The notes beneath the pieces were generated by a model. The model ran no database searches. It had not been told where the DNA came from and saw nothing but the letters and a program-made list of their open reading frames with translations. A stretch of DNA of 59,367 bases from the IMG/VR virus record IMGVR_UViG_3300037244_000010, positions 1 through 59,367 of that record; one strand, 5' to 3'. Below, piece after piece: positions 1-59,367 of the stretch. Both the position numbers and the translations under genes were made by a program. Origin of the DNA: a virus. How positions within the stretch are numbered: position 1 is the stretch's first letter; each line of letters begins with the position of its first letter.

Positions 1-340
1 CCGGGGCCTTCGCCTTCTGGTAGGCTTCATAAGCCGGGGCCGTCGCCTTCTGGTAGGCTTCATAAGCCGGGGCCTTCGCCTTCTGGTAGGCTTCATAAGC
101 CGGGGCCGTCGCCTTCTGGTAGGCTTCCTCAGCCGGGGCCTTCGCCTTCTGGTAGGCTTCATAAGCCGGGGCCGTCGCCTTCTGGTAGGCTTCCTCAGCC
201 GTGGCCATCGCCTTCTGGTAGGCTTCATAAGCCGGGGCCGTCGCCTTCTGGTAGGCTTCATAAGCCGGGGCCGTCGCCTTCTGGTAGGCTTCATAAGCCG
301 GGGCCTTCGCCTTCTGGTAGGCTTCATAAGCCGGGGCCGT
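1..340. repeat. 33-bp tandem repeat (left arm of a split minisatellite)
   Basis: About ten head-to-tail copies of a 33-bp unit fill the left edge. Units differ at two positions: ggcct versus ggccg, and ataa versus ctca at the unit end. Because 33 is a multiple of three, the array stays open on the minus strand and encodes an 11-residue repeat of the form YEAYQKA(K/T)APA. The same array returns at 59241-59367. There are no spacers, so this is not a CRISPR. Confidence 0.97.
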
Positions 341-511
341 CCATTGATACCCGCAAGCGTTCAGTAGCCATTCAAGCCAATCGCCACGTTCGCAAGTATT
401 CCATATCGTCAAGAGGTCCAGACCTTTTGACCACCGGCGGGACTCGCCACATGCGCCTTCATCGCGCAACCACTTCGCAAATGCTTCTGCTTCAATTGGA
501 GGCTGTCTCAC
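1..511 (-). CDS. Repeat protein, N-terminal part (CERGDW domain plus 11-aa repeats), runs off the left edge
   Basis: A GTG start at 511-509 overlaps the TAG of the HTH gene (TAGTG). The first ~57 residues contain AFAKWLRDEGACGESRRW and then TCERGDWLEWLL. From memory this matches the small ATCxRGDWLLWL domain common in phage and bacterial proteins and sometimes labelled putative immunity protein; that label is recollection, not evidence of function. From about residue 58 the protein becomes YEAYQKA(K/T)APA repeats, rich in Ala, Lys, Tyr and Glu and probably a helical rod. The frame leaves the window at base 1 with one spare base and continues on the right edge to a stop at 59190. No signal peptide or membrane segment is visible. 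Confidence 0.85.
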   Translation of the reverse strand, partial: MRQPPIEAEAFAKWLRDEGACGESRRWSKGLDLLTIWNTCERGDWLEWLLNACGYQWTAPAYEAYQKAKAPAYEAYQKATAPAYEAYQKATAPAYEAYQKAMATAEEAYQKATAPAYEAYQKAKAPAEEAYQKATAPAYEAYQKAKAPAYEAYQKATAPAYEAYQKAKAP

Positions 512-729
512 TACTTCACCTTTCCTTTCGGTGCCCGCACGTAAGCATCGGGCAGTTGGATGAAACCTACACGCAAGGCCAACTCAGCCGTAAGCGCCTT
601 CTTACCCATCAGGACTTGAGAGATGTACTGGGGCGTGTATCCGAGTCCTGCTGCCACTTTGCTTTGGTTGGACTTTGCAATGAGGTCACGAAGGGCCTGC
701 ATCACGTCGTCTTTGTCGTATTTCCTCAT
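511..729 (-). CDS. Small helix-turn-helix DNA-binding protein
   Basis: The 72-residue product has one recognisable domain. Residues ~21-48 (SKVAAGLGYTPQYISQVLMG) read as an XRE/Cro-type helix-turn-helix, with the TPQYISQVL recognition helix and the GKKALTAELALRVGF tail usual for Cro/CI N-termini. There is no C-terminal oligomerisation or cleavage domain, so it resembles Cro or a short regulator rather than a full CI. The stop overlaps the GTG of the repeat protein. It is the only Cro-like candidate for the operator-like sites in this window, though that link is inference. A 46-bp gap separates it from the gene upstream. Confidence 0.8.
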   Translation of the reverse strand: MRKYDKDDVMQALRDLIAKSNQSKVAAGLGYTPQYISQVLMGKKALTAELALRVGFIQLPDAYVRAPKGKVK

Positions 730-775
730 AGCCGCAACTGTAACCGAACGGTTGTGAGCGTGTCAAGCGGAAAGT

Positions 776-1042
776 TTACCGCGTTGCCGTACTCAAATCC
801 CTAATTCTGCTAAATGGAATGAAAGCATCAGATTCAGAGGAGTGAATGCCGCGCTCAATCCAGTAGCATGTAGGGCATACCGGACCACCGCCCCATTCGC
901 CTTTGTAGTTGTCAGGTACGACTTCATCCTCATACCTTGCGACTCCAAAACTCGGCGCGGATGGAGGCTGTTCAGATGTGCGACCGCAAATGACGCACTC
1001 AATCACATATCGCTGCAAATCAATGACCGTTATGTTGCTCAT
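776..1042 (-). CDS. Small putative zinc-binding protein
   Basis: An 88-residue product with two Cys pairs, CVIC near residue 17 and CPTC near residue 56, spaced like a zinc ribbon. The ATG at 1042 overlaps the stop of the antirepressor gene (ATGA), which favours this frame over the competing frame at 793-1002. No enzymatic motif is visible. It is probably cotranscribed with the antirepressor and RNase H genes. Function unknown. Confidence 0.65.
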   Translation of the reverse strand: MSNITVIDLQRYVIECVICGRTSEQPPSAPSFGVARYEDEVVPDNYKGEWGGGPVCPTCYWIERGIHSSESDAFIPFSRIRDLSTATR

Positions 1043-1779
1043 TCGAAGAACTCCCCTTGCCCATCAGGACCCAAACCGGCGACTTTTGGAGTCAGCCACG
1101 TTATCCCGCGCCCGGTTACGTACACCTGGGCGTAGATGCTGTGTTCTTCGCCCCGCATGTATGGCCGCTCTTTGACTACAAACCGATTGGGAATGTACTG
1201 CTGCAATGGCATGTTGTGAACGTCGAAGATGTGCTCCTGGCGGAGGAAACGAAATAAGCGACTGCGACCTGTCCCGATGATCTTCGCAGCCTCGCTCATG
1301 GTATGGAGTCCCTCGGCGTCGTTGATGCGGTCCACGATCAAAGCCTTGGGCCGCAGGACTCCATTCTCCGCTTCGAGCAGTTGCTTTGCCTCTACGGTCG
1401 CCACCAGCTCTTTGAGGGCGTCCAAGTAGGTAGATGGAAGCGCTGGAGCGGACTTTGCCAGTGCGATATGCTCACACTCGATGAAATACTGCCTCGCCTG
1501 CTTTCCGCGCTCATTGCGCTCCACCATGGAAAGTTCTTTCGCCATATCGATCGAAATTGCGTATTCTTTCGACGGGCGCCCACCGGTGAGGTTTTCCCCG
1601 GAACTGGTGAAAACTAAAAAGTCTGAGTTTTCAACGAATTCGTACTGGTAGATGCGGGACTTGATCCATGTGGAGAAGTCTTTTCCGACCTGTAGAAAAT
1701 TGTGAAGTTCACGCGCGTCAACCGTTGGGATTGACTCATCCTTGAATTGTTTGTTTGATACTTTGATAAGTTCGTTCAC
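1039..1779 (-). CDS. Phage antirepressor, AntA/KilAC type
   Basis: Starting at GTG 1779, the product has about 246 residues. The N-terminal part (VDARELHNFLQVGKDFSTW onward, with ENSDFLVF and the SIDMAKELSMVERNERGK block) is the AntA/AntB antirepressor domain. The C-terminal part (MSEAAKIIGTGRSRLFRFLR and YVTGRGITWL) is the KilAC/ANT DNA-binding domain. Such proteins inactivate a phage repressor or compete for its operators. I chose GTG 1779 because GGAGG lies 7 bases upstream and GTGA overlaps the RNase H stop; an in-frame ATG at 1851 would overlap that gene by 76 bases and lacks such support. Confidence 0.88.
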   Translation of the reverse strand: MNELIKVSNKQFKDESIPTVDARELHNFLQVGKDFSTWIKSRIYQYEFVENSDFLVFTSSGENLTGGRPSKEYAISIDMAKELSMVERNERGKQARQYFIECEHIALAKSAPALPSTYLDALKELVATVEAKQLLEAENGVLRPKALIVDRINDAEGLHTMSEAAKIIGTGRSRLFRFLRQEHIFDVHNMPLQQYIPNRFVVKERPYMRGEEHSIYAQVYVTGRGITWLTPKVAGLGPDGQGEFFE

Positions 1780-2249
1780 TTCGATTCCTCCGGTTGAATC
1801 CTGAAGACCACGCCTTTGTCTTTGAGTACCTGCTTTGACAGGACATCGCAAATCTCGTTCTTATCCCGCGGCACCCAATCGAACTTGATGCGGTCCTCGT
1901 TGCCTTTGAGAAGCTGAATAGCCTCGTCATAGAAAGGCTTATAGAGGCCGCCTTTCATCTTCCACTTGCCCGCGTACCCCAGTCGCCGCGCCGCATCGGC
2001 CGACAGGTGGCAAATCACCAAACGCGAGTCGCCACGAATATGGATCTTGCCGGGATACTTCAACGCTTCCCGCAACGCCGCGCAAAATCCAGAGTATTCG
2101 GCCACATTGTTGCTCATCTTTGGGCCTACTCCGCAATAGCCGTTTCCCTCGTAGACGCTCACTCCGTCAACGAAAACAGCCGCTCCCCATGCTGCGTGAC
2201 CACCAGGATTCCTCGGTTCGCAGCAGCCATCAAACCACGCTTCTATCAT
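1776..2249 (-). CDS. Ribonuclease H-like protein
   Basis: A 157-residue RNase HI fold. It shows FDGCCEPRNPGG with Asp7, NNVAEY with Glu51, IRGDS with Asp74 and a late ICDVLSKQ Asp near residue 138, matching the DEDD metal ligands. It would cut RNA in RNA-DNA hybrids, for example replication primers. The ATG at 2249 starts directly before the first beta strand and has an AAGGAA element upstream; an upstream ATG at 2282 would add 11 unmatched residues. It is the first gene of the left-edge minus operon. Confidence 0.88.
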   Translation of the reverse strand: MIEAWFDGCCEPRNPGGHAAWGAAVFVDGVSVYEGNGYCGVGPKMSNNVAEYSGFCAALREALKYPGKIHIRGDSRLVICHLSADAARRLGYAGKWKMKGGLYKPFYDEAIQLLKGNEDRIKFDWVPRDKNEICDVLSKQVLKDKGVVFRIQPEESK

Positions 2250-2345
2250 CGGACCGTTCCTTTCTTTGGTAGAACTTATCAACCCCGTCAGGACGCAAGT
2301 AACTTTGGCTCAAGAGCCCGTCTACCTGCTTATTAAATTGAATTC
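2250..2345. promoter_or_regulatory. Control region with two operator-like sites
   Basis: The stretch upstream of the RNase H operon contains two sites shared with other intergenic regions: ACTTATCAAC at 2274-2283 (reverse GTTGATAAGT) and GCTTATTAAA at 2328-2337 (reverse TTTAATAAGC). The same two site types flank the promoters at 10.5-10.6 kb and 21.95 kb. I could not define a convincing -35/-10 pair here, so the promoter itself is inferred. Confidence 0.45.
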
Positions 2346-2377
2346 CAGAGTGTTTGCGCTCTATTGGAGTCCTGAAG

Positions 2378-2555
2378 ATGATCGCTACCCCATCGACAGA
2401 AAACCTCTACACAGGACCAATCGGCAGCAGCTAGCTGTGGTTCCGATTCCGGCGTTTTCGCGGGCTGGAGATCAATCCCCAGGTCATGCGCCCAAAGTTA
2501 GCAAAAGCATTTGCGCTCTACACTGAAACCCGTGCCGAGGCGCAAGAATGCGATT
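2378..2555 (+). pseudogene. Possible broken ORF with an internal amber codon
   Basis: An ATG at 2378 preceded by GGAG opens an 18-codon frame that ends at TAG 2432-2434. The same frame stays open afterwards to TGA near 2555 and reads like real protein (RFRGLEINPQVMRPKLAKAF, then ALYTETRAEAQEC). This may be a gene broken by one nonsense change, or chance. TAG is used as a genuine stop elsewhere here, so recoding is unlikely. The rest of 2300-2690 shows nothing I can name, apart from two copies of tttgcgctcta at about 2353 and 2510. Confidence 0.25.
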
Positions 2556-2698
2556 GAAGAAGAGCAAGCCGAATTGTCGGGGTCTTTTTCATTTGCCTCT
2601 TGAATCCCTCAGCGATTGCAGAATAGACCAATTCCGCTCAGTACGTCAAATTATTTTTTAGGATTGCGTTATAAAGTTCTCGGTTGCACAACATCTGG

Positions 2699-2862
2699 TG
2701 GTATGATTACTGACGTGGGGGAGAAGTGGCGCAACTCCCTTCATCCGGCCTCGCCCTCAGCAAGCGTAACCGACACCCCCACACCTCTTTCAGAGTAACA
2801 ACCCGAAGAAGCCAGACTCCGAGCGCTGGCACAGGAACCCGGCCAACCAGCCGGGTTTTCTG
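2699..2862 (+). ncRNA. Candidate small RNA with its own extended -10 promoter and terminator
   Basis: TGGTATGAT at 2699-2707 is an extended -10 box. About 130 bases later a strong hairpin with a T-run closes the unit just before the dps gene. Between them no ORF has a ribosome binding site, and the strand is rich in complementary runs (gtggggg against cacccccac at ~2714 and ~2777). I infer a short noncoding transcript. It could equally be a leader whose transcription ends before dps unless antiterminated. Confidence 0.35.
2834..2862 (+). terminator. Rho-independent terminator upstream of dps
   Basis: AACCCGGC and GCCGGGTT form an 8-bp stem with a short loop, followed by TTTCT. It separates the control region from the dps transcript. 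Confidence 0.75.
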
Positions 2863-2910
2863 TTGGGCATCAGGACCCAAAACGCTTACAATGTCTGCGA
2901 GGTGACTACC

Positions 2911-3408
2911 ATGGAATTCCCAAACGTAGACGGAGGCTCAAACGTGCAAGATGGTTTCAGTCCTGCGAACGTTGATAAGCTCTCTGAATCGTTGAACGCG
3001 CTGCTGGCCGACTGCTTCGCTTTGTACCTGAAGACAAAGAACTTCCACTGGCACATGACCGGCCCGCACTTCCGCGACTGGCACCTGATGCTGGACGAGC
3101 AAGCCGCGCAAATCTACAGCATCACCGACGACATTGCGGAGCGGGTGCGGAAGATCGGCGGGACCACAATCAAGTCAATTGGACAGATTGCCCGTTTGCA
3201 GCGGATTCAGGACTCAGATGAGCCCGGCCCGGCACCCGAGGACATGCTCAAGGAGCTTCTGGCCGACAACAGGACCCTTATCACCCAACTGCGGAGCGCC
3301 CATACGGTCTGTGCCCTGGCCGACGACTACGCCTCAACTGCGATGATTGAGGTGTGGATCGACGAAGCGGAGCGGCGCGCGTGGTTCCTCTTCGAGGCGA
3401 CTCGATGA
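2911..3408 (+). CDS. dps: Dps-like mini-ferritin (DNA protection during starvation)
   Basis: A 165-residue product of usual Dps length. All five inter-subunit ferroxidase ligands are in place: His46 in FHWH, His58 and Asp62 in DWHLMLDEQ, Asp73 and Glu77 in ITDDIAER, with the spacing of E. coli Dps (51/63/67/78/82). Dps forms a dodecamer that oxidises ferrous iron with peroxide, stores it and may coat DNA. I chose ATG 2911 because GAGGTG lies 8 bases upstream; an upstream in-frame start at 2863 falls near the terminator. Its place next to packaging genes and carriage by a phage are uncommon. It has a basal N-terminal tail but no obvious Lys-rich DNA-binding stretch. Confidence 0.93.
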   Translation: MEFPNVDGGSNVQDGFSPANVDKLSESLNALLADCFALYLKTKNFHWHMTGPHFRDWHLMLDEQAAQIYSITDDIAERVRKIGGTTIKSIGQIARLQRIQDSDEPGPAPEDMLKELLADNRTLITQLRSAHTVCALADDYASTAMIEVWIDEAERRAWFLFEATR

Positions 3409-3608
3409 ACCCTGCCGATATTCTCAACGCTATCGGCGCGCTGCCGAGTGTCAAGACTGTGCATATGGCGAAGCTAATCTCATCTACCGGGGGAGTATCC
3501 CCGTGGTGCGCAAAGACTCCGCGGCGCATCAATCTCAAGAAGGCTTTGTGGACCAACCGATGGGAAGCTGTTACGTGTGCTAGATGCGTAAAAGCTAAAG
3601 CGAATTAA
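3405..3608 (+). CDS. Small protein with C-terminal CxxC
   Basis: A 67-residue product translationally coupled to dps (ATGA at 3405-3408). It is basic, with WCAKTPRRINLKKALW in the middle and CARC near the end. A second Cys in WCA might complete a metal site. No family recognised; the coupling suggests joint expression with Dps. Confidence 0.6.
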   Translation: MNPADILNAIGALPSVKTVHMAKLISSTGGVSPWCAKTPRRINLKKALWTNRWEAVTCARCVKAKAN

Positions 3609-3775
3609 GATGCTTTATAATCCCGTCATGGTGGTAAATCCAATGGCCGACAGGACCCAAAAGACACTACCCAAGCCCCGAGTCCAGCTCTTCGTACACC
3701 TCTTGGTGTGTGAGCGTGGCTCGGCCTTGCGTTCGGAGCGTGTCCTGATCCTGCCGGCGAAGCGGGCGGCGTAGC
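3609..3775 (+). promoter_or_regulatory. Putative promoter and structured leader of the packaging genes
   Basis: TATAAT at 3614-3619 is a perfect -10 hexamer, without a clear -35. The following 150 bases contain no gene but several hairpins; the best is an ACACC/GGTGT stem with TCTT loop near 3698-3712, extended by GCTC/GAGC. A CAGGACCC octamer sits near 3653. I infer a transcribed leader for 3776 onward. Confidence 0.4.
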
Positions 3776-3970
3776 ATGGCTGTACTACAAAAGCCTTTGA
3801 CTATGGAAGACATCCGCGCGCTGAACGTGAACCATCACCGATGTGACGGGAAGACATGCTCTTGCCGGTGTCAACGCCGTTGGCTCATTGACGTGTGGGA
3901 AGTGTTCATGGGGCCTGACCCGCGTTGGGCATGTAGATGTCACTGCGACTTCAAGAAAACAAAGGTTTAA
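3776..3970 (+). CDS. Small Cys-rich protein
   Basis: A 64-residue product with a dense Cys pattern (CDGKTCSCRC near residue 23, then CRCHC near residue 53), suggesting a zinc-binding fold. Its start overlaps the first TGTACTACA site at 3781. It sits 7 bases before the terminase small subunit. The family is unknown; the frame is supported by position and composition rather than by a strong ribosome binding site. Confidence 0.5.
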   Translation: MAVLQKPLTMEDIRALNVNHHRCDGKTCSCRCQRRWLIDVWEVFMGPDPRWACRCHCDFKKTKV

Positions 3971-3977
3971 TAAACTC

Positions 3978-4409
3978 ATGGCAAACCTCGTAAAAGGCCC
4001 TCCACCTCGTTCAAAACGCTCCCCTAAAACGCGCGCGAAGTTCCTTGAGGCTTTGAAGGCTACAGGGAACATCAGTAAATCGTGCAAGTTGAGCCGTCTA
4101 CCGAAGACATGCGCCTACGAGTGGCGCCGGCAGGATGAGGAGTTCCGGCAAGCGTGGGATGAAGCCCAAGTGGAGGGCGAGGCGGTGCTTGAGGATGAGG
4201 CGAAGCGCAGGGCCTATGAGGGCGTGAAGAAGCCGGTCTACCAGGGTGGGAAGCGCGTGGGCTATGTCCAGGAGTACAGTGATACGCTTTTGATCTTCCT
4301 GCTGAAGGGAACGAACAAGGCAAAGTTCGGTGACCGCACCACGCTGGCCGGCGACAAAGACAATCCAGTGCAGGTGAGCGTGCTCGATAGTATCCTCAAG
4401 GGAGAATGA
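3978..4409 (+). CDS. terS: Terminase small subunit
   Basis: The 143-residue product carries a homeodomain-like HTH near residues 17-50 (RAKFLEALKATGNISKSC followed by TCAYEWRRQDEEFRQAW). A later segment, DTLLIFLLKGTNKAKFGDR, is characteristic of many phage small terminases. It recognises the packaging site and recruits the large subunit. Start ATG 3978 follows a GTTTAATAAAC operator-like palindrome at 3965-3975; the ribosome binding site is weak. Its stop overlaps the large subunit start. An in-frame ATG at 3843 would add 45 residues that look like a shadow of the preceding gene. Confidence 0.85.
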   Translation: MANLVKGPPPRSKRSPKTRAKFLEALKATGNISKSCKLSRLPKTCAYEWRRQDEEFRQAWDEAQVEGEAVLEDEAKRRAYEGVKKPVYQGGKRVGYVQEYSDTLLIFLLKGTNKAKFGDRTTLAGDKDNPVQVSVLDSILKGE

Positions 4410-6136
4410 AGCCGCTCACTGTAGTACAGAAGGCCAAAATCCGTAGTACACTCGTGAACCCAGTCAAGTTTGTACTACATTGGCTGGGGTCCGACTTGTG
4501 GAGCGTGCAGAAAGAAATCGCCATGGCGCTCACAAAGCCCCAGGCGAAGGTCAACGTAAAAGCGTGCCATAGCAGCGGCAAAACTTTTGAAGCGGCGCAA
4601 CTCGCGCTTTGGTGGCTGGCCCGGTACGAGAACGCCATCGTGGTGACCACGGCACCCACGAAAAAGCAGGTCGAGGTCCTGATGTGGGGTGAAATCCACA
4701 AGGCCCTCGTCAAGAGCAAGTATCCCTTCCCATCTGCAAACCTCACCAAACTTGAGTTTGATAAGACCAAGTACCCGATGCGGTACGCGCTCGGATTCAC
4801 GACGACCGTCCAGCAACAGAACGAGGGTGTCAAGTTCCAAGGCTTCCACGCTGACCACGTGCTCGTCATCATCGACGAAGCTCCTGGCGTTGATCCGAAG
4901 ATCATCGAAGCGATCGAGGGCATCCGGGCTGGCGGCGATGTGCGCATCCTGAAGCTGGGCAACCCTACCATATCTTCTGGCGCCTTCTACGACGAGTTCC
5001 ACAGCAAGCGCGCCAGCATCCAACCGTTCACAATCTGCGCGTTCGACACACCCAACTTCAAAGGCATCAAGCTTTCATATGAGGCTCAGGACTCAGAAGG
5101 TGCCCCGATCACCGTAACGCTCGGTGATCCCGCCGGCCGCGACCTGATGGACCTGACAGAGGAAGAGCTTGACCAGAACGTGATGCCTTGGCTGACCACC
5201 AGGCGGTGGGTCAAAGAGCGGTTTGAGGAGTGGGGGCCGGGAGACTTCCGCTGGGATTCACGCGTGATGGGAGACTTCCCCTCTCAGAGTCCTGATGCCC
5301 TGCTGTCCCTGGCATGGCTCGAGCGCGCTCAACGGGACACGCGGACCTACGAGGGGAAGGTAGACATCGGCATCGACGTGGCGGGTCCTGGCGAGGATGA
5401 GACGGTGATGGTGGCGCGGTGCGGCTTCCAGATTCTCGAGATTGTCGGCTGGGGCAATCCAGATCCCCGCGGCGAACTGGTGAGCGCGCTCCGGAAGTAT
5501 GGAGACAGAATCGGGATCCTCAACGTTGACTCGGCCGGCATCGGATACTACTTGCACAAGCACCTCCAAGACCTTGGCTTTCCATCGAATGCTGTCAACG
5601 TGGGCGAGTCTCCGGCCGACAAAGAGCAGTTCGTGAACCTCAAAGCTGAGCTGTACTGGGGCCTGCGGATGCGCGCGAAGTCCGGAGACCTATCAGGACT
5701 CGACGACGAGACGACCATTTCCCAGCTTGCCAGCATCCGGTGGAAGCCGAACAGCCGGGGGCAAACAGAGATCGAGTCCAAGGAAGCGATGCGGAAGAGG
5801 GGCGTCAAGAGCCCGGACCGCGCCGAGGCGATCATGCTGGCATTTGCCAAGGTGGCAAAGAACGGCGCCGGGCTGCTGGAGTACTACCAGGGCATCACGG
5901 CGGTGCAAACTGGTGGAGAACAGGACTCAAACCCAAAGACTCCCGGCTTTAGACCTGCACCTACCGTCACTACGCCCGTCAAAGCACCGGCTCTGACCGC
6001 CTACAACCGCGCTATGGCTGCCCTTGCGCCCCAAGACCTTTGTGATCATTGCGGCAAACCTCTTGGCGATACCGTAGTTGAAGAGGGCATACGCCGGATG
6101 CACCCCGACTGCGCAAGGCCGTCGTGGGCGTCCTGA
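4406..6136 (+). CDS. terL: Terminase large subunit (ATPase-nuclease)
   Basis: A 576-residue DNA-packaging motor. The ATPase half has a Walker A variant KACHSSGKT (residues ~52-60) and Walker B VLVIIDEAP with Asp157-Glu158. The RNase H-like nuclease half has VDIGIDVAG (Asp near 320-324), NVDSAGIG (~373) and DRAEAIML (~470). The C-terminus carries an extra zinc-like module (CDHCGKPLG, then HPDC), which is not standard for the family. ATGA coupling to terS supports the start. The first 80 bases contain three TGTAGTACA-type sites. Confidence 0.97.
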   Translation: MKPLTVVQKAKIRSTLVNPVKFVLHWLGSDLWSVQKEIAMALTKPQAKVNVKACHSSGKTFEAAQLALWWLARYENAIVVTTAPTKKQVEVLMWGEIHKALVKSKYPFPSANLTKLEFDKTKYPMRYALGFTTTVQQQNEGVKFQGFHADHVLVIIDEAPGVDPKIIEAIEGIRAGGDVRILKLGNPTISSGAFYDEFHSKRASIQPFTICAFDTPNFKGIKLSYEAQDSEGAPITVTLGDPAGRDLMDLTEEELDQNVMPWLTTRRWVKERFEEWGPGDFRWDSRVMGDFPSQSPDALLSLAWLERAQRDTRTYEGKVDIGIDVAGPGEDETVMVARCGFQILEIVGWGNPDPRGELVSALRKYGDRIGILNVDSAGIGYYLHKHLQDLGFPSNAVNVGESPADKEQFVNLKAELYWGLRMRAKSGDLSGLDDETTISQLASIRWKPNSRGQTEIESKEAMRKRGVKSPDRAEAIMLAFAKVAKNGAGLLEYYQGITAVQTGGEQDSNPKTPGFRPAPTVTTPVKAPALTAYNRAMAALAPQDLCDHCGKPLGDTVVEEGIRRMHPDCARPSWAS

Positions 6137-6212
6137 AGATGTAGTACAGATTTATCTTGCAATCCCGTGTTTTCCTGTACTACACTTTTGTACTACAGGA
6201 GGAACCGACACC

Positions 6213-6386
6213 GTGAAACTCCACCGCATGATTGAGCGCACGCTGGACAAACTGCGAGACCACTCGCCTCAGGCGCACGAACTGGCCAAGGTGATCGCTG
6301 GCACGCTTTGGCAGGACGATGGAACGATTGACTACCGGCGTGAGCACGTGAACCTGCTGGCGGCTGAAATGAGGAAACACAAATGA
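6213..6386 (+). CDS. Small hypothetical protein
   Basis: Translation from GTG 6213 gives 57 residues, mostly charged and helical (ERTLDKLRDHSPQAHELAK). AGGAGG lies about 10 bases upstream and decides the start; the upstream part of the same frame overlaps the terL end and the TGTACTACA sites. Its stop overlaps the next ATG. Function unknown. Confidence 0.65.
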   Translation: MKLHRMIERTLDKLRDHSPQAHELAKVIAGTLWQDDGTIDYRREHVNLLAAEMRKHK

Positions 6387-6538
6387 AGTGTAAGAACTGC
6401 GGAGAGGAAATCGAAGCTATCGCCTATCACGGGCATACGTGGCGCCACATCAAGACGGCACTATTTATGTGCATGAAAGACAGGAAGCCCGTTCGCGGGT
6501 CTAAGTGCTATTTTGAAGCTGAACCGGAGGCCAAATGA
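6383..6538 (+). CDS. Very small zinc-ribbon-like protein
   Basis: Fifty-one residues beginning MKCKNCGEEIEAIAYHGHTW. The CxxC followed by HxH and a later Cys in SKCYF suggest one zinc site. Start and stop overlap both neighbours by four bases (ATGA), the pattern of a genuine coupled gene. Function unknown. Confidence 0.6.
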   Translation: MKCKNCGEEIEAIAYHGHTWRHIKTALFMCMKDRKPVRGSKCYFEAEPEAK

Positions 6539-7071
6539 GCGTACACATCAACATCCGCATACCGGACGAGTTGGCGGCAAGGATTGACGAACGGGCCAAA
6601 GCGGAGTCAATGAGCCAGACGGCGGTGATCGTGAATTGGCTTTGGTCTGCATCGTCTCCCACTGTCATTCAGGTGCCGCCGATGAGTCCTGAAGTCGTTG
6701 CTGAATTCCAGAAGGCTATGGACGCGCAACCGCAGGGCAAGATTACGGCTATGGGTGGGATGCGAGACAGCCCGAAGCGGCTCAAGCCGGTTACCGCCCT
6801 CGTCAGGACCCCCAAAAAAGTCTTCGGCCCCAGCCGTCTCGAAGCGATCCTCCCTGATTTGGCGATTGCCGCTGGAGTTTGGCATGGAGCGCCGCCGAAG
6901 AACCTGAAACTGGCACGCGAGACCAAACCTAAGCGCGGCCTTGGCAGGACTCAAAAGCCAAAGGACGGAACCGTAAGTGAACAGACGCAAGGATGGATTG
7001 ACGTTATCAAAGGCAAGCCACTGGTAACCCACGCACCGGGCTGCAAGTGCCTGATGTGCCAAGGAAAGTGA
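6535..7071 (+). CDS. Ribbon-helix-helix protein with C-terminal CxxC
   Basis: The first ~40 residues (NIRIPDELAARIDERAKAES then SQTAVIVNWLW) form an Arc/MetJ-type ribbon-helix-helix DNA-binding domain. A long basic linker follows, and the C-terminus ends in CKCLMCQGK. It may regulate genes of the packaging/head operon or act as a DNA-binding accessory factor. GGAGG precedes the ATG. Two CAGGACYC octamers and one inverted copy lie inside the gene. Confidence 0.72.
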   Translation: MSVHINIRIPDELAARIDERAKAESMSQTAVIVNWLWSASSPTVIQVPPMSPEVVAEFQKAMDAQPQGKITAMGGMRDSPKRLKPVTALVRTPKKVFGPSRLEAILPDLAIAAGVWHGAPPKNLKLARETKPKRGLGRTQKPKDGTVSEQTQGWIDVIKGKPLVTHAPGCKCLMCQGK

Positions 7072-7077
7072 GTAGCG

Positions 7078-7317
7078 ATGAAATATTCAGATTTCTATGG
7101 AAAAGATGAGCGTCCATTTTTGATACCGTACATGGATGATCGGGCTAGACTTACTGGGTATTTCCGGGAGCACATGGAATCGCCAATTCTTCCGCCAAAC
7201 CCCACGGTATTCATAAGCCGGAGAAGTAAACTATGGGAATCGGTATGCCAAGGGTGCGGATGCATTAACGGCCACCTCCCAGAAATGCACAAAAGAACTG
7301 GAATCCCTATCGGTTGA
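7078..7317 (+). CDS. Small hypothetical protein
   Basis: Seventy-nine residues with CQGCGC near residue 58. The base composition is more AT-rich than its neighbours. It lies 6 bases after the RHH gene with a GTGAGTAGCG leader. No family recognised. Confidence 0.5.
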   Translation: MKYSDFYGKDERPFLIPYMDDRARLTGYFREHMESPILPPNPTVFISRRSKLWESVCQGCGCINGHLPEMHKRTGIPIG

Positions 7318-7343
7318 TACACTAGACCACGGGAGCACACACC

Positions 7344-9008
7344 ATGGCCTTGTGGGACGAACCGACAGAGATCAACGACGATACAGTGTTTGGTAAACGG
7401 CTGAACGACAAGGCATTGCAGAAGATGCCGGACGCTACAGGCGGCTCGATGACGCTCCTGAATCCGCGGTATGGACTCTTGAGCGCAAGGAATCGCGGTG
7501 GTGCCCGGCCTACTCTGCCAGTTCGGGACCCTGAAAACGACCGTCCTGGCCCTGATGACCGCCTCCTTCCCTCCGACTTCATCCCCGACGTAGACGAAGA
7601 GCGCAACCGCTTCAGCCCTTACCAGCCCGTAGCGCCGTTCGGCCCCCCGTCTATCGTGGACGCTCGCGAGTGGGACTACCCTACCGGCTACAACCTTGAG
7701 ATCGTCAACCGGCATATCGTCTTGGGTGAGATGCTACGGGGCATCGTCCGGGGCTCGGGAATCATCGCCAATGAGTTGAGCGCGCGCGTCGATGAGCTGG
7801 TGAGTCTGCCGTGGAAGTTCGTCCTGAAGAACCCGGCCAAGGGCGTGAAGTCTGAGGATGACCCGCGCATCAAAGAGCTGAACGCCTTCTTCAAGATGCC
7901 TGACCGGAAGGTACCCTACCCGCAGTGGATGGAGATGATCTTTCGCGAGCGGTACACCATTGACGCCGCCACGGTCTTCATCTGGAAGAATCGGGCTGGG
8001 ACGAAGCCCTACGCGCTGGAATGTATTGACGGGAATACCATCGTTCCAAAAGTGGACGACCGCGGTCGCATCCCTGACTGGCCCTCCCTGGCCTATGTCC
8101 AGATCGTAAAGGGCCTCCCGATGGACAACTTTACCGAGCGGGAGATCGTCTACATGCCCCGGCATCGGTGGGCTCAGAATCCAATCTTCGGATACTCCGA
8201 GGTTGAGCAGATCCTGATGGAGGCTACCCAGCAGGTTCGCAAGACGATGTACATGCTCAACTTCTGGAACGAGGGAACCTGTCCTGATGTGATGGTGTGC
8301 TGCCCGGAGAACTGGACTGCTGAGCAGATTGCGCTATGGCAAGGAACGTTCGACGCACTGATGAGCGGGAATCTCAAGCTCAAGTCCAAGATGCGGTTCA
8401 TCCCTGGCGGTGGAAAGCCTTTCGAAATGAAGGGTTCGGCCGGCGACCTGCTCAAGTCGGAATACGACGAGTGGATGGCCCGCATCGTTTGCCGCGCCTT
8501 CAGGACCGACCCAAAGCCCTACATCAAAGAGCCTGAGCCGCGGGCGAACTCCGAGCAGCTTCAGGAGCAGATGCGCGCTCAAGGGCTCAACGGAGAGATG
8601 CTTTGGTGGTCGAGCCTGATGGAGCGCCTTATTTTTCTCGGATGGGGATGGGATGACATCGGCCACGCGTTCGACCAGAATGAGGAAGTGGCGGCAACCG
8701 ACCAAGCCACCATCGACACCGACAATACATCTCTCGGCGCCAGAACGATTAACGAACTACGGGACCGCGACGGCTTGGACGCGGTAGAGGGCGGCGACGT
8801 GCCGATGGTCAAGACGGGCACCGGATGGATGCCGCTGGCGGTCCTGGCGGCGCAGACCGCACTGCCTACACCAGTTGCACCGGGCGGCACCGGCGGGGCG
8901 TCAGGACCCGGAAAGAGTACCAGTAAGCCCACTCCCACGCAAAAGGAGGCCGGGACGGAAGCCGGCAACCCTTTAGCAAAGCGGGGAAGTCACTGGAGCA
9001 GTTACTAG
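7344..9008 (+). CDS. Portal protein
   Basis: A 554-residue portal of the HK97/SPP1-like type. The block GEMLRGIVRGSGIIANELSA, the wing segment with FIWKNRAGTKPYALECIDG, the REIVYMPRHRWAQNPIFGYS motif and the EPRANSEQLQEQM helix are typical. It forms the dodecameric ring through which DNA enters and to which neck and tail attach. The C-terminal ~50 residues are Gly/Thr/Pro rich and read out of phase with the downstream head gene (see that entry). Confidence 0.93.
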   Translation: MALWDEPTEINDDTVFGKRLNDKALQKMPDATGGSMTLLNPRYGLLSARNRGGARPTLPVRDPENDRPGPDDRLLPSDFIPDVDEERNRFSPYQPVAPFGPPSIVDAREWDYPTGYNLEIVNRHIVLGEMLRGIVRGSGIIANELSARVDELVSLPWKFVLKNPAKGVKSEDDPRIKELNAFFKMPDRKVPYPQWMEMIFRERYTIDAATVFIWKNRAGTKPYALECIDGNTIVPKVDDRGRIPDWPSLAYVQIVKGLPMDNFTEREIVYMPRHRWAQNPIFGYSEVEQILMEATQQVRKTMYMLNFWNEGTCPDVMVCCPENWTAEQIALWQGTFDALMSGNLKLKSKMRFIPGGGKPFEMKGSAGDLLKSEYDEWMARIVCRAFRTDPKPYIKEPEPRANSEQLQEQMRAQGLNGEMLWWSSLMERLIFLGWGWDDIGHAFDQNEEVAATDQATIDTDNTSLGARTINELRDRDGLDAVEGGDVPMVKTGTGWMPLAVLAAQTALPTPVAPGGTGGASGPGKSTSKPTPTQKEAGTEAGNPLAKRGSHWSSY

Positions 9009-9115
9009 CGGCCTACCTCAAGCGCAAAGGAAAAGAGGCGGCAGCAGGACTCACCGTCGAGAAACTGGCGAAGGCTGCGAAGAAGAAGCCAGAAGATCAG
9101 GACACGATAGACGTC

Positions 9116-9733
9116 GTGGTGGACTGGGGCGACCTGATCCCGGAGGTGACGCCTTATCTTGAAACCGATGCGGTAGCTGGCGCCACAGAGTTCTTGACCG
9201 ACCGCGGCATTGTTGAAGACTCGGACATGTGGACCAAAGTCTTAGACCAGGCGCGGCAGATGGCTCGTGAGCGCGGCGCGGAACTGGTGGGCAAGCGCAT
9301 CACAGACAAGGGCGAGATTGTTGATAATCCTGATGCCCGCTACGCCATCACAGAGACGACGCGCGAAAACCTGAGAGAGTTGATAAGCAAGTCAGTCGAT
9401 GAAGGATGGACGACGACAGAACTTCAGCACAACATCTTACAGAGCGAGGACTTCAGCGCAGCTCGGGCTCTGACCATCAGCAGGACCGAAAGCATGTACG
9501 CCTACAACCACGGCAAGCATGAGGCGGCTAAAGGCACAGGGCAGAAGTTCAAGCAGAGTTTCCCTGGCGAGGGGTGCTGTGAAGAGTGCGAAGAAAATGC
9601 AGATGCGGGTCTCATCCCTATCGACGAGGATTTCCCGTCTGGAGATGACTGCCCCCCATTTCATCCTGCGTGTAGGGACGGTATCGGCTATTCTGAAGCG
9701 AAGGACGATAGCGAATCAGAGGGAGAGGAATAG
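9116..9733 (+). CDS. Phage head morphogenesis protein (SPP1 gp7 / Mu gpF-like)
   Basis: The family is shown by a helical core (FSAARALTISRTESMYAYNH) and a Cys/His tail (GCCEECEENADAGLIP with CPPFHPACRDGIGY) typical of minor head proteins that act with the portal. I list GTG 9116 as the first standard start, giving 205 residues. However, coding-quality sequence in the same frame begins at least at 8985 (KSLEQLLAAYLKRKGKEAA) with no ATG, GTG or TTG back to the TAA at 8924. The upstream part lies -1 relative to the portal, so a frameshift fusion, a CTG start (8993 or 9065) or an assembly error is possible. Confidence 0.85.
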   Translation: MVDWGDLIPEVTPYLETDAVAGATEFLTDRGIVEDSDMWTKVLDQARQMARERGAELVGKRITDKGEIVDNPDARYAITETTRENLRELISKSVDEGWTTTELQHNILQSEDFSAARALTISRTESMYAYNHGKHEAAKGTGQKFKQSFPGEGCCEECEENADAGLIPIDEDFPSGDDCPPFHPACRDGIGYSEAKDDSESEGEE

Positions 9734-9928
9734 ATGGCGGCAACGGGACGCATAAGAATTGACGAGGAGTCAGCCTTGAAGTCTATGCCGGTGACGGCTG
9801 AGGCTATCCTGCGCTCTGCCCATGCCCTAAGGCCGATTCTTCCTGAAAAGTTCTACGGCCGGTTCATCCTGATATTCGAGGACGGCCGGCCGATTCGTTG
9901 GGAGACTCTTCAGAGCGGGAAGCTATAG
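9734..9928 (+). CDS. Small hypothetical protein
   Basis: Sixty-four residues, start directly after the head morphogenesis stop (TAG ATG). Contains GRFILIFEDGRPIRWETLQ, a beta-rich tail. Likely cotranscribed with the head genes. No family recognised. Confidence 0.55.
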   Translation: MAATGRIRIDEESALKSMPVTAEAILRSAHALRPILPEKFYGRFILIFEDGRPIRWETLQSGKL

Positions 9929-10102
9929 AGGGTTTGCTTTGCGGATGAGGTCCAATATTGCGCAAGCCTTTTCTACGTGTTCACGGTCAAGCGCATCAGT
10001 CGGCTGACTAATGGTGAGGCCATAGCGGAGCGCTATGAACAGGTCAGCGTGCGCATCTTCGATGGCTTGCCGCGTGTTGATTGGTTTCAAGTCTAGTTCC
10101 AT
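9923..10102 (-). CDS. Small hypothetical protein (moron cassette, second gene)
   Basis: Fifty-nine residues from ATG 10102, chosen because AGGAAAGGA lies just upstream; the longer frame to 10207 has no support. The product is helical and acidic (TRQAIEDAHADLFIALRYG). It is convergent with the preceding gene, overlapping by six bases, and follows 10171-10494 on the same strand. The 68-bp gap between them shows nothing further. Confidence 0.6.
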   Translation of the reverse strand: MELDLKPINTRQAIEDAHADLFIALRYGLTISQPTDALDREHVEKACAILDLIRKANPL

Positions 10103-10170
10103 GTTTTCCTTTCCTGTGCCCGGCCTGCGATTACCGCTTACGGTAAGGACCGCGCGGCGGAGGTTAAAGG

Positions 10171-10494
10171 TTACAGAGCAAAAACGCATCCGGTCATAAT
10201 GGCGCACTCTATATCTGTGACCGTCACGGGGTCCGTCGTATCCAGGAGCTTCTCGCGGACAGCTCTTGCCGCCTCGCGGGCTGCGAGTTGCTGGTAGAGA
10301 TAGCAGACGGCCTGCTCAAGAGTGTCTCCAAAAGCGTAATTGTTGAGAGTGTTGCCTGCAAAAATCATCCCGGCTGAGTAGCGCAACGGCTTACCGTTGC
10401 GGCTCTTGCTGGACTCATAGCGCACTGTGACCGCGCCCATTGTGCCATTGATAACCACTTCCTGCCCTGCATTGAGTTGCTCGTGGATTGTCAT
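10171..10494 (-). CDS. Hypothetical moron protein
   Basis: A 107-residue product with a predicted beta-rich N-terminal half (GQEVVINGTMGAVTVRYESS) and a helical half (LEQAVCYLYQQLAAREAARA). AGGAG lies 8 bases before the ATG. It is expressed from its own TTGACA promoter (10548-10575) against the direction of the head operon, the arrangement of a lysogeny-expressed or early moron. Family unknown. Confidence 0.65.
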   Translation of the reverse strand: MTIHEQLNAGQEVVINGTMGAVTVRYESSKSRNGKPLRYSAGMIFAGNTLNNYAFGDTLEQAVCYLYQQLAAREAARAVREKLLDTTDPVTVTDIECAIMTGCVFAL

Positions 10495-10535
10495 TTTTGC
10501 TGCTCCTTATGCGGTTGATTGCCAACAACCGTTTA

Positions 10536-10545
10536 GTTGATAAAC
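10536..10545. promoter_or_regulatory. Operator-like site GTTGATAAAC (left)
   Basis: GTTGATAAAC lies just downstream of the minus-strand -10 box, where a repressor would block initiation. Related sites lie at 10583-10593 (GTTTAATAAGC), 10607-10616 (GTTGATAAAC, overlapping the plus-strand -35) and 10630-10640 (GTTTAATAATC, overlapping the plus-strand -10). Confidence 0.55.
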
Positions 10546-10547
10546 CG

Positions 10548-10575
10548 AGAATAGCACCCCCACTGCGCATGTCAA
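10548..10575 (-). promoter_or_regulatory. Sigma70-type promoter for the minus-strand moron genes
   Basis: On the minus strand, TTGACA (10575-10570), a 16-base spacer and TATTCT (10553-10548). This is a near-consensus promoter aimed at 10494. Operator-like GTTGATAAAC follows immediately. Confidence 0.8.
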
Positions 10576-10607
10576 CAGAAAAGTTTAATAAGCGCATAAT
10601 ATTTATG

Positions 10608-10636
10608 TTGATAAACCCGGCGAGTGGTGGTTTAAT
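10608..10636 (+). promoter_or_regulatory. Sigma70-type promoter for the small-gene array
   Basis: TTGATA (10608-10613), a 17-base spacer and TTTAAT (10631-10636). Both hexamers are embedded in operator-like sequences, so binding there would silence it. It is divergent from the minus-strand promoter and points at 10665. Confidence 0.6.
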
Positions 10637-10664
10637 AATCCTGTTCACAGAAAGGGGTCTTGAG

Positions 10665-10940
10665 ATGACCGAAACAGAACGGATCACGAACGAAGTCATG
10701 AGCAATTGCGGATTCGATGCCAAGGGGCGTTATCACGCTCCCGAATATCCACATGCCAACGTCCTCGGCGAAGGGCCGAACGTAAGCGAGTTGCGGAACG
10801 ACGACGGCATTGCTTTCTTCACTGGCATCCGCAACGCGCTGGCCTTTGAGGTCCTGGCAGGACTCGCAATCTGGGGCTTGTGGGAGTTGCATTACCCCAT
10901 CATGGTCCTGGCCCACTGGCTGGTGGCCCATGCACGTTAA
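10665..10940 (+). CDS. Small protein with hydrophobic C-terminus
   Basis: Ninety-one residues from ATG 10665 with AAAGGGG upstream. The C-terminal third (EVLAGLAIWGLWELHYPIMV onward) is strongly hydrophobic and could be a membrane hairpin or amphipathic segment. It is the first gene after the divergent promoter. The upstream extension of the frame runs through the promoter and was rejected. Confidence 0.6.
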   Translation: MTETERITNEVMSNCGFDAKGRYHAPEYPHANVLGEGPNVSELRNDDGIAFFTGIRNALAFEVLAGLAIWGLWELHYPIMVLAHWLVAHAR

Positions 10941-11178
10941 CCTCCGCAACGCCTACCTGTGCGCTGATTGTGACGCAATCGGCGACTCGCCAGTGCAGTG
11001 CCCGGCTTGTGCGAGCCGGTTGGGCATCCTGCCTCTGATAACCGTCCTCAACAGGACCCAGAAGGCCACGTTGGTTCCAAAGGACCTCACCCACATGGAA
11101 GTGTTCGGAGTGGATGGAATAACTTGGAGTGGCTATGCAAGCCACCGCAGCGCTGCATTGGCAGCCTCAAAGGAGTAG
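10930..11178 (+). CDS. Zinc-ribbon protein
   Basis: Eighty-two residues. The N-terminus (AYLCADCDAIGDSPVQCPAC) contains two CxxC knuckles, a clear zinc ribbon. The start overlaps the preceding gene by 11 bases. Small phage proteins with this CRDCDAIGD-type signature recur in metagenomic phages from memory; role unknown. Confidence 0.65.
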   Translation: MHVNLRNAYLCADCDAIGDSPVQCPACASRLGILPLITVLNRTQKATLVPKDLTHMEVFGVDGITWSGYASHRSAALAASKE

Positions 11179-11180
11179 AC

Positions 11181-11402
11181 ATGTACCAAACCGACAGACA
11201 ACGGGACGCCGAAGCAATTGTGAGGATTCTGCACGAGGTGACAGACGATGACCGTTCAGTAGAGGGATATTGCTACTTGTGTGGGGAAATAACCCCAGAT
11301 GACCCTCCAGAAGTGCATGGAGAATCTTGCCCTTTTGGCATGGCAGACGAGTTCATCGCCAAGTACGGGACTCACCCGCCGGCAGAACCGAGGCGCGTAT
11401 GA
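11181..11402 (+). CDS. Small hypothetical protein with Cys pair
   Basis: Seventy-three residues, with AAGGAG upstream of the ATG. It contains GYCYLCGEIT and a later Cys in ESCPFGMADEFI, possibly one metal site. Stop overlaps the next start. Confidence 0.6.
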   Translation: MYQTDRQRDAEAIVRILHEVTDDDRSVEGYCYLCGEITPDDPPEVHGESCPFGMADEFIAKYGTHPPAEPRRV

Positions 11403-11575
11403 AGTCTAAAAAAACAGATAGAGGACTTGATGCGACCTTTCACCCCACTGCGGTTTCTCCAGATGGTCAGATTGGGAGCTTAGTCCTAACATTGGGAGGA
11501 GATCGCATTGAGATGACTTATGCTCAAGCGCGGGCTTTGGTGGCGGCAATCATCATGAAAGTAGGACTCGCGTGA
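11399..11575 (+). CDS. Small hypothetical protein
   Basis: Fifty-eight residues (MKSKKTDRGLDATFHPTAVS onward), ending in a helix YAQARALVAAIIMKVG. Overlaps both neighbours by four bases. Function unknown. Confidence 0.55.
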   Translation: MKSKKTDRGLDATFHPTAVSPDGQIGSLVLTLGGDRIEMTYAQARALVAAIIMKVGLA

Positions 11576-11742
11576 CGCTCCCCGAGATGATCGACGAGGT
11601 CTACGAGAAAACCCACGTTCCGATGATCGAGGTCCTGAACTTGATTGAGGACAACTGGCCGGGACACGAGACGTTCACCCCAACCCAATGCAACCTGCTC
11701 GTAAGCCTGATCGGCAGGAAGAAACAGGAGATGCAATCTTGA
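11572..11742 (+). CDS. Small hypothetical protein
   Basis: Fifty-six residues from GTG 11572 (GTGA overlap). Helical and acidic: PEMIDEVYEKTHVPMIEVLN and a C-terminal NLLVSLIGRKKQEM. Start and stop are shared with neighbours, which supports a real coupled gene despite its size. Confidence 0.55.
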   Translation: MTLPEMIDEVYEKTHVPMIEVLNLIEDNWPGHETFTPTQCNLLVSLIGRKKQEMQS

Positions 11743-11921
11743 AATACATCGTCCAAATTAAGAGCGAAGATGGCAAGCGCTATCAATCCACAATATGGAC
11801 TGACCCTTTCGGAGAGAAGCCAACTCCCGTCTCAAAGCGGCGCGCAGGAGAGGCGCTGGCATGTGCCCATCAGCTCTATCCTGCCGAGACTTATCGCATT
11901 CATCCCGTGGAGGCGAAATGA
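11739..11921 (+). CDS. Small hypothetical protein with TTG start
   Basis: Sixty residues from TTG 11739, which overlaps the preceding stop and follows AGGAG by 8 bases. The product is short, beta-like and basic (KYIVQIKSEDGKRYQSTIW). An ATG at 11688 lies inside the previous gene without its own ribosome binding site. Confidence 0.55.
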   Translation: MKYIVQIKSEDGKRYQSTIWTDPFGEKPTPVSKRRAGEALACAHQLYPAETYRIHPVEAK

Positions 11922-12451
11922 CCACCATCTACAGTGAACTGCTGGCAGCGGCCGGCACTGAGTTCTTACCCCAGGCCGAGGGCGAGCCTGACGGCCACTA
12001 CCTGCGGCGCCTTGTGCTGGCCGTGTCGAAGGCGTCAGATAGCGACTGGGAGCGCCTGAGCAAAGATGCACAGGACTGGTACAACGCCCAGGCAAAGCGC
12101 GTGAAGGCGCATCAGAATTCCGAGTATTGCCCAGGATTCATCAACCCCATCGTCGATGCCGTGGTGGATGCTGGCTGGCCCGCGGACGCACCCGCGCAAG
12201 CCGATGCCGCTATTGGCCCGGTTCCTGTCGGAGATCAGGACTCACCGCACGCTCTGAGCCCCAAGCACACCGCAACGGATGCCGTCCGCGCGCTGGTGAT
12301 GCTCCACACCGACTGGAACCAAGCGCAGATCATGCGCGAACTGGAAAGCCAAGGGCGCGTGGTCAGCATCGGGACCATCGCCACGGTGCGCAGCATGACC
12401 CTGGCGACCATCGCTGTAGCGAAGGGACTGGGAAAGTGGGTGGAGGGATGA
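11918..12451 (+). CDS. Putative DNA-binding protein of the small-gene array
   Basis: A 177-residue product. The N-terminal ~65 residues (YLRRLVLAVSKASDSDWERL and DAQDWYNAQAK) form a helical domain. The C-terminal ~55 residues (DAVRALVMLHTDWNQAQIMR followed by VSIGTIATVRSMTLATI) look like a helix-turn-helix, with IGTIATVRS as possible recognition helix. GGAGG precedes ATG 11918. It may control or organise DNA, but no named family is certain. Confidence 0.6.
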   Translation: MTTIYSELLAAAGTEFLPQAEGEPDGHYLRRLVLAVSKASDSDWERLSKDAQDWYNAQAKRVKAHQNSEYCPGFINPIVDAVVDAGWPADAPAQADAAIGPVPVGDQDSPHALSPKHTATDAVRALVMLHTDWNQAQIMRELESQGRVVSIGTIATVRSMTLATIAVAKGLGKWVEG

Positions 12452-12816
12452 GAAAGATTCACGACATAGAACTTGACGGGTATACGGGTCCTGATGGCAA
12501 GTTCCACGCTACCGGCGTATCGCTCGTGGAGAATTCACGGGACCCGCACACTGGCATCTTTGTCGATGATGGCGTGTCTCCAACTATCCTGCGGCACGAC
12601 TTCCTCGCATGGGTTCCAGACAATTTACTTCGTCAGTGGAAACTCGTAGTCGAACCTGAGCGCAAGGAGATTGTAGCCACAGTGACGGCGGAAGCGATAA
12701 ACGCTCGCGTCGGTATTGACAGGATCAGTGAGCGCATCGAATTGCAACTCAGCAAGATATTCGCTCGCGTCCCGTCTCTGACTAAAGCTATCGAGCATCA
12801 CTGGAAGCCGCTATGA
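12448..12816 (+). CDS. Hypothetical protein
   Basis: A 122-residue product from ATG 12448 (ATGA overlap, GGAGGG upstream). The first half is beta-like with DGKFHATGVSLVENSRD, the second half helical with NARVGIDRISERIELQLSKI, resembling a coiled coil. No family recognised. Confidence 0.55.
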   Translation: MRKIHDIELDGYTGPDGKFHATGVSLVENSRDPHTGIFVDDGVSPTILRHDFLAWVPDNLLRQWKLVVEPERKEIVATVTAEAINARVGIDRISERIELQLSKIFARVPSLTKAIEHHWKPL

Positions 12817-12938
12817 GCATCCCACGTCTACCGGGCCGTATGCGCTTTGCACGCGGTCCTCGTCACGTCTTGCGAGTCCTGAAGTACATGCAGAGGATTG
12901 CGCGGGCACTCAACAAACAGAAAGCGAGGTCGAAATGA
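12813..12938 (+). CDS. Tiny basic protein
   Basis: Forty-one residues with about thirteen Arg/Lys (MRFARGPRHVLRVLKYMQ). Both ends overlap neighbours by four bases. Could bind nucleic acid; no family recognised. An inverted CAGGACYC copy lies inside. Confidence 0.5.
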   Translation: MSIPRLPGRMRFARGPRHVLRVLKYMQRIARALNKQKARSK

Positions 12939-13105
12939 GCAAAGAAATCATTGAAGCAGGCTGGGCGCTGGTTTTAGGTTTTATTCTCAGCAATCCGCTA
13001 TGGTGGTTTTACTACTGGACTAATCAGAAAATGCGGATAGCCAAATGGGAGCGCGACAAAACAGTGAGGGCTATTCGCCTTGAAATGATGAGGTCAAAAC
13101 GATGA
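12935..13105 (+). CDS. Small single-pass membrane protein
   Basis: Fifty-six residues with one hydrophobic segment at ~8-29 (AGWALVLGFILSNPLWWFYY) followed by a positively charged tail, predicting N-out/C-in. It could be a holin-like or host-modifying protein, but the real lysis genes lie at 41-43 kb. Overlaps both neighbours by four bases. Confidence 0.6.
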   Translation: MSKEIIEAGWALVLGFILSNPLWWFYYWTNQKMRIAKWERDKTVRAIRLEMMRSKR

Positions 13106-13509
13106 GCAATACACCATGGGATACATTTCACGGCCCAACGTGCAAAGGATGCTATGCTCTCGGCACAGCGTGCGGTCATTGCGATAAATGCAAATGGGAG
13201 TGCGAACAATTGGGAATAGGCGCTAATCCTGATTGCACTGTTGAAGTAGTCGCCGCAACTCCAAAGCCTCCTATTCATCCCGTTGAGGTGCGCATCTCTA
13301 TCGGAGGCGATGATTGGCAGTATGTGCGTGGAGTCTTGAGTGAGTTGGCGGCAGAAGCTGGATGGCGTGATGCTGATTCATTCCATATGATGAGCGGTGG
13401 CGCTGGAGGTAGCTATTCGGCAACCGTGGCAAAGCGTAATGTGACTCCCGAACAGTTCCGCAAAGAGTTAGATGACTGGTTCACTGCGGAGAAAGCGAAG
13501 GCGAAATGA
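13102..13509 (+). CDS. Hypothetical protein with Cys-rich N-terminus
   Basis: A 135-residue product. Residues ~14-45 hold seven Cys (CKGCYALGTACGHCDKCKWE and later), probably two metal sites. The rest is an alpha/beta domain (VRISIGGDDWQYVRGVLSEL). Coupled to both neighbours by ATGA. No family recognised. Confidence 0.6.
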   Translation: MSNTPWDTFHGPTCKGCYALGTACGHCDKCKWECEQLGIGANPDCTVEVVAATPKPPIHPVEVRISIGGDDWQYVRGVLSELAAEAGWRDADSFHMMSGGAGGSYSATVAKRNVTPEQFRKELDDWFTAEKAKAK

Positions 13510-13832
13510 AGGCAGCAATCAATGGATCAGTCCCGATGAAGAAACTCACCATCAAGATGTTTGCACCCGGCAACAGGACCCACAAGACCGTCATCCTGGC
13601 AGCCGGCAAAGGCAAAGTGTTCAAGCCCGGAGGCGAGTTCGACGTGCTGTCCAACGTGGCCGACTCACTGGAAACGCAGTTCCCTAACGACGAGTTCCGC
13701 ATGGTCCAGGTTGGCCCGGCGGCGTTCAATTTCGTATGGGAGCGCAAGAAGACGCTCGAAGAGGTAGCCGATAGGGTGATGATCGGCGGGATGCACCTGG
13801 GCGAAGTGGCAACTGTGGAGGTGGGCCAATGA
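13506..13832 (+). CDS. Hypothetical protein
   Basis: Up to 108 residues from ATG 13506 (ATGA coupling). A second in-frame ATG at 13536 (MKKLTIKMFAPGNRT) is an equally plausible start. Mixed alpha/beta, no motif identified. A CAGGACCC octamer supplies the NRT tripeptide near residue 24. Confidence 0.55.
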   Translation: MKAAINGSVPMKKLTIKMFAPGNRTHKTVILAAGKGKVFKPGGEFDVLSNVADSLETQFPNDEFRMVQVGPAAFNFVWERKKTLEEVADRVMIGGMHLGEVATVEVGQ

Positions 13833-14035
13833 AACAGGTAATTATCCTTTTAGCGCTCGCGTGCGTGATGTGGTTCTTGGCTGCGATGATTCATCCGGTC
13901 CCGACTAGCGTTCATTCGCATCCAAACACTTGGGATGGAATTGAGGGACATCCAGATTGCACAGACAACGGGCATCCTTCACCAACAGAGTCCGGCGTCA
14001 CCATCAGCGACCAGTACACGGATGCTTGCAGATGA
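13829..14035 (+). CDS. Small exported or membrane-anchored protein
   Basis: Sixty-eight residues. The N-terminal KQVIILLALACVMWFLAAMI is a signal anchor or signal peptide; the remaining ~45 residues are His, Pro and Asp rich and hold two Cys (PDCTD and DAC). It is likely located on the outer face of the inner membrane, as for superinfection-exclusion proteins, but that role is guesswork. Confidence 0.55.
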   Translation: MKQVIILLALACVMWFLAAMIHPVPTSVHSHPNTWDGIEGHPDCTDNGHPSPTESGVTISDQYTDACR

Positions 14036-14086
14036 GCGGTGGAGGCTGGCAAACAGAAAAGAAGCTCGGACTATGGAGGTAGCACC

Positions 14087-14485
14087 TTGGAATATGAAGC
14101 AGTGGTTTTGATTGCAGACGGTACGGTGGATCAGGAAAACGACTCAATCTCAATCGAGAATGTGTCCTTTACGAATCCTGTCCGTGTCGTCAAAGACTTC
14201 GGCATCAAACGGTCTATCGGCAAAGCTGTCCTCTCGGTAAAAGGGAAGACTCTCGTAGCCAAGATCAGCATCCCGTTTGCTGACGAGATGAATCATGGCC
14301 CGTTCAAGGATTACATTCCGTCCATCGGCGGTGGCTGTGATCCGGTCAAGCCTGATGGCAATAAGGTCAGGACTATCACGAATCTGCGCATCTATGAGAT
14401 TGCGCTCACCGAGAAGCCCAACAGCGACCCGCGCATCAAGTCGCTTGTCGAGCAGTTCAGGACTCAACGCGTAGAATCTCGTTAG
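14087..14485 (+). CDS. Hypothetical protein
   Basis: About 132 residues from TTG 14087, which follows GGAGGT by six bases; a GTG at 14039 is the alternative. The product is beta-rich (IADGTVDQENDSISIENVSF). It closes the small-gene array and is followed by a terminator. A 16-codon frame at 14032-14079 with ATGA overlap lies just upstream and may only be chance. Confidence 0.55.
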   Translation: MEYEAVVLIADGTVDQENDSISIENVSFTNPVRVVKDFGIKRSIGKAVLSVKGKTLVAKISIPFADEMNHGPFKDYIPSIGGGCDPVKPDGNKVRTITNLRIYEIALTEKPNSDPRIKSLVEQFRTQRVESR

Positions 14486-14526
14486 ACCGGTGGTACCGGC
14501 GACCTCCTTGGAACACATGGTCCTCC

Positions 14527-14565
14527 TGCCCGGCATCCTGCGAAGATGTCGGGCTCTTTTTTGCG
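14527..14565 (+). terminator. Terminator of the small-gene array
   Basis: GCCCGGCATC and GATGTCGGGC form a ten-pair stem, followed by CTTTTTT. A TATACT -10-like box at ~14568 follows directly and may start the next transcript. Confidence 0.85.
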
Positions 14566-14617
14566 CTATACTCCTGTCAGTCAGTTCATCGACTACTTAC
14601 CTACGCAGGAGAAAATC

Positions 14618-15109
14618 ATGAGTCCTATCACCTTTCGCAACTCGAAGATCGTCTACTACGGCCCTCACGAGTGTCCCAACTGCGGTGTCCTGATTGTCAA
14701 GATGGGCACAGAGTTCGGCGGCACCGCGTTCACCAATCCCGAAGGCCCCATCTACCCCAACACTGAATGGCATCCGCATGTGTGCGACCCGGCGCTTGTC
14801 AGGACCCGAAAGGGATTCTCCGCGCAGTCCAGGGTTCTGATTGACTTCCCCCAAGCCTTCGCCGGCAAGATCGGCCAGCTTGGATATGTGATCTTCGGAG
14901 AACCCATCAATCCGAACGTTCAAGGCGGAAGCTACCTATGCGTGAGTACCAACCAGAACTTTTCCGATACTGCGGAGGGTGCATGGCTGGGAGCATTGGA
15001 GCGCATTGAAAAGGGATGGCCGTCCTGGCATATTGATCTCGGCCACTACAATCCCACGTCACGGTTCGGCGACGACCTCGACCGCCTGCCAGAATGCCCT
15101 GAACCATAG
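14618..15109 (+). CDS. Hypothetical protein with zinc-ribbon start
   Basis: A 163-residue product from ATG 14618, preceded by CAGGAG. Residues ~16-21 hold CPNC with a later WHPHVC, possibly one zinc site. It lies between two transcription signals, alone in its unit, just before the prohead protease. No family recognised. Confidence 0.6.
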   Translation: MSPITFRNSKIVYYGPHECPNCGVLIVKMGTEFGGTAFTNPEGPIYPNTEWHPHVCDPALVRTRKGFSAQSRVLIDFPQAFAGKIGQLGYVIFGEPINPNVQGGSYLCVSTNQNFSDTAEGAWLGALERIEKGWPSWHIDLGHYNPTSRFGDDLDRLPECPEP

Positions 15110-15122
15110 CCCCTCGGTGCTG

Positions 15123-15205
15123 TGGTAATATCTCAATCGACGGGTACAGAAACAATCTGGCTCGGACGTGACGGCTTATCAAAGCTCAATCGTCCGGGCC
15201 TTTTT
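15123..15205 (+). promoter_or_regulatory. Late promoter/leader/hairpin element, copy 1
   Basis: Extended -10 TGGTAATAT (TAATAT at 15126-15131) is followed after exactly 7 bases by GACGGGTAC (15139-15147), the likely transcript start. Then GCTCGGACG (15160-15168) pairs with CGTCCGGGC (15191-15199), enclosing CTTATCAAAG, and a T5 run follows. The same layout recurs at 23548 and 39956. It precedes the protease-capsid group. Confidence 0.75.
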
Positions 15206-15222
15206 GCGTTTACAGGAGCCAG

Positions 15223-16857
15223 ATGGACGATTTCAGCGTATTTCTCCCGATTGAAAAGGTGGACGCGCAGAGCGGAATGGTCTGGGGCTATGCCTCAACG
15301 CCATCGAAGGACCTGCAAGGGGAGATTGTTCCGCTGGACGCCATCAAGGCCGCCCTCCCCGACTACATGAAGTGGGCGAACATCAGGACCATGCACACCA
15401 ACAATGCCGTTGGCGTGACCAAAGAGGCCCACATTGACGCCAAAGGGCTCTACATCGGTGCCAAGATCGTTGATCCCGCCGCATGGAAACTGTGCAAGGA
15501 AGGCGTCTACAAGGGCTTCAGTATCGGCGGTTCCAAGCTGGAGAAGGTTGGCGATGTAGTAAAGGCGCTTTCCTTACGAGAGATCAGCCTCGTTGACCGG
15601 CCGGCGAACTCCGATTGCCGCATCGACGTATGCAAGATTGCCGGTGGACTCGCCTTTGGAGGGTCGATGGAGAATCAAACCAGTAACGAGACTTTGATGG
15701 AAAAGGCGCTTGACACGTTCCGGACGATTCTCGGAATGGGGAAGATTGCCCTTCCTGACCTTGCCAAAGCCGCACAGGACCCGAATCCGAGTCCTGTTGA
15801 GTCCGACGAACTGACCGCCGATGAGATGGCCACTCTGACCGCCAAGTTTGCGGACGGCGTTGACCTTGAGAAGCGGGAGTTCAGCGAAAAGGAACGGAAG
15901 CACCTCGGTAGCACTGGGGTAGCGCTTCCCGACGGTTCTTTCCCTGTCCAGACCGTGAAGGATCTTGAGAACGCCGTCCAAGCCTTTGGCCGCGCATCGG
16001 ACCCCGAGAAAGCCAAGGCTCACATTGTCACACGCGCGAAAGCGCTGAACGCAACACACCTTCTACCCGCCGATTGGCCGGGCAGCACCAAAGAGGAGAA
16101 AACAATCATGGCTATGGAACTCCAGAAGCGCTTCACGGCGGCAAGCAAGGCGGCCATAAAGAAGGCCGATGACCACATCAAGAAGGCTTCGGCCTCCCAC
16201 GGCAAGGCGGTCGACGAGATTGAAGCCCTCCACAAGTGCATGGGCAAGGCGGCCGACGGCGGCGATGAGTTCAAGAAGCACCTCACGGCGCTTTCGGGAC
16301 ACATGAACGACATTGCCGACCATCACGAACTGGCTCATGCCGCACTCGGCAAGGCTATGACCGGATGGGATGGAGAGAAGGCGGAAACCGACTTGGGCGA
16401 AGAGCCTGCTTCGGAGAACGTGGAAGAGCTTTCCCCCCGGCGCATGACTGAAGGCGAAGTTGAGGGAAACACCTTCCGCGGCGCTGGCGACTCGCCATAT
16501 TCGGCGTCTGCGATTGCGACGATGGTCAAGGCCGCTGTGGCCGAAGCTACCGCCCCGCTGATTGCCGACAACGCCTTCCTCAAGGGTCAGATGTCCGTGA
16601 TTGAGAATCAGCCCTCCGCGGGGCGCCGCCCGAAGCTGTTCGTTGCCAGCTCCACCGGCGATGTGTTCCCGGCCAGCGACGGCAAGGCCGACTTCAACCG
16701 GATGATCAACAAGTCGCTCTCCGAAGCTGACCCGAACGACCAGCGCAGTTCCGAGCAAGCCACGGCGCGCGCTTTCGGCCTGATGTGTACCCCCGGCAGC
16801 GGGTTTGCGAAGTCGATCAACGACCCCAACTTCAAGATTGACCTGGGCGGCAACTAG
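15223..16857 (+). CDS. Prohead protease (XkdF-like) fused to a scaffold-like region
   Basis: A 544-residue product. Residues 1-150 are an XkdF-like prohead protease (VWGYASTPSKDLQGEIVPLD, TMHTNNAVGV, GVYKGFSIGG and EISLVDRPANSDC), with His and Ser as catalytic candidates. Residues ~225-290 hold a conserved module (EFSEKERKHLGSTGVALPDG to RAKALNATHLLPADW) found in several proteases of this type. The remainder is Ala/Lys-rich and helical, as in scaffolds. The protease would cleave scaffold and capsid during head maturation. GGAG lies upstream of ATG 15223. Confidence 0.88.
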   Translation: MDDFSVFLPIEKVDAQSGMVWGYASTPSKDLQGEIVPLDAIKAALPDYMKWANIRTMHTNNAVGVTKEAHIDAKGLYIGAKIVDPAAWKLCKEGVYKGFSIGGSKLEKVGDVVKALSLREISLVDRPANSDCRIDVCKIAGGLAFGGSMENQTSNETLMEKALDTFRTILGMGKIALPDLAKAAQDPNPSPVESDELTADEMATLTAKFADGVDLEKREFSEKERKHLGSTGVALPDGSFPVQTVKDLENAVQAFGRASDPEKAKAHIVTRAKALNATHLLPADWPGSTKEEKTIMAMELQKRFTAASKAAIKKADDHIKKASASHGKAVDEIEALHKCMGKAADGGDEFKKHLTALSGHMNDIADHHELAHAALGKAMTGWDGEKAETDLGEEPASENVEELSPRRMTEGEVEGNTFRGAGDSPYSASAIATMVKAAVAEATAPLIADNAFLKGQMSVIENQPSAGRRPKLFVASSTGDVFPASDGKADFNRMINKSLSEADPNDQRSSEQATARAFGLMCTPGSGFAKSINDPNFKIDLGGN

Positions 16858-16923
16858 ACCGTCCAGCGCAGTTCACAGCGGTTTCAGTTTGTAGTCAGCA
16901 ACTCGGCAATAGGAGAATCTGAG

Positions 16924-18516
16924 ATGAATGAATTCGAGAAGTTCCTGCAAAGCGACACTTTCAAGCAGGCCATTGACGAGCGTGTTGGCACTCTCGCGAA
17001 GGCCGACACTGTTGACCAGAACACGGGGCTGGTGTGGTACGACCTGAGCCGCATCGTTCAGGAAATGCACCCGTTCAAGCAGTTGATTCCGCTGATCTCC
17101 AGCCTCCCCCGCGTCCCCGCCGATGGCGGCACTGCGCACCGTTGGAAGAGGGTCACCGGCATCAACGTCAACAACGTATCCATCGGCGTCCCCGAGGGCG
17201 AGCGCGCGGCCGCTTCCGCCATCACCGTTCAGGATCAACTGGCAAGCTACAAGACCATGGGCCTCGAAGGATCCGTGTCATGGGAAGCCCGTCTGGCCGC
17301 TCTCAACCTCAAGCCCGATGCTCAAGGCGTGACGATTCAGGCCACGCTGCAAGGTGTCATGGTGGGCGAAGAGCAGACGCTCATCGGCGGCAACGCCTCC
17401 ACCCCGCTGGGTATCACTCCCACGCCCACCTTGACCGCCGCCGGCACTACTTCGGCGCTTTCCAATGTTCCCTACTACCTCGTATGCGTTGCCCTCAGTC
17501 ATGCGGGATGGCGTACCGGCAGCATGGCCAACGGCATCCCCGGACAGGTCACGTTGACCAGCACCACGGGAACCATCACCAACGTGGGCGGCGGATCGGC
17601 TCAGCCTTCCGCGCAGGCCACCATCACCCCGACTGCCGGCCAGATCATCACCGCAACCGTTACGCCTGTGGTCAACGCCGTAGCCTACGCTTGGTACTTC
17701 GGGACCACGACCGGCGCGGCCCGGCTCCAGGGCATCACCACCACGAACCAGGCGAAGTTCAGCTCGGTCCCGTCCACCACCAATCAACTGATTACCGCTC
17801 TCCAGGTCAATGGTGCGTATCAGGACAACTCGACAAATACCCTGTTGCCCGATGGCATTCTCAGCCAGATCAACGGTTCCGTATCCGGTTCCGCCCCTGG
17901 CACCGCCATGGCAACCAACCCGAACCTGCCCGTTGTGGCCAGCGGGACTCTCGGATATGCGGGCTCCGGCGCGCTGATCTTCCAAGGCGCCAGCGGCAAC
18001 ACTGGCTTGACCATTGCCGGTACCAGCATCGTCGAGTTCGATGCCGTCTTCCAGGCTACCTACGACCAGTACAAGATTGGCTTTGACCGGATTCTGGTCA
18101 GCTCCACCGACCTGAACTCGAACATCGCTCAGTTCTTGAACACGGCCAGCACCAATAACAGTCTCCGCATGGTGTTTGAGGCGGACTCGGGCAGCGGATC
18201 TCAGATCGTTGCCGGGCGCGCGGTCAACGCCTACAAGAACAAGATCTACGGCAACACTCTGCCGATTGAAACGCATCCCAACCTGCCTCCGGGCACGATC
18301 CTCTTCTGGTCTGATCGCTCTCCGTACCCGCTGAGCGGTGTGGCCAACATCCTCGAAGCGCGTGTCCGTCAGGACTATGTGCAAGTGTCCTGGCCTCTGC
18401 GCACCCGGCGCAATGAGTACGGCGTGTATGTCGATGAGACATTCGCCCTGTACTTCGCCCCGGCCTTCGCCATCCTGACCAACATCAACCAGCCGACGGG
18501 AACCCAGACGTTCTAA
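16924..18516 (+). CDS. Major capsid protein with inserted Ig/FnIII-like domain
   Basis: A 530-residue product placed exactly where the capsid gene belongs, with AGGAG before the ATG. The N-terminal part (WYDLSRIVQEMHPFKQLIPL) and C-terminal part (EFDAVFQATYDQYKIGFDRI, NEYGVYVDETFALYFAPAFA) match an HK97-fold capsid. Residues ~162-365 are different: Thr/Ser/Ala-rich, beta, with a fibronectin-like core (NAVAYAWYFGTTTGAARLQG). I infer a surface domain inserted in the capsid. The 66-bp gap before it and the 74-bp gap after it hold only signals. Confidence 0.85.
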   Translation: MNEFEKFLQSDTFKQAIDERVGTLAKADTVDQNTGLVWYDLSRIVQEMHPFKQLIPLISSLPRVPADGGTAHRWKRVTGINVNNVSIGVPEGERAAASAITVQDQLASYKTMGLEGSVSWEARLAALNLKPDAQGVTIQATLQGVMVGEEQTLIGGNASTPLGITPTPTLTAAGTTSALSNVPYYLVCVALSHAGWRTGSMANGIPGQVTLTSTTGTITNVGGGSAQPSAQATITPTAGQIITATVTPVVNAVAYAWYFGTTTGAARLQGITTTNQAKFSSVPSTTNQLITALQVNGAYQDNSTNTLLPDGILSQINGSVSGSAPGTAMATNPNLPVVASGTLGYAGSGALIFQGASGNTGLTIAGTSIVEFDAVFQATYDQYKIGFDRILVSSTDLNSNIAQFLNTASTNNSLRMVFEADSGSGSQIVAGRAVNAYKNKIYGNTLPIETHPNLPPGTILFWSDRSPYPLSGVANILEARVRQDYVQVSWPLRTRRNEYGVYVDETFALYFAPAFAILTNINQPTGTQTF

Positions 18517-18531
18517 CCTACGGATGGATTT

Positions 18532-18580
18532 ACAATGAGGCAGGCGGCGGCAACCAAACGCCTCCTGCCTTATTTTTTGG
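18532..18580 (+). terminator. Hairpin terminator after the capsid gene, with overlapping -10-like box
   Basis: AGGCAGG pairs with CCTGCCT, extended by GGCG/CGCC, followed by TTATTTTTT. TACAAT at 18532-18537 overlaps its 5' side and could restart transcription. This would reduce readthrough from the highly expressed capsid gene. Confidence 0.7.
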
Positions 18581-18590
18581 AGGGAATGAA

Positions 18591-18857
18591 ATGGTCAGAT
18601 TGCAGTGTCCTGAAGGAAATTCGCAGGTTTCTGTCGATGGCAGGAACTACCAAGCAGACGATACCGGGTTCGTGACCGTGCAAGAGGAGAGTGTCCAGAA
18701 GTTGCAAGCTATCGGCTTCAAGATTTCTCCAGTCAGCATGACGGTGAGTCAAGAGGACTTTGACGCCATCGCCGCGAACGCGAGAAATTTGAACTTGCCA
18801 GTACCGGGCGAAGTCAAGGTTGCGGGCAAGCAGAGCGCGCGCATCAAGGTGGAGTGA
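18591..18857 (+). CDS. Small hypothetical virion-region protein
   Basis: Eighty-eight residues with GGAGGG upstream. A short beta domain (RLQCPEGNSQVSVDGRNYQA, DDTGFVTVQEESVQKL) resembles small capsid-associated proteins placed after the capsid gene. Function inferred from position only. Confidence 0.6.
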   Translation: MVRLQCPEGNSQVSVDGRNYQADDTGFVTVQEESVQKLQAIGFKISPVSMTVSQEDFDAIAANARNLNLPVPGEVKVAGKQSARIKVE

Positions 18858-18861
18858 TCAG

Positions 18862-19695
18862 ATGCCTCATGCGGTTGATTTGACGACATTGACGGACCTG
18901 AAGAACTACATAAGCCCCGCTTTGGGCCAAACAACCGCATCAGATTCAGCACTGGCAAAGATCATCACTGCGGTATCGGACGGCATCAATCGCTATGTAT
19001 CGCGCACCCTGGCTGTGGGAATGTTTGCCGAGGTCCGGAATGGGAATGGCCGGCGCTCAATGCGTGCGCTGATCTATCCGGTCCTGAACGTATCATCTGT
19101 CGTACTGGCAGGATTCTACGGGGAAACAGGACACGTAATCCTCTCGTCTACGAACGGCTCAGCATCTCACCTGTCATGGGACAATTGGTTTATTAACCTA
19201 CGCGATGAGTGCTTCTGGGAAGGTCGTCAGAACATCACTTTGAACTACTCTGGTGGGTTCATGACTCCGGGGCAGCTTGGAGTCCTGACCTTGCCGGGAT
19301 GGACGGCGGCCGCAGTCACCCTGGCCAATGCGCAGATTCAGGTAGGCGGCTTCTACTATGAGGCTGTCAACGGCGGCACGACGGGCGCAACGGCGCCGGG
19401 AACATGGCTCCAGACGCGCAACTCGCTCACGAATGACAACGGCATCTTCTGGAGGTGCGAGGGCGCCATTCCAGTTTTGCCAAGCAATGCGAACATGGTG
19501 CCTGACGATTTCCAGATGGCCTGTATGCAGCAATCGGCGCTGCTGTTCAAGAACAGGACCCGCGTAGGCGATACGGGCTCTGGCGTGGGTCCTGATCGCA
19601 TCAACTATTTTTTGAAGGACGCGCATCCTTCCACAATCTCGATGCTTGACAAGCACCGCGAAGTTTTCCCAACTGACGGCATGGGAACCGTCTAA
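18862..19695 (+). CDS. Head-tail connector (gp6-like adaptor)
   Basis: A 277-residue product from ATG 18862. The N-terminal DLTTLTDLKNYISPALGQTT and SALAKIITAVSDGINRYVSR are the helices of gp6/gp15-type head completion proteins. A middle segment (residues ~150-215, with VGGFYYEAVNGGTTGATAPG) looks like an inserted carbohydrate-binding-style module. The C-terminal FQMACMQQSALLFKNRTRVG is again family-typical. Confidence 0.72.
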   Translation: MPHAVDLTTLTDLKNYISPALGQTTASDSALAKIITAVSDGINRYVSRTLAVGMFAEVRNGNGRRSMRALIYPVLNVSSVVLAGFYGETGHVILSSTNGSASHLSWDNWFINLRDECFWEGRQNITLNYSGGFMTPGQLGVLTLPGWTAAAVTLANAQIQVGGFYYEAVNGGTTGATAPGTWLQTRNSLTNDNGIFWRCEGAIPVLPSNANMVPDDFQMACMQQSALLFKNRTRVGDTGSGVGPDRINYFLKDAHPSTISMLDKHREVFPTDGMGTV

Positions 19696-19718
19696 CTTAG
19701 CATAGGAGAATCATCACC

Positions 19719-20498
19719 ATGGCAAATCTCAATCTCCCTAGTCCCACCGCGCAGCAGAGCGACGTTGTTGCAGCGTTGCAGACCGCAGTGCAGGCGGTTC
19801 CGGTCACTCCCCCCGTGGTTGTGGTCACTCCGCTGGCGCCCGCTTCCACCACTCAAACCTACGCCGTTGTCGCCAAGATCGGGACTCAGACGGTTCCCGG
19901 CACGGCCACGATCACCACCGGCGCAGCCACGCTCTCGGCCGCAGCCTCCAATAACATCTCGTGGAACACCATTCCCGGCGCGGTATACGATGTGTACCGC
20001 ACGGCTGGCGGATCGACGCAGGGCAAGATTGCATCCAACCTGCCCGGCGTGACGCTGAACATTTACGGTGGCCCACAAGCCACGCTCCAGAGCGTTTCGC
20101 TGGTGGATACCGGTCTGTCCGCAGATGGCTCTACGGTCCCCGGATTCAACACCAGCGGGACCCTGGCGCATGGTTTGGTTGAGCCCGTCCAGGTTCTTGC
20201 GGCAAACGGCGCCATCTCGCTCGTGACGGGCAACGTGGTCATTACCAAGGGAAGCGTAGCGGCCATCACCCTGCCTCAGCCCATTGCAGGTTCTGCGCAG
20301 TCTGGTGGGCAGGACGGCGCATCGCTGACCGTCACGACCACCACAGCGTATGCGCACACCATCACCACGGCAGCGAGCGGCATCAACGGGACCCTGCATA
20401 TTGCCACGTTCACGGCGGGCGCGGGAAATTCCGTCACGTTCACGGCTTACAACGGAGAGTGGTACGCAACGACTCTCAGCGGCGTGGCCATCAGCTAA
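19719..20498 (+). CDS. Putative capsid decoration protein
   Basis: A 259-residue product. Residues ~35-130 form an FnIII-like domain (NNISWNTIPGAVYDVYRTAG). The C-terminal ~90 residues (ITLPQPIAGSAQSGGQDGAS, NSVTFTAYNGEWYATTLSGV) are a beta trimer-type fold common in head-decoration and fibre tips. AGGAG upstream. Position among head completion genes supports a virion surface role. Confidence 0.6.
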   Translation: MANLNLPSPTAQQSDVVAALQTAVQAVPVTPPVVVVTPLAPASTTQTYAVVAKIGTQTVPGTATITTGAATLSAAASNNISWNTIPGAVYDVYRTAGGSTQGKIASNLPGVTLNIYGGPQATLQSVSLVDTGLSADGSTVPGFNTSGTLAHGLVEPVQVLAANGAISLVTGNVVITKGSVAAITLPQPIAGSAQSGGQDGASLTVTTTTAYAHTITTAASGINGTLHIATFTAGAGNSVTFTAYNGEWYATTLSGVAIS

Positions 20499-20500
20499 GC

Positions 20501-21097
20501 ATGGACATCACCCTAGAAGGCGGCAAGCGGCTCTCTGCACGGTTGGATCATATGGGTCCTGCCATCAGAACGGCCGCGCGCCGCCAACTGGCAAACATCG
20601 GCGAGCACCTGGCTAGATACGGGCAACAGCACTTCAAGGAATCAGGACTCAAGAAACGATCTGGAAATCTCGCTGTATCTATGGCTGCATTGCCAGTTGA
20701 GGAAGACGAGCACAGCATTACTGGCGGAATGATGGTCGGCAAAGGACTCAAGTACGCAAAGGCCCAAGAATATGGTGCCGAGATCGATGCGCAATCAGGA
20801 CACATGTTGGCAATACCGATGGAAGACGCACTGACCCCCGCTGGAGTTGCAAGATTCGCACCTCGGGACGCGCAGTCTGAAGGCGCTTATGATCGAATCT
20901 TCTTCTCAAATGTGGGCAGCAACGTTTACATGTTCGGCGTGAAAGACGGCATCGTTCACCTGCTTTTCGTTCTCGTGCATCACGTTTCAATCCCGGCGCG
21001 GCCGTTTGCGGGTCCTGCTCTTGACGCCAACCGGGCATGGATTGAAGCGAGACTAAAACAAGCGGTCGATGAAGGAATCAAGGAGTCGGGAGAGTAG
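20501..21097 (+). CDS. Neck/tail completion protein (HK97 gp10-like)
   Basis: A 198-residue product from ATG 20501. The N-terminal GGKRLSARLDHMGPAIRTAA and later YAKAQEYGAEI are typical of the HK97 gp10/minor structural family. The C-terminal ARPFAGPALDANRAWIEARL is the usual PFLxPA helix. It would join head and tail. Confidence 0.75.
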   Translation: MDITLEGGKRLSARLDHMGPAIRTAARRQLANIGEHLARYGQQHFKESGLKKRSGNLAVSMAALPVEEDEHSITGGMMVGKGLKYAKAQEYGAEIDAQSGHMLAIPMEDALTPAGVARFAPRDAQSEGAYDRIFFSNVGSNVYMFGVKDGIVHLLFVLVHHVSIPARPFAGPALDANRAWIEARLKQAVDEGIKESGE

Positions 21098-21099
21098 CC

Positions 21100-21678
21100 A
21101 TGTTCTACAACGATCCGAGAATCGGGATGGTTCAGGGAGATCTTCACAAGGCCGAAGACGAAGACGGCTCATGGATCACTATGAACGGGACGCATGTCCA
21201 TATGAAAGACGGAGAAGTGGATAAGGGGCCGCAGAAGGTCAAGGACCACGTCGCCGGCAAGAACGCAGAGAAAGCAAAATCTGCTGAGCCAAAAGCGATG
21301 CCGAAACTGCAAGGATCGGAAAAGCAGATAGCTTGGGCCGATAACATTAGAGATCGACGCATCAAAACCATCAATGATCTTCATCAAATCAACGTAAGAC
21401 GAGTAGAGAATGATCGCAAAGATGATGGCGGCCATACTCCATCTACCGATAGAATGCTAGAAGCGTCAGAGAGAGCGAAAGCGGACATGATGGATCATAT
21501 CGCTTCTCAAACCGACGCACACGAAATCATCGAGACAAGAGACAGGGCCCCCTATGACCGCATGATGTTTTCTCGGTTTAGTGAGCACTACAACGCCATC
21601 AAGAACGGGACCACTCCGAAATCATTTGGTGCCCAATACCCAAAAGGTGACCGAGAATTCATGCCGGAGTACGACTAA
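21100..21678 (+). CDS. Hypothetical protein with MFYxDxRxGM N-terminus
   Basis: A 192-residue hydrophilic product. It begins MFYNDPRIGMV, a leader shared with the gene at 22487, and contains WITMNGTHVHMKDGEV, a short motif seen in phage proteins of the W-x-T-x-x-G-x-H-x-x-x-x-DG style. The rest is charged and helical. Base composition is more AT-rich at the 3' side. Function unknown. Confidence 0.6.
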   Translation: MFYNDPRIGMVQGDLHKAEDEDGSWITMNGTHVHMKDGEVDKGPQKVKDHVAGKNAEKAKSAEPKAMPKLQGSEKQIAWADNIRDRRIKTINDLHQINVRRVENDRKDDGGHTPSTDRMLEASERAKADMMDHIASQTDAHEIIETRDRAPYDRMMFSRFSEHYNAIKNGTTPKSFGAQYPKGDREFMPEYD

Positions 21679-21680
21679 TG

Positions 21681-21902
21681 CTAAAATCTTTTGCCTTTAA
21701 TCCCGCTTGCAGGACCACTGTAAAGTACAGATCCGCGATCAGACATGACCTTGATGGAGATGTAATCTTTATCGCTGCATTGATGGATATTATCGGCCAG
21801 CACTTTGTGGAGTTGTGCGCGATCCGGAATCGAATCAATTATCGTGGATACTGGATAGTAGGCTGGGTAGGAGGGATCGTTGCGGGTAATAGTCAGCTTC
21901 AT
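21681..21902 (-). CDS. Minus-strand moron protein
   Basis: Seventy-three residues from ATG 21902, with GGAGAAAG just upstream. It is a single gene opposed to the head-tail operon with its own TTGACA promoter, the same design as 10171-10494. It contains PVSTIIDSIPDRAQLHKVLA. Family unknown; likely expressed under repressor control. Confidence 0.65.
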   Translation of the reverse strand: MKLTITRNDPSYPAYYPVSTIIDSIPDRAQLHKVLADNIHQCSDKDYISIKVMSDRGSVLYSGPASGIKGKRF

Positions 21903-21950
21903 GTCTTTCTCCAACGCCTCTGGTTGAGGCTGTTTCTCAGGTACAAACTG

Positions 21951-21995
21951 AGTTTATCAAACCCTATGAGAATGTCAAGCAATTTGTTTATTAAA
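21951..21995 (-). promoter_or_regulatory. Moron promoter with operator-like sites
   Basis: On the minus strand, TTGACA (21978-21973), a 16-base spacer and TAAACT (21956-21951). The -10 box lies in TTTGATAAAC (21952-21961 reversed), and TTTAATAAAC lies just upstream (21986-21995 reversed). This repeats the 10.5-kb design. Confidence 0.7.
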
Positions 21996-22012
21996 TGCGT
22001 GGAGGCTTGCTG

Positions 22013-22483
22013 ATGGGAAACCCGCTCGGCCGCGAAACGATATATTCGGCATTCTTCACGCAGTTGAAGGCGGCGCTCGTGACCCCGACAAGCCCGTTCA
22101 ACTATGCTGGCCGTCGTCCGGTTCCTGATACCGACTTGGCTGAGGAGCAGTACCCCGCATTCTTCATGATGGAGGCCGGTGAAATCTATGACCGTAGCGT
22201 TCTATTTGCGCCTGCGCGGGTATCTCTACTCTGCACGATTTCAGTTGTTTCCCTTCAAGGCGAAGTTCCAGATGAGACCAATGTCTCAAATCTTAACAAC
22301 CTTGCGGATGCGGTTGAGAGCGCCATACAGGATTCGGTCGGGCCAACGGCGGACTTGACCCTGGGCGGACTGGTGCAAGATTGCTGGATCACGCATCGGA
22401 CCTTGACAATTACCGGCTCATCGTCGCAACGTCAGAGCAAACAGAACTTCGGCGTAGAAATCGTACTGCCGCATTCGAGGTGA
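22013..22483 (+). CDS. Putative tail completion protein
   Basis: A 156-residue product from ATG 22013 with GGAGG upstream. It has the size, the YPAFFMMEAGE block and the LNNLADAVESAIQDSVG helix of tail terminator/completion proteins. Position after the gp10-like gene and before the sheath fits. Confidence 0.65.
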   Translation: MGNPLGRETIYSAFFTQLKAALVTPTSPFNYAGRRPVPDTDLAEEQYPAFFMMEAGEIYDRSVLFAPARVSLLCTISVVSLQGEVPDETNVSNLNNLADAVESAIQDSVGPTADLTLGGLVQDCWITHRTLTITGSSSQRQSKQNFGVEIVLPHSR

Positions 22484-22486
22484 CAA

Positions 22487-22930
22487 ATGTTCTACGAAGA
22501 CTCCAGAATGGGAATGGCGAAGTCGGCAACCCCCAACCCCTACAACAATCACGGCGTGGGCTGCCCTTGTATTCTATGCGGCCAGACGCGCGGGATGGCG
22601 ATGGCAAAGCGGGACGCCGGTGCCAGCGAAGAGAAGATGCACCTGGCCATTGCCCATAGCCTGCACCACTCGCAGGCAAAGGGTGATCACGAGCGCAAGG
22701 CTTACGGCTGGGGAGGCGTTCATGATGGGCAGGCACCGCCCGAACTCACTGTCGAGCAGAAGGCCAAGCATCTGGAAGCGGCCGCCGCTCACGGGCAAGC
22801 TCAGGACCATTACCGTTCTGCGGCCAACTCCTACCGCGACAACCTGCCTAAGGGTGCCGCTGAGCATCAGAAGCTGGCAGAGGAAGCGGCGGCGCGGGCC
22901 GAGAAGCTGAGCGCAAAGGCGAACGCGTAA
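22487..22930 (+). CDS. Hypothetical protein with MFYxDxRxGM N-terminus
   Basis: A 147-residue product starting MFYEDSRMGMA, like the gene at 21100. CPCILC near residue 26 may bind metal. The C-terminal half is an Ala/Glu/Lys-rich amphipathic coil (AAEHQKLAEEAAARAEKLSA). Function unknown; the shared leader hints at a common recruitment tag or an old duplication. Confidence 0.6.
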   Translation: MFYEDSRMGMAKSATPNPYNNHGVGCPCILCGQTRGMAMAKRDAGASEEKMHLAIAHSLHHSQAKGDHERKAYGWGGVHDGQAPPELTVEQKAKHLEAAAAHGQAQDHYRSAANSYRDNLPKGAAEHQKLAEEAAARAEKLSAKANA

Positions 22931-23539
22931 ATGAGCGACCCAACATATGGCGCGCTCCCGGTACAGATCGACCCCACGGCATGGGGCGGCAGGACCAACA
23001 CGCCTACCGCGTCCCTTACCGTAGACTCGATTCAGAACCAGATAGCCGCCCAGCTTGTAGCGTTCTTCGCTTCCGGTTCGCTGGCAATTCCGGTCTACAT
23101 CTACCCGGCCTTCGATCTTGATACGTGGTGGGCTTCATCGGCGATTGCTTTCGTCCTGATTTCCTACAGCAACACGGGACTCTCGAAACCGCTTGCAACG
23201 TCGAGCATGGTCCAGGAGCGCACTCTCCAGTTCAAGGTCCACGTTGAAGCGCGCAAGACAGCGTGGAACCTCAGCGGGGTCGGCTCAGTCTACGCGCTCA
23301 TCGATGCAATTGAATCGGCGCTCGGGGGATTCCAGCCTACCGGATGCCGTCACGCCTACTTCACTGAGGAAAGATTCTCGGAACAGGACCCACAAGGGCG
23401 CGTCTGGCTGTACGACTTGACGTTCAACGTCCTCACCATTCGCCCGCGGCTGTTGCCCTCTTACGCGCTGGCGAACTTGCAGCAAGCGATTTTCAACGTT
23501 ACTCCGAGCGGAGATCAGATCATCGTTCCATCGGAGTAG
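22931..23539 (+). CDS. Gp37-like tail protein
   Basis: A 202-residue product starting right after the previous stop. VHVEARKTAWNLSGVGSVYA, LIDAIESALGGFQPTGCRHA and DPQGRVWLYDLTFNV match the Mu-like Gp37 tail completion family. It acts just before the sheath and tube genes in such clusters. Confidence 0.75.
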   Translation: MSDPTYGALPVQIDPTAWGGRTNTPTASLTVDSIQNQIAAQLVAFFASGSLAIPVYIYPAFDLDTWWASSAIAFVLISYSNTGLSKPLATSSMVQERTLQFKVHVEARKTAWNLSGVGSVYALIDAIESALGGFQPTGCRHAYFTEERFSEQDPQGRVWLYDLTFNVLTIRPRLLPSYALANLQQAIFNVTPSGDQIIVPSE

Positions 23540-23544
23540 CAACC

Positions 23545-23627
23545 TGATACACTTTGTATCGACGGGTACTCAAGCACTGAGGCTCGGATGGTTCTGGTTT
23601 GATAAGCCAGCACTGTCCGGGCCTTTT
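23545..23627 (+). promoter_or_regulatory. Late promoter/leader/hairpin element, copy 2
   Basis: Extended -10 TGATACACT (TACACT at 23548-23553), a 7-base gap, then GACGGGTAC (23561-23569). GGCTCGGAT (23581-23589) pairs with GTCCGGGCC (23615-23623), enclosing a CTGG/CCAG hairpin with TTGATAAG in its loop, then TTTT. It precedes the sheath gene and has the same spacing as copies 1 and 3. Confidence 0.75.
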
Positions 23628-23656
23628 CACGTTTGGCGGCAAAGGAGCGGAGAAAT

Positions 23657-25966
23657 ATGAGTTTCTTCCATGGCATTACAGTAACCGAGGTCAACACCAA
23701 CGGCGTATCGATTCAGGTGGTCAACTCGGCAGTTATTGGCCTCATCGGCTCGGCTCCGCAGTGGTCGGCATCGTCTGGAGCAGGACCCGGAATCAACGTC
23801 CCGACGCTCATTCAGTCCGCCGCGCAGGGCTCGGCGTTTGGCAAGCAGATTCAGGGTTATACGATTCCTGAAGCCCTTGCGGACATTCAACTCCAGGGCG
23901 CGGGGGCCGTCATCGTCATCGACGTGTTCAACCCACTGCTCCATCAGAGCACCTTTGCGACCAATCCCTTGACAGGACCCGCATCCAACAGTGTGCCGGT
24001 AACACTCGGTCACATGGGCCTAATTGGTCCAGGCTTGCCCAACACTCCCCTTTCTACCGCTTCGGTTGACACCGTGGCGCAGGCGGGCGGCGCGGCAAGC
24101 CACAGTTATGCAACAGGCGACACGATCACCCTCGCGGGTGGAACGGCGTCAACTCCCGCGGTCCTGACCGTGGCGACAACGAAGCTCGTATCGCTGGCGG
24201 TGAATGCCCCCGGCGGCGCTACATCGCACAACTACGCAGCCGGCGACAGCGTTACGCTGGCAGGCGGAACCGCTTCGGTTGCTCCTCAACTCACCGTTAC
24301 CTCCACTCAGGTTACGGGCGCAACGGTTGCGATCGGTGGAAGCGGCGGCACGAACGGGACTCAAACTGTGACCGGAACGACTGGCACCGGGACACGCTTT
24401 CAGGCTTCTGTGACTGTGGCCGGTGGCGCGATTACCGCGGTCCTGTCGATCTCTTTGGCTGGCTCCTACTCCATAAACCCCACGGCTCCCGCTCTTGAGC
24501 CTGTGACGGGCGGTGGACTGGTTGGCGCCGAACTGGCAATCACTCTGGGCGTGGCCACCTTCAACATCGTCAACGCGGGTAGCTTCACCGTGAACAGTGC
24601 CGCGCTGACACAGGCAAGCTCAACAGGACTCGGCACCGGGGCAACCTTCAACCTTGGCGTCTTTGGAGTCCTGACGGCCACGGTATCCACTGCGGGCAGC
24701 TACTCGGCTGTCCCGGCGAACCCTGTAGCTCAGGCCAGCACCTCGGGCAGCGGCACCGGTGCCACTTTCAATGTGACCTTTGCGGGGCCGCCTACCACTG
24801 TCGTGGTCAAGAACCAGGCCGGCTCGACGACCTACGTCGAGGGCACTGATTACACCATCGATTACGTGAACGGCCTGCTCTACACCAAGAGCGGCGGCGC
24901 AATCACCTCGGCGCAGGCATTGCAGGTCTCCGGCGCCTACTGCGACCCGTCCAAGGTTGCATATACCGACATCATCGGGACCGTGACCGGAAGCACCTAT
25001 ACCGGCATCCAAGCCTTGCAGACCACCTTCCAGACGATGGGCCTGTTCGCCAAGCTGCTCATCACCCCAACCTTCTACGATGCGTCAACCAGCGCCAACC
25101 TGCTGGCCATGGCGACGAAGCTCCAGGCCATCTCGTTCACCGACGCGCCCCCGAACACGACTGTGGCAACCGCCATCGCCAACCGCGGAGCCGCCGGCAA
25201 TGCCTTCAATCAGGCCAGCGACAGGCTCGCGCTCACCTTCCCTTGGCAGTTGAAGACTCCCACCGCCATCATCCCCACTGGCGTTGTGGTGAGCGCGCAG
25301 GGAAACATCGGCTATACGTCCGTGACTGGCACCGTGGACACGCCGTATAGCACGTGGGTAGCTGGCGCTACGGCAGCCAGCGATATCGCCAATGGCTTCT
25401 GGTTCTCGCCGTCGAACACGGTCATCAACGGTATTCTGGGTCCCGATGTCAGCCTATACATGAGCGCCTACGACCCGACTTCAGACACGAACGCGCTGAA
25501 CGCGGCTGGCATCATGACGGTCTTCAACGGCTTCGGTACCGGCTACAGGACATGGGGCAACCGCGCATCGAGCTTCCCGTCGAGCGGCGCAGTGACCACG
25601 TTTATCGCCGTTCGCAGGACCCTCGACGTTGTGGAGCAGAGCATCCAGTACAGTTCGCTGCCCTTCGCCGATAAGCCCATCACCAACGGTCTCATCAATT
25701 CGATCTTGCAGAGCGTGAATGGGTTTATCAACTCGCTCATCCAGCAGGGCGCATTGATTGCCGGAAGCGCGGTCACCTACAACCCGGTTGACAACCCCCC
25801 TGCGAGTCTGGCGAATGGGCAACTCACGTTTGAAGTAAGCGTGATGCCGCCGCCGCCGGCCGAGCAGATCATTTACAACTTCTCCATCAACACCAGCCTG
25901 CTTGCGAACCTCGGGGCATCCGTAACGAGCACCAGCACAACCAGCAACTTCAACGTGACCGCATAA
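23657..25966 (+). CDS. Tail sheath protein with inserted repeats
   Basis: A 769-residue contractile sheath. The N-terminus (HGITVTEVNTNGVSIQVVNS) and C-terminus (FGTGYRTWGNRASSFPSSGA, FIAVRRTLDVVEQSIQYSSL) are diagnostic. Residues ~140-375 are an insertion with two AGGxxSHxYAxGDxxTLAGG repeats and three GSYSxxPxxP...SGTGATFN-type repeats, probably displayed on the tail surface. Contraction drives DNA injection. Start ATG 23657 follows AAGGAGCGG. An in-frame ATG at 23633 lies in the leader. Confidence 0.95.
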   Translation: MSFFHGITVTEVNTNGVSIQVVNSAVIGLIGSAPQWSASSGAGPGINVPTLIQSAAQGSAFGKQIQGYTIPEALADIQLQGAGAVIVIDVFNPLLHQSTFATNPLTGPASNSVPVTLGHMGLIGPGLPNTPLSTASVDTVAQAGGAASHSYATGDTITLAGGTASTPAVLTVATTKLVSLAVNAPGGATSHNYAAGDSVTLAGGTASVAPQLTVTSTQVTGATVAIGGSGGTNGTQTVTGTTGTGTRFQASVTVAGGAITAVLSISLAGSYSINPTAPALEPVTGGGLVGAELAITLGVATFNIVNAGSFTVNSAALTQASSTGLGTGATFNLGVFGVLTATVSTAGSYSAVPANPVAQASTSGSGTGATFNVTFAGPPTTVVVKNQAGSTTYVEGTDYTIDYVNGLLYTKSGGAITSAQALQVSGAYCDPSKVAYTDIIGTVTGSTYTGIQALQTTFQTMGLFAKLLITPTFYDASTSANLLAMATKLQAISFTDAPPNTTVATAIANRGAAGNAFNQASDRLALTFPWQLKTPTAIIPTGVVVSAQGNIGYTSVTGTVDTPYSTWVAGATAASDIANGFWFSPSNTVINGILGPDVSLYMSAYDPTSDTNALNAAGIMTVFNGFGTGYRTWGNRASSFPSSGAVTTFIAVRRTLDVVEQSIQYSSLPFADKPITNGLINSILQSVNGFINSLIQQGALIAGSAVTYNPVDNPPASLANGQLTFEVSVMPPPPAEQIIYNFSINTSLLANLGASVTSTSTTSNFNVTA

Positions 25967-25976
25967 GGAGCGCACC

Positions 25977-26498
25977 GTGGCAAATCTTGTCATCAACAGC
26001 CTGTCGAATTGCAACGTGTATCTGAACGGCGTCGAACTCCTCGGGCGCGCCGCGGAAGTCAAGATTCCCCAGCCCAAGCGCATCAGGACAGACTACAAGG
26101 GCCTCGGCATGGCCGCGCGCATCAAGATCCCGACCGGATGGGACATGATGGAGTCCACCATCAAGTGGTCTTCGTTTGATCCTGACACCATCAAGCGGGT
26201 GGCGCTTTCGAGTCAGACGTGCTGGATTGCTTGCCTGGGCGATCTCCAGACACTCTCGGCATCGGGAGAGATCTTCGAGAGTCCCGTTATTTACAACTTC
26301 AACGGCGTCCCGTTCGACGTGGGAGACGTGGATTTCAAATCTCAGGAGTTGGTCGAGTTCACGTCCAGCTTCGATGTCTACCACGTAGACCTGAGCGTAG
26401 GCGGCGTGCGGATTTACCTTTTCGACGCTTTCTCGAATCAGTACGTCGTGAATGGCGTTGACCAGTTGGCGAACTATCGCGCAAACATCGGAGGTTGA
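25977..26498 (+). CDS. Tail tube protein (P2 FII-like)
   Basis: A 173-residue product starting at GTG with AAGGAG upstream, 10 bases after the sheath. GMAARIKIPTGWDMMESTIK and FNGVPFDVGDVDFKSQELVE fit the P2 FII tube family. It forms the inner tube stacked under the sheath. Confidence 0.9.
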   Translation: MANLVINSLSNCNVYLNGVELLGRAAEVKIPQPKRIRTDYKGLGMAARIKIPTGWDMMESTIKWSSFDPDTIKRVALSSQTCWIACLGDLQTLSASGEIFESPVIYNFNGVPFDVGDVDFKSQELVEFTSSFDVYHVDLSVGGVRIYLFDAFSNQYVVNGVDQLANYRANIGG

Positions 26499-26501
26499 TA
26501 A

Positions 26502-26798
26502 GTGGCAGCCAACGGATATGCACCATCCGCTTCTCAGCAAGTCGTAGCAAGCGGAATAGCACAGACAGTCGCCAATCCAGGCACAGGATCAACGCTGCGT
26601 CTTGCCAATGTGGGAGCAGAGCCTGTGTATGTCGCACTGGGCGCATCGAGTCCTGTTGCGGTCACTCCCCAGACGGGACTCGCGATCTTGCCCGGCGCGC
26701 CTGCTGAGTTTCTGACGGCGGTATCAAACGGGTTCATCAGCTTCGTGACTGACGGATGCACTTTCAATGTTCGGCTCAACATCTCGCAAGGGACGTAG
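26502..26798 (+). CDS. Small tail-region beta protein
   Basis: Ninety-eight residues from GTG 26502. The product (TLRLANVGAEPVYVALGASS, SNGFISFVTDGCTFNVRLNI) is a compact beta sandwich resembling small virion decoration proteins. No family certain. Confidence 0.6.
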   Translation: MAANGYAPSASQQVVASGIAQTVANPGTGSTLRLANVGAEPVYVALGASSPVAVTPQTGLAILPGAPAEFLTAVSNGFISFVTDGCTFNVRLNISQGT

Positions 26799-26843
26799 AG
26801 GCCGGCCACAACCATAGCCAAGCACTGGCGTGAGGTGATTCAA

Positions 26844-27227
26844 ATGGCAACAGGACCCATCGTACTGACTTCCGATACAACCCCTTCCCCCGAACAGATT
26901 CGCCGCGAGTTCGATCTTCCCTCTGGCAAGCACGTTATCTTGCTCAAAGGCACAGGCCGTGACCAGCGTCTGGCCGCCACGGTTGCCGGCGAGAACGCAG
27001 ACAGCATCAAGATTCAGGACGCCCTGGCTTCCCGTCTGTCCCTTGTGGACGGCAAGCGCATCCGCATGGAAGACGTGGACGAGATGGACTTTGACGATGC
27101 GATGGTGTTTCGCGCCGAGGTCTCTCAGGTATTGCGCCCTTTGCTCCAGAGGATTTCCAGTGTCCTGAAACCGACGCCGGACGCTCCGAACCCCAATCAG
27201 GACGCGGAAACAGACCAGTCGTCCTAA
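26844..27227 (+). CDS. Tail assembly chaperone, first part
   Basis: A 127-residue product from ATG 26844 with GAGGTG upstream. SLVDGKRIRMEDVDEMDFDD followed by AMVFRAEVSQVL is the usual shape of P2 gpE / Mu gp41 tail chaperones, which bind the tape measure protein. In relatives a frameshift joins it to the next frame; I see no slippery heptamer here. Confidence 0.75.
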   Translation: MATGPIVLTSDTTPSPEQIRREFDLPSGKHVILLKGTGRDQRLAATVAGENADSIKIQDALASRLSLVDGKRIRMEDVDEMDFDDAMVFRAEVSQVLRPLLQRISSVLKPTPDAPNPNQDAETDQSS

Positions 27228-27229
27228 GC

Positions 27230-27379
27230 ATGGAAGCGTTGGGCGCGATGGTGCATGAAGGGGTCAGTCCTGAATCCATCGATTCCATGTCAATAGGCGA
27301 TTTAGTAGGGTGGTACCAAGTTCTACAACAGTACAGCCGGGCAGTTGAGAAGCGCATCCCGAAGCGGAGGAAACCTTGA
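27230..27379 (+). CDS. Tail assembly chaperone, second part (gpE'-like)
   Basis: A 49-residue frame from ATG 27230, two bases after the preceding stop. GVSPESIDSMSIGDLVGWYQ matches the short second half of tail chaperones in P2-like phages. Here it has its own ATG, so it may be made separately instead of by frameshifting. Its stop overlaps the tape measure start. Confidence 0.7.
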   Translation: MEALGAMVHEGVSPESIDSMSIGDLVGWYQVLQQYSRAVEKRIPKRRKP

Positions 27380-29139
27380 GCGAAGACGATCAAACATCCA
27401 TCCTGAAGGTTCTCGTCCAACTCCGCGACGAGGTTACTGACCCTCTAAAGCAGGTCAATGACCGATTCAGCGAGATGGCGGAGAACTTCGCCAGCATTGG
27501 GATGGCGGCCGGCGAAGTGTTTGCCGGATACGAGGCGCTGAAGACAGTCATTGAGCCAGCCGCCGCCATGCAAGAGCAGATGGTAGGCCTGAAAGAGGCC
27601 ACTCTCGCCAATGCGGATGCGATGGAACGGTATAAGCATCAGGCTGACGAGATTGGAACTTCCTTGCCATTGAAGGGCGGCGCAGAAGAAGCAATGCAGG
27701 CAATGACGGAACTGTACAAGACGTTCCGTGACGATGGGGCGATCAAAGAACAGACCGAGACCGCAGCAAAATTAGCCGTAGTCATGGGAGACACGGCGCC
27801 TCTTGCCGCGAAAGTTCTGTCTTCGGCAGTCCAGAACCTCGGGGATAATAGTCGCCCCGTTATCGACCAAATGAAGGAGTTTGGCGACGAGATTGCCGTT
27901 CTTCAGGCGCGCTTCCCGATGGGCAGCGGTGGCCTGATGCGCATGTCAATGGCGCTCAGAATGCTCGGCACAGCGGCACAAGTCAACAATGTCGCGCAGA
28001 AAACAATGCTCGCACTGATGGCCGAGGGCAACAGAATCAACCTTGGCGGCCCGCGCGGATCAGGCCCCATCCTGGCTGGAATCGTTAACTCTCTGCTCAA
28101 AATGAAAGATGGTCGCTACGAAATGGAGAAGTATGGCCTCCAAGTCGTAAAGACGAATGATGGGCACGTCAACCTTATCAAGACCCTTGAGAAGATGAGC
28201 GAACTGTCTGACAAGCAGAAGCGATCCCTTGAGTCTTCGATGGGAAGTCAAGGGGCCAATGTAGCACTGCTTATCAAGCACATGGACGATTTGAAGGAGG
28301 CATACAACGAAATAGACAATGCGAGTGGGCAATTAGATCAGGATGCGAAAGACCGCGCTGCTACCTTTGATGCGCACATGCAGGAAATGAAAAGCGCATG
28401 GCAGGAATTCAAGGAGTCCATCGGGACTCGTATCCTTCCTGATCTGACTACCGACATTAACCAGATGACGGAAATTATAAACAAGATGAACGAGTTTTCC
28501 GATAAGCATCCGACTGCGGCGAAAGTTGCCGGAAGAGGTTTGGAGCTTGGAGTAGGAGCGGGAATTTTAGCAGCGGCAGTAAAATTAGGGCCGATGATGT
28601 GGAAAGGTCTCGGAGGCGCCGCCGCTCTTGGGTGGGCGCGCAGTTTGTTCCCGACCGCGGCAAAGACTCTAACGGCGCGAGAAGCGATGTATGGGGGCGG
28701 CAGAGCCGCTGAAGCGGCTGGACTCTCAAGATTTCTCCCGTTTATTGGGGAGGCGGTGACCGGTGGGATGTTGGGGTGGCAGGGAGGCCACTGGATGCAA
28801 AGGCATGACGTTGTCGGATTTGAAGCCTATCAAGGCATGCAGACTCCAAAACCCTCAGTATTCGCAGATTGGAAGGGGCCTACCCAGGCTCCCATATTCG
28901 GCATTTATGGATGGGATACTGAGGCATTCGGATCGCCGCGATTGGCGACTCCTACATTTGGTCCGACCTCGCCCTTTTCCGCGCTGGGAACTTCGGGAAC
29001 CGTAAACAATAATCCGAATATCAATATCTACCCTCCAAGCCAAGAAATGGACCCAAAAGCGATGGGAGATATGGTTGAACGGGAGATTGAGAAGTACAAC
29101 CAGCAAAATGCCCGTAAGCAATTAGGGGGGGCGCGCTAA
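27376..29139 (+). CDS. Tail tape measure protein
   Basis: A 587-residue product from TTG 27376, with GGAGG upstream and stop overlap. It is largely helical, with a hydrophobic segment near residues 395-415 (GVGAGILAAAVKLGPMMWKG), as in tape measures that span the membrane. At this length it implies a short tail. No lytic domain is visible. The gene contains no CAGGACYC octamer. Confidence 0.9.
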   Translation: MSEDDQTSILKVLVQLRDEVTDPLKQVNDRFSEMAENFASIGMAAGEVFAGYEALKTVIEPAAAMQEQMVGLKEATLANADAMERYKHQADEIGTSLPLKGGAEEAMQAMTELYKTFRDDGAIKEQTETAAKLAVVMGDTAPLAAKVLSSAVQNLGDNSRPVIDQMKEFGDEIAVLQARFPMGSGGLMRMSMALRMLGTAAQVNNVAQKTMLALMAEGNRINLGGPRGSGPILAGIVNSLLKMKDGRYEMEKYGLQVVKTNDGHVNLIKTLEKMSELSDKQKRSLESSMGSQGANVALLIKHMDDLKEAYNEIDNASGQLDQDAKDRAATFDAHMQEMKSAWQEFKESIGTRILPDLTTDINQMTEIINKMNEFSDKHPTAAKVAGRGLELGVGAGILAAAVKLGPMMWKGLGGAAALGWARSLFPTAAKTLTAREAMYGGGRAAEAAGLSRFLPFIGEAVTGGMLGWQGGHWMQRHDVVGFEAYQGMQTPKPSVFADWKGPTQAPIFGIYGWDTEAFGSPRLATPTFGPTSPFSALGTSGTVNNNPNINIYPPSQEMDPKAMGDMVEREIEKYNQQNARKQLGGAR

Positions 29140-29717
29140 TGTTCGCATCTTTCGGCCCCATCTCGTTTCAGCCTCTCGCCAGCCCGACAAAGCTGGAGAT
29201 AGAGAAAAAGTACCACTACGAAGCAATCAACGTGATAGGGGCGCCTCCTGTGTTGCAGTGGATCTACGACAATCTTCGCCACGTTGAAATTTCGATCTAC
29301 CTTCACAACTTCTGGTGCAAACCGCAGACGGCCATCAACGCTCTGACGCAGCTTGCCGACTTCCACGTTCCGCAGCAGTTCGTCTTTGGCAACAAGAACA
29401 TCCTCGGGACATTCGTCATCTCAAACTACCGGCTCAAGCAGCGGTGGATGGCAGATGACGGCTCTGTAATCGCTGCGGAGATGGATCTTGAACTGACCGA
29501 GTACGTCGCGCCCTCCACGCTCCAGAGCAACACCATGACGGTCGGGACCATCGGCAACTCAACAATCAACACCAATCCTCCAGGGCTCACCACTTCACAG
29601 AGCGCGGCGGCCGGATCGACGCTTGTCGTGAGTCCTGCCACAGCTTCCCCCTCGGGAATACCGGCACAGACGCCGTATACGAATGTCTCGTTGAGCACGA
29701 TTGCGAGGGCTGCCTAA
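29139..29717 (+). CDS. GpU-like tail protein
   Basis: A 192-residue product. The first ~130 residues (FASFGPISFQPLASPTKLEI, VEISIYLHNFWC) match the P2 GpU family, a tail tip/completion protein. The C-terminal 60 residues are Thr/Ser/Pro-rich. Start overlaps the tape measure stop by one base. Confidence 0.85.
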   Translation: MFASFGPISFQPLASPTKLEIEKKYHYEAINVIGAPPVLQWIYDNLRHVEISIYLHNFWCKPQTAINALTQLADFHVPQQFVFGNKNILGTFVISNYRLKQRWMADDGSVIAAEMDLELTEYVAPSTLQSNTMTVGTIGNSTINTNPPGLTTSQSAAAGSTLVVSPATASPSGIPAQTPYTNVSLSTIARAA

Positions 29718-30005
29718 ATGCCGAATGTCGTGATACCAAACGGTGGAAGCGGGGTCCTGACAGCGTCACTCGTTACCACCTACGTCAACCCGTCCGCACC
29801 GTCATCGGGAATCATCTACGTGTCCAAAGGGGAACGCTGGGATGCGATAGCGTACAAGATGTACGGAGACTCTACGCAGGTTGAGCCGCTGATTCAGAAC
29901 AACCCTGGCATTCCGATTGGCGACTATGTGGCGCAAGGCGTTCAGGTCTTTGTCCCGCTGATCACACCAGCGACCAGCACAACCAGTTCGACGCCGTGGA
30001 ACTAA
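29718..30005 (+). CDS. GpX-like tail protein (LysM-like)
   Basis: Ninety-five residues. GERWDAIAYKMYGDSTQVEP followed by NNPGIP is the tail X/LysM-like domain that anchors the tube to the baseplate hub. Starts right after the gpU stop. Confidence 0.87.
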   Translation: MPNVVIPNGGSGVLTASLVTTYVNPSAPSSGIIYVSKGERWDAIAYKMYGDSTQVEPLIQNNPGIPIGDYVAQGVQVFVPLITPATSTTSSTPWN

Positions 30006-31100
30006 ATGAGCGCATCCGTACAAATCCCGGCGTGGCAAATCAAGATCGGCGGAACTCAGGTCGCCGGCAACCTGACGACCCATTCCCAGCACGTCCACTA
30101 CGACGAAGCTATCGGCGGCAAGGCAAACGTGCTGGAGATTCAGGTGGAGGACTCGGCGCGCGCGTGGGCGAACAATCCGCCTAAGATCGGCACAGCGCTC
30201 AGCTTGTCAATCGGTTATCAAGGTTCCTCTCTCGTGTCCTGCGGGAACTTTGAAGTGGATGAATGGGAGGCAGAGGGGCCGCCAGACACGTTCCTGATCC
30301 GGGCAATCCAGGCCGGGGTGACTCATGCCATCAGGACCTCATATTCGCAGCCCTATGAAGGCCAGACTCTTACATCGATAGCTAAGAGCATCGCCGCGAA
30401 GTATGGGATGAGCGTGTCAATTGACGCGGTGAATCCCGATGTTCCTTATCAGCATATAACCCAACGCCTAGAGAGTGACCTTGCATTTCTGCATAGGCTT
30501 GCCAACGGGCAAAATTACGAGTTCACCATCCGCGGCGATCAACTCGTCTTCTACAGCCGCCCGAAGTTGGATGCGAAGAAAATCACGGACCTCAAAGACA
30601 AGAATGCGCAGTACATCTACAAGACCGACAACACGCGATTCAGGATTCACCAGCAGCACCACGGCGACAAGACCTACAAGAAGGCCGTGGTGATGTATTT
30701 CGACCCGCACTCGAAGAAGCTGCTCCAGGCAACGGCCAACGCCGCGGCCACAGCTACCCAGGGCGTTGACTTAGGGCTTCAGGACACCCTACTAGTCCGG
30801 GAACGGATAGAGAACGCACAGCAAGCCACCCTACGCGCGCAAGCCCATCTCCACGCCGCCAATATGCACGTCCTGAAGGCCGAGGTAATCATTCCGGGGT
30901 CGATGGTCTACCGGGCCGGCAATCCAGTCATGCTCTCGGGGTTTGGCGCTGCGCTCGATTCGATAAAATGGATCATCAACGAGGGCAAGCATCGGCTGGA
31001 CCGGAACGGCTACAAAACCTCTTTGGAACTCAGGACCACAATCGCAACGACCGGAGCCGGCGCCGGTACGCAGACGGTTTCGGATGACTACGGAGAATAG
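30006..31100 (+). CDS. Baseplate hub protein (P2 gpD-like)
   Basis: A 364-residue hub. EGQTLTSIAKSIAAKYGMSV and YQHITQRLESDLAFLHRLAN are hallmark segments of the gpD/gp27-like hub family. It sits between gpX and gpV genes in the standard order and would hold the spike. Confidence 0.92.
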   Translation: MSASVQIPAWQIKIGGTQVAGNLTTHSQHVHYDEAIGGKANVLEIQVEDSARAWANNPPKIGTALSLSIGYQGSSLVSCGNFEVDEWEAEGPPDTFLIRAIQAGVTHAIRTSYSQPYEGQTLTSIAKSIAAKYGMSVSIDAVNPDVPYQHITQRLESDLAFLHRLANGQNYEFTIRGDQLVFYSRPKLDAKKITDLKDKNAQYIYKTDNTRFRIHQQHHGDKTYKKAVVMYFDPHSKKLLQATANAAATATQGVDLGLQDTLLVRERIENAQQATLRAQAHLHAANMHVLKAEVIIPGSMVYRAGNPVMLSGFGAALDSIKWIINEGKHRLDRNGYKTSLELRTTIATTGAGAGTQTVSDDYGE

Positions 31101-31724
31101 ATGCCAGACTTAGTACGCGGACCATATACGGAGCAGTTCCACCCGCCTTACAGGACGGGCATCGTTGCGCAGATCGAGTCTGTTCCGCCTTACCGAGTGC
31201 GCGTGCAGTTCCCCGACCAGGCGAATGTCCTGTCATGGTGGCTGCCGGTCCAGGTCCCGAAGACACAGAATGACAAGTTCTTTTGGCAACCGGACATCGG
31301 CGAGCAGGTTTCCGTCGTCATGGATGAGTGGGACGAAAACGGCATCGTGACCGGCAGTGTCCCGTCACAGGTAGACTCGGCACCATCGGGACTCACTCCT
31401 TCAGACTTCTACATTCAGTTTGCAGATGGCACGATAATCCAATACAACCGCGTCACGTCTACGTTGAAGGTGAGCATCTGCCCGGCTGGAACCGCAACAA
31501 TTCAGACCGCCGATAACCTTTCGAGCGTGACAGTGGGGGACGATAGCGTCACCGTTGACTCTTCAGATGTAGGGCTGACGGCAGAGATTGGCGAGATTGA
31601 CCTGACTGGAGAGGTCTACACTGACCAGAACCTACATGTTGGCTCTGGGGCAACCGGGACATTTAGCACGTCAACCGGGCAAACTGTGACAGTGCAAGAT
31701 GGAATAATCATCGACATTGAGTGA
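31101..31724 (+). CDS. Baseplate spike protein (gpV-like)
   Basis: A 207-residue product. The N-terminal OB-fold (VRVQFPDQANVLSWWLPVQV, DIGEQVSVVMDEWDENGIVT) and the repetitive C-terminal beta helix with alternating V/T/D match gpV. It makes the membrane-puncturing tip. Confidence 0.92.
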   Translation: MPDLVRGPYTEQFHPPYRTGIVAQIESVPPYRVRVQFPDQANVLSWWLPVQVPKTQNDKFFWQPDIGEQVSVVMDEWDENGIVTGSVPSQVDSAPSGLTPSDFYIQFADGTIIQYNRVTSTLKVSICPAGTATIQTADNLSSVTVGDDSVTVDSSDVGLTAEIGEIDLTGEVYTDQNLHVGSGATGTFSTSTGQTVTVQDGIIIDIE

Positions 31725-31731
31725 GGTAAAA

Positions 31732-32265
31732 ATGAATACAGCCTACTTCCAATCGACGATCACCGAACTCAATAAAGCTGCGACGTACATCAACAAGTAC
31801 ACCGCATATGTGAACAAACAGATCTCGAGCATCGAATCTCAACCGTTGCCGAACGGTACGCTGGCGATTCCAGGAGTCCTATCACCGTGCGGACAACTTG
31901 CTCTTTTGGCAGTACAGGTAACTGAGAAGTTTGCGAAAATATCATCGAAAACCACACAGAACATAAACAAGGCCACTTCTGACAATGCCAAAATGCAAGC
32001 CAACATCATGACAGAGATGCAGGTATTAGAGTCATTGATGATTGTTCCGACAGACCTTCCCTCCGTTCTAACGTGGATACAGAAAGTCATCAACGCTTAC
32101 GCGGGTCCATATGCCGCATACACTGGGCAACAACTTCAAATTGCGGAGCAAGAGGCCCTTTTAGTTGCTGCCGTGACAAGGCTGACGACGGCTATCGCAA
32201 ATGCTACGCTTACATTGACTGAGGCCGTTGCGAATGCTCAGTCTAAACTAGGATGTGTGATCTAG
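31732..32265 (+). CDS. Hypothetical helical baseplate-region protein
   Basis: A 177-residue, almost entirely helical product from ATG 31732, with GAGGTAAAA upstream; an in-frame TTG at 31717 is unlikely. It has a hydrophobic C-terminal half (EALLVAAVTRLTTAIANATL). It lies between spike and wedge genes. No family recognised. Confidence 0.65.
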   Translation: MNTAYFQSTITELNKAATYINKYTAYVNKQISSIESQPLPNGTLAIPGVLSPCGQLALLAVQVTEKFAKISSKTTQNINKATSDNAKMQANIMTEMQVLESLMIVPTDLPSVLTWIQKVINAYAGPYAAYTGQQLQIAEQEALLVAAVTRLTTAIANATLTLTEAVANAQSKLGCVI

Positions 32266-32715
32266 ATGGCAACGACTTTCCCATATGCGACCCTCACCAA
32301 CATCCAGTCGTCGAGCTGGGAACTGATGCTTGACTCGACGGCTGGAGGCTGTGCGGGATCAGGACTCGGAAAAGTTTGCCAATCCTACGCGGATGTTCAT
32401 CAATGCCTCAAGATCATCTTTTCGACAATTCCTGGCGAAGATCCATTCCGTCCTACTTTCGGATGCGACCTGACGCAGTTCCTTGACCGCCCACTCACTG
32501 TTGCGATTCCGGCCATCATCGGTGCCATCTCCGCGGCTATTGCCGACTGGGAACCACGTATCACCCTTGAGAGCGTCGATGTTGTCGCCAGCACAACGAA
32601 CATCGGGACTCTGACCGTGACAATCAACTGGAAGCCGGACATGGGGTCGAGCAGTTCTGCCACGACTACGATAGGCACAGAGAGCACGACAATATCTGTC
32701 GGAGGATCTTCTTAA
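32266..32715 (+). CDS. Baseplate wedge protein (gpW/gp25-like)
   Basis: A 149-residue product. GEDPFRPTFGCDLTQFLDRP and IADWEPRITLESVDV are the standard gp25/gpW signature. Starts at the preceding stop. It forms part of the baseplate periphery and initiates sheath polymerisation. Confidence 0.92.
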   Translation: MATTFPYATLTNIQSSSWELMLDSTAGGCAGSGLGKVCQSYADVHQCLKIIFSTIPGEDPFRPTFGCDLTQFLDRPLTVAIPAIIGAISAAIADWEPRITLESVDVVASTTNIGTLTVTINWKPDMGSSSSATTTIGTESTTISVGGSS

Positions 32716-34002
32716 ATGCCGGTCATAATCCCCGCGAACTCGTTCCCGCCGGCCACCGGCACTCCTCAGACAGTTCCCGTTGACCTGCCCACGCCTTCAT
32801 TCGTCAACGACTCAGACGGACTCGATGCAACGCTGGTCCTGAACGACATGGTGAGCAAGTTCGAGACGGACACCAGCAGGACCCTCTACCCGGCCCAGGT
32901 CGAGCAGTTGCTTATCAACCTCTACGCCTACCGCGAGATTCTGGTCCGGAACGCGATTCAGTATTGCGGACTTCAGAACCTGCTCGCATTCGCCGTCTAC
33001 CCGATGCTGGACTACCTCGGCGAGTATCTGGATTGCACCAGGCTTCCCGCGCAGTACGCCACCACGACATTGCAGTTCACGCTCACGGCCGCACAGTCGT
33101 CCGACACCACGATAGCCTCTGGCACGCAGGTCGGGACTCAAGACGGCCTCAACATCTTCGCCACCACCTCGGCGCTCACGATTGCTGCCGGGCAGACGGT
33201 TGGCACCGTAGCGGCGCAATGCACCACGGCAGGACTCAGCGGCAACGGCTACCTCGCCGGACAGGTCAGTGTCCTGATGGGCTCGTTCCCGCTTGTCTCT
33301 GCTGTCGCCAACACGACGACCCCGGCCAACGGAACTGACGGTGAACCTGCTGGCACTACCGCAGGAGACAACCACTACCGCACGCGCATTCAGGCAGCCC
33401 CGAACAATCTCACGACCGCCGGCCCGTCTGGCCAGTACCGATCTCTCGCGCTTGACGTGAGTTCGACCATCGTTGACGCGCAAGTCCCGACAAATCCGAC
33501 AACGCCGGGCACGGTGCAGGTCTACGTCCTGACAGGACCCGTAACGCAGCCGTCCGCATCCCCAAACAGTTCTGGCATCGCATCCGGTACTCTACTTTCC
33601 GCTGTTCAGTCGGCGCTCAGCGCGCAGACTGTGAGGCCTCTTTGTGATACCGTTCTAGTCTCGGCAGTGACCGAAGTTGATTACACCGTGACCGGGGCGA
33701 TCACACTCTACGCGAACGCCAACTATGCGACGATTGCCGCTGGAATCACCGCAGCGGCGCAGAATCTTGCCTTGACGCTCGCTGCAAATATTGAGCAGGA
33801 TATAGTCCTGAGTCAGTGGCAATCGGCTCTCAGCGTGTCGGGGGTCTACGACATGCAACTGACACTTGCTGCGAACATCGGCGGCACACCACTCACTCCA
33901 ACTTCGGACGGCAGTTTCTTGCTCACAGCGGGACAATGGGCGAACTGCATAGGCATCAACCTCACAATCGTTATGGGCACAAAAAATCAGCCAGTTAGCT
34001 AG
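32716..34002 (+). CDS. Baseplate protein gpJ-like
   Basis: A 428-residue product. YPAQVEQLLINLYAYREILV, the AVYPMLDYLGEYLDCTRLPA block and a middle beta domain with SGNGYLAGQVSVL match the P2 gpJ / Mu gp47 family. It joins wedge and fibre attachment. Confidence 0.92.
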   Translation: MPVIIPANSFPPATGTPQTVPVDLPTPSFVNDSDGLDATLVLNDMVSKFETDTSRTLYPAQVEQLLINLYAYREILVRNAIQYCGLQNLLAFAVYPMLDYLGEYLDCTRLPAQYATTTLQFTLTAAQSSDTTIASGTQVGTQDGLNIFATTSALTIAAGQTVGTVAAQCTTAGLSGNGYLAGQVSVLMGSFPLVSAVANTTTPANGTDGEPAGTTAGDNHYRTRIQAAPNNLTTAGPSGQYRSLALDVSSTIVDAQVPTNPTTPGTVQVYVLTGPVTQPSASPNSSGIASGTLLSAVQSALSAQTVRPLCDTVLVSAVTEVDYTVTGAITLYANANYATIAAGITAAAQNLALTLAANIEQDIVLSQWQSALSVSGVYDMQLTLAANIGGTPLTPTSDGSFLLTAGQWANCIGINLTIVMGTKNQPVS

Positions 34003-34021
34003 TCCACAAGGAGACTTCAGC

Positions 34022-37000
34022 ATGAAACGAATTGCGCCCTTTCTTTTCCTGATCTTGTCAGTTATCACATGCTTTGCTCAGACCCAGATTGACCCGACTT
34101 ACCAGATTCGGTGGAACGCTCTTGCTTATCCTGGCGCGCCTGCTGCAAACGGGATCACATGCACCCAGAACGGAAACTACGCGATTTATCCTTACGGCGC
34201 AGAGTGGGGGCAGTCTTATCAGGACACGACGAATAATGTCGAGTACAAATGCACAACATCTGGATGGGTGAAGAATCTACCCACGACAGGCGGCACGCTG
34301 ACCGGCCCACTCAACGGCACCAGCGCATCGTTCTCAGGCACCGTCGCGTCTCCCGCCATAGTGCCTACCAATATCACTCCCAGTACGTCTCCAATCTGTG
34401 CCAACGGCACAGGCGGGGCACTTACAACTATGGGGTGCGGTGGTGCAGGCGTAACGCAGATCATACCTGGGACAAACGTCACCATTTCGCCTAGTGGGGG
34501 CACAGGTGCAGTAACAATCAACAGCACAGGCGCTGGCTTGCCGACAAACGCTGTAGTTGCGTGGGCTGGTGATTCACGGTTCTGGGTTTCCGGATCCAAT
34601 TCCTCCGCTGGCACTGCGGAGGGATCGATTACTTCTGGCTCTGTATCGGGCGGAGTACTGACTGCCCAGGTCGGTAATCTGTCAAACTCGACTCCATCTT
34701 ATGCGGGCACAATCTATAAACTTTATGGATTCACAGGCGCATACGCTGCCTTGAACGGTCAACATGTAACGGTCACTTCGGGCTCATCCTCACAGTTTGT
34801 GGCCACCGTGACCGGCGTCTCTGATGGCACGACGGTTGGAACAGGTTCGTTCATTGCCGATAGTATGGCCTTTGCAGTGTTTGGTACTAAACTTCCAAGC
34901 ACAAGCAGTTCTGTTTTTGTGGATGTTAGTACAGGTGTCGAAACTACCACAGATACCTTTATTGCCGCCTATCTATCAAAGCTGCACCCCATTAGCCCGG
35001 CTGTGACCGGATCGACAGGCTATCTGGTGCTGCAATTGGGCATCAACGATATTGTGACGCTGGAAAGCGCCTCTGCCGCTTATGTTGAAAACAACTATCT
35101 AACGATATGGGCAATGGCTCATGCCGATGGCTGGAAGATCCTCCAGACATCACTGATACCATATGGCACAGATCAGGGGCGGCTCTCCACAATCAATGAA
35201 GTCAACCTTTGGCTCCGTGGACGTTCCCCACAGGATGCAGTAACCAACAGCCAGAACTGGGATATCTTTGACGATGTTGCTCAGATACTTCCCACCGACA
35301 CGGATGCAGCGGTCTTTATGCAAACCGGCTCGCCCAATCCTCACCATTTGAACGATAGTGGAAACAACTTGCTGGCCGCATCGGTGGCGCAGGGCTTATC
35401 CTCCCCGCTCTCTTCTTTGTATTCTCTCAATGCTGATTACAATTTTGGATTAAACTGGGCGCTCATCAACGGAGGCACCCTTACCAACCAAGGTCTTATA
35501 GTGGGGAACAATGCATCTATATCACCCATCGGTAACGGTAGCATCGCGGCAACCTCTTTAGACGGTGTCACGGTGTCCGGCACACCTACTCCAGGGCAAT
35601 CTGTGATTGCTTCTGGGTCTACCTCAGCAGTGTGGGGGTATGTACCCTGTGGATACAACGATATTCCATGCACTGATGCTGCTAATAGCTGGTTTGGAAC
35701 TCAGACGTACACTACGTCTGGCCCTGCCTCACCAGCCGTAATCGAGAAAGGCTCCGCTGGTGCGATCTCTTCGGTGTTTGTGCAAAGCGCATTTGTCAGT
35801 ACTGGTTCTCCCTATACTCTGTCTTTCACGTCCCCTGTAACCGCTGGCGATACACTGCTGGTGTTTGAGACATCAGACTATGGCACAACAATCACAGACA
35901 CTCTGGGTAACACCTTCACTGGTGTTCCCGGATGTGGGACTAGTGGCTGTGGCAATCCCTTTTCGACCGCGATGGCCTATAGCGCAACTGGCGGGGCAGA
36001 TACAATAACTGTAACCCCATCTTCGTCACAAAGTTTTTATGTCTTGATTGCTGAGTACCGCGGTCCCCTATCTGTATCTCCTCTGGATGGTACTCCAGCT
36101 AACACAGACAACAACTTTAGCACCGGCTCAGGCGGCGCAACTACAGTCGGTCCTATAACCACTGTGGCGAACGGTGATTTGATTATCACCGCTACATCCA
36201 CGGACAACAATCTGGGAGCCCCTAGCGTTGCAGGATTCACAGCACGTGATTCCACCGATAAACTCAATCTTTACGACACAATACAAGTCTCGGCAGGGAA
36301 CCAATCCGCTGCTTGGAATTGGGCTACGGGTTATGGACGGTCAGTAGGTACTCTGTTCGCGCTCAAAGCACAAACCCTCTCAGGTCAAACCGCCGACTTG
36401 CATCAGTATGAATCAGCTGCGGGAGCCTTGGTAGGCGCGGTGAACGCATACGGGCAAATCCAACTTCCTACTGCCTCCAACTTACCAACCAACACCCCGG
36501 TTGACTCTGGTGTTGCGCTTGCGGCGGACACTACCTGCACGAGTTTACTGGCGGTCTACACCGGAAGCGCGTGGGAGTGCCTGCCAAGTAATCCTGGCAC
36601 AGTAACCAGCGTAGGCTTGACCATGCCGGGAGTGATTTTCAATTCCACGGTGCCTGGCTCTCCTGTGACGACATCTAGTACACTAGCACCAACTCTAGCA
36701 ACACAGACAGCAAATACTGTGCTGGCCGGTCCTGCGACCGGAAGCCCGGCAACGCCTACATTCCGAGCGTTGGTGAGCGCCGACATCCCAAACAATGCGG
36801 CGAGTACCACAGGCACAGCGGCTAATCTGAGCGGCACACCCGCCTTGCCCAACGGCACGACGGCCACGACTCAGAGCGTGGCGGACAACAGCACGAACCT
36901 GGAAACCACTGCGGGAACACTAGCTAAGATTACGGCCAAAACCTTGAGTTTGAATGTCCCTGCTTGGCTGCAAAATCTAGGCGACGGCTCGGACGGTAAC

Positions 37001-38374
37001 AATCTGACCGCCTATGCGGCCCTGACCGGCGACTTGTACTACAACAACTTCACCGTGCCGTATGGAAACACGGTAACAAGCAGTGCATACCAAGGTAGCC
37101 TAACCATCCATGCAAAAGGTACCTGCACGATTGCGGGATTGATAACCAGCACGAATAATAACTATATAAGTAACGGCCTTTATGGCGGGTCTTCCGGTGC
37201 AACTGGCGGGGGAACGTCGGCGGGTTCTGCGGGCAAAAGCACTCTCGGACCGCCTGGGATGAGTTCTTATGTCTGGGGCGGTATCACTATTGGAGCCGCG
37301 GGGCAAGCGGGAGGCGGTTCCGCATGGTCAGATCAAGCGCTAACTGGCGGAGCTTTGACAGAGTGGGCAAGAGTGGTTGCTACAGCTGGAGGAGCCACGG
37401 ACGGGCAATTCCTAGGCGGTGCTCCGAGTGCGGCAGGAACTAGTAGTTCTCAAGGTTCGGGAGTTACTCTGATCTGCGGCTCGATTGTGGGCACCGATGG
37501 TACACACACCGGCATCATTGATATGAGTGCTTCTCCCTCATCACCTCCTACCGCCAACAACACAGGCGCACAAGCGGGCGGCGGTGGTGGAGTTGTGCTG
37601 CTCTCGTCACAGTCCGCAATCGCCACGCCTCCGCTAGTCTATGTGGCTGGTGGCGCGGCTGCAATCGGCTCCGCCATCCTCACCACACCGGTCAATGGCA
37701 CGTTTACGACAGCGACGACAGGCGGTTCCTTAACAGGTTCCACAAGTTATTACTACACCGTTGTGGCACACAAGGGGCCAAATGGCTCCACGGCGCAGTC
37801 TACCGAAACCAGCCTTGCAACAGGCGCAGGAACCAACACCAATACCATTACTGTAAAATGGGCGGTCGTTCCTGGGGCGCAGAGCTACGACATCTGCGGC
37901 CGCACAACTGGCTCAGAGCAGCTGATTGCGACAATACTGAATAATGGTGCTGGAAATAATCCTCTGGCTACCCAGTATGTGGATACCGGCTCCATCACTC
38001 CTAGCGGAACGTGCTCAACTACAAACACTACATCTGGCTGGTTTACCACGCCGCAGGCCTTGAGCCACGGCGGCACCTGCACAAGTCCTGCCAAGCTGCT
38101 GCTGGGTGTTACCTCTGGCGCTCTCAATGGCACAGCAACGGTGATTCAAGCCGGTGCTGGGTGCGGCACGGGAACTGGAGTGCAATGGAGTGTGTTAGGT
38201 GCTGGCGGAACATTGGGCACAGGCACGGTTAATCCAACATGGTCTGGCGGCTCGGTCGTATCGGCTACCACAACCCCGGGCACAAGCTCAGGCTACACGC
38301 CAGTCAATTACACCGTCTCTGGTGATGGCGGAGATGGCTCCCCGGGCGTAACCGCAACATTTCAAGGATGGTAA
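34022..38374 (+). CDS. Giant secreted-type fibre protein with SGNH-like hydrolase domain
   Basis: A 1450-residue product with a Sec signal peptide (KRIAPFLFLILSVITCFAQT), odd for a virion protein. Residues ~177-460 resemble an SGNH/GDSL hydrolase: AGDSRFW (~182), LGINDIV (~340) and PNPHHLNDSG (~440), where the expected catalytic Asp three before His is Asn. Next come beta domains, a Gly-rich stretch (~1056-1220) like phage adhesin tips, an FnIII-like segment (VPGAQSYDICGRTTGSEQLI, ~1290) and a Gly/Thr-rich end. AAGGAG lies before the ATG. It has no CAGGACYC copy over 4.3 kb and looks compositionally distinct, suggesting recent acquisition. Confidence 0.8.
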   Translation: MKRIAPFLFLILSVITCFAQTQIDPTYQIRWNALAYPGAPAANGITCTQNGNYAIYPYGAEWGQSYQDTTNNVEYKCTTSGWVKNLPTTGGTLTGPLNGTSASFSGTVASPAIVPTNITPSTSPICANGTGGALTTMGCGGAGVTQIIPGTNVTISPSGGTGAVTINSTGAGLPTNAVVAWAGDSRFWVSGSNSSAGTAEGSITSGSVSGGVLTAQVGNLSNSTPSYAGTIYKLYGFTGAYAALNGQHVTVTSGSSSQFVATVTGVSDGTTVGTGSFIADSMAFAVFGTKLPSTSSSVFVDVSTGVETTTDTFIAAYLSKLHPISPAVTGSTGYLVLQLGINDIVTLESASAAYVENNYLTIWAMAHADGWKILQTSLIPYGTDQGRLSTINEVNLWLRGRSPQDAVTNSQNWDIFDDVAQILPTDTDAAVFMQTGSPNPHHLNDSGNNLLAASVAQGLSSPLSSLYSLNADYNFGLNWALINGGTLTNQGLIVGNNASISPIGNGSIAATSLDGVTVSGTPTPGQSVIASGSTSAVWGYVPCGYNDIPCTDAANSWFGTQTYTTSGPASPAVIEKGSAGAISSVFVQSAFVSTGSPYTLSFTSPVTAGDTLLVFETSDYGTTITDTLGNTFTGVPGCGTSGCGNPFSTAMAYSATGGADTITVTPSSSQSFYVLIAEYRGPLSVSPLDGTPANTDNNFSTGSGGATTVGPITTVANGDLIITATSTDNNLGAPSVAGFTARDSTDKLNLYDTIQVSAGNQSAAWNWATGYGRSVGTLFALKAQTLSGQTADLHQYESAAGALVGAVNAYGQIQLPTASNLPTNTPVDSGVALAADTTCTSLLAVYTGSAWECLPSNPGTVTSVGLTMPGVIFNSTVPGSPVTTSSTLAPTLATQTANTVLAGPATGSPATPTFRALVSADIPNNAASTTGTAANLSGTPALPNGTTATTQSVADNSTNLETTAGTLAKITAKTLSLNVPAWLQNLGDGSDGNNLTAYAALTGDLYYNNFTVPYGNTVTSSAYQGSLTIHAKGTCTIAGLITSTNNNYISNGLYGGSSGATGGGTSAGSAGKSTLGPPGMSSYVWGGITIGAAGQAGGGSAWSDQALTGGALTEWARVVATAGGATDGQFLGGAPSAAGTSSSQGSGVTLICGSIVGTDGTHTGIIDMSASPSSPPTANNTGAQAGGGGGVVLLSSQSAIATPPLVYVAGGAAAIGSAILTTPVNGTFTTATTGGSLTGSTSYYYTVVAHKGPNGSTAQSTETSLATGAGTNTNTITVKWAVVPGAQSYDICGRTTGSEQLIATILNNGAGNNPLATQYVDTGSITPSGTCSTTNTTSGWFTTPQALSHGGTCTSPAKLLLGVTSGALNGTATVIQAGAGCGTGTGVQWSVLGAGGTLGTGTVNPTWSGGSVVSATTTPGTSSGYTPVNYTVSGDGGDGSPGVTATFQGW

Positions 38375-38376
38375 AC

Positions 38377-38649
38377 ATGGCAGACTTTGGCAGTTTGACG
38401 ATAAACAGCGACGGCAGCGCGACTCTGAGCGTGACATTTGATATCGCAGGCGTCCAGTGTGACCCATCGCTGGCAGCCAATGACACGGACTTTCCTCTGC
38501 CGGTGCGGGCAGATGGCAACGGTAATATCATCCCTTGGACACAGGCCGCGGCTCAAGCTACGCTGGGGCCACAGATCGCAGCAGCTAAGGCGGCATTTCT
38601 TGCGGCTGCTCCGGAATGGATACCAACCCTCCCTGCATCTGGGGAGTAG
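38377..38649 (+). CDS. Small fibre-associated protein
   Basis: Ninety residues from ATG 38377, two bases after the fibre stop. GSLTINSDGSATLSVTFDIA is a beta motif and the C-terminus is Ala/Pro-rich. Possibly a fibre chaperone or tip partner by position. No family recognised. Confidence 0.5.
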   Translation: MADFGSLTINSDGSATLSVTFDIAGVQCDPSLAANDTDFPLPVRADGNGNIIPWTQAAAQATLGPQIAAAKAAFLAAAPEWIPTLPASGE

Positions 38650-38677
38650 TGGCACAGAACGAAGGCTAGGAGGCCTC

Positions 38678-38734
38678 ATGGCAACACCAATTCCTTGTGC
38701 AGCCACCACACCAAAACCAATCCCCAATAAGTAG
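38678..38734 (+). CDS. Possible 18-residue peptide with strong ribosome binding site
   Basis: TAGGAGG lies five bases before ATG 38678 and an 18-codon Pro/Thr-rich frame (MATPIPCAATTPKPIPNK) ends at TAG. It is followed by a CCGCAG-type hairpin and then gpI. It may be a leader peptide coupling translation to gpI, or a remnant. Confidence 0.3.
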   Translation: MATPIPCAATTPKPIPNK

Positions 38735-38814
38735 CCGCAGTTGTCCGCACTGCGGTGCCTGAGCAGGACCGGCATCTACGATAGAGAGATAGGCCAAAGG
38801 AGGGCCTGAGCAAC

Positions 38815-39948
38815 ATGGCAAACAATCTCAGGCCTGCGTCATCGATCAACGACCTCAGAACTCAAGCGCACATGCAACTATCTGCACGACTTGAGTCGCT
38901 CGACCTGACGCCCCTGCTTATCAGGACTCTAGGAAACAACCTCCCGGCATCCATCTTGCCCTACTTGACATGGGAACTAGACATGATGGTGCCGAGTGTC
39001 CCGATGCAGCAGCTAGGGGCTACGGCGTTAGATGTTATCCAGAACGCCCTACCTCTGCATCGCATCAGTGGCACTCCTGGCGCAATCATCCATGCTCTTG
39101 CCTTGTGCGGCATAACAGCAACGATCTTAGAGGGTCAAGACTCATGGGGAGGTACTTCATATCCAGCCAGTCAAGGATGGGCTGTCTTCAGGGTGGGATT
39201 TACCGGTGCTGGGATGGCCCCCGCTGGACTAATCAACGGAACCAATATGCACTTTGTTCTTCCTGAGACGCCAAACGGTAACTCGCTCCGAGTCTTCTAT
39301 AACGGACTCCTTCTGCGGCCGACGACAGACTATGGAGTTTCAGGACTCAACATGACCACGGCATTCGCGCCGGCTACGAACGCGACGCTCTTGATTGTGT
39401 TTCGCAGCGGCACATCCATCCCACTATATTTCGATGCCATTGTGCCAACAGTCTCAGGCTCAAATCTAACTTTTCCTGAGACGCCGGTCAGCATTGAATT
39501 GTATAAGAATGGCATATTGCAGAGTGGGGGATTGAATGCAAGTCAGCTTTCCGCACTGGAGATCATCGTCAACTTCTTCAAGCCAGCGCGGTGCCTATTG
39601 GATTCCGTTTATGCCTTAGGTGGCAAGGATTACTCGATTTCGGGGAACACGGCGGCGCTGACGGTTGCTCCGAAGTCTACCGACTCGTTCATTGCGTGGG
39701 GAACTTACGCGGGCACAGGCACCGCGCCGAACTACGCTGACTATGTGACGCCGACAGGACTCGTAAACGGCTCCAATACCGTGTTTACCCTTCCCCAAGC
39801 TCCGAGTCCTGCTGCCAGTCTCAGGCTGTACCGAGGATGGCAAGTACTGAAGCCGGGAGGGGTTGACTTCACCTTGAGCGGCGCAACGATCACCTACACC
39901 ATCGCCCCGGCGCCCACGGCCACGCATCTAGCCTTCTACCGCTACTAG
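38815..39948 (+). CDS. Tail protein gpI-like with duplicated receptor-type domain
   Basis: A 377-residue product. Residues 1-110 match P2 gpI (TRTLGNNLPASILPYLTWEL-like segment, HRISGTPGAIIHALALCGI). Two related beta modules follow, at ~137-205 (INGTNMHFVLPETPNGNSLR) and ~310-377 (VNGSNTVFTLPQAPSPAASL), each about 65 residues. gpI normally follows gpJ directly; here the giant fibre gene is inserted between them. AGGAGG upstream. Confidence 0.8.
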   Translation: MANNLRPASSINDLRTQAHMQLSARLESLDLTPLLIRTLGNNLPASILPYLTWELDMMVPSVPMQQLGATALDVIQNALPLHRISGTPGAIIHALALCGITATILEGQDSWGGTSYPASQGWAVFRVGFTGAGMAPAGLINGTNMHFVLPETPNGNSLRVFYNGLLLRPTTDYGVSGLNMTTAFAPATNATLLIVFRSGTSIPLYFDAIVPTVSGSNLTFPETPVSIELYKNGILQSGGLNASQLSALEIIVNFFKPARCLLDSVYALGGKDYSISGNTAALTVAPKSTDSFIAWGTYAGTGTAPNYADYVTPTGLVNGSNTVFTLPQAPSPAASLRLYRGWQVLKPGGVDFTLSGATITYTIAPAPTATHLAFYRY

Positions 39949-39955
39949 GGTGCGG

Positions 39956-40035
39956 TACAATCGGCATTGACGGGTACAGAACCAGTCTGACTCGCCACAT
40001 GACCTTGATAAGAGGATCAGTGGCGAGTCTTTCAC
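39956..40035 (+). promoter_or_regulatory. Late promoter/leader/hairpin element, copy 3
   Basis: TACAAT (39956-39961), a 7-base gap, GACGGGTAC (39969-39977), then GACTCGCCAC (39989-39998) pairing perfectly with GTGGCGAGTC (40020-40029). The enclosed hairpin carries TTGATAAG in its loop, and TTTC follows. It precedes the second fibre and lysis genes. Confidence 0.75.
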
Positions 40036-40051
40036 TTTGGAGGGAACACTG

Positions 40052-40336
40052 ATGGAAACGAAGATTGAACCGAACGAAACCGCTATTGTGACTCCTGTTA
40101 TGCTGCCAGCCTGCCCGTACTGCGCAGACGATCCGGCCCGGCTCTCGATCATGAACCAGATATTTCCCGGCGGCATGATTGGTGCCATCATCTTTTGCGG
40201 AAACCCAGAGTGCCGGAAGATCATCTCGACGCAGATCGTTGGGCGTATCGAGCAACAGACGGTAAATCAGGACTCAAAACCGCAAGAGGCCGTAGTTGCT
40301 GGCCCACAGTTGGTGAAGTCTCCGGAGGCCCTGTGA
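40052..40336 (+). CDS. Small putative zinc-ribbon protein
   Basis: Ninety-four residues from ATG 40052 with GGAGGG upstream. CPYCADDPARLSIMNQIF and CGNPECRKII give two Cys pairs at a spacing fitting one zinc ribbon, with a hydrophobic PGGMIGAIIF between. Stop overlaps the next GTG. Function unknown. Confidence 0.6.
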   Translation: METKIEPNETAIVTPVMLPACPYCADDPARLSIMNQIFPGGMIGAIIFCGNPECRKIISTQIVGRIEQQTVNQDSKPQEAVVAGPQLVKSPEAL

Positions 40337-41406
40337 ATCGATCAGTAAAGCGCATCATTGCCCTCGCCGCTCTCTGGCTGTGCGCGGCCTTCGCCATCGC
40401 CCAGGCTCCTATCGGGGTCTGCGTCAACAACGTTGCACAGACCATCTCGAACGGCGTCATCGCTCCGATACCCTACGCCACGGTTGCGCTCTGCACACCA
40501 GGGTCGACTGCGTCCAACTGTGTTGCAAACAAGGTCAGCATCTACACCACGACAGACCTCAGCACGGCAACCCCCACAAACCCATTCACGGCCGATGCCG
40601 GCGGCAACTACTACTTCTGCGCCCACGTGGGGCATTACGGACTCCTGATCAACTCCTCGTATGGTCAGTATTTTGTTCCCGATGTGACCTTGGTTGACAA
40701 CTGGGCGGCCGGCGGCACAATGACAGGGACACTCACTGACGCCGCAGGATTCATCGGGCCGCTGACCGGCAACGCCACGACAGCCTCCGCGTCAGATCAC
40801 ACTCCGACGCAATGCGGATCAGGACTCTACTCGCAAGGCGATACCACTACATGGGCAGCCAACTGCTCTCAGGTCCTGTGGAACCAAATAGGCGGTGACC
40901 CTGCACTGGTGACGAGTTTCAATACCCGCACGGGAGCCGTGACGCTGACCGCCGCTGATGTGGATGCAGTCGGCAACATCACCAATAGCACGAGCGGCAA
41001 TGCTGGGACGGCTACAGCGTTTGCGAATGCCCCAAGCGTACTCACGAGTCCTGCCGTTGCCAAAGGTGTGGACGCATCTGGAAACGCGATTGCTCAGACC
41101 TTTGCTGGCACGATGGCCGCTTCTGGTTATACGACTCTACCTGGCGGTGTCATGCTGCAATGGGTGCAAGGGTCCGAAATGTCGGCAGTTGGGACTGAGA
41201 CTGTGAGCTGGACCGGGACAGTTCCAAATGGCTGTCTTGGGGCATGGGTTAGCACGATACCGAGCGGCGGCATCGGAGACGGAACTTCACTCAGCTATTT
41301 CACGATGGTTTCATGGAACTCTTCGGGGGCTACGGTGTCATTCCAGCGTAACGCCGATCACACCTTTTACCCGGCAACCCCCATTGTTTTTGGCATTTGC
41401 TACTAG
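40333..41406 (+). CDS. Second fibre protein with Sec signal peptide and gp53-like tip
   Basis: A 357-residue product from GTG 40333 (GTGA overlap). Residues 5-24 (VKRIIALAALWLCAAFAIAQ) form a signal peptide. A carboxypeptidase-regulatory-like beta domain follows (IPYATVALCTPGSTASNCVA, PFTADAGGNYYFCAHVGHYG). The C-terminus (SGATVSFQRNADHTFYPATP with final GICY) matches the gp53-like tail fibre tip that ends in Gly-x-x-Tyr. Two exported-style fibres in one phage suggest a shared anchoring mechanism. Confidence 0.78.
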   Translation: MNRSVKRIIALAALWLCAAFAIAQAPIGVCVNNVAQTISNGVIAPIPYATVALCTPGSTASNCVANKVSIYTTTDLSTATPTNPFTADAGGNYYFCAHVGHYGLLINSSYGQYFVPDVTLVDNWAAGGTMTGTLTDAAGFIGPLTGNATTASASDHTPTQCGSGLYSQGDTTTWAANCSQVLWNQIGGDPALVTSFNTRTGAVTLTAADVDAVGNITNSTSGNAGTATAFANAPSVLTSPAVAKGVDASGNAIAQTFAGTMAASGYTTLPGGVMLQWVQGSEMSAVGTETVSWTGTVPNGCLGAWVSTIPSGGIGDGTSLSYFTMVSWNSSGATVSFQRNADHTFYPATPIVFGICY

Positions 41407-41415
41407 GGAGTAAAA

Positions 41416-41757
41416 ATGGTTGAGCGCAGAACGAACGTAAGCCAATTCGCCGGGGTGAACGCTCTCCAAAAAGACATTGAGCGGCTAACCAAAGAGCGTG
41501 ACGCCTTCGCCAAAGAGCGAGAGAATGCGCAGACAAGGCTACTCGAAGAGCATGGCGTAGCGCTGGCAGCACTGAAGACCGACCTTACTTTGATGGTAGA
41601 GCGCACGAAGGATCTTCCTGCTGCTATCGAAAAACTTAACACTCGACTGACCTCCCAGGAACGGTGGAAGATCCTCATGACCGGTTACGCGGCCGCCTTT
41701 GGCATCATGGGAGCATTCCTGGGATGGGTTACAAATTTGATCTTCCGCGCGCACTAA
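41416..41757 (+). CDS. Coiled-coil membrane protein (XhlA-like, lysis region)
   Basis: A 113-residue product. Residues ~15-80 are a charged coiled coil (QKDIERLTKERDAFAKEREN) and ~88-110 a single membrane span (YAAAFGIMGAFLGWVTNLIF). This layout resembles haemolysin XhlA-type proteins near phage holins. GGAG upstream. Confidence 0.65.
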   Translation: MVERRTNVSQFAGVNALQKDIERLTKERDAFAKERENAQTRLLEEHGVALAALKTDLTLMVERTKDLPAAIEKLNTRLTSQERWKILMTGYAAAFGIMGAFLGWVTNLIFRAH

Positions 41758-41769
41758 AACGGGTACGCC

Positions 41770-41832
41770 ATGGATATACCGAGTCCCAATCCGGAATGGC
41801 CCCGCGATCTTCCGCAACCCGACGACCTATGA
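41770..41832 (+). CDS. Possible 20-residue peptide before the endolysin
   Basis: ATG 41770 opens 20 codons (PSPNPEWPRDLPQPDDL) ending at 41832. The peptide is Pro/Asp-rich. No good ribosome binding site, so support is weak. Confidence 0.2.
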   Translation: MDIPSPNPEWPRDLPQPDDL

Positions 41833-41839
41833 GGGCAAC

Positions 41840-42352
41840 ATGAACAGCTTTCCAAAGATCGACGTACTGGCTGCCTGCGCAAAGTATGGCCCGGTATTGA
41901 AAGTCCCGACAGGACTCGACGGTGAACGTATCATGGCCTCCCTGGCTTCTAACGAGAGCAGCACTGGCAACGACTGCGGGCCGCGGCATGAACCCGCATA
42001 CGACGTAGGCGGTTCGGTATGGGCTTCGAGTCCTGCGCAGCGCGCGCTCGTGGCCCAGTACGGTCGTCTCGGGGCCTCCAGTTTTGGCCCATGGCAACTC
42101 ATGCTTATCAACTACCCAGGGTTCTCGCCGGCAGAACTAGAGATCAACCTCGACGACTGTGCCCGCGGATGCGTCAGCCACTTCAATTCCTACGTGGCGC
42201 ACTTTGAGCCCAAGAACCTCGTGGAGATCGGTCAAATCTGGAACCTCGGCCACAAGACGGTCAACCCTACGGCTGGCGTTATCAAATACTGCGCCGATTT
42301 GCAAAAGGCGTACGATTATTCTGTGAAGCAACCCGCTTCGGCGGTATCCTAA
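41840..42352 (+). CDS. Endolysin (lysozyme/transglycosylase-like)
   Basis: A 170-residue product. ERIMASLASNESSTGNDCGP provides the catalytic Glu, and SSFGPWQLMLINYPG is the GxWQ motif of lysozyme-fold muramidases and transglycosylases. It lacks a signal peptide, so it needs the neighbouring holin for export. GAGGGC precedes the ATG. Confidence 0.82.
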   Translation: MNSFPKIDVLAACAKYGPVLKVPTGLDGERIMASLASNESSTGNDCGPRHEPAYDVGGSVWASSPAQRALVAQYGRLGASSFGPWQLMLINYPGFSPAELEINLDDCARGCVSHFNSYVAHFEPKNLVEIGQIWNLGHKTVNPTAGVIKYCADLQKAYDYSVKQPASAVS

Positions 42353-42367
42353 AGCGAAGAGGGCAGC

Positions 42368-42613
42368 ATGAAGCTACCTGAGCCCTTCTGGGCAGTTCTA
42401 CTCGCAGTTCTGGGGGTGATCGTTGCATTGGCCGTCCTTTTTCACCCGGACCCGGTCGCAGTTGGAACCGCCGTCCTCGCAATCGCCTCCAACCTCGTCA
42501 GCGGCGCCCTCGGAGCCTTTGCCGGTCATGCAAGCCAAACCAGCAACTCCACAGGACCCAACGCAACAATCAACAACCCTGGAGCCACCTTTCCCGGTGA
42601 CGCAAACAAGTAG
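42368..42613 (+). CDS. Putative holin
   Basis: Eighty-one residues with two hydrophobic segments, ~8-25 (WAVLLAVLGVIVALAVLF) and ~31-52 (VGTAVLAIASNLVSGALGAF), and a polar Asn/Thr tail. Directly follows the endolysin. Topology fits a class II holin. Confidence 0.7.
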   Translation: MKLPEPFWAVLLAVLGVIVALAVLFHPDPVAVGTAVLAIASNLVSGALGAFAGHASQTSNSTGPNATINNPGATFPGDANK

Positions 42614-42632
42614 CGCCAAGGAGGCGCAAGAC

Positions 42633-43082
42633 ATGGGATTTTCAATCAAGGCAGTCATCAGCGACATTGAAGGCAGCGAAAAGACCTTCGTTAGCTTCCT
42701 GGTCAAAGAGTACGCGGAGTTCTACAAGAATGAACCCACGCTGATTCAGACCGTCGATACTGTGGTCAGCTATACGGAGGACGGACTTGCTATCGTTCTT
42801 CCGTTGGCCGGAGAGGGCGCATTGGCTGGCCCCATCGATGCCATCGTAGAAGAGGCTGTAACTGACCTCAACCGTGCCTCGGCTTTGGTGTACGACTTTG
42901 GCCCGAGCCCCACCGCAGCTTCGATCTTTGCCGCTGTGCAGTCCAATCTCGTGGCTTTGGAGACGGCAGGCCACATCACAAACCCCGCCACGATTGCCAA
43001 ACTCAAGCTCATTATCAACGCTATCGGCACGGTTGCTCAGCTGATTGCCAAGGCAGTTGCTGCGGCAACTCCATCGGCCTAA
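42633..43082 (+). CDS. Hypothetical lysis-region protein
   Basis: A 149-residue product from ATG 42633 with AAGGAGG upstream. Amphipathic helices and Ala-rich ends (AAVQSNLVALETAGHITNPA). No signal or span is certain. An upstream extension of the frame to 42423 overlaps the holin and was not accepted. Confidence 0.6.
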   Translation: MGFSIKAVISDIEGSEKTFVSFLVKEYAEFYKNEPTLIQTVDTVVSYTEDGLAIVLPLAGEGALAGPIDAIVEEAVTDLNRASALVYDFGPSPTAASIFAAVQSNLVALETAGHITNPATIAKLKLIINAIGTVAQLIAKAVAAATPSA

Positions 43083-43107
43083 TACGTTCACTGCACCACT
43101 TCATACG

Positions 43108-43142
43108 GCAGCCGGTCTCGCAAAGGACCGGCTGAATTTTCG
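43108..43142 (+). terminator. Hairpin after the lysis genes
   Basis: CAGCCGGTC and GACCGGCTG form a 9-bp stem with an 8-base loop, followed by AATTTT. Weak T-run; may attenuate rather than stop transcription into 43153. Confidence 0.6.
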
Positions 43143-43152
43143 GAGGTACACC

Positions 43153-43884
43153 ATGCGCCCTATCTCCATCACCATCGGCATAATCTCCGCAGCCTTGCTC
43201 GGCTTGACCGTGTGGGGAGCGTTCGGGATATCGCACCATTTGATCGTGGCCGTAGACAAGTGGGGAAACTCCGCGCCGGGGCCAGAATTTTCACAAACAA
43301 TCAAGGACGCGCACCAGGGCATTTTAGACGTTACAGCCGAGAGTCGCGACGTTACCATTGCCGTGCTCAAGCCGTGCAAGTTGGGGCGCCCTGAAACTTG
43401 TGGACTGATTCCGGCGGTTCGGATGACGGTGCAAGACACCGGCGCAGCTGTCCAGACAATGCAACAGCAGGTGGCACAGACGCAACCGCTCATCACGGCG
43501 GCGGCGCAGAACCTCAATCTGGCTGGCGATGCGGTAAAGGATACAGCGGGACACCTGTCTAAGACGGCTGACGCGGCCACTGTAGCCATTCAGACAGTCA
43601 CGATAGATGCCAAGACGGCCAACGACTTGCTGATGCAGTTGAGGCCCCTCATAGCCAGCTACACAGCCACCGGAAATGACCTGGATACCACTATCAAAAC
43701 CGCCAACGACATCATGGCAAGTCCAAACGTCACGATCATGCTGGCGAACGGAGCGCAGTTCACTACCACGGCGGTTCAGCTTGAGCAAAAGTTGGCTCAA
43801 TGCACGCTACACCCAACGCTTCCTTGCGTGCTAAAGAGCGACATTCTCTTCGGAGCACAGGTGGGCGGTTACCTTTTGAGATGA
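43153..43884 (+). CDS. Membrane-anchored coiled-coil protein
   Basis: A 243-residue product from ATG 43153 with GGAGG upstream. Residues ~5-30 (ITIGIISAALLGLTVWGAFG) form an N-terminal anchor; the rest is a long periplasmic helical region with heptad-like TADAATVAIQTVTIDAKTAN. Four Cys lie outside the span. A spanin-like or adhesion-related role is possible given its place after holin and endolysin; not certain. Confidence 0.6.
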   Translation: MRPISITIGIISAALLGLTVWGAFGISHHLIVAVDKWGNSAPGPEFSQTIKDAHQGILDVTAESRDVTIAVLKPCKLGRPETCGLIPAVRMTVQDTGAAVQTMQQQVAQTQPLITAAAQNLNLAGDAVKDTAGHLSKTADAATVAIQTVTIDAKTANDLLMQLRPLIASYTATGNDLDTTIKTANDIMASPNVTIMLANGAQFTTTAVQLEQKLAQCTLHPTLPCVLKSDILFGAQVGGYLLR

Positions 43885-43937
43885 GCTTAGGAGTCAAATT
43901 CAACATGTAGGAGGATTGCGGTAGTAGTCAGAGCAAA

Positions 43938-43972
43938 GAGAGGGTCACCTTCGGGTGGCCTTTTCTTTTTGA
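43938..43972 (+). terminator. Strong terminator of the late operon
   Basis: AGGGTCACC, TTCG tetraloop and GGTGGCCTT form a stable stem followed by TTTCTTTTT. Confidence 0.9.
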
Positions 43973-44003
43973 TAAATAGTCAAAAGTGAAGCAAAATATG
44001 GTT

Positions 44004-44009
44004 TATAAT
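44004..44009 (+). promoter_or_regulatory. Perfect -10 box placed for a leaderless transcript
   Basis: TATAAT at 44004-44009 lies six bases before ATG 44016, so transcription would begin at or near the start codon. No -35 at proper spacing. A CTTATCAA site (44024-44031) lies immediately downstream. Confidence 0.4.
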
Positions 44010-44015
44010 GCAAAA

Positions 44016-47000
44016 ATGATCGACTTATCAACTCGCCTCCTTCTACTCAACCGCAGGACCCGGATTCAGCGTCCTGTAGAGAATCTGAATGCTTATCAAG
44101 AGGTCTACACCTCACTTTCCAGCCTTCAAGATGAGGCGGTGATGTGCCCGCGGTCGATGAAAGAGCCGATGCGGGAGGCCATGGAGCGCGTCCGGTCAGA
44201 GGTGGGAGACTTGGACGAGTTCGTGGCCCGCGAACTGGAGTACCCCTCGGTCAAGGAGATGCAGAGCTACTTCATGGGCCTCCAGGTCGATTCGATTGCC
44301 CTGGCCATCTGGCAGATCAGGAAACAGAAGTCGCTTATCGACGCGGACCAGACCGGAGTTGGCAAGGGCAGAGTAGCGGCGGCCGTCTGCCGGTGGACGA
44401 TCCTCCATGGCCTTCTGCCGATCTTCGTCACCTACTCAGATACCCTCTTCACCGACTTCCAGCGGGATCTTGACGACATTGGCTTCGGGACGAGCGTCTG
44501 GCCGCTGCTCTTCAATGCGGGGGCGTCGATAACCGAGCAGGCAACAGGACGCAAGATATTCGCTAACAAGAGCAGCATGAAAGGGGTCCTGACTCGCATA
44601 TCCGAGACGGGCGGGCTGCCCCGTGCCCGCAATGCCGTATACCTGACCTACTCGCAGATCAACACGATCAACATCCAGCAGGAGGCCCTGAGCCGGTTGG
44701 CGCCGAAAGCCGTCTTCATCCTTGACGAGTCCCACAACGCCGGCGGCGACGACTCGAACACTGGCACATTCTTCCAGGAGGTTCTGCCCGCGGCGCACGG
44801 CGTGATGTTCATGTCGGCAACGTGGGCGAAGCGGCCGGACAATATGACGCTCTACGCGACAAAGACAGACATCTCGATTGCAATTCACGACAACCAGCGC
44901 GTCTCTGACGCCATCCGCGCCGGCGGTCCACCCCTACAGACTGTCGTGAGCCATCAGCTCGCCCAGGCAGGCCAACTCGTGCGGCGTGAGCGGTCCTTTG
45001 AGGGCATAAGCATCTTGAATTTCATTGACGACCGGAATCAGCTTTATCAAGAGCAGGTGTGCGACGATGTGACAGAAGTCCTGCGGGCCATATTCAAGGC
45101 GGATCAGGACTATCATCAGAACGATTTCGAGACGTTGCGCCTCCAGTACAAGAAGCGGCACATCAAAATCTACCACCACAAGTTCAGCGCCATCGTCCAC
45201 AACATCGTGAAGCAGTTCCTCCTGGCCTTGAAGTCGGACGCGGCGGCGGATTGCGCCATCGAAGCGCTCGGCCGCGGAGAGAAGCCGATTGTGGCCCTTG
45301 AGAGCACCATGGGGGCGTTCCTCGACAGCTATGTGAGCGCGGCGAACCTGAGCGAGGGCGAAGTGCTTGATAAGCTCTCATGGTCCACCATCCTCAGACG
45401 TGCGCTCGACAGGACCCTCCACTACACCATCAAGACCTCAATGGGCAATGACCGTCAAGAGTTCCCGCGCCATCTGCTCTATGTCGAGACGGAGGCCAAG
45501 TACCGGGAGGCTGAGCGGCTGCTGGACGCCCTTGCGGTGACGTTGCCAGTTTCGCCTATCGACTGGATCAGGACTCGCATCACGCAAGCTGGCTTTACCG
45601 TGGCAGAGATTACGGGGCGTTCCTACCGAATCAACTATGCGGGCCCCGTCCCGGTTCTGTCTTCAGTGCCGTCCAGCGAACGCAAGGACCGCGTGCAGAC
45701 GGGGAGCTTATTCAACAATGGCGGTGTCGATTGTCTCATCCTCAACCAGGCCGGTTCTACGGGAATCAGCCTTCACGCCTCCGAGAAGTTCAAAGACCAG
45801 CATCAGCGGCACATGATCGTTGCCCAGCCGGCCGGCGACGTGAACGTGTTCATGCAGATCCTCGGACGTTCGAACAGGACCGGCCAGATGGTCCTGCCAA
45901 GGTACACGATGCTCTCCCTGGCCATCCCCGCAGAGATTCGCCCGGCCATCAGCCTCGCCAAGAAACTGAAGAGCCTGAACGCCAACACGTCGAGCAACAC
46001 GCGGTCGGCAATGTCGATTGAGGCGCCAGACATGATGAACAAGTACGGCGACAAGATCGTGGCGGAATGGCTGCACGAGAATGAGCAGATTGCCCGTCTC
46101 ATGGGCCTCACGATGGACAAGTCGGAAGAGGAAGGGGGTACTCCAGAGGAGGACCTGGCGCGCACGGCAACAGGACGCTCGGCATTGCTTCCCGTCAAAG
46201 AGCAGCGCGAGTTCATGGAGACGATCACCGAAAGCTACACGGACTACATCGCCTACCTCGACGAAACCGGGCAGAACGACCTTGAACCCAAGACCTACAA
46301 CTTCGATGCAGAGCATAAGACCTCGCACGTCATATATGTTGGGTCTGATCCTTCATCGCCATTCGGGGAAGATGCCATCTTCGGAACCTACTCAATCAAG
46401 CGTCAAGGCAAGTCCTACACCCCGGAAGAGGTCGAGGAACTCATTGCACAGACTTATGGTCCTGACCTCATGAAGTACGAGCCATGGCAGCGGGACACGT
46501 ACCACGCGCGGGCCTTGAGCGCACACCTTGAGGGCTTGTTCAAGCCATACATTGAGGGCGTGGAAGCCCCACACATCTTTGATCGAGCGCAGAAAATCAG
46601 GGAATGGTCACGGTCGATATTGAACGACTTCCGAATGGGAACAGGACTCAGAATCGAAATCAACGGAGACACCTACAACGGCATCATCTACGACATTCGC
46701 GGCCGCAAGAAAGTAAGCGGAAACCCCTACGCTCCCAGTTCGCTGAAGTTCTACATTGCAGTCAACGGGCCTTTGCGCGAGGTGCGCGTACCTGGCTCGC
46801 AGATCAAGAAGATTACGCTGTCGAACCTTGGACGCAATGCGGATATTGCTGAACTGTTTCAGGACTATCTAAGCGACACTCGGCAGCGCGCCAAGATCAT
46901 CACCGGGAATCTGCTGGGAGCTTATGGGCAGTTGAAGCCGGGGAGCAAGGGAAGAATTATCACGTTCACAAAGCATGAGGGCGGCACAGAGCAGGGAATC

Positions 47001-47057
47001 TTGATGCCAGCACGGTTCGATTGGGAGAAGGACGTCACCCCGCAGAAGCTCGATTGA
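44016..47057 (+). CDS. Strawberry-notch-type helicase
   Basis: About 1013 residues from ATG 44016 (GTG 43986 and ATG 43998 are alternatives; none has a ribosome binding site). Walker A variant DADQTGVGKGR (~108), DESH box (~236), SATWAKRPDN, STGISLHASEKF (~580) and QILGRSNRTGQ (~616) give a superfamily 2 helicase of the Strawberry-notch class, known in phages from DarB-like antirestriction or DNA-modification modules. It lies alone after a strong terminator and faces the helicase-methyltransferase gene, overlapping it by 189 bases. Confidence 0.88.
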   Translation: MIDLSTRLLLLNRRTRIQRPVENLNAYQEVYTSLSSLQDEAVMCPRSMKEPMREAMERVRSEVGDLDEFVARELEYPSVKEMQSYFMGLQVDSIALAIWQIRKQKSLIDADQTGVGKGRVAAAVCRWTILHGLLPIFVTYSDTLFTDFQRDLDDIGFGTSVWPLLFNAGASITEQATGRKIFANKSSMKGVLTRISETGGLPRARNAVYLTYSQINTINIQQEALSRLAPKAVFILDESHNAGGDDSNTGTFFQEVLPAAHGVMFMSATWAKRPDNMTLYATKTDISIAIHDNQRVSDAIRAGGPPLQTVVSHQLAQAGQLVRRERSFEGISILNFIDDRNQLYQEQVCDDVTEVLRAIFKADQDYHQNDFETLRLQYKKRHIKIYHHKFSAIVHNIVKQFLLALKSDAAADCAIEALGRGEKPIVALESTMGAFLDSYVSAANLSEGEVLDKLSWSTILRRALDRTLHYTIKTSMGNDRQEFPRHLLYVETEAKYREAERLLDALAVTLPVSPIDWIRTRITQAGFTVAEITGRSYRINYAGPVPVLSSVPSSERKDRVQTGSLFNNGGVDCLILNQAGSTGISLHASEKFKDQHQRHMIVAQPAGDVNVFMQILGRSNRTGQMVLPRYTMLSLAIPAEIRPAISLAKKLKSLNANTSSNTRSAMSIEAPDMMNKYGDKIVAEWLHENEQIARLMGLTMDKSEEEGGTPEEDLARTATGRSALLPVKEQREFMETITESYTDYIAYLDETGQNDLEPKTYNFDAEHKTSHVIYVGSDPSSPFGEDAIFGTYSIKRQGKSYTPEEVEELIAQTYGPDLMKYEPWQRDTYHARALSAHLEGLFKPYIEGVEAPHIFDRAQKIREWSRSILNDFRMGTGLRIEINGDTYNGIIYDIRGRKKVSGNPYAPSSLKFYIAVNGPLREVRVPGSQIKKITLSNLGRNADIAELFQDYLSDTRQRAKIITGNLLGAYGQLKPGSKGRIITFTKHEGGTEQGILMPARFDWEKDVTPQKLD

Positions 47058-49388
47058 GTCCTGCGGGGTGTTGGGTTCCTGTGCGTCCTCTGCGGCTTCC
47101 CCGGTGACGTAGGAATACGGATCATCATTCAACTCTTCTTCTGACACTTCCTCTTGCTCTGCGAACAGTCCGGCATTGCTTGCCAGCGCCCGGTCAAGGT
47201 TGCGGCACGCCTGATTGTAGTAAGACTTTTTCAGTTCACTTCCAAGGAACTTGCGGCCCATCTCCAGAGCAACAAACCCTTCAGAACCGATGCCAGCGAA
47301 CGGACTCCAAACCACATCGCCGGGATTCGTCCACAGTTTGACGGCGCGGCGGATAACTTCAAGCTGCAAAGGGCAGATGTGGCGTTCGTCGTTGTGTTCC
47401 CGAGCCGAACGATATTGCAGCGTATCCGATGGGTTTATGTCCATCCAAATCGGGCTGGCATACTGCTGCCACAGTTGGACGGGAAACTCCTCGGCGGTGT
47501 GTGCGCAGCGTTCGGGATTATCCCCCGGCTTCCTCATGGTCACAAGATAGTCAGGCACGCCCTGGCGGCTCATGGTAGAGTCCTTGCGAATCTGCTTGTG
47601 GAGTAGCCCGAGAGCCTTCGTACGCTGCATGGCGGTAACTGGGTCTTTCCAGATGCAGACCTCAGAATGGTAGATGAACCCCACTTCCTCAAATGCGCGG
47701 ATGATCTCGCCCCTGAAGTCCCGCAAGCCGATATGACCATCCCTGACCTTTGACGTAGGCAGGTTCATGCAATGAATGGAAACCAACCTGCCGGGCATCA
47801 ATGCGCGGTACTGCTCTTTGATGAGGAAACGGTAGTGGCGCCAGAACTCGTCATGGTCTTTGCTGTTTCCCAAGTCCCGCTCCGAATTGCTGTATGTGTA
47901 GAGTGAAGCGAACGGAGGCGAGTAGACGGAATAGTGGATGCTGTTGTCGGGAAGCTCCCGCGCAAGATCAACGCAGTCAGCAAGGTGCATTGTCCAGTTT
48001 TCGGAAGTCTTCACTTCGCGCTCATAGGTCGATTCGCTGCGCACGGTGCCTACCAGATTCATGCGTGTCAAGTCCTGCATGTTTTCCTGCATCTCTTCTG
48101 CCATCTGCTCTGACTCCCTTTCTTTACGCTTCAGATTTTCAAGTACGTTTCCCTCTGTCGATGCTGCGATGATGTGAACGTGGACGGGTTCATCCTGGCC
48201 AAACCTCCAGCATCGCCGGATTGCCTGAAAGAACTGCTCCCATGAATCGTTCACTCCGGCGAAGATCATGTGTGAGCAAACCTGATAGTTCACACCGAAA
48301 CCTAAGATGGAAGCCTTGGAAACCATGCGCTTGATCTTTCCTTGTGCAAACTCCAGTGACCGAGCAGCCTTCACTTCTGGCGTGTCCGATCCCGTCAATT
48401 CAACCCCATCGATACTTGCGGCTGCCATCTCGCTTTCCTTGTTCAAATTCGTCCAGACGAGCCAAGTTTCGTCAGGTTCCGCGTCAACGACTAGCTTGAC
48501 TTCCATGATCCGATCAATGACAGTGGACCTCCGCGCATTCAGCCTCTCGGAAAGTGTCTCAGCGGGCATCGCGAACAACATCCCTTCGCTCGGCGTGTCT
48601 ACGCCCACGATGTGTTCGTGGTAGACCAGTTCCGGCAGGATGAAAGGCCCATCGTCGTATCCCACATCTGAAGGCTTGCGGATGTTGACAGCCCAGGAGC
48701 AAACCCACTTCCAGAACTCCGCCCGAGCATGGCCCTTGAGCCTCCACTTCTGCGTCTCTCCGCCGTCGTGCGTGAAGAACATGGAAAGCATCTCAGTGGC
48801 CGTCATGACGCCCAAGAACTCCGCATGGTTGCCAAGCTCCATATGATCGTTCGGGGCAGGTGTGGCGGTCGCAGCGAGCCGGTACGGGGTATCCTTGAAC
48901 ACTTCAATGAGTGCGGAACGAGTCGCGCCATCGAAAGACTTCAGGATGCTGGATTCATCAAGCACTACTCCCGCGAAGTCGGAAGGGTCGAAGTTATCCA
49001 TGCGTTCATAGTTCGTGACGATGATGGATTCCGTGACAAGTTCTCCGTGATCGTAGAACTTTCCGTTGTGCGCGACATAATCCTTGCAGTACCTAACTTT
49101 GATGCCGAACTTCGCCCCCTCTGTGACCATCTGGTAAGCCACAGCCAGAGGTGCGAGAATCAGGACCGGCATACCGGTATGTTCTGACACGACGCGCGCC
49201 CACTCTTCCTCAATGAGCGTCTTCCCCATGCCGGTGCCAAGGAATGCGGCCGCCCGTCCAAGGCGAAGCGCCCATGAGCACACGTCGCGCTGATGCGGAA
49301 ACATGGATGGATTCAGCGGAGGAACGGTAGTCAAACCGGAGACAATCGGCGTGAACCGCTTCGCTTTCAGAAACTCTTCATAGTTCAT
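46869..49388 (-). CDS. Helicase-DNA methyltransferase fusion
   Basis: An 839-residue product from ATG 49388 with AGGAAAG upstream. The N-terminal half is a SNF2/DEAD-type helicase: GTGMGKT (~51-57), LDESS (~146), ATATPAPNDH, and RRCWRFGQDEPVHVH as motif VI. The C-terminal half is an adenine-N6/cytosine-N4 methyltransferase of the beta order: catalytic SPPF (~490) precedes the AdoMet motif SPFAGIGSEGF (~695) and GSELKKSYY. No nuclease domain, so it is a modification enzyme, perhaps against restriction. The last ~63 codons are read from the strand opposite the SNO gene end. The gene is almost free of CAGGACYC. Confidence 0.9.
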   Translation of the reverse strand: MNYEEFLKAKRFTPIVSGLTTVPPLNPSMFPHQRDVCSWALRLGRAAAFLGTGMGKTLIEEEWARVVSEHTGMPVLILAPLAVAYQMVTEGAKFGIKVRYCKDYVAHNGKFYDHGELVTESIIVTNYERMDNFDPSDFAGVVLDESSILKSFDGATRSALIEVFKDTPYRLAATATPAPNDHMELGNHAEFLGVMTATEMLSMFFTHDGGETQKWRLKGHARAEFWKWVCSWAVNIRKPSDVGYDDGPFILPELVYHEHIVGVDTPSEGMLFAMPAETLSERLNARRSTVIDRIMEVKLVVDAEPDETWLVWTNLNKESEMAAASIDGVELTGSDTPEVKAARSLEFAQGKIKRMVSKASILGFGVNYQVCSHMIFAGVNDSWEQFFQAIRRCWRFGQDEPVHVHIIAASTEGNVLENLKRKERESEQMAEEMQENMQDLTRMNLVGTVRSESTYEREVKTSENWTMHLADCVDLARELPDNSIHYSVYSPPFASLYTYSNSERDLGNSKDHDEFWRHYRFLIKEQYRALMPGRLVSIHCMNLPTSKVRDGHIGLRDFRGEIIRAFEEVGFIYHSEVCIWKDPVTAMQRTKALGLLHKQIRKDSTMSRQGVPDYLVTMRKPGDNPERCAHTAEEFPVQLWQQYASPIWMDINPSDTLQYRSAREHNDERHICPLQLEVIRRAVKLWTNPGDVVWSPFAGIGSEGFVALEMGRKFLGSELKKSYYNQACRNLDRALASNAGLFAEQEEVSEEELNDDPYSYVTGEAAEDAQEPNTPQDSIELLRGDVLLPIEPCWHQDSLLCAALMLCERDNSSLAPRLQLPISSQQIPGDDLGALPSVA

Positions 49389-49740
49389 GATCTTTCCTTT
49401 CGATGTGTGGTTTGCTTCCGTGCTGATGTTCAAACTGGTGACATCTCCAACAACTCCAGCGATGCTTCTGGCCTGTCTCTTCTGATTCAAACCATCCGAA
49501 CCGACTCTTAGATTTCAGGTGGCTCAGTTGCCCTTGGTGTTCCTCGTCGTCCAGTGCGTTGAGCGGCGCATATCCGAGGCAGTGAGGCCCGTTGTGAAGC
49601 TCACACATGCCGCCAGCGCGCAAATAGCAGTCCAACCTGGCCGATTGCTTCTCTTCGCTGGTCGGCTGCCCCTTGCGCATCCCTGGCCGTTTCTTGCGTA
49701 CTGGCGTGTAGCGTTTGAGTGGAGTCCTACGAGCAATCAT
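49378..49740 (-). CDS. HNH-type zinc nuclease-like protein
   Basis: A 120-residue product. The basic N-terminus (RRTPLKRYTPVRKKRPGMRK), CELHNGPHCLGY, the SHLKSKSRFGW block and SCWRCHQFEHQHGSKP fit small phage HNH/recombination endonucleases with HLKxRG and CxxHHxxxH signatures. GAGGCGG precedes the ATG, which overlaps the preceding stop. Confidence 0.68.
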   Translation of the reverse strand: MIARRTPLKRYTPVRKKRPGMRKGQPTSEEKQSARLDCYLRAGGMCELHNGPHCLGYAPLNALDDEEHQGQLSHLKSKSRFGWFESEETGQKHRWSCWRCHQFEHQHGSKPHIERKDHEL

Positions 49741-49937
49741 TCCGCCTCTTCTTTCTGGCTTACACCTAACAGCAATCGGCGCGCTTCATCGTTCTGGCAG
49801 AGTGACACTTGAACTATGTAGCGGTTGAGGAGCGTTTTTTGCTTCACGGATAGTTCGTACCGTTGAGCATAGGCATCAATCACCGCATCAGATGGACTTC
49901 CGCTCCCCGGCGTCTTCGGTTTTCTTTTGATCGGCAT
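49737..49937 (-). CDS. Small hypothetical protein
   Basis: Sixty-six residues from ATG 49937 with GGGAAAG upstream. Helical, basic N-terminus, with SVKQKTLLNRYIVQVSLCQN. Possibly a terminase-like HTH fragment or replication accessory; no family recognised. Overlaps the next upstream gene by 50 bases. Confidence 0.5.
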   Translation of the reverse strand: MPIKRKPKTPGSGSPSDAVIDAYAQRYELSVKQKTLLNRYIVQVSLCQNDEARRLLLGVSQKEEAE

Positions 49938-50031
49938 CTTTCCCTTTCCATACGTTCTTCTTGAGGTATTTGGTTATGCCAGCAAGTTGCTGCTGGATGA
50001 GGTTCAAATCAACATCAGGACGCTCACGCAT
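49888..50031 (-). CDS. Tiny hypothetical protein
   Basis: Forty-seven residues from ATG 50031 with AGGA upstream; overlaps the dnaB stop and the following gene. LNLIQQQLAGITKYLKKNVW suggests a helix. Weak support because of the 50-base overlap. Confidence 0.4.
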   Translation of the reverse strand: MRERPDVDLNLIQQQLAGITKYLKKNVWKGKDADQKKTEDAGERKSI

Positions 50032-51379
50032 AGTAGTCCTGCCCTTCATAGTCAATTTCCGCTTCTGCCTCAAAGCAAAGTTTGCGCGGATTAAACTCTC
50101 CGTCTACATTCCCAGGTGAACCGCCGCCACGGATGAGGGCTAGATTGATATTTGCCTTCCGCGTCATCTTCAGCGTTTCTTTGTCCTGATACCGATGCAA
50201 AAGGACCATGGCAAAGCAGTCTTGCAGCGGCTTCTTGCTCTCGCTTATGTCGCCCGGCTGCGGCCGCTTGTCGGCAAACTCTCTCGGTACTTCGCCAAGC
50301 TGGAAGAGGTTGAGCAGTGCTGCGTTCTTGTGCTGCTTGATCTTCTTGCGCAGCCGCTCCGAGTTCTCGACGTAGCGCTTTCGGATGTCCCGATCTCCGC
50401 CGGCTATCAGCCCGAAGTGATCCAAGACAAACAGCACATCACCATCCTTGCGCGCTTCCCGGTCGATGGCCCAGCATATTTGGTCACAGTCCATGTCGCC
50501 GTCATAGATGGTCAGCGGCCATTCGCCGATGGTGTAAAGCCCCTGCATCACGAGCGATTGCTGTTCTGGAGTCCTGAGTTCGGGCTTGACCACTACGATG
50601 TTCGGAAGATCCACAACGTGAGGCACGAGGTTCAATTCCACTTCCTCGTGGTCCATTTCCAGCGAGAACCACACGACGCGAGTCCCGCGTAGGCAGTTGT
50701 ATGCCGCTGACAGGACTCCCATGCCTGTCTTGCCCACCTTTGGCCGCGCTGCAACGATGGTGTACCTCCCCTTCCGGTATCCGCCGCCCATCTTTGCGTC
50801 AAGCCATGCGTTGCCGGTCGGGATGCCCCGCGGCGTCTTCTCCGTGTACTCCCGAACTACCCTGTCCATCAGTTCGACGATGTGGCTCTGAATCGGGGCC
50901 TTGTTTGACTGCATAGCAGGTTCGGCCAGTTTCTCGATCTTGCCGGCCATGTCCGCGGCAACTTCCAGCGCTGTTTCGCTTTGGTCCTGAGCCCGCTGGA
51001 TTGCATCGCTTGACAGGACTATCAAACTCCGGAGCATCGACTTGTCTTTTACGATCCGGATATACTCGTCAATCACCGGGCGCCGCGGCAAACCCTCCGT
51101 GAGCGCCGCCATGTAGGCAACGCCGCCCACCGCTTCAGTTTCATGAGTCCTGCTGAGTTCATTGGCCAGCGTCACAATATCGATTGCCGAGTTGGCATCT
51201 GCCAGTCGCTTCATTGCCGAGCCGATGCGCCGATGCGAGTCAAGGCTAAAGTCCGCAGGACGCAAACGAATTGCAATCTCTGGCCATGCGGCGTTATCAA
51301 GCAAGCACGCCCCAAGCAAGGTGCGCTCTGCGTCAACATTGCATGGCAGCATGGAATCAAGTGTGAGGTCCACATTCAC
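50024..51379 (-). CDS. dnaB: Replicative DNA helicase, DnaB-like
   Basis: A 451-residue product. The N-terminal domain (DAERTLLGACLLDNAAWPEI) and the RecA core with ARPKVGKTG Walker A (~212), WFSLEMDHEEV, FVLDHFGLIAGG Walker B and LNLFQLGEVPREF sensor are typical DnaB. It unwinds DNA at the phage fork. GTG 51379 was chosen: it overlaps the upstream stop (GTGA) with GAGG 7 bases upstream; TTG 51421 is possible but unsupported. A DnaG-type primase was not seen. Confidence 0.93.
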   Translation of the reverse strand: MNVDLTLDSMLPCNVDAERTLLGACLLDNAAWPEIAIRLRPADFSLDSHRRIGSAMKRLADANSAIDIVTLANELSRTHETEAVGGVAYMAALTEGLPRRPVIDEYIRIVKDKSMLRSLIVLSSDAIQRAQDQSETALEVAADMAGKIEKLAEPAMQSNKAPIQSHIVELMDRVVREYTEKTPRGIPTGNAWLDAKMGGGYRKGRYTIVAARPKVGKTGMGVLSAAYNCLRGTRVVWFSLEMDHEEVELNLVPHVVDLPNIVVVKPELRTPEQQSLVMQGLYTIGEWPLTIYDGDMDCDQICWAIDREARKDGDVLFVLDHFGLIAGGDRDIRKRYVENSERLRKKIKQHKNAALLNLFQLGEVPREFADKRPQPGDISESKKPLQDCFAMVLLHRYQDKETLKMTRKANINLALIRGGGSPGNVDGEFNPRKLCFEAEAEIDYEGQDYYA

Positions 51380-51897
51380 TCTGGCCTCGTCCCGTCCCGG
51401 TAGATTTTCGGAACCCCGCAAGCTGCAAGAAACATGGCCGGAGTGGGCATTCTCTTCATCGTTTCATCCTGGCTCAGGACTCGATAAGCCGTGTCCATGT
51501 CCTGATCTGTCCGATGGCCGGCGCGCTCCTCGTAGAGCAAAAGCAGTTCCTCGTCGACCGTCACGCCAAAGATGCGCGCTAGTTTCGCCACAATTCCCCT
51601 CAGATGCCTTTGCGGGTGCCGGATGGACCGGATGGCCACCAGAAGCGTACCGTAGTCAGGGCAGGCAGTTTCTCGCTCACGGCGGGGGCTCTCTGCGATC
51701 TTTTGGATGGTTGCAATCACATCCTCAAAGGGTTCCGTCAATAGTCCTGCCGCGAAAGTCTCCAGCGTCTTCGAGTCGTACTCCCCGTTCCTCCTGAGCG
51801 CCAGAACTCCCAGCGCCGCGATGATCTCTTCCTTTGGAGATAGCCTCTCGAACTGCGTCAACTGTCCGACTTGCTTTCGTGCCAATCTGCTTTCCAT
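51376..51897 (-). CDS. Replication-region protein upstream of dnaB
   Basis: A 173-residue helical product from ATG 51897 (GGGGGAAG upstream). It contains TQFERLSPKEEIIAALGVLA and FGVTVDEELLLLYEERAGHR. Position directly before dnaB fits a helicase loader or accessory factor; no motif proves it. It overlaps the upstream gene by 173 bases in another frame, which is unusual. Confidence 0.6.
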   Translation of the reverse strand: MESRLARKQVGQLTQFERLSPKEEIIAALGVLALRRNGEYDSKTLETFAAGLLTEPFEDVIATIQKIAESPRRERETACPDYGTLLVAIRSIRHPQRHLRGIVAKLARIFGVTVDEELLLLYEERAGHRTDQDMDTAYRVLSQDETMKRMPTPAMFLAACGVPKIYRDGTRPE

Positions 51898-52204
51898 TGC
51901 TTCCCCCGTTGGGTTTCTGCCACTCGGCAGGGTCATCAAAATAGCGTTCTTGATTGAACCAGGTTGCGGGATGAGGGCGGAAGTCTTCGGGTCCTGGCGG
52001 CTTTTGTCCTGCTGGCGACCGCGCGTACTCGGTTGCTTTCTTCCAGAGGAACCGCCTAGCCGTCTCGGAGTCCATGGCGATATATTCATCGCACCCTCTG
52101 CGCAGCCGGTCAACTGCCTTGCGAATGGCCTTGATTGCGGCGGCGGGGGCAACATGCCGCGAATAGGCAAGATATATCGCTCGTTCCTGCTCTTGCTCGG
52201 TCAC
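51725..52204 (-). CDS. Putative replication initiator-like protein
   Basis: A 159-residue product from GTG 52204 (TAGTG overlap, AGGAGG upstream). The first ~100 residues are convincing (YIAMDSETARRFLWKKATEY, DFRPHPATWFNQERYFDDPA) and resemble phage O-type initiator C-terminal segments with the HPATWxNxxRW motif. The last ~50 residues look like a shadow of the next gene, so the true gene may end earlier through a frameshift. Confidence 0.55.
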   Translation of the reverse strand: MTEQEQERAIYLAYSRHVAPAAAIKAIRKAVDRLRRGCDEYIAMDSETARRFLWKKATEYARSPAGQKPPGPEDFRPHPATWFNQERYFDDPAEWQKPNGGSNGKQIGTKASRTVDAVREAISKGRDHRGAGSSGAQEERGVRLEDAGDFRGRTIDGTL

Positions 52205-52413
52205 TATCCCCTCCTGAATTCATCGCGGTCAGGGCATGTAACGAAGTGAGCGACGGCAGGACTCGAACCCTTCTCCATGAGGTTGAAAGGCATCTTCTTG
52301 CCCTTTGGCGTGAACCACCATTCGACCTCAGCATTGCATCCACGGCACCGCGCATGGTTATCAAACCGATAGCCGGCCAATTTCAAAGCATCAAAATCTT
52401 GCGGAAATGGCAT
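52204..52413 (-). CDS. Small zinc-finger-like protein
   Basis: Sixty-nine residues. RCRGCNAEVEWWFTPKGKKM followed by HFVTCPDRDEF gives three Cys and one His, as in a small zinc finger. Followed by a coupled GTG start. Function unknown. Confidence 0.6.
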   Translation of the reverse strand: MPFPQDFDALKLAGYRFDNHARCRGCNAEVEWWFTPKGKKMPFNLMEKGSSPAVAHFVTCPDRDEFRRG

Positions 52414-52521
52414 CCTGTTCCCTCCTTCAAGGGGTCGGGAGCGGCAGTGAAGGACTACCGCCCCCTGACCAGAGGAGCAACCCTCTGGGTGAGGTCCGTT
52501 GCTGGCGCGCGGGACTTATTA

Positions 52522-52550
52522 AAGGTAATTCGCGCCAGTTCGGGAGTCAA
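52522..52550 (-). promoter_or_regulatory. Promoter for the replication block, with leader hairpins
   Basis: On the minus strand, TTGACT (52550-52545), a 17-base spacer and TACCTT (52527-52522). A TTTAATAAGT operator-like site (52514-52523 reversed) overlaps the -10. The ~100-base leader to 52413 contains a perfect CCAGAGG/CCTCTGG hairpin and a second GC-rich stem. Another TTGACA lies upstream at ~52570. Confidence 0.65.
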
Positions 52551-52590
52551 GAAAAATCAGACTAAAGTTTGTCAAGGTGACGAGTTTGGT

Positions 52591-53283
52591 TCAATCCGTG
52601 TTGTGGTTCAGGTGGTAGGCGGCCAGTTCGCGGGGTCCTGATGTTGCCGGCTTTCCGCTCGATGGCGGAGTCTCGAACGGAATGTCGTCTTGGGCATTCG
52701 GGTCAAGCTCTGGTTCGCCCTCGCCCTCGCCCTCTTCAGGACTCTCGGCATCTTCCGTATCGTCGTCCACCAGTTCCGTCTCATCGGCCGTTGCGAACGC
52801 CAGCTTCGATTCCGAGTTGGAATACACCGTTTCGATGTAGAAGTCTTTGTGCAAGTGGATCGCTGCCCATTCCATCATCTCTTTGGTGAACGGGACATAG
52901 ATTGCCAGATGCAGGTTGACTTCCTTCTTCTCGCCTTCTCCCACCGTTGCCAGATACAGCTTCATGAGCTTGGCGCCGGTTGTCGATACCCAGTGGTCTT
53001 TGCTGGTGTCGGTTGAGAAGATGTCCAGCGTCATGCCTTCGATCTCAACATTGATCGCCGAACGCTCCGTCTTAGAGTCGTTCTTCGCCATGAGGCCGAA
53101 CGGTTCGCCGATCTCGTCGTTCATGCCGATGAGAGACTGGTTGAGCAACGGGAGTCGCATGTCGAGCTTAATCGTTGAGATCCCGGCACGATTGCAATGC
53201 TGAATCCACTGGATGAGGAAGCATTTGCGACGATGGCCTTCAAAGAACGTTGCCAGTTTCGTGGGTTGCACTTTTGCTGCCAT
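52591..53283 (-). CDS. Hypothetical recombination/replication protein with SSB-like tip motif
   Basis: A 230-residue product from ATG 53283 with AGGAGAGG upstream. An alpha/beta N-terminal domain (~1-160, LNQSLIGMNDEIGEPFGLMA) is followed by a highly acidic tail. The tail contains NAQDDIPFETPP; DDIPF is the C-terminal tip of bacterial SSB that recruits repair proteins, though here it is about 27 residues from the end. I infer an SSB-like or SSB-mimicking protein. Confidence 0.55.
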   Translation of the reverse strand: MAAKVQPTKLATFFEGHRRKCFLIQWIQHCNRAGISTIKLDMRLPLLNQSLIGMNDEIGEPFGLMAKNDSKTERSAINVEIEGMTLDIFSTDTSKDHWVSTTGAKLMKLYLATVGEGEKKEVNLHLAIYVPFTKEMMEWAAIHLHKDFYIETVYSNSESKLAFATADETELVDDDTEDAESPEEGEGEGEPELDPNAQDDIPFETPPSSGKPATSGPRELAAYHLNHNTD

Positions 53284-53300
53284 GAATCACCTCTCCTTGG

Positions 53301-53831
53301 TTAAAACTCTGGAAGTTCGGCGAAGTATATAGCCTCTTGCTTCGCGGGTTTCTTGACGCCCTTCGCATCCTTTCGAGGAAAATTACGAAGCATATTCCCG
53401 ATGCCGCCGTTCCTCATCACGCCTTCCAATCGCTGCCGGAACGGGGACCCAGGGCCTTGCATGAACTTGACGATCTCCACATACTCATCGTGGGTAAAGT
53501 CGCCTTTACTGCCGTTGCACTTGCGGCAGATGACTTGCTTGTTACTGAGTTCAGGACCACCATCCCGCCGTTTTGGAGTCTTGTGGTCTAACTCCATGCT
53601 GAGGATGTCAATCGGCGCGCCACAATAGGGGCAAAGGATCACCCCGAGTTGAATCTGTGTCCAGAGCCACTTCCCGAATTGTGCTTGCGTGTAGGGCAGG
53701 ATTTCGTCCAGGGCAACATCAAGCACGAATCCTGCCTTAGTGGCTTGCTTTTCGAGTTCCCTGCGCCACCACTTACGCTCATCGTTGTAGAGTTGCGCTA
53801 CACGCTTTTGGTACTGCTTCATGTCGATCAT
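53301..53831 (-). CDS. HNH endonuclease
   Basis: A 176-residue product from ATG 53831 (ATGA overlap). CPYCGAPIDILSMELDHKTP, the GGPELSNKQVICRKCNGSKG block and FTHDEY match the zinc-stabilised HNH nuclease domain (His-Asn-and CNxxKG ending). Located between the SSB-like and ASCH genes; could be a recombination nuclease or a selfish element. Confidence 0.82.
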   Translation of the reverse strand: MIDMKQYQKRVAQLYNDERKWWRRELEKQATKAGFVLDVALDEILPYTQAQFGKWLWTQIQLGVILCPYCGAPIDILSMELDHKTPKRRDGGPELSNKQVICRKCNGSKGDFTHDEYVEIVKFMQGPGSPFRQRLEGVMRNGGIGNMLRNFPRKDAKGVKKPAKQEAIYFAELPEF

Positions 53832-54232
53832 AGGGTCCACAATGTGCTTTCGTTGACTTCGAAGAATCCAAGTGCGCCCTTGAATGGGATAGGACGCCCA
53901 AACTCCATGGGATCGTCTAGTACGAATCCATGCTTGCCTTGAAAGAATGCGCTCGGGTGCTTTGTCACACAATCGGTGATGACCACTGATCCTACAAGGC
54001 ACCCTCCGGCGGCTTTCATCACGTCCAGGTCAACATCTGGAAGCTTGATTCCGTCATCTGCGGCCATGTCGTAAATGTCATCCAGATCGCAGTTGATCTC
54101 GTCTTTCTTCCAGAACTTGCTGGCATGGAGAAAGACGCGACCGCGGACGTTGGTATACCAATCCCGGTTCTCAATTGGCTTACCGTGGAGGATGGCCCAC
54201 CACCACGGGGCGCGCACACTTAGAGCTTTCAT
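53828..54232 (-). CDS. ASCH-domain protein
   Basis: A 134-residue product. MKALSVRAPWWWAILHGKPI with ENRDWYTNVRGRVFLHASKF and GALGFFEV is the ASCH fold, which binds modified RNA or bases. It overlaps both neighbours by four bases, so it is coexpressed with the SbcC-like ATPase. Some ASCH proteins act on modified cytidine. Confidence 0.85.
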   Translation of the reverse strand: MKALSVRAPWWWAILHGKPIENRDWYTNVRGRVFLHASKFWKKDEINCDLDDIYDMAADDGIKLPDVDLDVMKAAGGCLVGSVVITDCVTKHPSAFFQGKHGFVLDDPMEFGRPIPFKGALGFFEVNESTLWTL

Positions 54233-56151
54233 GACAGTCTCTCAACCTTCCCTTTCTCCACCAGGTAGAACCCGACTCCCTCTTGCTTCGGAGCCTCACG
54301 CCGCTTGTCAGCGACAAAGATGAAAGCCTTCTCCAACAGTCCGGTATCGAGTAGATGCTTGACCCCGGCGAAGAGCTTGCCGCGGTGAGCATCGATCAGA
54401 ATATCGGCCTTGTCAATGAGGACCATCTTGATCTTGGAATAGACGGCGATAGCACACTGGAGAGCCACCAGGAACCGGAACAACTCGGACCCGCTCAGCT
54501 CCTTGACAGGCAGCGTCTTCGGTGTAGTCTCCGGCGTCACCACGTCGAAACTGTAGGGCTCAAAGGAGAGCGTTGCTGAGTATCCCCACCAATTCAGGAC
54601 ACGATTCACAGACTCATTGAACCCGCCGATGTGCTTCTGTAGAAGAGTGGCCTTGATGCCTTTGGGGCCAAAGTGCTCGCACAGTGTTTCCAGTTCGTCC
54701 ACATCGTTCTTTTTGTCCTGCCATTGCTTTGTAGCCGTCTCGATCTGCTTCAGCGTTGACTCGTACTGGACTGCCGGCGCCAGCCGCGCTTCCCACTCGC
54801 TAATTTCGGTATTGACGGCATCGATTGCTGTCGTATCGACCGGCTCGGACTCGGAAGCCTTGGCGGTTTCCAAAGCGGCCTTGGCATCTCCGCTTTGCTT
54901 TTCCAGTGTGGCGATGCGTTCGGTGGTTTCGGTGACCTTCTTGACCTGCTCCAGCTTCGCCGCGACAGCCTTCTCCTGCTTCTGTATGGCATCCTCGGCC
55001 GCCTTGATGTCGCCAAGCGCTTTCTGCTGCTGGATGAGTTGCGCGCGGCTCTCAGTAAGTTCCAGTTCGTGCCCTTTGTGCTCGGCAATCTTAGCGGCGA
55101 TGAACTCGGGCTTGATGACTTGCTTGCATGTCGGGCAGAGGCAATCGTCCCGAAGACCTTCGTAAATCTCCTGGGCATCCTTCATATCCTGAATCTCGCC
55201 GGCAAAGGCATCGATGGCCGTCTGGAGGGTGGCGAAGGCTGAGCGCTGGCCGGCAATCTGCTTGAGACTGGCAAGCGCCGCGCCATCCACCATCTCGGCC
55301 TCAATCTCGCCACGCTTGGCAATGGCCGCCGTGCGCTCGGAGAATGCCGCAGTGAGCTTTTCCGCTACCTGCTCCAGCTCCCGTTCAAGCCGTCCAGTTT
55401 GCGCTGTGCCGGAGCGCTTGACCTTCTTCGATTCCTGCGAAGCTTTCTCGCGCAAGGCCAGTAGCTTCTGCTGTACCAACTCAGCAGGATACTGAGGCTG
55501 TACCGGCTTCTGCGGGATGTAGATGGCCCCCAGCGCCGCTTTGGCTTGCGTCCTGGCGTTGTAGACGCCGCTGCTCTTGTCACCGAACACCTTGTCAATG
55601 ACGGCAACAGGACTCGCATTCCAGTCGATGACCTTGCCGAGGTGCTTCTCGACCAATGCAACCATCTTCGCGTCGAAGTCGTGATGCGTGGGAAGTACCA
55701 GCGATGCGAGGATAGCGCGCTGATCCGTGCCGGGACGCGTGAAGTATTCCGAGTCCAGGACACAGGAGAACCGCTCTTCACTGCGCTGGAGGTACTGCTC
55801 GAATCCGGCTGCGATTTTCTGACCGTCGCCACCTTGGCCCGCAATCACAACGGAGTCGCGTCCCCTCTTGCCGGGTCCGTAGGTGGTCCTGATTTGGATG
55901 GCTCCCTGCGCCGTTTCCAGCCCAGCGGTGATGATGGCTTTGTCTTCCCCGAGACGGATCTTGTCACGGAAGCCGGAGCCCTTTCCGTCGATGCCGTCGC
56001 ATATCTTGGCAAAGCTGAGTTGGATGGCCTGCGAGAGCTTCGTCTTGCCCTGTGCAAGATCGCCGCGGATAACGTTGAGTGGTTGGTCAAAGTTGATGGT
56101 TTGGTCCACGTATGGGCCGAAGTCCTCAAGATGGATGGTGCTGAGTTTCAT
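54229..56151 (-). CDS. SbcC/Rad50-like SMC ATPase
   Basis: A 640-residue product. Walker A IRGDLAQGKT (~29-37), two coiled-coil arms around a zinc-hook DCLCPTCKQVIKPE (~340) and ELSGSELFRFLVALQ signature (~555). Walker B reads KMVLIDKADIL: the catalytic Glu after Asp is Lys, so ATP hydrolysis may be slow or absent. SbcC relatives tether DNA ends with a partner nuclease; the nuclease partner could be the gene at 56362 or the HNH protein. Confidence 0.88.
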   Translation of the reverse strand: MKLSTIHLEDFGPYVDQTINFDQPLNVIRGDLAQGKTKLSQAIQLSFAKICDGIDGKGSGFRDKIRLGEDKAIITAGLETAQGAIQIRTTYGPGKRGRDSVVIAGQGGDGQKIAAGFEQYLQRSEERFSCVLDSEYFTRPGTDQRAILASLVLPTHHDFDAKMVALVEKHLGKVIDWNASPVAVIDKVFGDKSSGVYNARTQAKAALGAIYIPQKPVQPQYPAELVQQKLLALREKASQESKKVKRSGTAQTGRLERELEQVAEKLTAAFSERTAAIAKRGEIEAEMVDGAALASLKQIAGQRSAFATLQTAIDAFAGEIQDMKDAQEIYEGLRDDCLCPTCKQVIKPEFIAAKIAEHKGHELELTESRAQLIQQQKALGDIKAAEDAIQKQEKAVAAKLEQVKKVTETTERIATLEKQSGDAKAALETAKASESEPVDTTAIDAVNTEISEWEARLAPAVQYESTLKQIETATKQWQDKKNDVDELETLCEHFGPKGIKATLLQKHIGGFNESVNRVLNWWGYSATLSFEPYSFDVVTPETTPKTLPVKELSGSELFRFLVALQCAIAVYSKIKMVLIDKADILIDAHRGKLFAGVKHLLDTGLLEKAFIFVADKRREAPKQEGVGFYLVEKGKVERLS

Positions 56152-56361
56152 TGTCGCTCACTTTCTGAAAGGTTGAATCGCGCGGTTGCCGGGCGTTACT
56201 CCGGCTGGTGTTTCGCTGTGTCCACCAAACAAGGCCGATGCACTCTAAGCCGGTAGCACATCGGGAAGCCAATTTGTCTTCCACCGTTGGACTAGACGGT
56301 CATTTTTCCGGTTTTGCGTGTCCCGCCTCTTTCGATGCTCCACGCCGAACCGCGCGAACTG
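56152..56361. other. 210-bp gap in the recombination block
   Basis: No convincing gene. Two short minus-strand frames (about 32 and 21 codons) lack ribosome binding sites. The run gcgcggttgccgggcg and its surroundings can fold but show no named RNA family. The end of the 56362 gene and the start of the SbcC-like gene are therefore not closely coupled. Confidence 0.5.
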
Positions 56362-57666
56362 TTAAAACTCCATCGGTTCATCACCGGAAGCGTCCCAAGG
56401 TTTCTTTTCTTCCACTCCGTCATCGACTTCCGCTTCTTTGGTAATCCCGTACTCTACGGCTGTCTTGACGGTTACTAGGTCTTTGATCCTGTTGTGGATG
56501 ATCTCGCGCTTGTTCGCTTTGAGATAGCTCTTGAGTTGCGACCAACCGATGCGGAGGTTGCAGAACCACGGCTGGCTTCCCTTGCGCGGGATGAGGTCTT
56601 TCGGATTTGCGTTGGCCCAGTCCATCAAGGCGTCAAGTATGGGCATTGAGAATCCACCCTTGCCGTCCTGAACGAACAGCGGGGCGATGGTTTCAGTGGA
56701 TTCCTTCGGTCCGTACTTGTAGACCTTTCCGTTGGCATCCTGGGAGTAGATGTCTTCCCCTGTTGCGTCCACCATCTCCTTCAGAATCCTATCGGCCGAT
56801 GCGATGGTCTGCTGTGCTGCCAGCTTCACACTTAGCCAGTCATCTGGCTTGCGGTTGAGGTATGGATTCAGCGGCATCGTTGGGCACTTGTAGGTCAGTG
56901 GGTCCAACATGCAAGGGCAGCAGGTGCATTGCTTGCCGCCGTGGGTCCTGAGCGGTTCGAGATTGGCCACTTTCTCGTGGATGGCAACCTGGCGCGCACG
57001 AACCCGGCGAACCTCGTCCATCAGTGCCGGCACATCGGAGCGGAAGTACTTCTGAGTCTTGGTGCAATTCTGATAGCGGAGGAAGTTCAAACTGAAGTCA
57101 ACCTCATTCACTTCAGGCAGGTGCATCAGGAACGCGAGAGAGTAATCCTTTCCTTGGAAAGTGTCGGCAGGGAACGGACGAGGATGCGTCTTGCTGTCTT
57201 TGATAGCCCCACTCTTGCCGCCGGGAAAGAGGTAAATCTCGTCAATGATTCCGCAGTGCTCGGGCTCTTCTCCGCTTCCCTCAATGCCCCAGATAGGATT
57301 GATCTCGACTCGTTTCCCGTCGTGGTCATAACTCCATGTGGGGCGAAAGTTTATGTCTAGTCCCCAGTGGACCTCAGCACCAGCGAAGTTCTGCCAGTCA
57401 ATCGTCCAGCTCTGACCGTTGTTTTCAACGATGGATGCAACTTCATCCGTAGCCGATGATGTGAGACTTTCCAAGTAGGAGAAGTCAGCAGGAATACGCT
57501 TCTTCGAGCAGTATTCAGCATATGCGGCCCGGATGGCGTGAACGTCCGTACCGCGGTCCCCTGGCTCAGTATCAGGGAACCGCACGCCGTCAATGTGTAC
57601 GAGCCGATAACCCGACTCGCACCCCATCGACTCATAAATGCTTTGACGCAGGGCAGGGACGTTCAT
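56362..57666 (-). CDS. PD-(D/E)XK nuclease, Cas4/RecB-like
   Basis: A 434-residue product from ATG 57666 with GGAGGG upstream. DTEPGDRGTDVHAIRAAYAE, HCGIIDEIYLFPGG, GAIKDSKTHPRP (~154) and FQGKDYSLAFLM correspond to the PD-(D/E)XK motifs of the PDDEXK_1/Cas4 group. A Cys cluster at ~237-253 (CTCCPCMLDPLTYKCP) may hold an iron-sulfur cluster as in Cas4 and AddB. It would resect DNA for annealing by the 58000 protein. Confidence 0.82.
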   Translation of the reverse strand: MNVPALRQSIYESMGCESGYRLVHIDGVRFPDTEPGDRGTDVHAIRAAYAEYCSKKRIPADFSYLESLTSSATDEVASIVENNGQSWTIDWQNFAGAEVHWGLDINFRPTWSYDHDGKRVEINPIWGIEGSGEEPEHCGIIDEIYLFPGGKSGAIKDSKTHPRPFPADTFQGKDYSLAFLMHLPEVNEVDFSLNFLRYQNCTKTQKYFRSDVPALMDEVRRVRARQVAIHEKVANLEPLRTHGGKQCTCCPCMLDPLTYKCPTMPLNPYLNRKPDDWLSVKLAAQQTIASADRILKEMVDATGEDIYSQDANGKVYKYGPKESTETIAPLFVQDGKGGFSMPILDALMDWANANPKDLIPRKGSQPWFCNLRIGWSQLKSYLKANKREIIHNRIKDLVTVKTAVEYGITKEAEVDDGVEEKKPWDASGDEPMEF

Positions 57667-57667
57667 G

Positions 57668-57871
57668 CTATCCCTCCACTGTGACGTTGGCCGCTTGCAA
57701 ACCGTTCGGACCTTGCTCGACTTCAAACGAGACCTTCTGGCCTTCCTTGAGTGTCCTGTATCCCTTCATCTGGATAGCGGTGTGGTGAACGAAAAGATCC
57801 TTCTCTCCGTCCTCGCGGGATATAAATCCGTATCCCTTTTGTGCTGAGAACCAGCAAACCGTTCCTTGCAT
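57668..57871 (-). CDS. Cold-shock domain protein
   Basis: A 67-residue CspA-type OB fold with RNP1 KGYGFIS and RNP2 LFVHHTAI. Binds single-stranded RNA/DNA. ATG 57871 follows AAGGAA by a few bases. The gene ends two bases before the nuclease ATG. Its leader has a long inverted repeat (see regulatory entry). Confidence 0.94.
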
Positions 57872-57999
57872 GACGTTCCTTTCTGTGTCCTGAAGTTATG
57901 GTGCGCGGGCCGGGAGCGTACACCCTTGCGGATATGGAGCCCAGTATGCACCCGCGCACCTTCCGGCCAGCTTACCCATTGGGGATGGCCGAAACTTGA
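57872..57999 (-). promoter_or_regulatory. Structured leader of the cold-shock gene
   Basis: GGTGCGCGGG (57900-57909) and CCCGCGCACC (57951-57960) form a perfect 10-bp stem on either strand, enclosing 41 bases. It lies just upstream of the cold-shock ribosome binding site. Could be a temperature- or protein-responsive leader, or a processing site between the two genes. Confidence 0.6.
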
Positions 58000-59190
58000 T
58001 TACCAGTTTTCGAATGACGGAGCGGCCGGTGCGCTCTTCTTCGTCTCGACTGTCTTCTCATGCTCAGCAGGACCCGACTGCTTTGCGTCCTGATGTGGCT
58101 CCGGTTCGGCCGACTCGCGGTGAGCGGTCTTCTGCTCCGGCTTGGGATCTTCCTTCTTCGGAGGATCTTCACGCTTGCTGCCGTCGTTGCGCTTCTTGGC
58201 AACTTCACCCTCAAGCCACTCGATCAGTTCCTTGGGGCGGCCGGCATACTTCGCCTTCTTCGTCCTGGCCTGTGCGGGGGTGTATTCGAGTTCCTTCACC
58301 AGCACTTCGATGCGCTCTGCCGATCCGTCGTCTTTGCCTTCACCCTTACTGGCCGCTATCTCTGCCCAAGTGGTGTACTTCTCGCTGATTCCACCGTACA
58401 GGCTTCGCAGTTCATCAAGCTCCGCAGGACTCAAAGCGTTTGTGTGTCCGATGTAGTCGTTCAGTTGAACTGCTGATACTCCAATAGAAGCGAAGGCATC
58501 GAAGATTTGAGTCTTGGCCGCGCCGGGGTTCTCTGCGTCTTTGGCCGCCGCCGTCTCACGAATCTTCGCCTTGCACTCTTCCACCAGCCAGCCGTCAATG
58601 CACTGCATGATGACGTTGCGCCTGGCTTTGGAGTTGAGAGCGTTGCGCTTCACCTGAAGATCATCGTCAGTTGGAACGATAGTGAATGTGGTCTTGCCCT
58701 GGCTGTTCTCGCGACGCCCCAGCACCACGTCAGAGTCTTTCGCGTAACTCCGTTCGATGCGCTTCGGGACAATAACGATCTCGCTGCCGCCGTCGTTGTT
58801 CTGGTAGTCAGTCGCTTCTACCTGATAAATCTGCTGCGTCTCATCCTCGCCGAGGGGAGTAACTTCCACGAAAATGTGACCGTAGCAGCGCTTGGCCATC
58901 TCGGCAAACCTGATCGTCACGCCCTCGATCTTGTTGCCGCCGCGCGGGACTCGATAGATTGCCACGCTCGATCCGTTCTTGCTCATATCGGGAGCGCAGA
59001 AAGACGGCCGGCTGCATTCACGCAGCATCTTCTGGCGAACCACTTCCAGGTCACGCGGTTGACGCAGCGCCATGATGTAGCGGGATTCGATCTTGGCCTT
59101 TTCCCGCTGCTGCACCATAGAGATGCTTTGCTCTTGATACTCAGCCAGTTTGTCAGTGTCCTGAACTTGCAGTGCATTCTGATTGTCCAC
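58000..59190 (-). CDS. Phage recombination-associated protein (annealing-protein-like)
   Basis: A 396-residue product from GTG 59190, overlapping the repeat protein stop. SRYIMALRQPRDLEVVRQKM, RECSRPSFCAPD, PRGGNKIEGVTIRFAEMAKR and SKARRNVIMQCIDGW are family-typical of a widespread phage protein often next to PD-(D/E)XK nucleases; its exact biochemical role is unsettled. The C-terminal ~90 residues are Lys/Glu/Pro-rich and probably disordered. Likely partner of the 56362 nuclease. Confidence 0.78.
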   Translation of the reverse strand: MDNQNALQVQDTDKLAEYQEQSISMVQQREKAKIESRYIMALRQPRDLEVVRQKMLRECSRPSFCAPDMSKNGSSVAIYRVPRGGNKIEGVTIRFAEMAKRCYGHIFVEVTPLGEDETQQIYQVEATDYQNNDGGSEIVIVPKRIERSYAKDSDVVLGRRENSQGKTTFTIVPTDDDLQVKRNALNSKARRNVIMQCIDGWLVEECKAKIRETAAAKDAENPGAAKTQIFDAFASIGVSAVQLNDYIGHTNALSPAELDELRSLYGGISEKYTTWAEIAASKGEGKDDGSAERIEVLVKELEYTPAQARTKKAKYAGRPKELIEWLEGEVAKKRNDGSKREDPPKKEDPKPEQKTAHRESAEPEPHQDAKQSGPAEHEKTVETKKSAPAAPSFENW

Positions 59191-59367
59191 TACTTGCCTT
59201 CTTTCTCAAACGGATATGGGACGATTTTGCGAATGCTCGTGGCCGTCGCCTTCTGGTAGGCTTCATAAGCCGGGGCCTTCGCCTTCTGGTAGGCTTCATA
59301 AGCCGGGGCCGTCGCCTTCTGGTAGGCTTCATAAGCCGGGGCCTTCGCCTTCTGGTAGGCTTCATAA
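59190..59367 (-). CDS. Repeat protein, C-terminal part (enters from the right edge)
   Basis: The frame entering from the right edge reads about four YEAYQKA(K/T)APA units and ends TATSIRKIVPYPFEKEGK, stop TAG 59192-59190 overlapping the next GTG. It joins the gene at 1-511 after one missing base modulo 33. A Tyr/Pro-rich end and no other domain. Confidence 0.85.
   Translation of the reverse strand, partial: YEAYQKAKAPAYEAYQKATAPAYEAYQKAKAPAYEAYQKATATSIRKIVPYPFEKEGK
59241..59367. repeat. 33-bp tandem repeat (right arm of the split minisatellite)
   Basis: Nearly four copies of the 33-bp unit seen at 1-340. The window ends in cataa and starts in ccgggg, lacking one g relative to the internal junctions, so the arms are not directly contiguous as given. 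Confidence 0.95.

Follow-up and report, generated by a model that had tools for sequence, protein, structure and literature searches.

Both ends of a circular-mapping tailed-phage genome record lie in one coding minisatellite, consistent with an assembly-graph break

A virus record that opens and closes within one and the same tandem repeat raises the question of what its two ends are, physical termini of a DNA molecule or places at which an assembler stopped. Such a case is IMG/VR virus record IMGVR_UViG_3300037244_000010, the whole of which (59,367 bases) was analyzed and is referred to here as the window. On the minus strand, a frame that opens at GTG 511 runs off base 1 within a series of 11-aa repeats, while at the right edge the same repeats continue, in frame, up to a TAG. 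The encoded repeat protein begins with MRQPPIEAEAFAKWLRDEGACGESRRWSKGLDLLTIWNTCERGDWLEWLLNACGYQW, continues into 11-aa (33-bp) units after a 57-aa N-terminal domain, and ends in the C-terminus TSIRKIVPYPFEKEGK. The features that make up the split gene and its array are as follows, with repeat periods and copy numbers from Tandem Repeats Finder (TRF).

1..511, minus strand: N-terminal part of the repeat gene, with GTG start (511-509), 57-aa domain, then 11-aa repeats
59190..59367, minus strand: C-terminal part of the repeat gene, with the last repeats, TATSIRKIVPYPFEKEGK and TAG (59192-59190); the gene is intact in L006, L007 and L009
1..341, minus strand: left segment of the 33-bp minisatellite (TRF, period 33, 10.3 copies)
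59241..59367, minus strand: right segment of the 33-bp minisatellite (TRF, period 33, 3.8 copies), all 127 bases of which lie in a tract of alternating K and T units

The initial annotation of this DNA had proposed that one gene is split over both edges of a circular or circularly permuted genome, and relatives bear out both the gene and the map. The IMG/VR relatives L006, L007 and L009 carry the gene intact, with the N- and C-termini of the window and seven 11-aa units each; in these three and in L010 the N- and C-terminal parts stand in a single frame, and L007 keeps the gene neighbors of the window as well. When aligned to the window, L007 runs from 5541 to 101 and then from 59363 to 53583 in unbroken order. 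Its contig, G002 (58,163 bp), spans the window map in full, remains collinear through the join, and is permuted by about 38 kb, with an opening point near window 34-39 kb, i.e., not in the repeat gene. Because G002 is collinear through the join and opens elsewhere, the map is circular. A near-identical contig, G005/L010, matches the window at 28,273 of 28,281 shared bases (eight differences) and bridges from the N-terminal flank through four units (K-T-K-T) to the C-terminus and beyond. Both window ends lead into one continuous gene and gene order, and the record is a complete circular-mapping genome, about 59.3 kb in length, of a tailed phage with a contractile tail. Either a circular replication form or circularly permuted linear DNA packaged by the headful mechanism would fit these data.

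How the two ends meet is constrained by the reading frame. Abutting them directly breaks the frame, while an overlap of 98, 65 or 32 bases restores it; the overlaps of 98 and 32 bases are exact, and that of 65 bases contains two mismatches.

1..98, plus strand: left copy of the 98-bp end overlap, an exact repeat of the other end
59270..59367, plus strand: right copy of the 98-bp end overlap, identical to bases 1-98

Near the cut, units of type K (GCGAAGG) alternate with units of type T (GCGACGG) to give a 66-bp period, and in this alternation the phase between the two ends is 34 modulo 66. The join had previously been described as lacking one base modulo 33, the addition of which would restore the repeat. 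While the arithmetic is true (-98 = 1 mod 33), no base need be missing, as the ends share an exact 98-bp overlap. The restoration of the repeat holds modulo 33 only; the true constraint is 34 modulo 66, because of which a literal one-base insertion puts two K units next to each other. The remainder alone is weak evidence for circularity, because in a 33-bp array some remainder will always allow two cuts to be joined, wherever they fall.

The position of the ends within the alternation points to the way in which the contig was cut. In gene direction, the left end lies exactly 127 bases into strict K/T alternation, and the right end begins exactly 127 bases before its exit.

1..127, minus strand: putative k=127 branch vertex, where the strict 66-bp K/T alternation spans exactly 127 bases; an EE-type unit comes before it in gene direction

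JGI assemblies are made with metaSPAdes at -k 33,55,77,99,127, where the largest k is 127 (PMC11584781). We simulated local de Bruijn graphs in which 2.5 kb from each of the two flanks were joined through the 98-base overlap, with n further 66-bp dimers inserted. The exact window ends are reproduced at k=127 with n=1, 2 or 3, while n=0 gives no break, and at k=99, 119 or 141 the ends differ from those of the window. Because the simulation fits only with k=127 and n of at least 1, both ends appear to be branch points of a repeat loop, with at least one extra dimer in the sampled population. Here, a homogenized 66-bp K/T dimer in the last part of the array would occur in at least one copy beyond those in the record, so that 127-base read words would have two continuations, one onward and one returning into the loop, and the contig would stop exactly 127 bases inside on each side. 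This pattern, read from the contig sequence, supports an assembly-graph break rather than physical ends, and suggests an assembler of the k=127 metaSPAdes type. The earlier claim of a cut inside the repeat is likewise upheld, with both ends carrying the signature of a graph break at k=127.

The best explanation of the whole, to which we assign a probability of roughly 0.93, is a complete circular-mapping phage genome that a short-read de Bruijn assembler cut at an unresolved loop in a coding minisatellite. With the record settled as a complete circular-mapping genome, its ends are without biological meaning, and the break itself is an ordinary assembly effect at a repeat tract so uniform that short reads cannot cross it. 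In the sampled population, the array would contain at least 13 full units, and the genome would measure 59,269 + 66n bases, where n is at least 1; the earlier statement that the true copy number is unknown holds. A simple test follows, in which an end depth inside a repeat that equals the assembler's k tells an assembly break from a real terminus and also yields a lower bound for the hidden repeat units.

Among other readings of the ends, the one that fares best is a circular contig cut at random, with an overlap equal to the assembler's k, as described by the authors of CheckV, who give 55, 77 or 99 as examples (PMC8116208). The window resembles their direct terminal repeat contigs in that a complete phage genome has been linearized by the assembler with an exact end overlap, and 98 is close to 99. 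However, the overlap is neither 99 nor 127, belongs to a tandem array and is shorter than the inferred k, and an overlap of 98 rather than k is what would be expected of a repeat loop and not of a random cut. The k=99 simulation breaks the contig elsewhere, and the ends coincide exactly with the repeat branch points, placing the cut at an unresolved repeat loop instead of a random position, and leaving a random cut only a slim chance. Highly repetitive terminal repeats are themselves listed by CheckV as likely false positives (PMC8116208). True physical termini, such as those of a linear virion DNA with a short 98-bp direct terminal repeat, are less probable still. While an exact 98-bp direct repeat does occupy the two ends, and the relative G006 opens in the same repeat gene, this repeat consists of array units and nothing else, both ends halt exactly at 127 bases, and L006, L007/G002, L009 and the near-identical L010 read through the gene, with G002 opening elsewhere. 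Repeats alone cannot pair two ends, but that these ends belong to two different genes with a common repeat is, short of a rearrangement in the window, hardly credible given four relatives (L006, L007, L009 and L010) with both parts in one frame, L007 with the same neighbors.

An assembly-graph break at the array also has parallels in other contigs. G006 (59,278 bp), from another metagenome, opens inside the array too, with its units divided 8 and 11 between the two sides of the opening. Of 35 contigs from the wider family, eight end inside the gene at a point downstream of the N-terminal motif, where chance would predict 0.8 (P about 6e-7); the contigs of the family members L042, L044, L049, L055, L059, L061, L035 and L008 end in its repeat region. 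Because G006 opens there and these eight contigs end in the gene, the repeat region is a general assembly breakpoint, one that breaks assemblies of a widespread, unnamed phage protein family about ten times above chance. The simple 127-base signature is absent from the ends of G003 and G006 within their own sequence, and at its branch G005 has 126 bases in common with the window, not 127, which needs the extra assumption of a cut weak edge.

The number of units appears to differ among these phages. Counted from short-read contigs only, the array has 4 units in L010, 7 in each of three relatives (L006, L007 and L009), at least 8 in L008, an inferred 13 or more in the window, and about 18 or more in G006. 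Within the window, the K/T dimers hardly differ from one another, while the units are more heterogeneous in the relatives, a pattern compatible with recent in-frame duplication. A coding minisatellite that varies in length between closely related phages is likely on these sequences, and the 4-unit form and the form of at least 13 units are likely to be real alleles of one virus. Replication slippage or recombination could add or remove 33- or 66-bp units in frame, altering the length of the helical segment while the frame is kept; we infer both that copy number changes in nature and that slippage is the mechanism. The competing view, in which the array is stable within a virus species and the 4-unit array of L010/G005 arose from assembly collapse or from PCR slippage in the library, is the less probable one, yet still carries appreciable weight. 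Repeats of 33 bp collapse easily, and the contig starts at the branch, sharing those 126 bases with the window before diverging. Against collapse, the contig connects the N-terminal flank with the C-terminus by way of K-T-K-T, a path for which the words must have been in the reads, and unit counts vary among the other relatives as well (7, 7, 7, at least 8 in L008, and about 18 or more in G006).

Real length alleles would place the array near the coding VNTRs of bacteria, with which it shares a unit length divisible by three, near-identical units and, probably, copy numbers that differ in relatives; its 33-bp tandem units preserve the reading frame. It differs in residing in a phage early-region gene and in that the variation is read from contigs rather than by typing isolates. 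A further step, which we consider doubtful, is that this is a hypervariable in-frame minisatellite in an early-region gene, in which the number of units (4 to at least 13) shifts rapidly inside a single virus population to produce length variants of a helical protein, a form of phase or size variation in phages. If true, the same would apply to a wider family with Ala-rich helical repeats of variable length, which would be systematically broken in short-read assemblies.

The repeat protein belongs to a family found on about 35 viral contigs, in which an N-terminal motif, TC(E/K)RGDW, precedes Ala-rich or 11-aa helical repeats, and the C-terminus is often ADIxRK / IREIIPxP. The window protein shares with this phage family the N-terminal motif, in its longer form TC(E/K)RGDW(L/I/M)xWL, the helical low-complexity repeats and the C-terminal ADIxRK/IREIIPxP tag, and differs from members with Ala-rich repeats in having a middle made of 11-aa YEAYQKA(T/K)APA units. 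Some members of the family carry an Imm5_like domain (PF21805); the match is confined to the distant member L011 (34.8 bits, cutoff 25), and the window protein and its close relatives do not match this Pfam model. Searches with Pfam, PHROGs and NCBIfam models gave no meaningful match to the repeat protein, a scan of genome contigs gave no confirmed relative, and literature searches found no paper on the gene. In tblastn against named phages, the L007 protein had no match at 0.001, and the window part gave only low, coiled-coil-like scores. An AlphaFold model of the L007 protein (mean pLDDT 87, pTM 0.74) is all helical, with a long helical hairpin in addition to four short helices. Fold searches with Foldseek returned generic helical hairpins only (best E 2.0 in the PDB, 0.53 in BFVD), and the best Z in the VIA fold search, 6.9, is under the level that its notes set for helical models. 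The hydrophobic moment has its best angle near 98 degrees (three turns per 11 residues, as in a hendecad coiled coil) in the window and in L007; this does not reach significance when compared with permutations of the units, and L009 does not show it. Most likely, the protein consists of a small domain attached to a helical rod or hairpin, the length of which would be set by the unit count.

The repeat gene lies in the middle of a three-gene run with one-base overlaps (TAGTG junctions), which encodes an HTH protein, the repeat protein and a phrog_3657 protein, and the order is identical in L007.

511..729, minus strand: small HTH (HTH_3 / repressor-like) gene directly upstream, whose TAG (513-511) overlaps the repeat gene's GTG by one base
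58000..59190, minus strand: phrog_3657 gene directly downstream, whose GTG overlaps the repeat gene's TAG by one base
737..766, minus strand: sigma-70-like promoter match, TTGACA-18-TACAGT, upstream of the run and a consensus match only

The phrog_3657 gene is followed by genes for a cold-shock protein (phrog_729; 57668-57871, minus strand), part of the early gene run, and for a PD-(D/E)XK-like nuclease (a weak match). As a guess, the phrog_3657 protein might be a single-strand annealing protein; its structural model is too poor for use (mean pLDDT 47.5), and its profile found nothing convincing in the PDB. An AntA/ANT antirepressor gene lies near the repeat gene (1039-1851, minus strand) and, together with the HTH gene, suggests a temperate ancestry or lifestyle.

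Elsewhere in the genome, a 1450-aa protein (34022-38374, plus strand) has no Pfam or PHROG match; the opening of G002 lies in this region, where the DNA is poorly conserved between G002 and the window. A 1023-aa strawberry-notch-type helicase gene (43986-47057, plus strand) is convergent with, and overlaps, the gene for an 873-aa protein (46869-49490, minus strand) that matches both DNA helicase and DNA methyltransferase PHROGs. All eight differences between the window and G005 across their 28,281 bp fall within 28 bases (50114-50141, minus strand) of a DnaB-like helicase gene, where only one of them alters an amino acid (S435A); this cluster has the look of a short patch acquired by recombination with a related phage, or of an assembly of mixed strains.

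Follow-up and report, generated by a model that had tools for sequence, protein, structure and literature searches.

A genome-wide polar octamer that accompanies a phage replication-recombination module and may act as a Chi-like signal

The Chi-like signals known so far belong to hosts, and phages mimic, shun or counteract them; to our knowledge, every Chi is enriched in its own host, mostly on the leading strand. A Chi attenuates a processive helicase-nuclease, prompts the loading of a recombinase and raises recombination in its vicinity. Other dense or repeated signals have been described as well: uptake sequences and HIP1 occur at about one copy per kb with graded variants, KOPS are polar octamers spread over a replicon, and stoperators are asymmetric repeats of about 13 bp in mycobacteriophages. 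Chi of Escherichia coli has an observed-to-expected ratio (O/E) of 2.3 in its own genome and of 3-5, at 0.2/kb, in Rec- lambdoid phages (PMC3784561); in phage tf, 14 nicks fall at a consensus of 9 bases, all on one strand (PMC3517423). The octamer CAGGACYC lies at about 20 times chance in a group of peat-bog bacterial viruses, here represented by the window, the whole stretch of 59,367 nucleotides that was analysed. We suggest, with a probability of roughly 0.55, that it serves as a polar cis-signal along the whole genome, which a replication-recombination module of the phage itself reads, most likely in a Chi-like manner.

The exact count in the window is 76 (50 forward, 26 inverted; first site at 643, last at 58425-58432), identical to the estimate of the first-pass annotation, and compares with 4.1 expected from an order-2 Markov model (about 19-fold; 1.28/kb; mean gap 770 bp). 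The copies span the genome without clustering. By the same model CAGGACTC is the most enriched octamer (44 versus 2.2 expected) and CAGGACCC the third (32 versus 1.9); the second, ATCAGGAC, overlaps the motif. As a separate word, CAGGACTC appeared in one paper only of the literature searched, on an unrelated matter. Codon-preserving shuffles, in which amino acids and codon usage are fixed, gave about 15 copies in total (maximum 21 in 300 shuffles), a figure that includes the 8 non-coding copies left in place; within coding sequence there are 68 copies versus 6.2 under this null. No unrelated octamer is comparably enriched in coding sequence, the next reaching 12 versus about 2. The octamer occupies 68 of the 151 synonymously possible positions (45%), control octamers 0-4% and CGGGACYC 11%. 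Codon usage and amino-acid repeats are excluded as the cause by the codon-preserving null, the occupancy and the counts of unrelated octamers. The annotation's claim that selection acts on DNA rather than protein is thus supported, with the proviso that the force could be drive; filling nearly half of the protein-permitted positions implies selection (or drive) with a scaled strength of roughly three per site, which is unusually strong.

Some details of the first description need adjusting. Copies do lie in non-coding DNA, as it held, but five of the six phase/strand combinations are used and not every one; the single empty combination is one almost never permitted by the encoded proteins. The base before the octamer, said never to be C, is indeed never C in the 50 forward copies but is C in 2 of the 26 inverted ones. 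CGGGACYC was correctly named a weaker relative (19 versus about 4-5 expected), and CAGGACAC and TCAGGAC are others. No copy lies between 47063 and 49490, within the helicase-methyltransferase fusion gene. Coordinates are collected in Table 1.

Table 1. Octamer copies and genes discussed in the text (positions in the window)
Feature	Position	Strand	Remarks
CAGGACYC copies	643..58432	50 on +, 26 on -	graded consensus DCAGGACYCR
Terminase large subunit	4406..6136	+	not common with lineage 2
Near-perfect inverted pair of octamer	15775..15796		inside head protease gene; one such pair
Major capsid protein	16924..18516	+	defines structural family; 3 possible octamer positions, 0 occupied
Variable tail-fibre-like gene	34022..38374	+	0 of 15 possible octamer positions occupied
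Replication-recombination module	43998-59190	both	Sno-type helicase, HNH protein, SbcC-like ATPase, RecB/Cas4-type nuclease, putative annealing protein
Strawberry-notch-type (Sno) helicase	43998..47057	+	Helicase_C_4, AAA_34; present in the two motif-bearing lineages (54-58%); structural relatives lack it
Helicase-methyltransferase fusion	46869..49490	-	swapped for other methyltransferases in clade
DnaB-type replicative helicase	50024..51421	-	swapped within clade, 52-57%
Small replication-region protein	51376..51897	-	72-78% in 2 of 4 lineage-2 records
Acidic-tailed module protein	52591..53283	-	38-51% in lineage 2
HNH protein of module	53301..53831	-	shared module gene
SbcC/Rad50-like (SMC-like) ATPase	54229..56151	-	45-47% in lineage 2; 26-28% in motif-free relatives
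RecB/Cas4-type PD-(D/E)XK nuclease	56362..57666	-	52-56% in lineage 2; 25-34% in motif-free relatives
Putative single-strand annealing protein	58000..59190	-	43-56% in lineage 2; 22-23% in motif-free relatives

Relatives whose capsid protein is 96-100% identical (the clade) carry the octamer, and its copies are kept at 61-78% between clade genomes versus 35-50% for control octamers. Structural relatives at 61-68% do not carry it, and no comparable octamers were found in structural outgroups. A second lineage (lineage 2, G785-G788, four records of 64-70 kb) has no structural gene in common with the window but shares the replication-recombination module at 25-79% identity; its members hold 33, 45, 72 and 79 copies, whereas the reversed control occurs 3, 3, 6 and 3 times. 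Of the synonymously possible positions, 38-46% are filled in the clade, 21-39% in lineage 2 and 1-5% in six phages (G004, G009, G005, G789, G790, G792) whose modules are diverged (22-35%) or absent. Only 10 of the 40 lineage-2 copies inside shared genes fall at the window's positions and most copies lie in unrelated genes; the motif therefore arises anew. Before the octamer the clade prefers T and A, with G next, and lineage 2 prefers A and G, with T rare; such a difference would be expected if a diverging phage reader is involved. The link between module and octamer is a strong correlation that spans two motif-bearing lineages, with several records in each related; the Chi-like mechanism is a proposal. 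That the octamer travels with the recombination module goes beyond what the first-pass annotation could have seen from one sequence. Its suggestion of a packaging signal is unlikely, as the two lineages have neither the terminase nor any head or tail gene in common. Paired octamers were also sought in other viral lineages; apart from one clade contig, the enriched cases that were inspected proved to be local tandem repeats. No cultured phage or plasmid with the nuclease and no phage with the ATPase was found, and the capsid protein had no match in the genome contigs searched.

The twofold excess of forward copies reported by the annotation is real; availability alone, however, is already 88:63, and protein constraint accounts for most of the skew, leaving a forward preference with an odds ratio of about 2. 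Oriented by the module, the Mantel-Haenszel odds ratio is 2.06 in the clade (z 4.0) and 1.73 in lineage 2 (z 3.0), z values that are optimistic because genomes within one lineage are not independent. The preference is present in minus-strand genes too and follows the genome independently of gene strand, which rules out the tie to transcription that had been proposed.

The module nuclease has the D...DxK...QxxxY motif (invariant D142, D157, K159, Q171 and Y175) and a four-cysteine Fe-S signature (invariant C16, C247, C250 and C261). Its fold matches are Cas4/ACE1 and the nuclease domains of AddA, AdnA and RecB, and its score against the PDDEXK_1 profile (E 0.013) falls below the cut-off. It has no RecB-type helicase domain; the helicase role would fall to the Sno-type protein, itself also found without the motif. 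The Sno helicase was rejected as sole reader, as homologues at 71% (L220/L223) and 47% (G792) occur without the octamer. For the putative annealing protein, viral fold matches to RecT, Rad52 and Erf proteins are numerous but weak (best E about 1e-3), and the PDB gave none; this protein too was rejected as sole reader, a 39% homologue being present in Acinetobacter phage Ab11510-phi, which has 2 octamer copies in 44.8 kb.

We envisage that a double-strand end, arising from replication, packaging cuts or host attack, would be processed by the phage nuclease complex, and that an octamer met in the right orientation would attenuate degradation, after which the strand would pass to the annealing protein. 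Densely marked phage DNA would be recombined and preserved, and unmarked host DNA would be open to degradation. Direct reading by the module, the identity of the reading protein and a Chi-like action are all inferred. Against this reading, the 105 recombination breakpoints identified in the clade lie no closer to copies than expected at random and give no sign of local hotspots at the octamer, although Chi effects can spread over kilobases. More tentatively, the module may be transferable together with its own Chi, its nuclease, SMC-like ATPase and annealing protein recognising CAGGACYC as self, such that any backbone gaining it would evolve the octamer genome-wide and discriminate self from non-self independently of the host. 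A signal that is unenriched in the likely hosts and follows a phage module across unrelated virions would imply that phages can carry a self-recognition code as a portable trait, and the pairing of module and motif with a lineage-specific preceding base would offer a natural series on the evolution of such recognition.

The octamer might instead be the Chi of a host AddAB-type enzyme, with which both lineages, infecting related peat Acidobacteria, fill their genomes to survive the host nuclease, like Rec- or inhibitor-less lambdoid phages, in which host Chi is indeed enriched. Host-family genomes lack RecC (0 of 41) and all have PDDEXK_1 proteins, many as AddB/AddA-sized neighbours. The phage Dps has its best match in peat Acidobacteriaceae and is 78% identical in two lineage-2 records; the hosts may therefore be shared. 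CRISPR spacers of 398 Acidobacteriaceae gave nothing spacer-like against 20 kb of the window. However, the octamer is not enriched in these 398 genomes or in 149 of Acidobacteriota, the likely host group; counts are close to those of the reversed control and mostly a little lower, and where densities peak the control is equally high. All Chis known to us behave otherwise. The preceding-base preference differs between the lineages, and the motif is missing from an Acidobacteriota prophage whose capsid protein is related. We therefore consider a host Chi, uptake or polarity motif unlikely, because of the missing enrichment, and of the meanings first offered (Chi-like or uptake-like site, host polarity mark) a Chi-like one fits best.

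A phage-specified nick site like those of T5 and tf, or a DNA modification such as CAGGAC methylation, made by a module enzyme, is distinctly improbable. The shared module does contain an HNH protein and tf offers a precedent for nicking at a consensus, but the tf sites are few and here 45% of possible positions are filled; identity of the HNH protein, moreover, drops to 25% in the pair of lineage-2 records with the strongest lineage-2 enrichment. As to the modification target proposed earlier, the phage methyltransferase was rejected as reader: its type changes within the clade (G000 and G002 have a methyltransferase-helicase fusion, G001 a split form and G003 an unrelated DPPY-type enzyme) while the octamer stays, and no homologue was found in lineage 2. 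We give similarly little credence to a genome-wide binding site of a DNA-organising, replication-initiation or segregation protein of the module with no role in end processing; the even spread of copies, the graded consensus and the tolerance to single changes suit such a site, but a passive binding site is not expected to be polar, and the shared genes showed no dedicated sequence-specific DNA-binding fold. Least probable is accumulation by mutational or gene-conversion bias without phage benefit (compare uptake-sequence accumulation or VSP-like repair): a recombination machine preferring marked ends would spread marks without advantage, and single-step variants are common, but the enrichment affects all core positions jointly, the neighbours with a single mismatch point to no one-directional source, and copies once present are conserved; such drive is compatible with a module-read signal, as it concerns the force and not the reader.

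Among known systems, the nick sites of T5, phiKMV and tf are likewise phage-specified short asymmetric consensus sequences across a phage genome, but lie on one strand only (14 in tf) versus 76 copies on both. Stoperators are also repeated asymmetric phage sites; they are, however, intergenic repressor sites aligned with transcription, whereas the octamer is mostly intragenic and transcription-independent. Uptake sequences (Haemophilus, Neisseria) and HIP1 (cyanobacteria) match it in density and graded variants but are features of bacterial genomes, whereas the octamer is at chance in the likely hosts, and HIP1 is palindromic. With KOPS (FtsK-orienting polar sequences) it shares polarity across a replicon, but host chromosomes are unenriched, its orientation bias is weak and no ter-centred switch is seen. 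Chi of RecBCD and AddAB (E. coli GCTGGTGG and its equivalents) is the closest: both are asymmetric, octamer-sized and dense, lie on both strands with a preferred orientation and in nearly all codon phases, and are associated with a RecB-family nuclease. The enrichment of the octamer well exceeds that of Chi in Rec- lambdoids (about 19-fold and 1.28/kb versus O/E 3-5 and 0.2/kb; PMC3784561). Of the features that characterise a Chi, we find a short asymmetric sequence with orientation-dependent use (odds ratios 2.06 and 1.73) but no enrichment in the host chromosome (398 and 149 genomes of inferred hosts); unlike Chi, the octamer tracks a module that the phage itself encodes.

Exact counting bears out the abundance of CAGGACYC that the first-pass annotation had estimated: the 59,367-base record holds 50 plus-strand and 26 minus-strand copies, where an order-2 Markov model expects 4.1. 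A codon-preserving shuffle yields approximately 15 copies, eight of them non-coding copies held fixed; in the coding sequence there are 68 where 6.2 are expected, an excess that no unrelated octamer approaches under the same null, so that neither of the objections foreseen in the annotation (codon usage or a general surplus of octamers) accounts for it. Under the Markov model, the most enriched octamer of the window is CAGGACTC, followed by ATCAGGAC, which overlaps the motif, and CAGGACCC. The clearest statistic is the occupancy of synonymously allowed coding positions, which is 68/151 (45%) for CAGGACYC compared to 0-4% for control octamers, 22% for CAGGACAC and 11% for CGGGACYC, the latter being the weaker relative that had been supposed. 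With 4% as the neutral level, the log odds come to about 3, an approximate scaled coefficient of selection on each site. The consensus is graded, namely C, A (>>G), G, G, A, C, T/C (>A>G), C (>A>G>T), with T, A or G favoured over C at the preceding base.

Contigs with a capsid protein 96-100% identical to that of the window carry 5-19 octamers per 10 kb (one 4-kb fragment falls below this range), clade contigs found via terminase, helicase and ATPase carry up to 22 per 10 kb, and the near-complete mates G001, G002 and G003 have 70, 77 and 61 copies. In structural relatives, whose capsid proteins are 61-68% identical, the count is 1-7 per genome, which is chance level, and none of them has a comparable octamer instead. 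Comparison of clade genomes shows 61-78% of the copies retained, versus 35-50% for control octamers; losses are mainly single-base steps, and amino-acid identity to outgroups is not lowered at the copies. The octamer is absent from a recently exchanged methyltransferase locus and occupies 0/15 possible positions in the variable tail-fibre gene. That locus is swapped in otherwise close phages, as a helicase-methyltransferase fusion, a split form or an unrelated DPPY-type enzyme. In a 5.6-kb relative, L292 (portal 88%, terminase fragment 75%), CAGGAC is enriched, with 14 copies, only three of which continue with YC.

A scan with an alignment of the nuclease found a second lineage (G785, G786, G787 and G788; 64-70 kb) that, compared over its whole length, has no terminase, portal, capsid, sheath, tape-measure or baseplate gene in common with the window and shares the genes listed in the table. 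These genomes hold 33, 45, 72 and 79 octamers against 3, 3, 6 and 3 for the reversed control, at 21-39% occupancy, and 10/40 of those within shared genes coincide with window positions. In phages whose module is similar but diverged (G004, G009, G789 and G790; 22-35% identity) the count is 2-7 and the occupancy 1-5%; G792, with the helicases and no other module gene, falls in the same range. Since structural relatives are at chance, diverged-module phages have few copies and lineage 2 is enriched, the motif goes with the module subtype and not with the virion: the subtype in a different virion has the motif and the structure without the subtype does not, a link that rests on two motif-bearing lineages. 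G789 and G790 share an excess of CGAGCTC/GAGCTC, which could reflect codon effects or another cognate word.

Coordinates and shared genes (identity is between the window and lineage 2)
Feature	Record and position	Identity	Remarks
33-base tandem repeat	window 1-330, 59260-59367		encodes EAYQKA-type repeat protein
TTATCAA	window 1763-52358		31 vs 3.5; both strands, within and between genes
Dps-like ferritin, phage-encoded	window 2911-3408	78%	in two lineage-2 phages
Replication-recombination module	window 43998-59190
Sno-type helicase		54-58%	part of a very long open frame in two or more lineage-2 records
Open frame holding this helicase	G785 30756-43631; G788 24593-35875		3,760-4,290 codons
DnaB-type helicase			shared
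Small unknown protein		38-51%	shared
HNH protein		25-56%	shared
SbcC-like ATPase		45-47%	shared
Nuclease	window 56362-57666	52-56%	shared
Putative annealing protein		43-56%	shared
Methyltransferase locus	window 46869-49490; G001 30482-32988; G003 8475-9452
GroEL, lineage 2	L470:7166-8896; L459:7262-8980
Portal, protease, capsid cluster	G589 contig 7, ~174-181 kb (L482, L483)		Acidobacteriota; 32-37% to window

Much of the 2:1 strand ratio, which had been noted correctly, arises because the proteins of the window allow more forward than inverted copies (88 versus 63 positions). A preference persists beyond this constraint: forward occupancy is the higher in 8/8 strata (four clade genomes by gene strand), with a Mantel-Haenszel odds ratio of 2.06 (z 4.0) in the clade and 1.73 (z 3.0) in lineage 2, oriented by the module, although the z values overstate certainty because the genomes in each lineage are related. 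As minus-strand genes show the same preference, the polarity follows the genome and not transcription, to which the annotation had tied it.

The gene content of the window (terminase, portal, protease, sheath, tape measure and baseplate; gene calls here and in relatives are our own) is that of a contractile-tailed phage, and its minus-strand block encodes a DnaB-type helicase, an HNH protein, an SbcC-like ATPase, an exonuclease-like protein and others. IMG/VR records are possibly fragments. The tandem repeat is found at both contig ends and the clade mates begin at other map positions, as expected of a circular or permuted map; the contig probably breaks inside the repeat, so that the map closes. 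A second repeated word, TTATCAA, is shared with the structural relatives G004 and G009, which lack CAGGACYC, and may be a site for a regulator in the wider phage family. The palindromic hexamers CGATCG, GTCGAC, GACGTC, GGATCC and GGGCCC are strongly depleted relative to the codon-preserving null, as in restriction avoidance.

The 18 best genome-collection matches of the Dps-like gene are all Acidobacteria MAGs, nearly all of them Acidobacteriaceae and many from peat, and distant capsid homologues occur in Acidobacteriota genomes; these matches suggest Acidobacteria as the likely hosts. The G589 cluster is likely a prophage and has no octamer. The only cultured phages found to have a related capsid protein (37%) are the Brevundimonas phages Polewnik and Strzyga (ON529863, ON529867).

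The octamer could instead, though less probably, be a so far unrecognised Chi of a host AddAB-type enzyme, since host-family genomes carry AddAB-like proteins and those examined lack RecC. However, in whole-genome counts over 34 genomes (mostly the candidate host group), 398 of the same family and 149 from the whole phylum, the octamer is about as frequent as the reversed-pattern control, as a rule a little rarer. For comparison, host Chi in lambdoid phages has an O/E of 3-5 at 0.2 per kb, and in the E. coli genome itself an O/E of 2.3 (PMC3784561). The preceding base, measured against codon-shuffled genomes, also differs by lineage: TCAGGAC is enriched ~3-4 fold in the clade versus 1-2 fold in lineage 2, where ACAGGAC and GCAGGAC are enriched ~2-4 fold, and CCAGGAC is at or under expectation in both; G785 uses CAGGACTC and has no CAGGACCC. 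Such tuning is easier to reconcile with a diverging phage-encoded reader than with a single host enzyme common to both lineages. The suggestion in the annotation of a motif belonging to the host is unlikely by the same survey of these likely hosts, the densest genomes having ~190-235 octamers per Mb and equal or higher control counts, against 1,280 per Mb in the phage.

We favour a reader encoded by the phage. In the nuclease, a D...DxK...QxxxY motif is joined by four invariant cysteines, as in the RecB/AddB/Cas4 type, and its model, of moderate confidence, matches Cas4-like ACE1 and the nuclease domains of AddA, AdnA and RecB. The putative annealing protein is assigned from matches to RecT, Rad52 and Erf proteins that are weak but agree with one another. 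The module would read the octamer directly, one of its proteins presumably being the reader, and the octamer may then protect DNA and mark where a strand is handed over. Recombination breakpoints are not clustered at octamer copies, which counts against such a code. An end-processing nuclease, an SMC-like ATPase, a helicase and an annealing protein, together with a dense, polar and conserved octamer, nevertheless resemble the control of AddAB and RecBCD by Chi, and from this likeness we propose that CAGGACYC is likely a phage-borne Chi-like code.

Follow-up and report, generated by a model that had tools for sequence, protein, structure and literature searches.

A conserved two-hairpin RNA leader at three putative late operons of an uncultivated tailed phage

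In the window (the whole stretch of viral DNA analysed here, 59,367 bases of IMG/VR record IMGVR_UViG_3300037244_000010) we found the same structured RNA leader at the head of three gene groups, beginning with the prohead protease gene (a head maturation protease by PHROG match), the tail sheath gene and a 94-aa ORF that is followed by a fibre-like gene. The element is a real and conserved RNA leader at the head of phage late operons and has apparently not been described before; that it is a conserved structured RNA we regard as practically certain, and its mechanism we infer. The position before these three groups agrees with an earlier note on this DNA; in each group the leader lies close to the RBS. 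The gene content, on which the assignment is based, suggests a late regulon.

Each leader is 65-70 bases long and follows the same layout: a -10 box, 7 bases, GACGGGTA, a first hairpin (hairpin I), a second hairpin (hairpin II), a U-rich tail and the RBS. The features in the window are as follows.

14528 to 14563 (+): separate, ordinary intrinsic terminator-like site (stem 14528-14554, then a T-run), about 0.6 kb upstream of the copy 1 promoter
15123 to 15131 (+): extended -10 of copy 1 (TGG-TAATAT), from the sequence
15139 to 15147 (+): GACGGGTAC of copy 1, presumed transcript 5' end, the start being taken from the 7-nt gap to the -10
15147 to 15159 (+): hairpin I of copy 1 (CAGA-AACAA-TCTG), from compensatory changes in relatives
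15160 to 15199 (+): hairpin II of copy 1 (GCTCGGACG...CGTCCGGGC, apex CTTATCAA), from covariation, structure scan and shuffle folding
15201 to 15205 (+): U-tract TTTTT of copy 1; prohead protease start codon at 15223
23545 to 23553 (+): extended -10 of copy 2 (TGA-TACACT), from the sequence
23561 to 23569 (+): GACGGGTAC of copy 2
23569 to 23581 (+): hairpin I of copy 2 (CTCA-AGCAC-TGAG), from structure scan and compensatory changes
23582 to 23623 (+): hairpin II of copy 2 (apex TTTGATAAG), from covariance model, structure scan and shuffle folding
23624 to 23627 (+): U-tract TTTT of copy 2; tail sheath start codon at 23657
39956 to 39961 (+): -10 TACAAT of copy 3, preceded by CGG and without TGn, from the sequence
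39969 to 39977 (+): GACGGGTAC of copy 3
39977 to 39989 (+): hairpin I of copy 3 (CAGA-ACCAG-TCTG), from structure scan and allele comparison
39989 to 40029 (+): hairpin II of copy 3 (GACTCGCCAC...GTGGCGAGTC, apex TTGATAAG, inverted in some relatives), from a held-out model match, allele comparison and shuffle folding
40030 to 40032 (+): short U-tract TTT of copy 3, followed by the RBS GGAGG; start of the 94-aa ORF at 40052

A -10 box followed after exactly 7 bases by GACGGGTAC had been described before, and this arrangement is indeed present at 15126 (TAATAT), 23548 (TACACT) and 39956 (TACAAT). On both strands of the 59,367 bases GACGGGTAC occurs at these three places only (0.19 copies expected; no shuffle gave three). 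The spacing to the -10 suggests that transcription starts at or next to GACGG. At the protease locus TGTGGTAATATCTCAATC is the sole upstream block common to close relatives, the alleles diverging farther upstream. Judged on consensus alone, a sigma70-type promoter lies directly 5' of the leader. The earlier note had taken the missing -35 as a hint of an activator; this argument is weak, since the -10 is extended in two of the three copies and since two distant relatives match the promoter consensus with the -35 at 17 bp (TTGACT-17-TAATCT in L392 and TTGACA-17-TAACCT in L401; L and G numbers are our labels for the related contigs and loci compared). For the clade of the window the sequence fits a sigma70 promoter that would rely on the extended -10, and an activator is not called for.

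The 9-10 bp stems with an inner hairpin that had been reported are present, with TTGATAAG in copies 2 and 3 and CTTATCAA in copy 1, the outer stem being extended by inner pairs. The reported T-run stands for copies 1 and 2 (TTTTT and TTTT) but not for copy 3, where just TTT forms a poor U-tract. Directly 5' of hairpin II, which starts 0-1 nt after it, lies hairpin I, which was absent from the earlier description. It measures 13 nt in the three window copies, with a 4 bp stem and a 5-nt loop; across alleles the loop is A-rich and usually 5 nt long. Hairpin I is not always shown by MFE folding in copies 1 and 2 and was revealed by comparison. Folded by itself, each leader RNA is more stable than all of its 200 shuffles (z-scores of -4.0, -4.1 and -6.5). 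No start codon is common to the leaders, as a leader peptide would need. A fourth copy did not turn up in the window, whether the covariance model was run unfiltered or structures were scanned for blindly.

In the contigs of close relatives the promoter and the flanks are kept and the interior of the leader is replaced. For instance, the hairpin I stems read CTCA/TGAG, CAGG/CCTG, CCAA/TTGG and CTTG/CAAG at the sheath locus and CAGA/TCTG and CAAA/TTTG at the protease locus, and stem II also varies between such alleles. We counted alleles and not contigs, many of the latter being near-identical. In nine alleles of the protease and sheath loci, compared over 18 pairs, 95.7% of the cells are paired and 23 cells are double-changed versus 7.7 after shuffling (none of 500 shuffles was as high), while slid structures are paired for at most 59%. 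An enlarged alignment, which was fitted to the model and is therefore biased toward the structure, and of which four rows are reverse-strand reads of the palindrome, gives 94.7% paired cells, 102 double-changed cells versus 29 shuffled and slid controls of at most 49.7%. In a hand alignment of 15 alleles, picked with the hairpin in mind from three loci and at least six lineages, hairpin I is paired for 96.7% versus 56% with shuffled partners and has 13 distinct stems; the nine-allele covariation and the held-out model matches given below are cleaner evidence. In all 15 alleles the 8 bases directly after stem II include 4-6 T. Hairpin I is shortened to 3 bp in L400 and at the protease locus of G004. 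Covariation in relatives, the absence of which the earlier note had named as part of what would refute it, is present in both stems.

A covariance model (R1) was trained on the protease and sheath loci, leaving out the fibre locus and the L256 allele, and scanned against the window and the retrieved loci of relatives. It matched the held-out copy 3 at the fibre locus of the window (E 1.4e-6), the L256 allele (4.6e-14) and loci in the distant phages L399/G005 and L401/G006 (7e-6 to 2e-4); a model search of related phages had been proposed earlier as a check. In both of these phages the leader sits immediately 5' of the protease homologue, which has 52% identity in G005 and, in two parts, 65% and 47% in G006. 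The same architecture is also found before protease genes at 49-60% identity. By eye, the same layout precedes the protease genes of L392 (G004), L394-396 and L397/398 and, more weakly, that of L400; before protease homologues with less than about 49% identity or with partial matches (L403-L445) no leader was seen by eye. The fibre-locus leader is present in two distant genomes, G004 and G005. The one in G004 came up, together with the three window sites, in the blind structure scan, which was given no sequence motif and looked for a long stem with a T-rich tail and a 4-bp hairpin directly against it. The sheath-locus leader is absent in the distant relatives and was seen in the close clade of the window only. 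The compensatory rewriting of both stems, a model that finds the other locus and the conserved order of promoter, leader and gene bear out the suggestion of an RNA element.

In L394, L395 and L396 a TTGACA promoter-like site and the protease gene are separated by two tandem terminator-like hairpins, which have near-identical outer stems (GCTCGAC...GTCGGGC) and lie about 100 bases ahead of the gene. G001 carries the leader at both contig ends (44-116 and 60976-61048 of 61,059 bases), which suggests the terminal overlap of a circular assembly. The pattern GACGGGTAC(13)CTCG gave many chance matches in viral and genome collections, those in genome contigs being chance-like as well. No Rfam family reached its gathering score in the window, and at the three leader sites only chance-level hairpin models (microRNA type) were obtained.

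The apex of hairpin II did not hold up as a conserved RNA feature: the orientation of TTGATAAG flips between near-identical alleles and its core is enriched genome-wide on both strands, which rules it out as a strand-specific RNA recognition motif. The 19-nt apex GGGCCTTGATAAGAGGCTC of the fibre-locus leader in L316 is exactly inverted as GAGCCTCTTATCAAGGCCC in L312, and the GGACC form of the apex is likewise inverted in L318 (exact 19-bp inversions, L312 and L318 versus L316 and L310). TTATCAA/TTGATAA occurs 31 times in the window versus 3.5 expected from a second-order Markov model (about 9-fold), on both strands and mostly in genes, and TTATCAA is also enriched in G001-G005 and less so in G006. 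The simplest account of the flip is an inversion via the inverted repeats of the stem itself; as far as the available text of the literature goes, small inversions of hairpin apices arising from stem inverted repeats are known in chloroplast DNA. Another heptamer, TCAGGAC/GTCCTGA, is dispersed over both strands of the window (82 versus 9.3 expected), an excess that is limited to its close clade (G001-G003) and not found in G004-G006; its role might be that of a Chi-like, modification or packaging motif.

At the fibre locus of L341 (3800-4010) TACAAT and the RBS are kept and the leader is missing. It was likely lost by deletion, because short CTTTG repeats bound the fibre-locus leader in relatives. 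Copies 1 and 2 are present in 3300045780_000007, from the same sample, and our guess, judging by their lengths, is that the two contigs belong to one genome. Such an empty allele, the exact inversion of the apex between alleles and the enrichment of the TTATCAA core on both strands could also point to an element that acts as DNA, be it a protein-binding palindrome, a cruciform or a small mobile or invertible hairpin. We consider this very improbable: the U-tract is strand-specific and the distance to the -10 fixed, two separate hairpins covary and are read in gene orientation, and the empty allele is explicable as a deletion between the CTTTG repeats.

For the RNA leader, we prefer a reading as a conditional promoter-proximal terminator (attenuator) that is opened late by an antitermination factor, and we rate it as somewhat short of probable. 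Each of the three late operons would be transcribed from its sigma70-type promoter, with the start at or next to GACGG, and the new transcript would fold at once into hairpin I and then into the GC-rich hairpin II with its U-rich tail, where most transcripts made early would stop or pause after about 65-70 nt. Later in the infection the polymerase would be let through into the structural genes by an antitermination factor that the phage encodes or recruits from the host; this factor might act through hairpin I, much as N of lambda does through boxB. We infer the termination, the factor and the timing, and attenuator, antiterminator target or protein-binding leader, as listed in the earlier note, is still the right short list. 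A terminator-like gate after the promoter is favoured because the U-rich tail occurs in every lineage and because in L394 the second of the tandem stems, followed by TTTTT, lies between promoter and gene. A leaderless allele with promoter and RBS, as in L341, is expected for a regulatory gate rather than for an essential part. Against strong termination, the U-tract of the fibre locus is short or interrupted (TTTCAC; TATTCC in G005) and a simple terminator scan does not call any of the three hairpins, so that termination may be weak at this locus. The 3-bp hairpin I of L400 and of the protease locus of G004 also counts against the attenuator.

Hairpin II might instead be the terminator of the operon upstream, with the promoter just before it by chance and with constitutive read-through. 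At the sheath and fibre loci this agrees with the lack of any further terminator after the preceding gene and ahead of the leader. At the protease locus the preceding operon can do without hairpin II as its terminator, because a separate terminator-like hairpin is found upstream in several relatives (directly before the promoter in L297, L299 and L347), as is also the case about 0.6 kb upstream in the window. Neither hairpin I nor the fixed spacing between promoter and leader would be accounted for, and we regard this explanation as quite unlikely. The hairpins also lie at the presumed 5' end and near the RBS at all loci, and it is the stem that matters while its sequence is free, as might be seen in a 5' mRNA stabiliser or translation-enhancing leader that shields the 5' end, keeps the RBS free and yields more structural protein. 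This too seems unlikely to us; it explains neither the A-rich loop of hairpin I and its abutment on stem II nor the U-tract right after stem II in every lineage.

As to the factor that would open the attenuator, a PHROGs and Pfam scan of part of the ORFs gave no recognisable antiterminator of the N, Q or NusG type, the Q families being diverse, and no small Arg-rich conserved protein stood out; this counts against the attenuator. The window further encodes a ferritin/Dps-like protein (2863-3408, +; PF00210, E 7.7e-25) and an 873-aa chain with helicase (SNF2/DEAD, Helicase_C) and N6/N4 DNA methyltransferase domains (46869-49490, -).

The covariation of this structured RNA is unusually clean; the leader is absent from Rfam and was found from raw sequence, in an uncultivated group of tailed phages without a cultured close relative. 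If it is a gate, one leader design would serve three late operons of a phage at once. The unit from -35 to RBS is short (about 110 bp), and natural variants are at hand in the form of rewritten stems, inverted apices and one leaderless allele. It is conceivable, though in our estimate doubtful, that this two-hairpin leader represents a phage RNA family not described before. It would then control several late operons of one genome in parallel by processive antitermination, using either a new factor, possibly of host origin, or no factor at all, and would do so in a widespread group of uncultivated myoviruses of soil/peat type.

Several known systems resemble the leader. Riboswitch, T-box and ribosomal-leader attenuators in Rfam likewise are structured leaders ending in a terminator-like hairpin; no ligand-binding core or leader peptide of the kind is evident here. 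Hairpin I shares with the boxB of lambdoid nut sites its small size, an A-rich loop of five bases, a variable stem and the place near the transcript start. BoxB has a GNRA-like pentaloop, whereas the loops found here include AACAA, AGCAC and ACCAG, and hairpin I is always directly followed by a terminator-like stem; no boxA was recognised by eye in the leaders. For lambda-type late promoters and AlpA-controlled genes, the available text of the sources describes a late promoter, a short leader and an intrinsic terminator before the genes (PMC6606751, PMC9371919). In the systems of lambda and phage 21 Q and of Pseudomonas AlpA an intrinsic terminator takes the place that the terminator-like stem has here, between late promoter and late genes. 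Lambda has one such late promoter and the window three, and, compared with lambda-type Q, the leader has two covarying hairpins and a terminator stem at about 20-60 nt from the start. The GC-rich stem with U-rich tail is found in 15 of 15 alleles, though the simple terminator scan does not call it in the window and it is weak at the fibre locus. Among the scanned proteins no Q was recognised; the protease-locus alleles differ upstream of the -10/discriminator, where no Q-binding element was identified, and by eye the first 20 bases share no -10-like pause motif.

HK022 putL is a promoter-proximal element of about 70 nt with two adjacent stem-loops (PMC9378689), a plan that is matched here at the transcript start, the two adjacent stem-loops lying within about 75 nt of the inferred start and the leader being repeated at the head of each multi-kb operon. 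The leader might therefore be a put-like cis-acting antitermination RNA, the hairpins of which would bind the RNA polymerase leaving the promoter, with no protein factor, and would make it resistant to pausing and termination over the full length of the long late operons. We give this explanation a small chance. In put, nothing depends on a U-rich tail such as the one conserved here right behind stem II, and a stem with a U-tract seems counterproductive in an antiterminator. In HK022 (AF069308) model R1 has no significant match near putL or putR, and its best match falls in the late leader region, on the terminator-like hairpin that comes right after Q, which speaks for the terminator character of the leader. 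Membership in HK022 put itself we reject on this absent match and on the 4-bp hairpin I, as opposed to the long, bulged, triplex-forming stem I of put. The put sites belong to early operons, have different stems and no U-tract requirement, whereas the leaders described here precede putative late operons. If they act as gates, they would extend the paradigms of lambda pR'/Q and HK022 put to a new group of phages.
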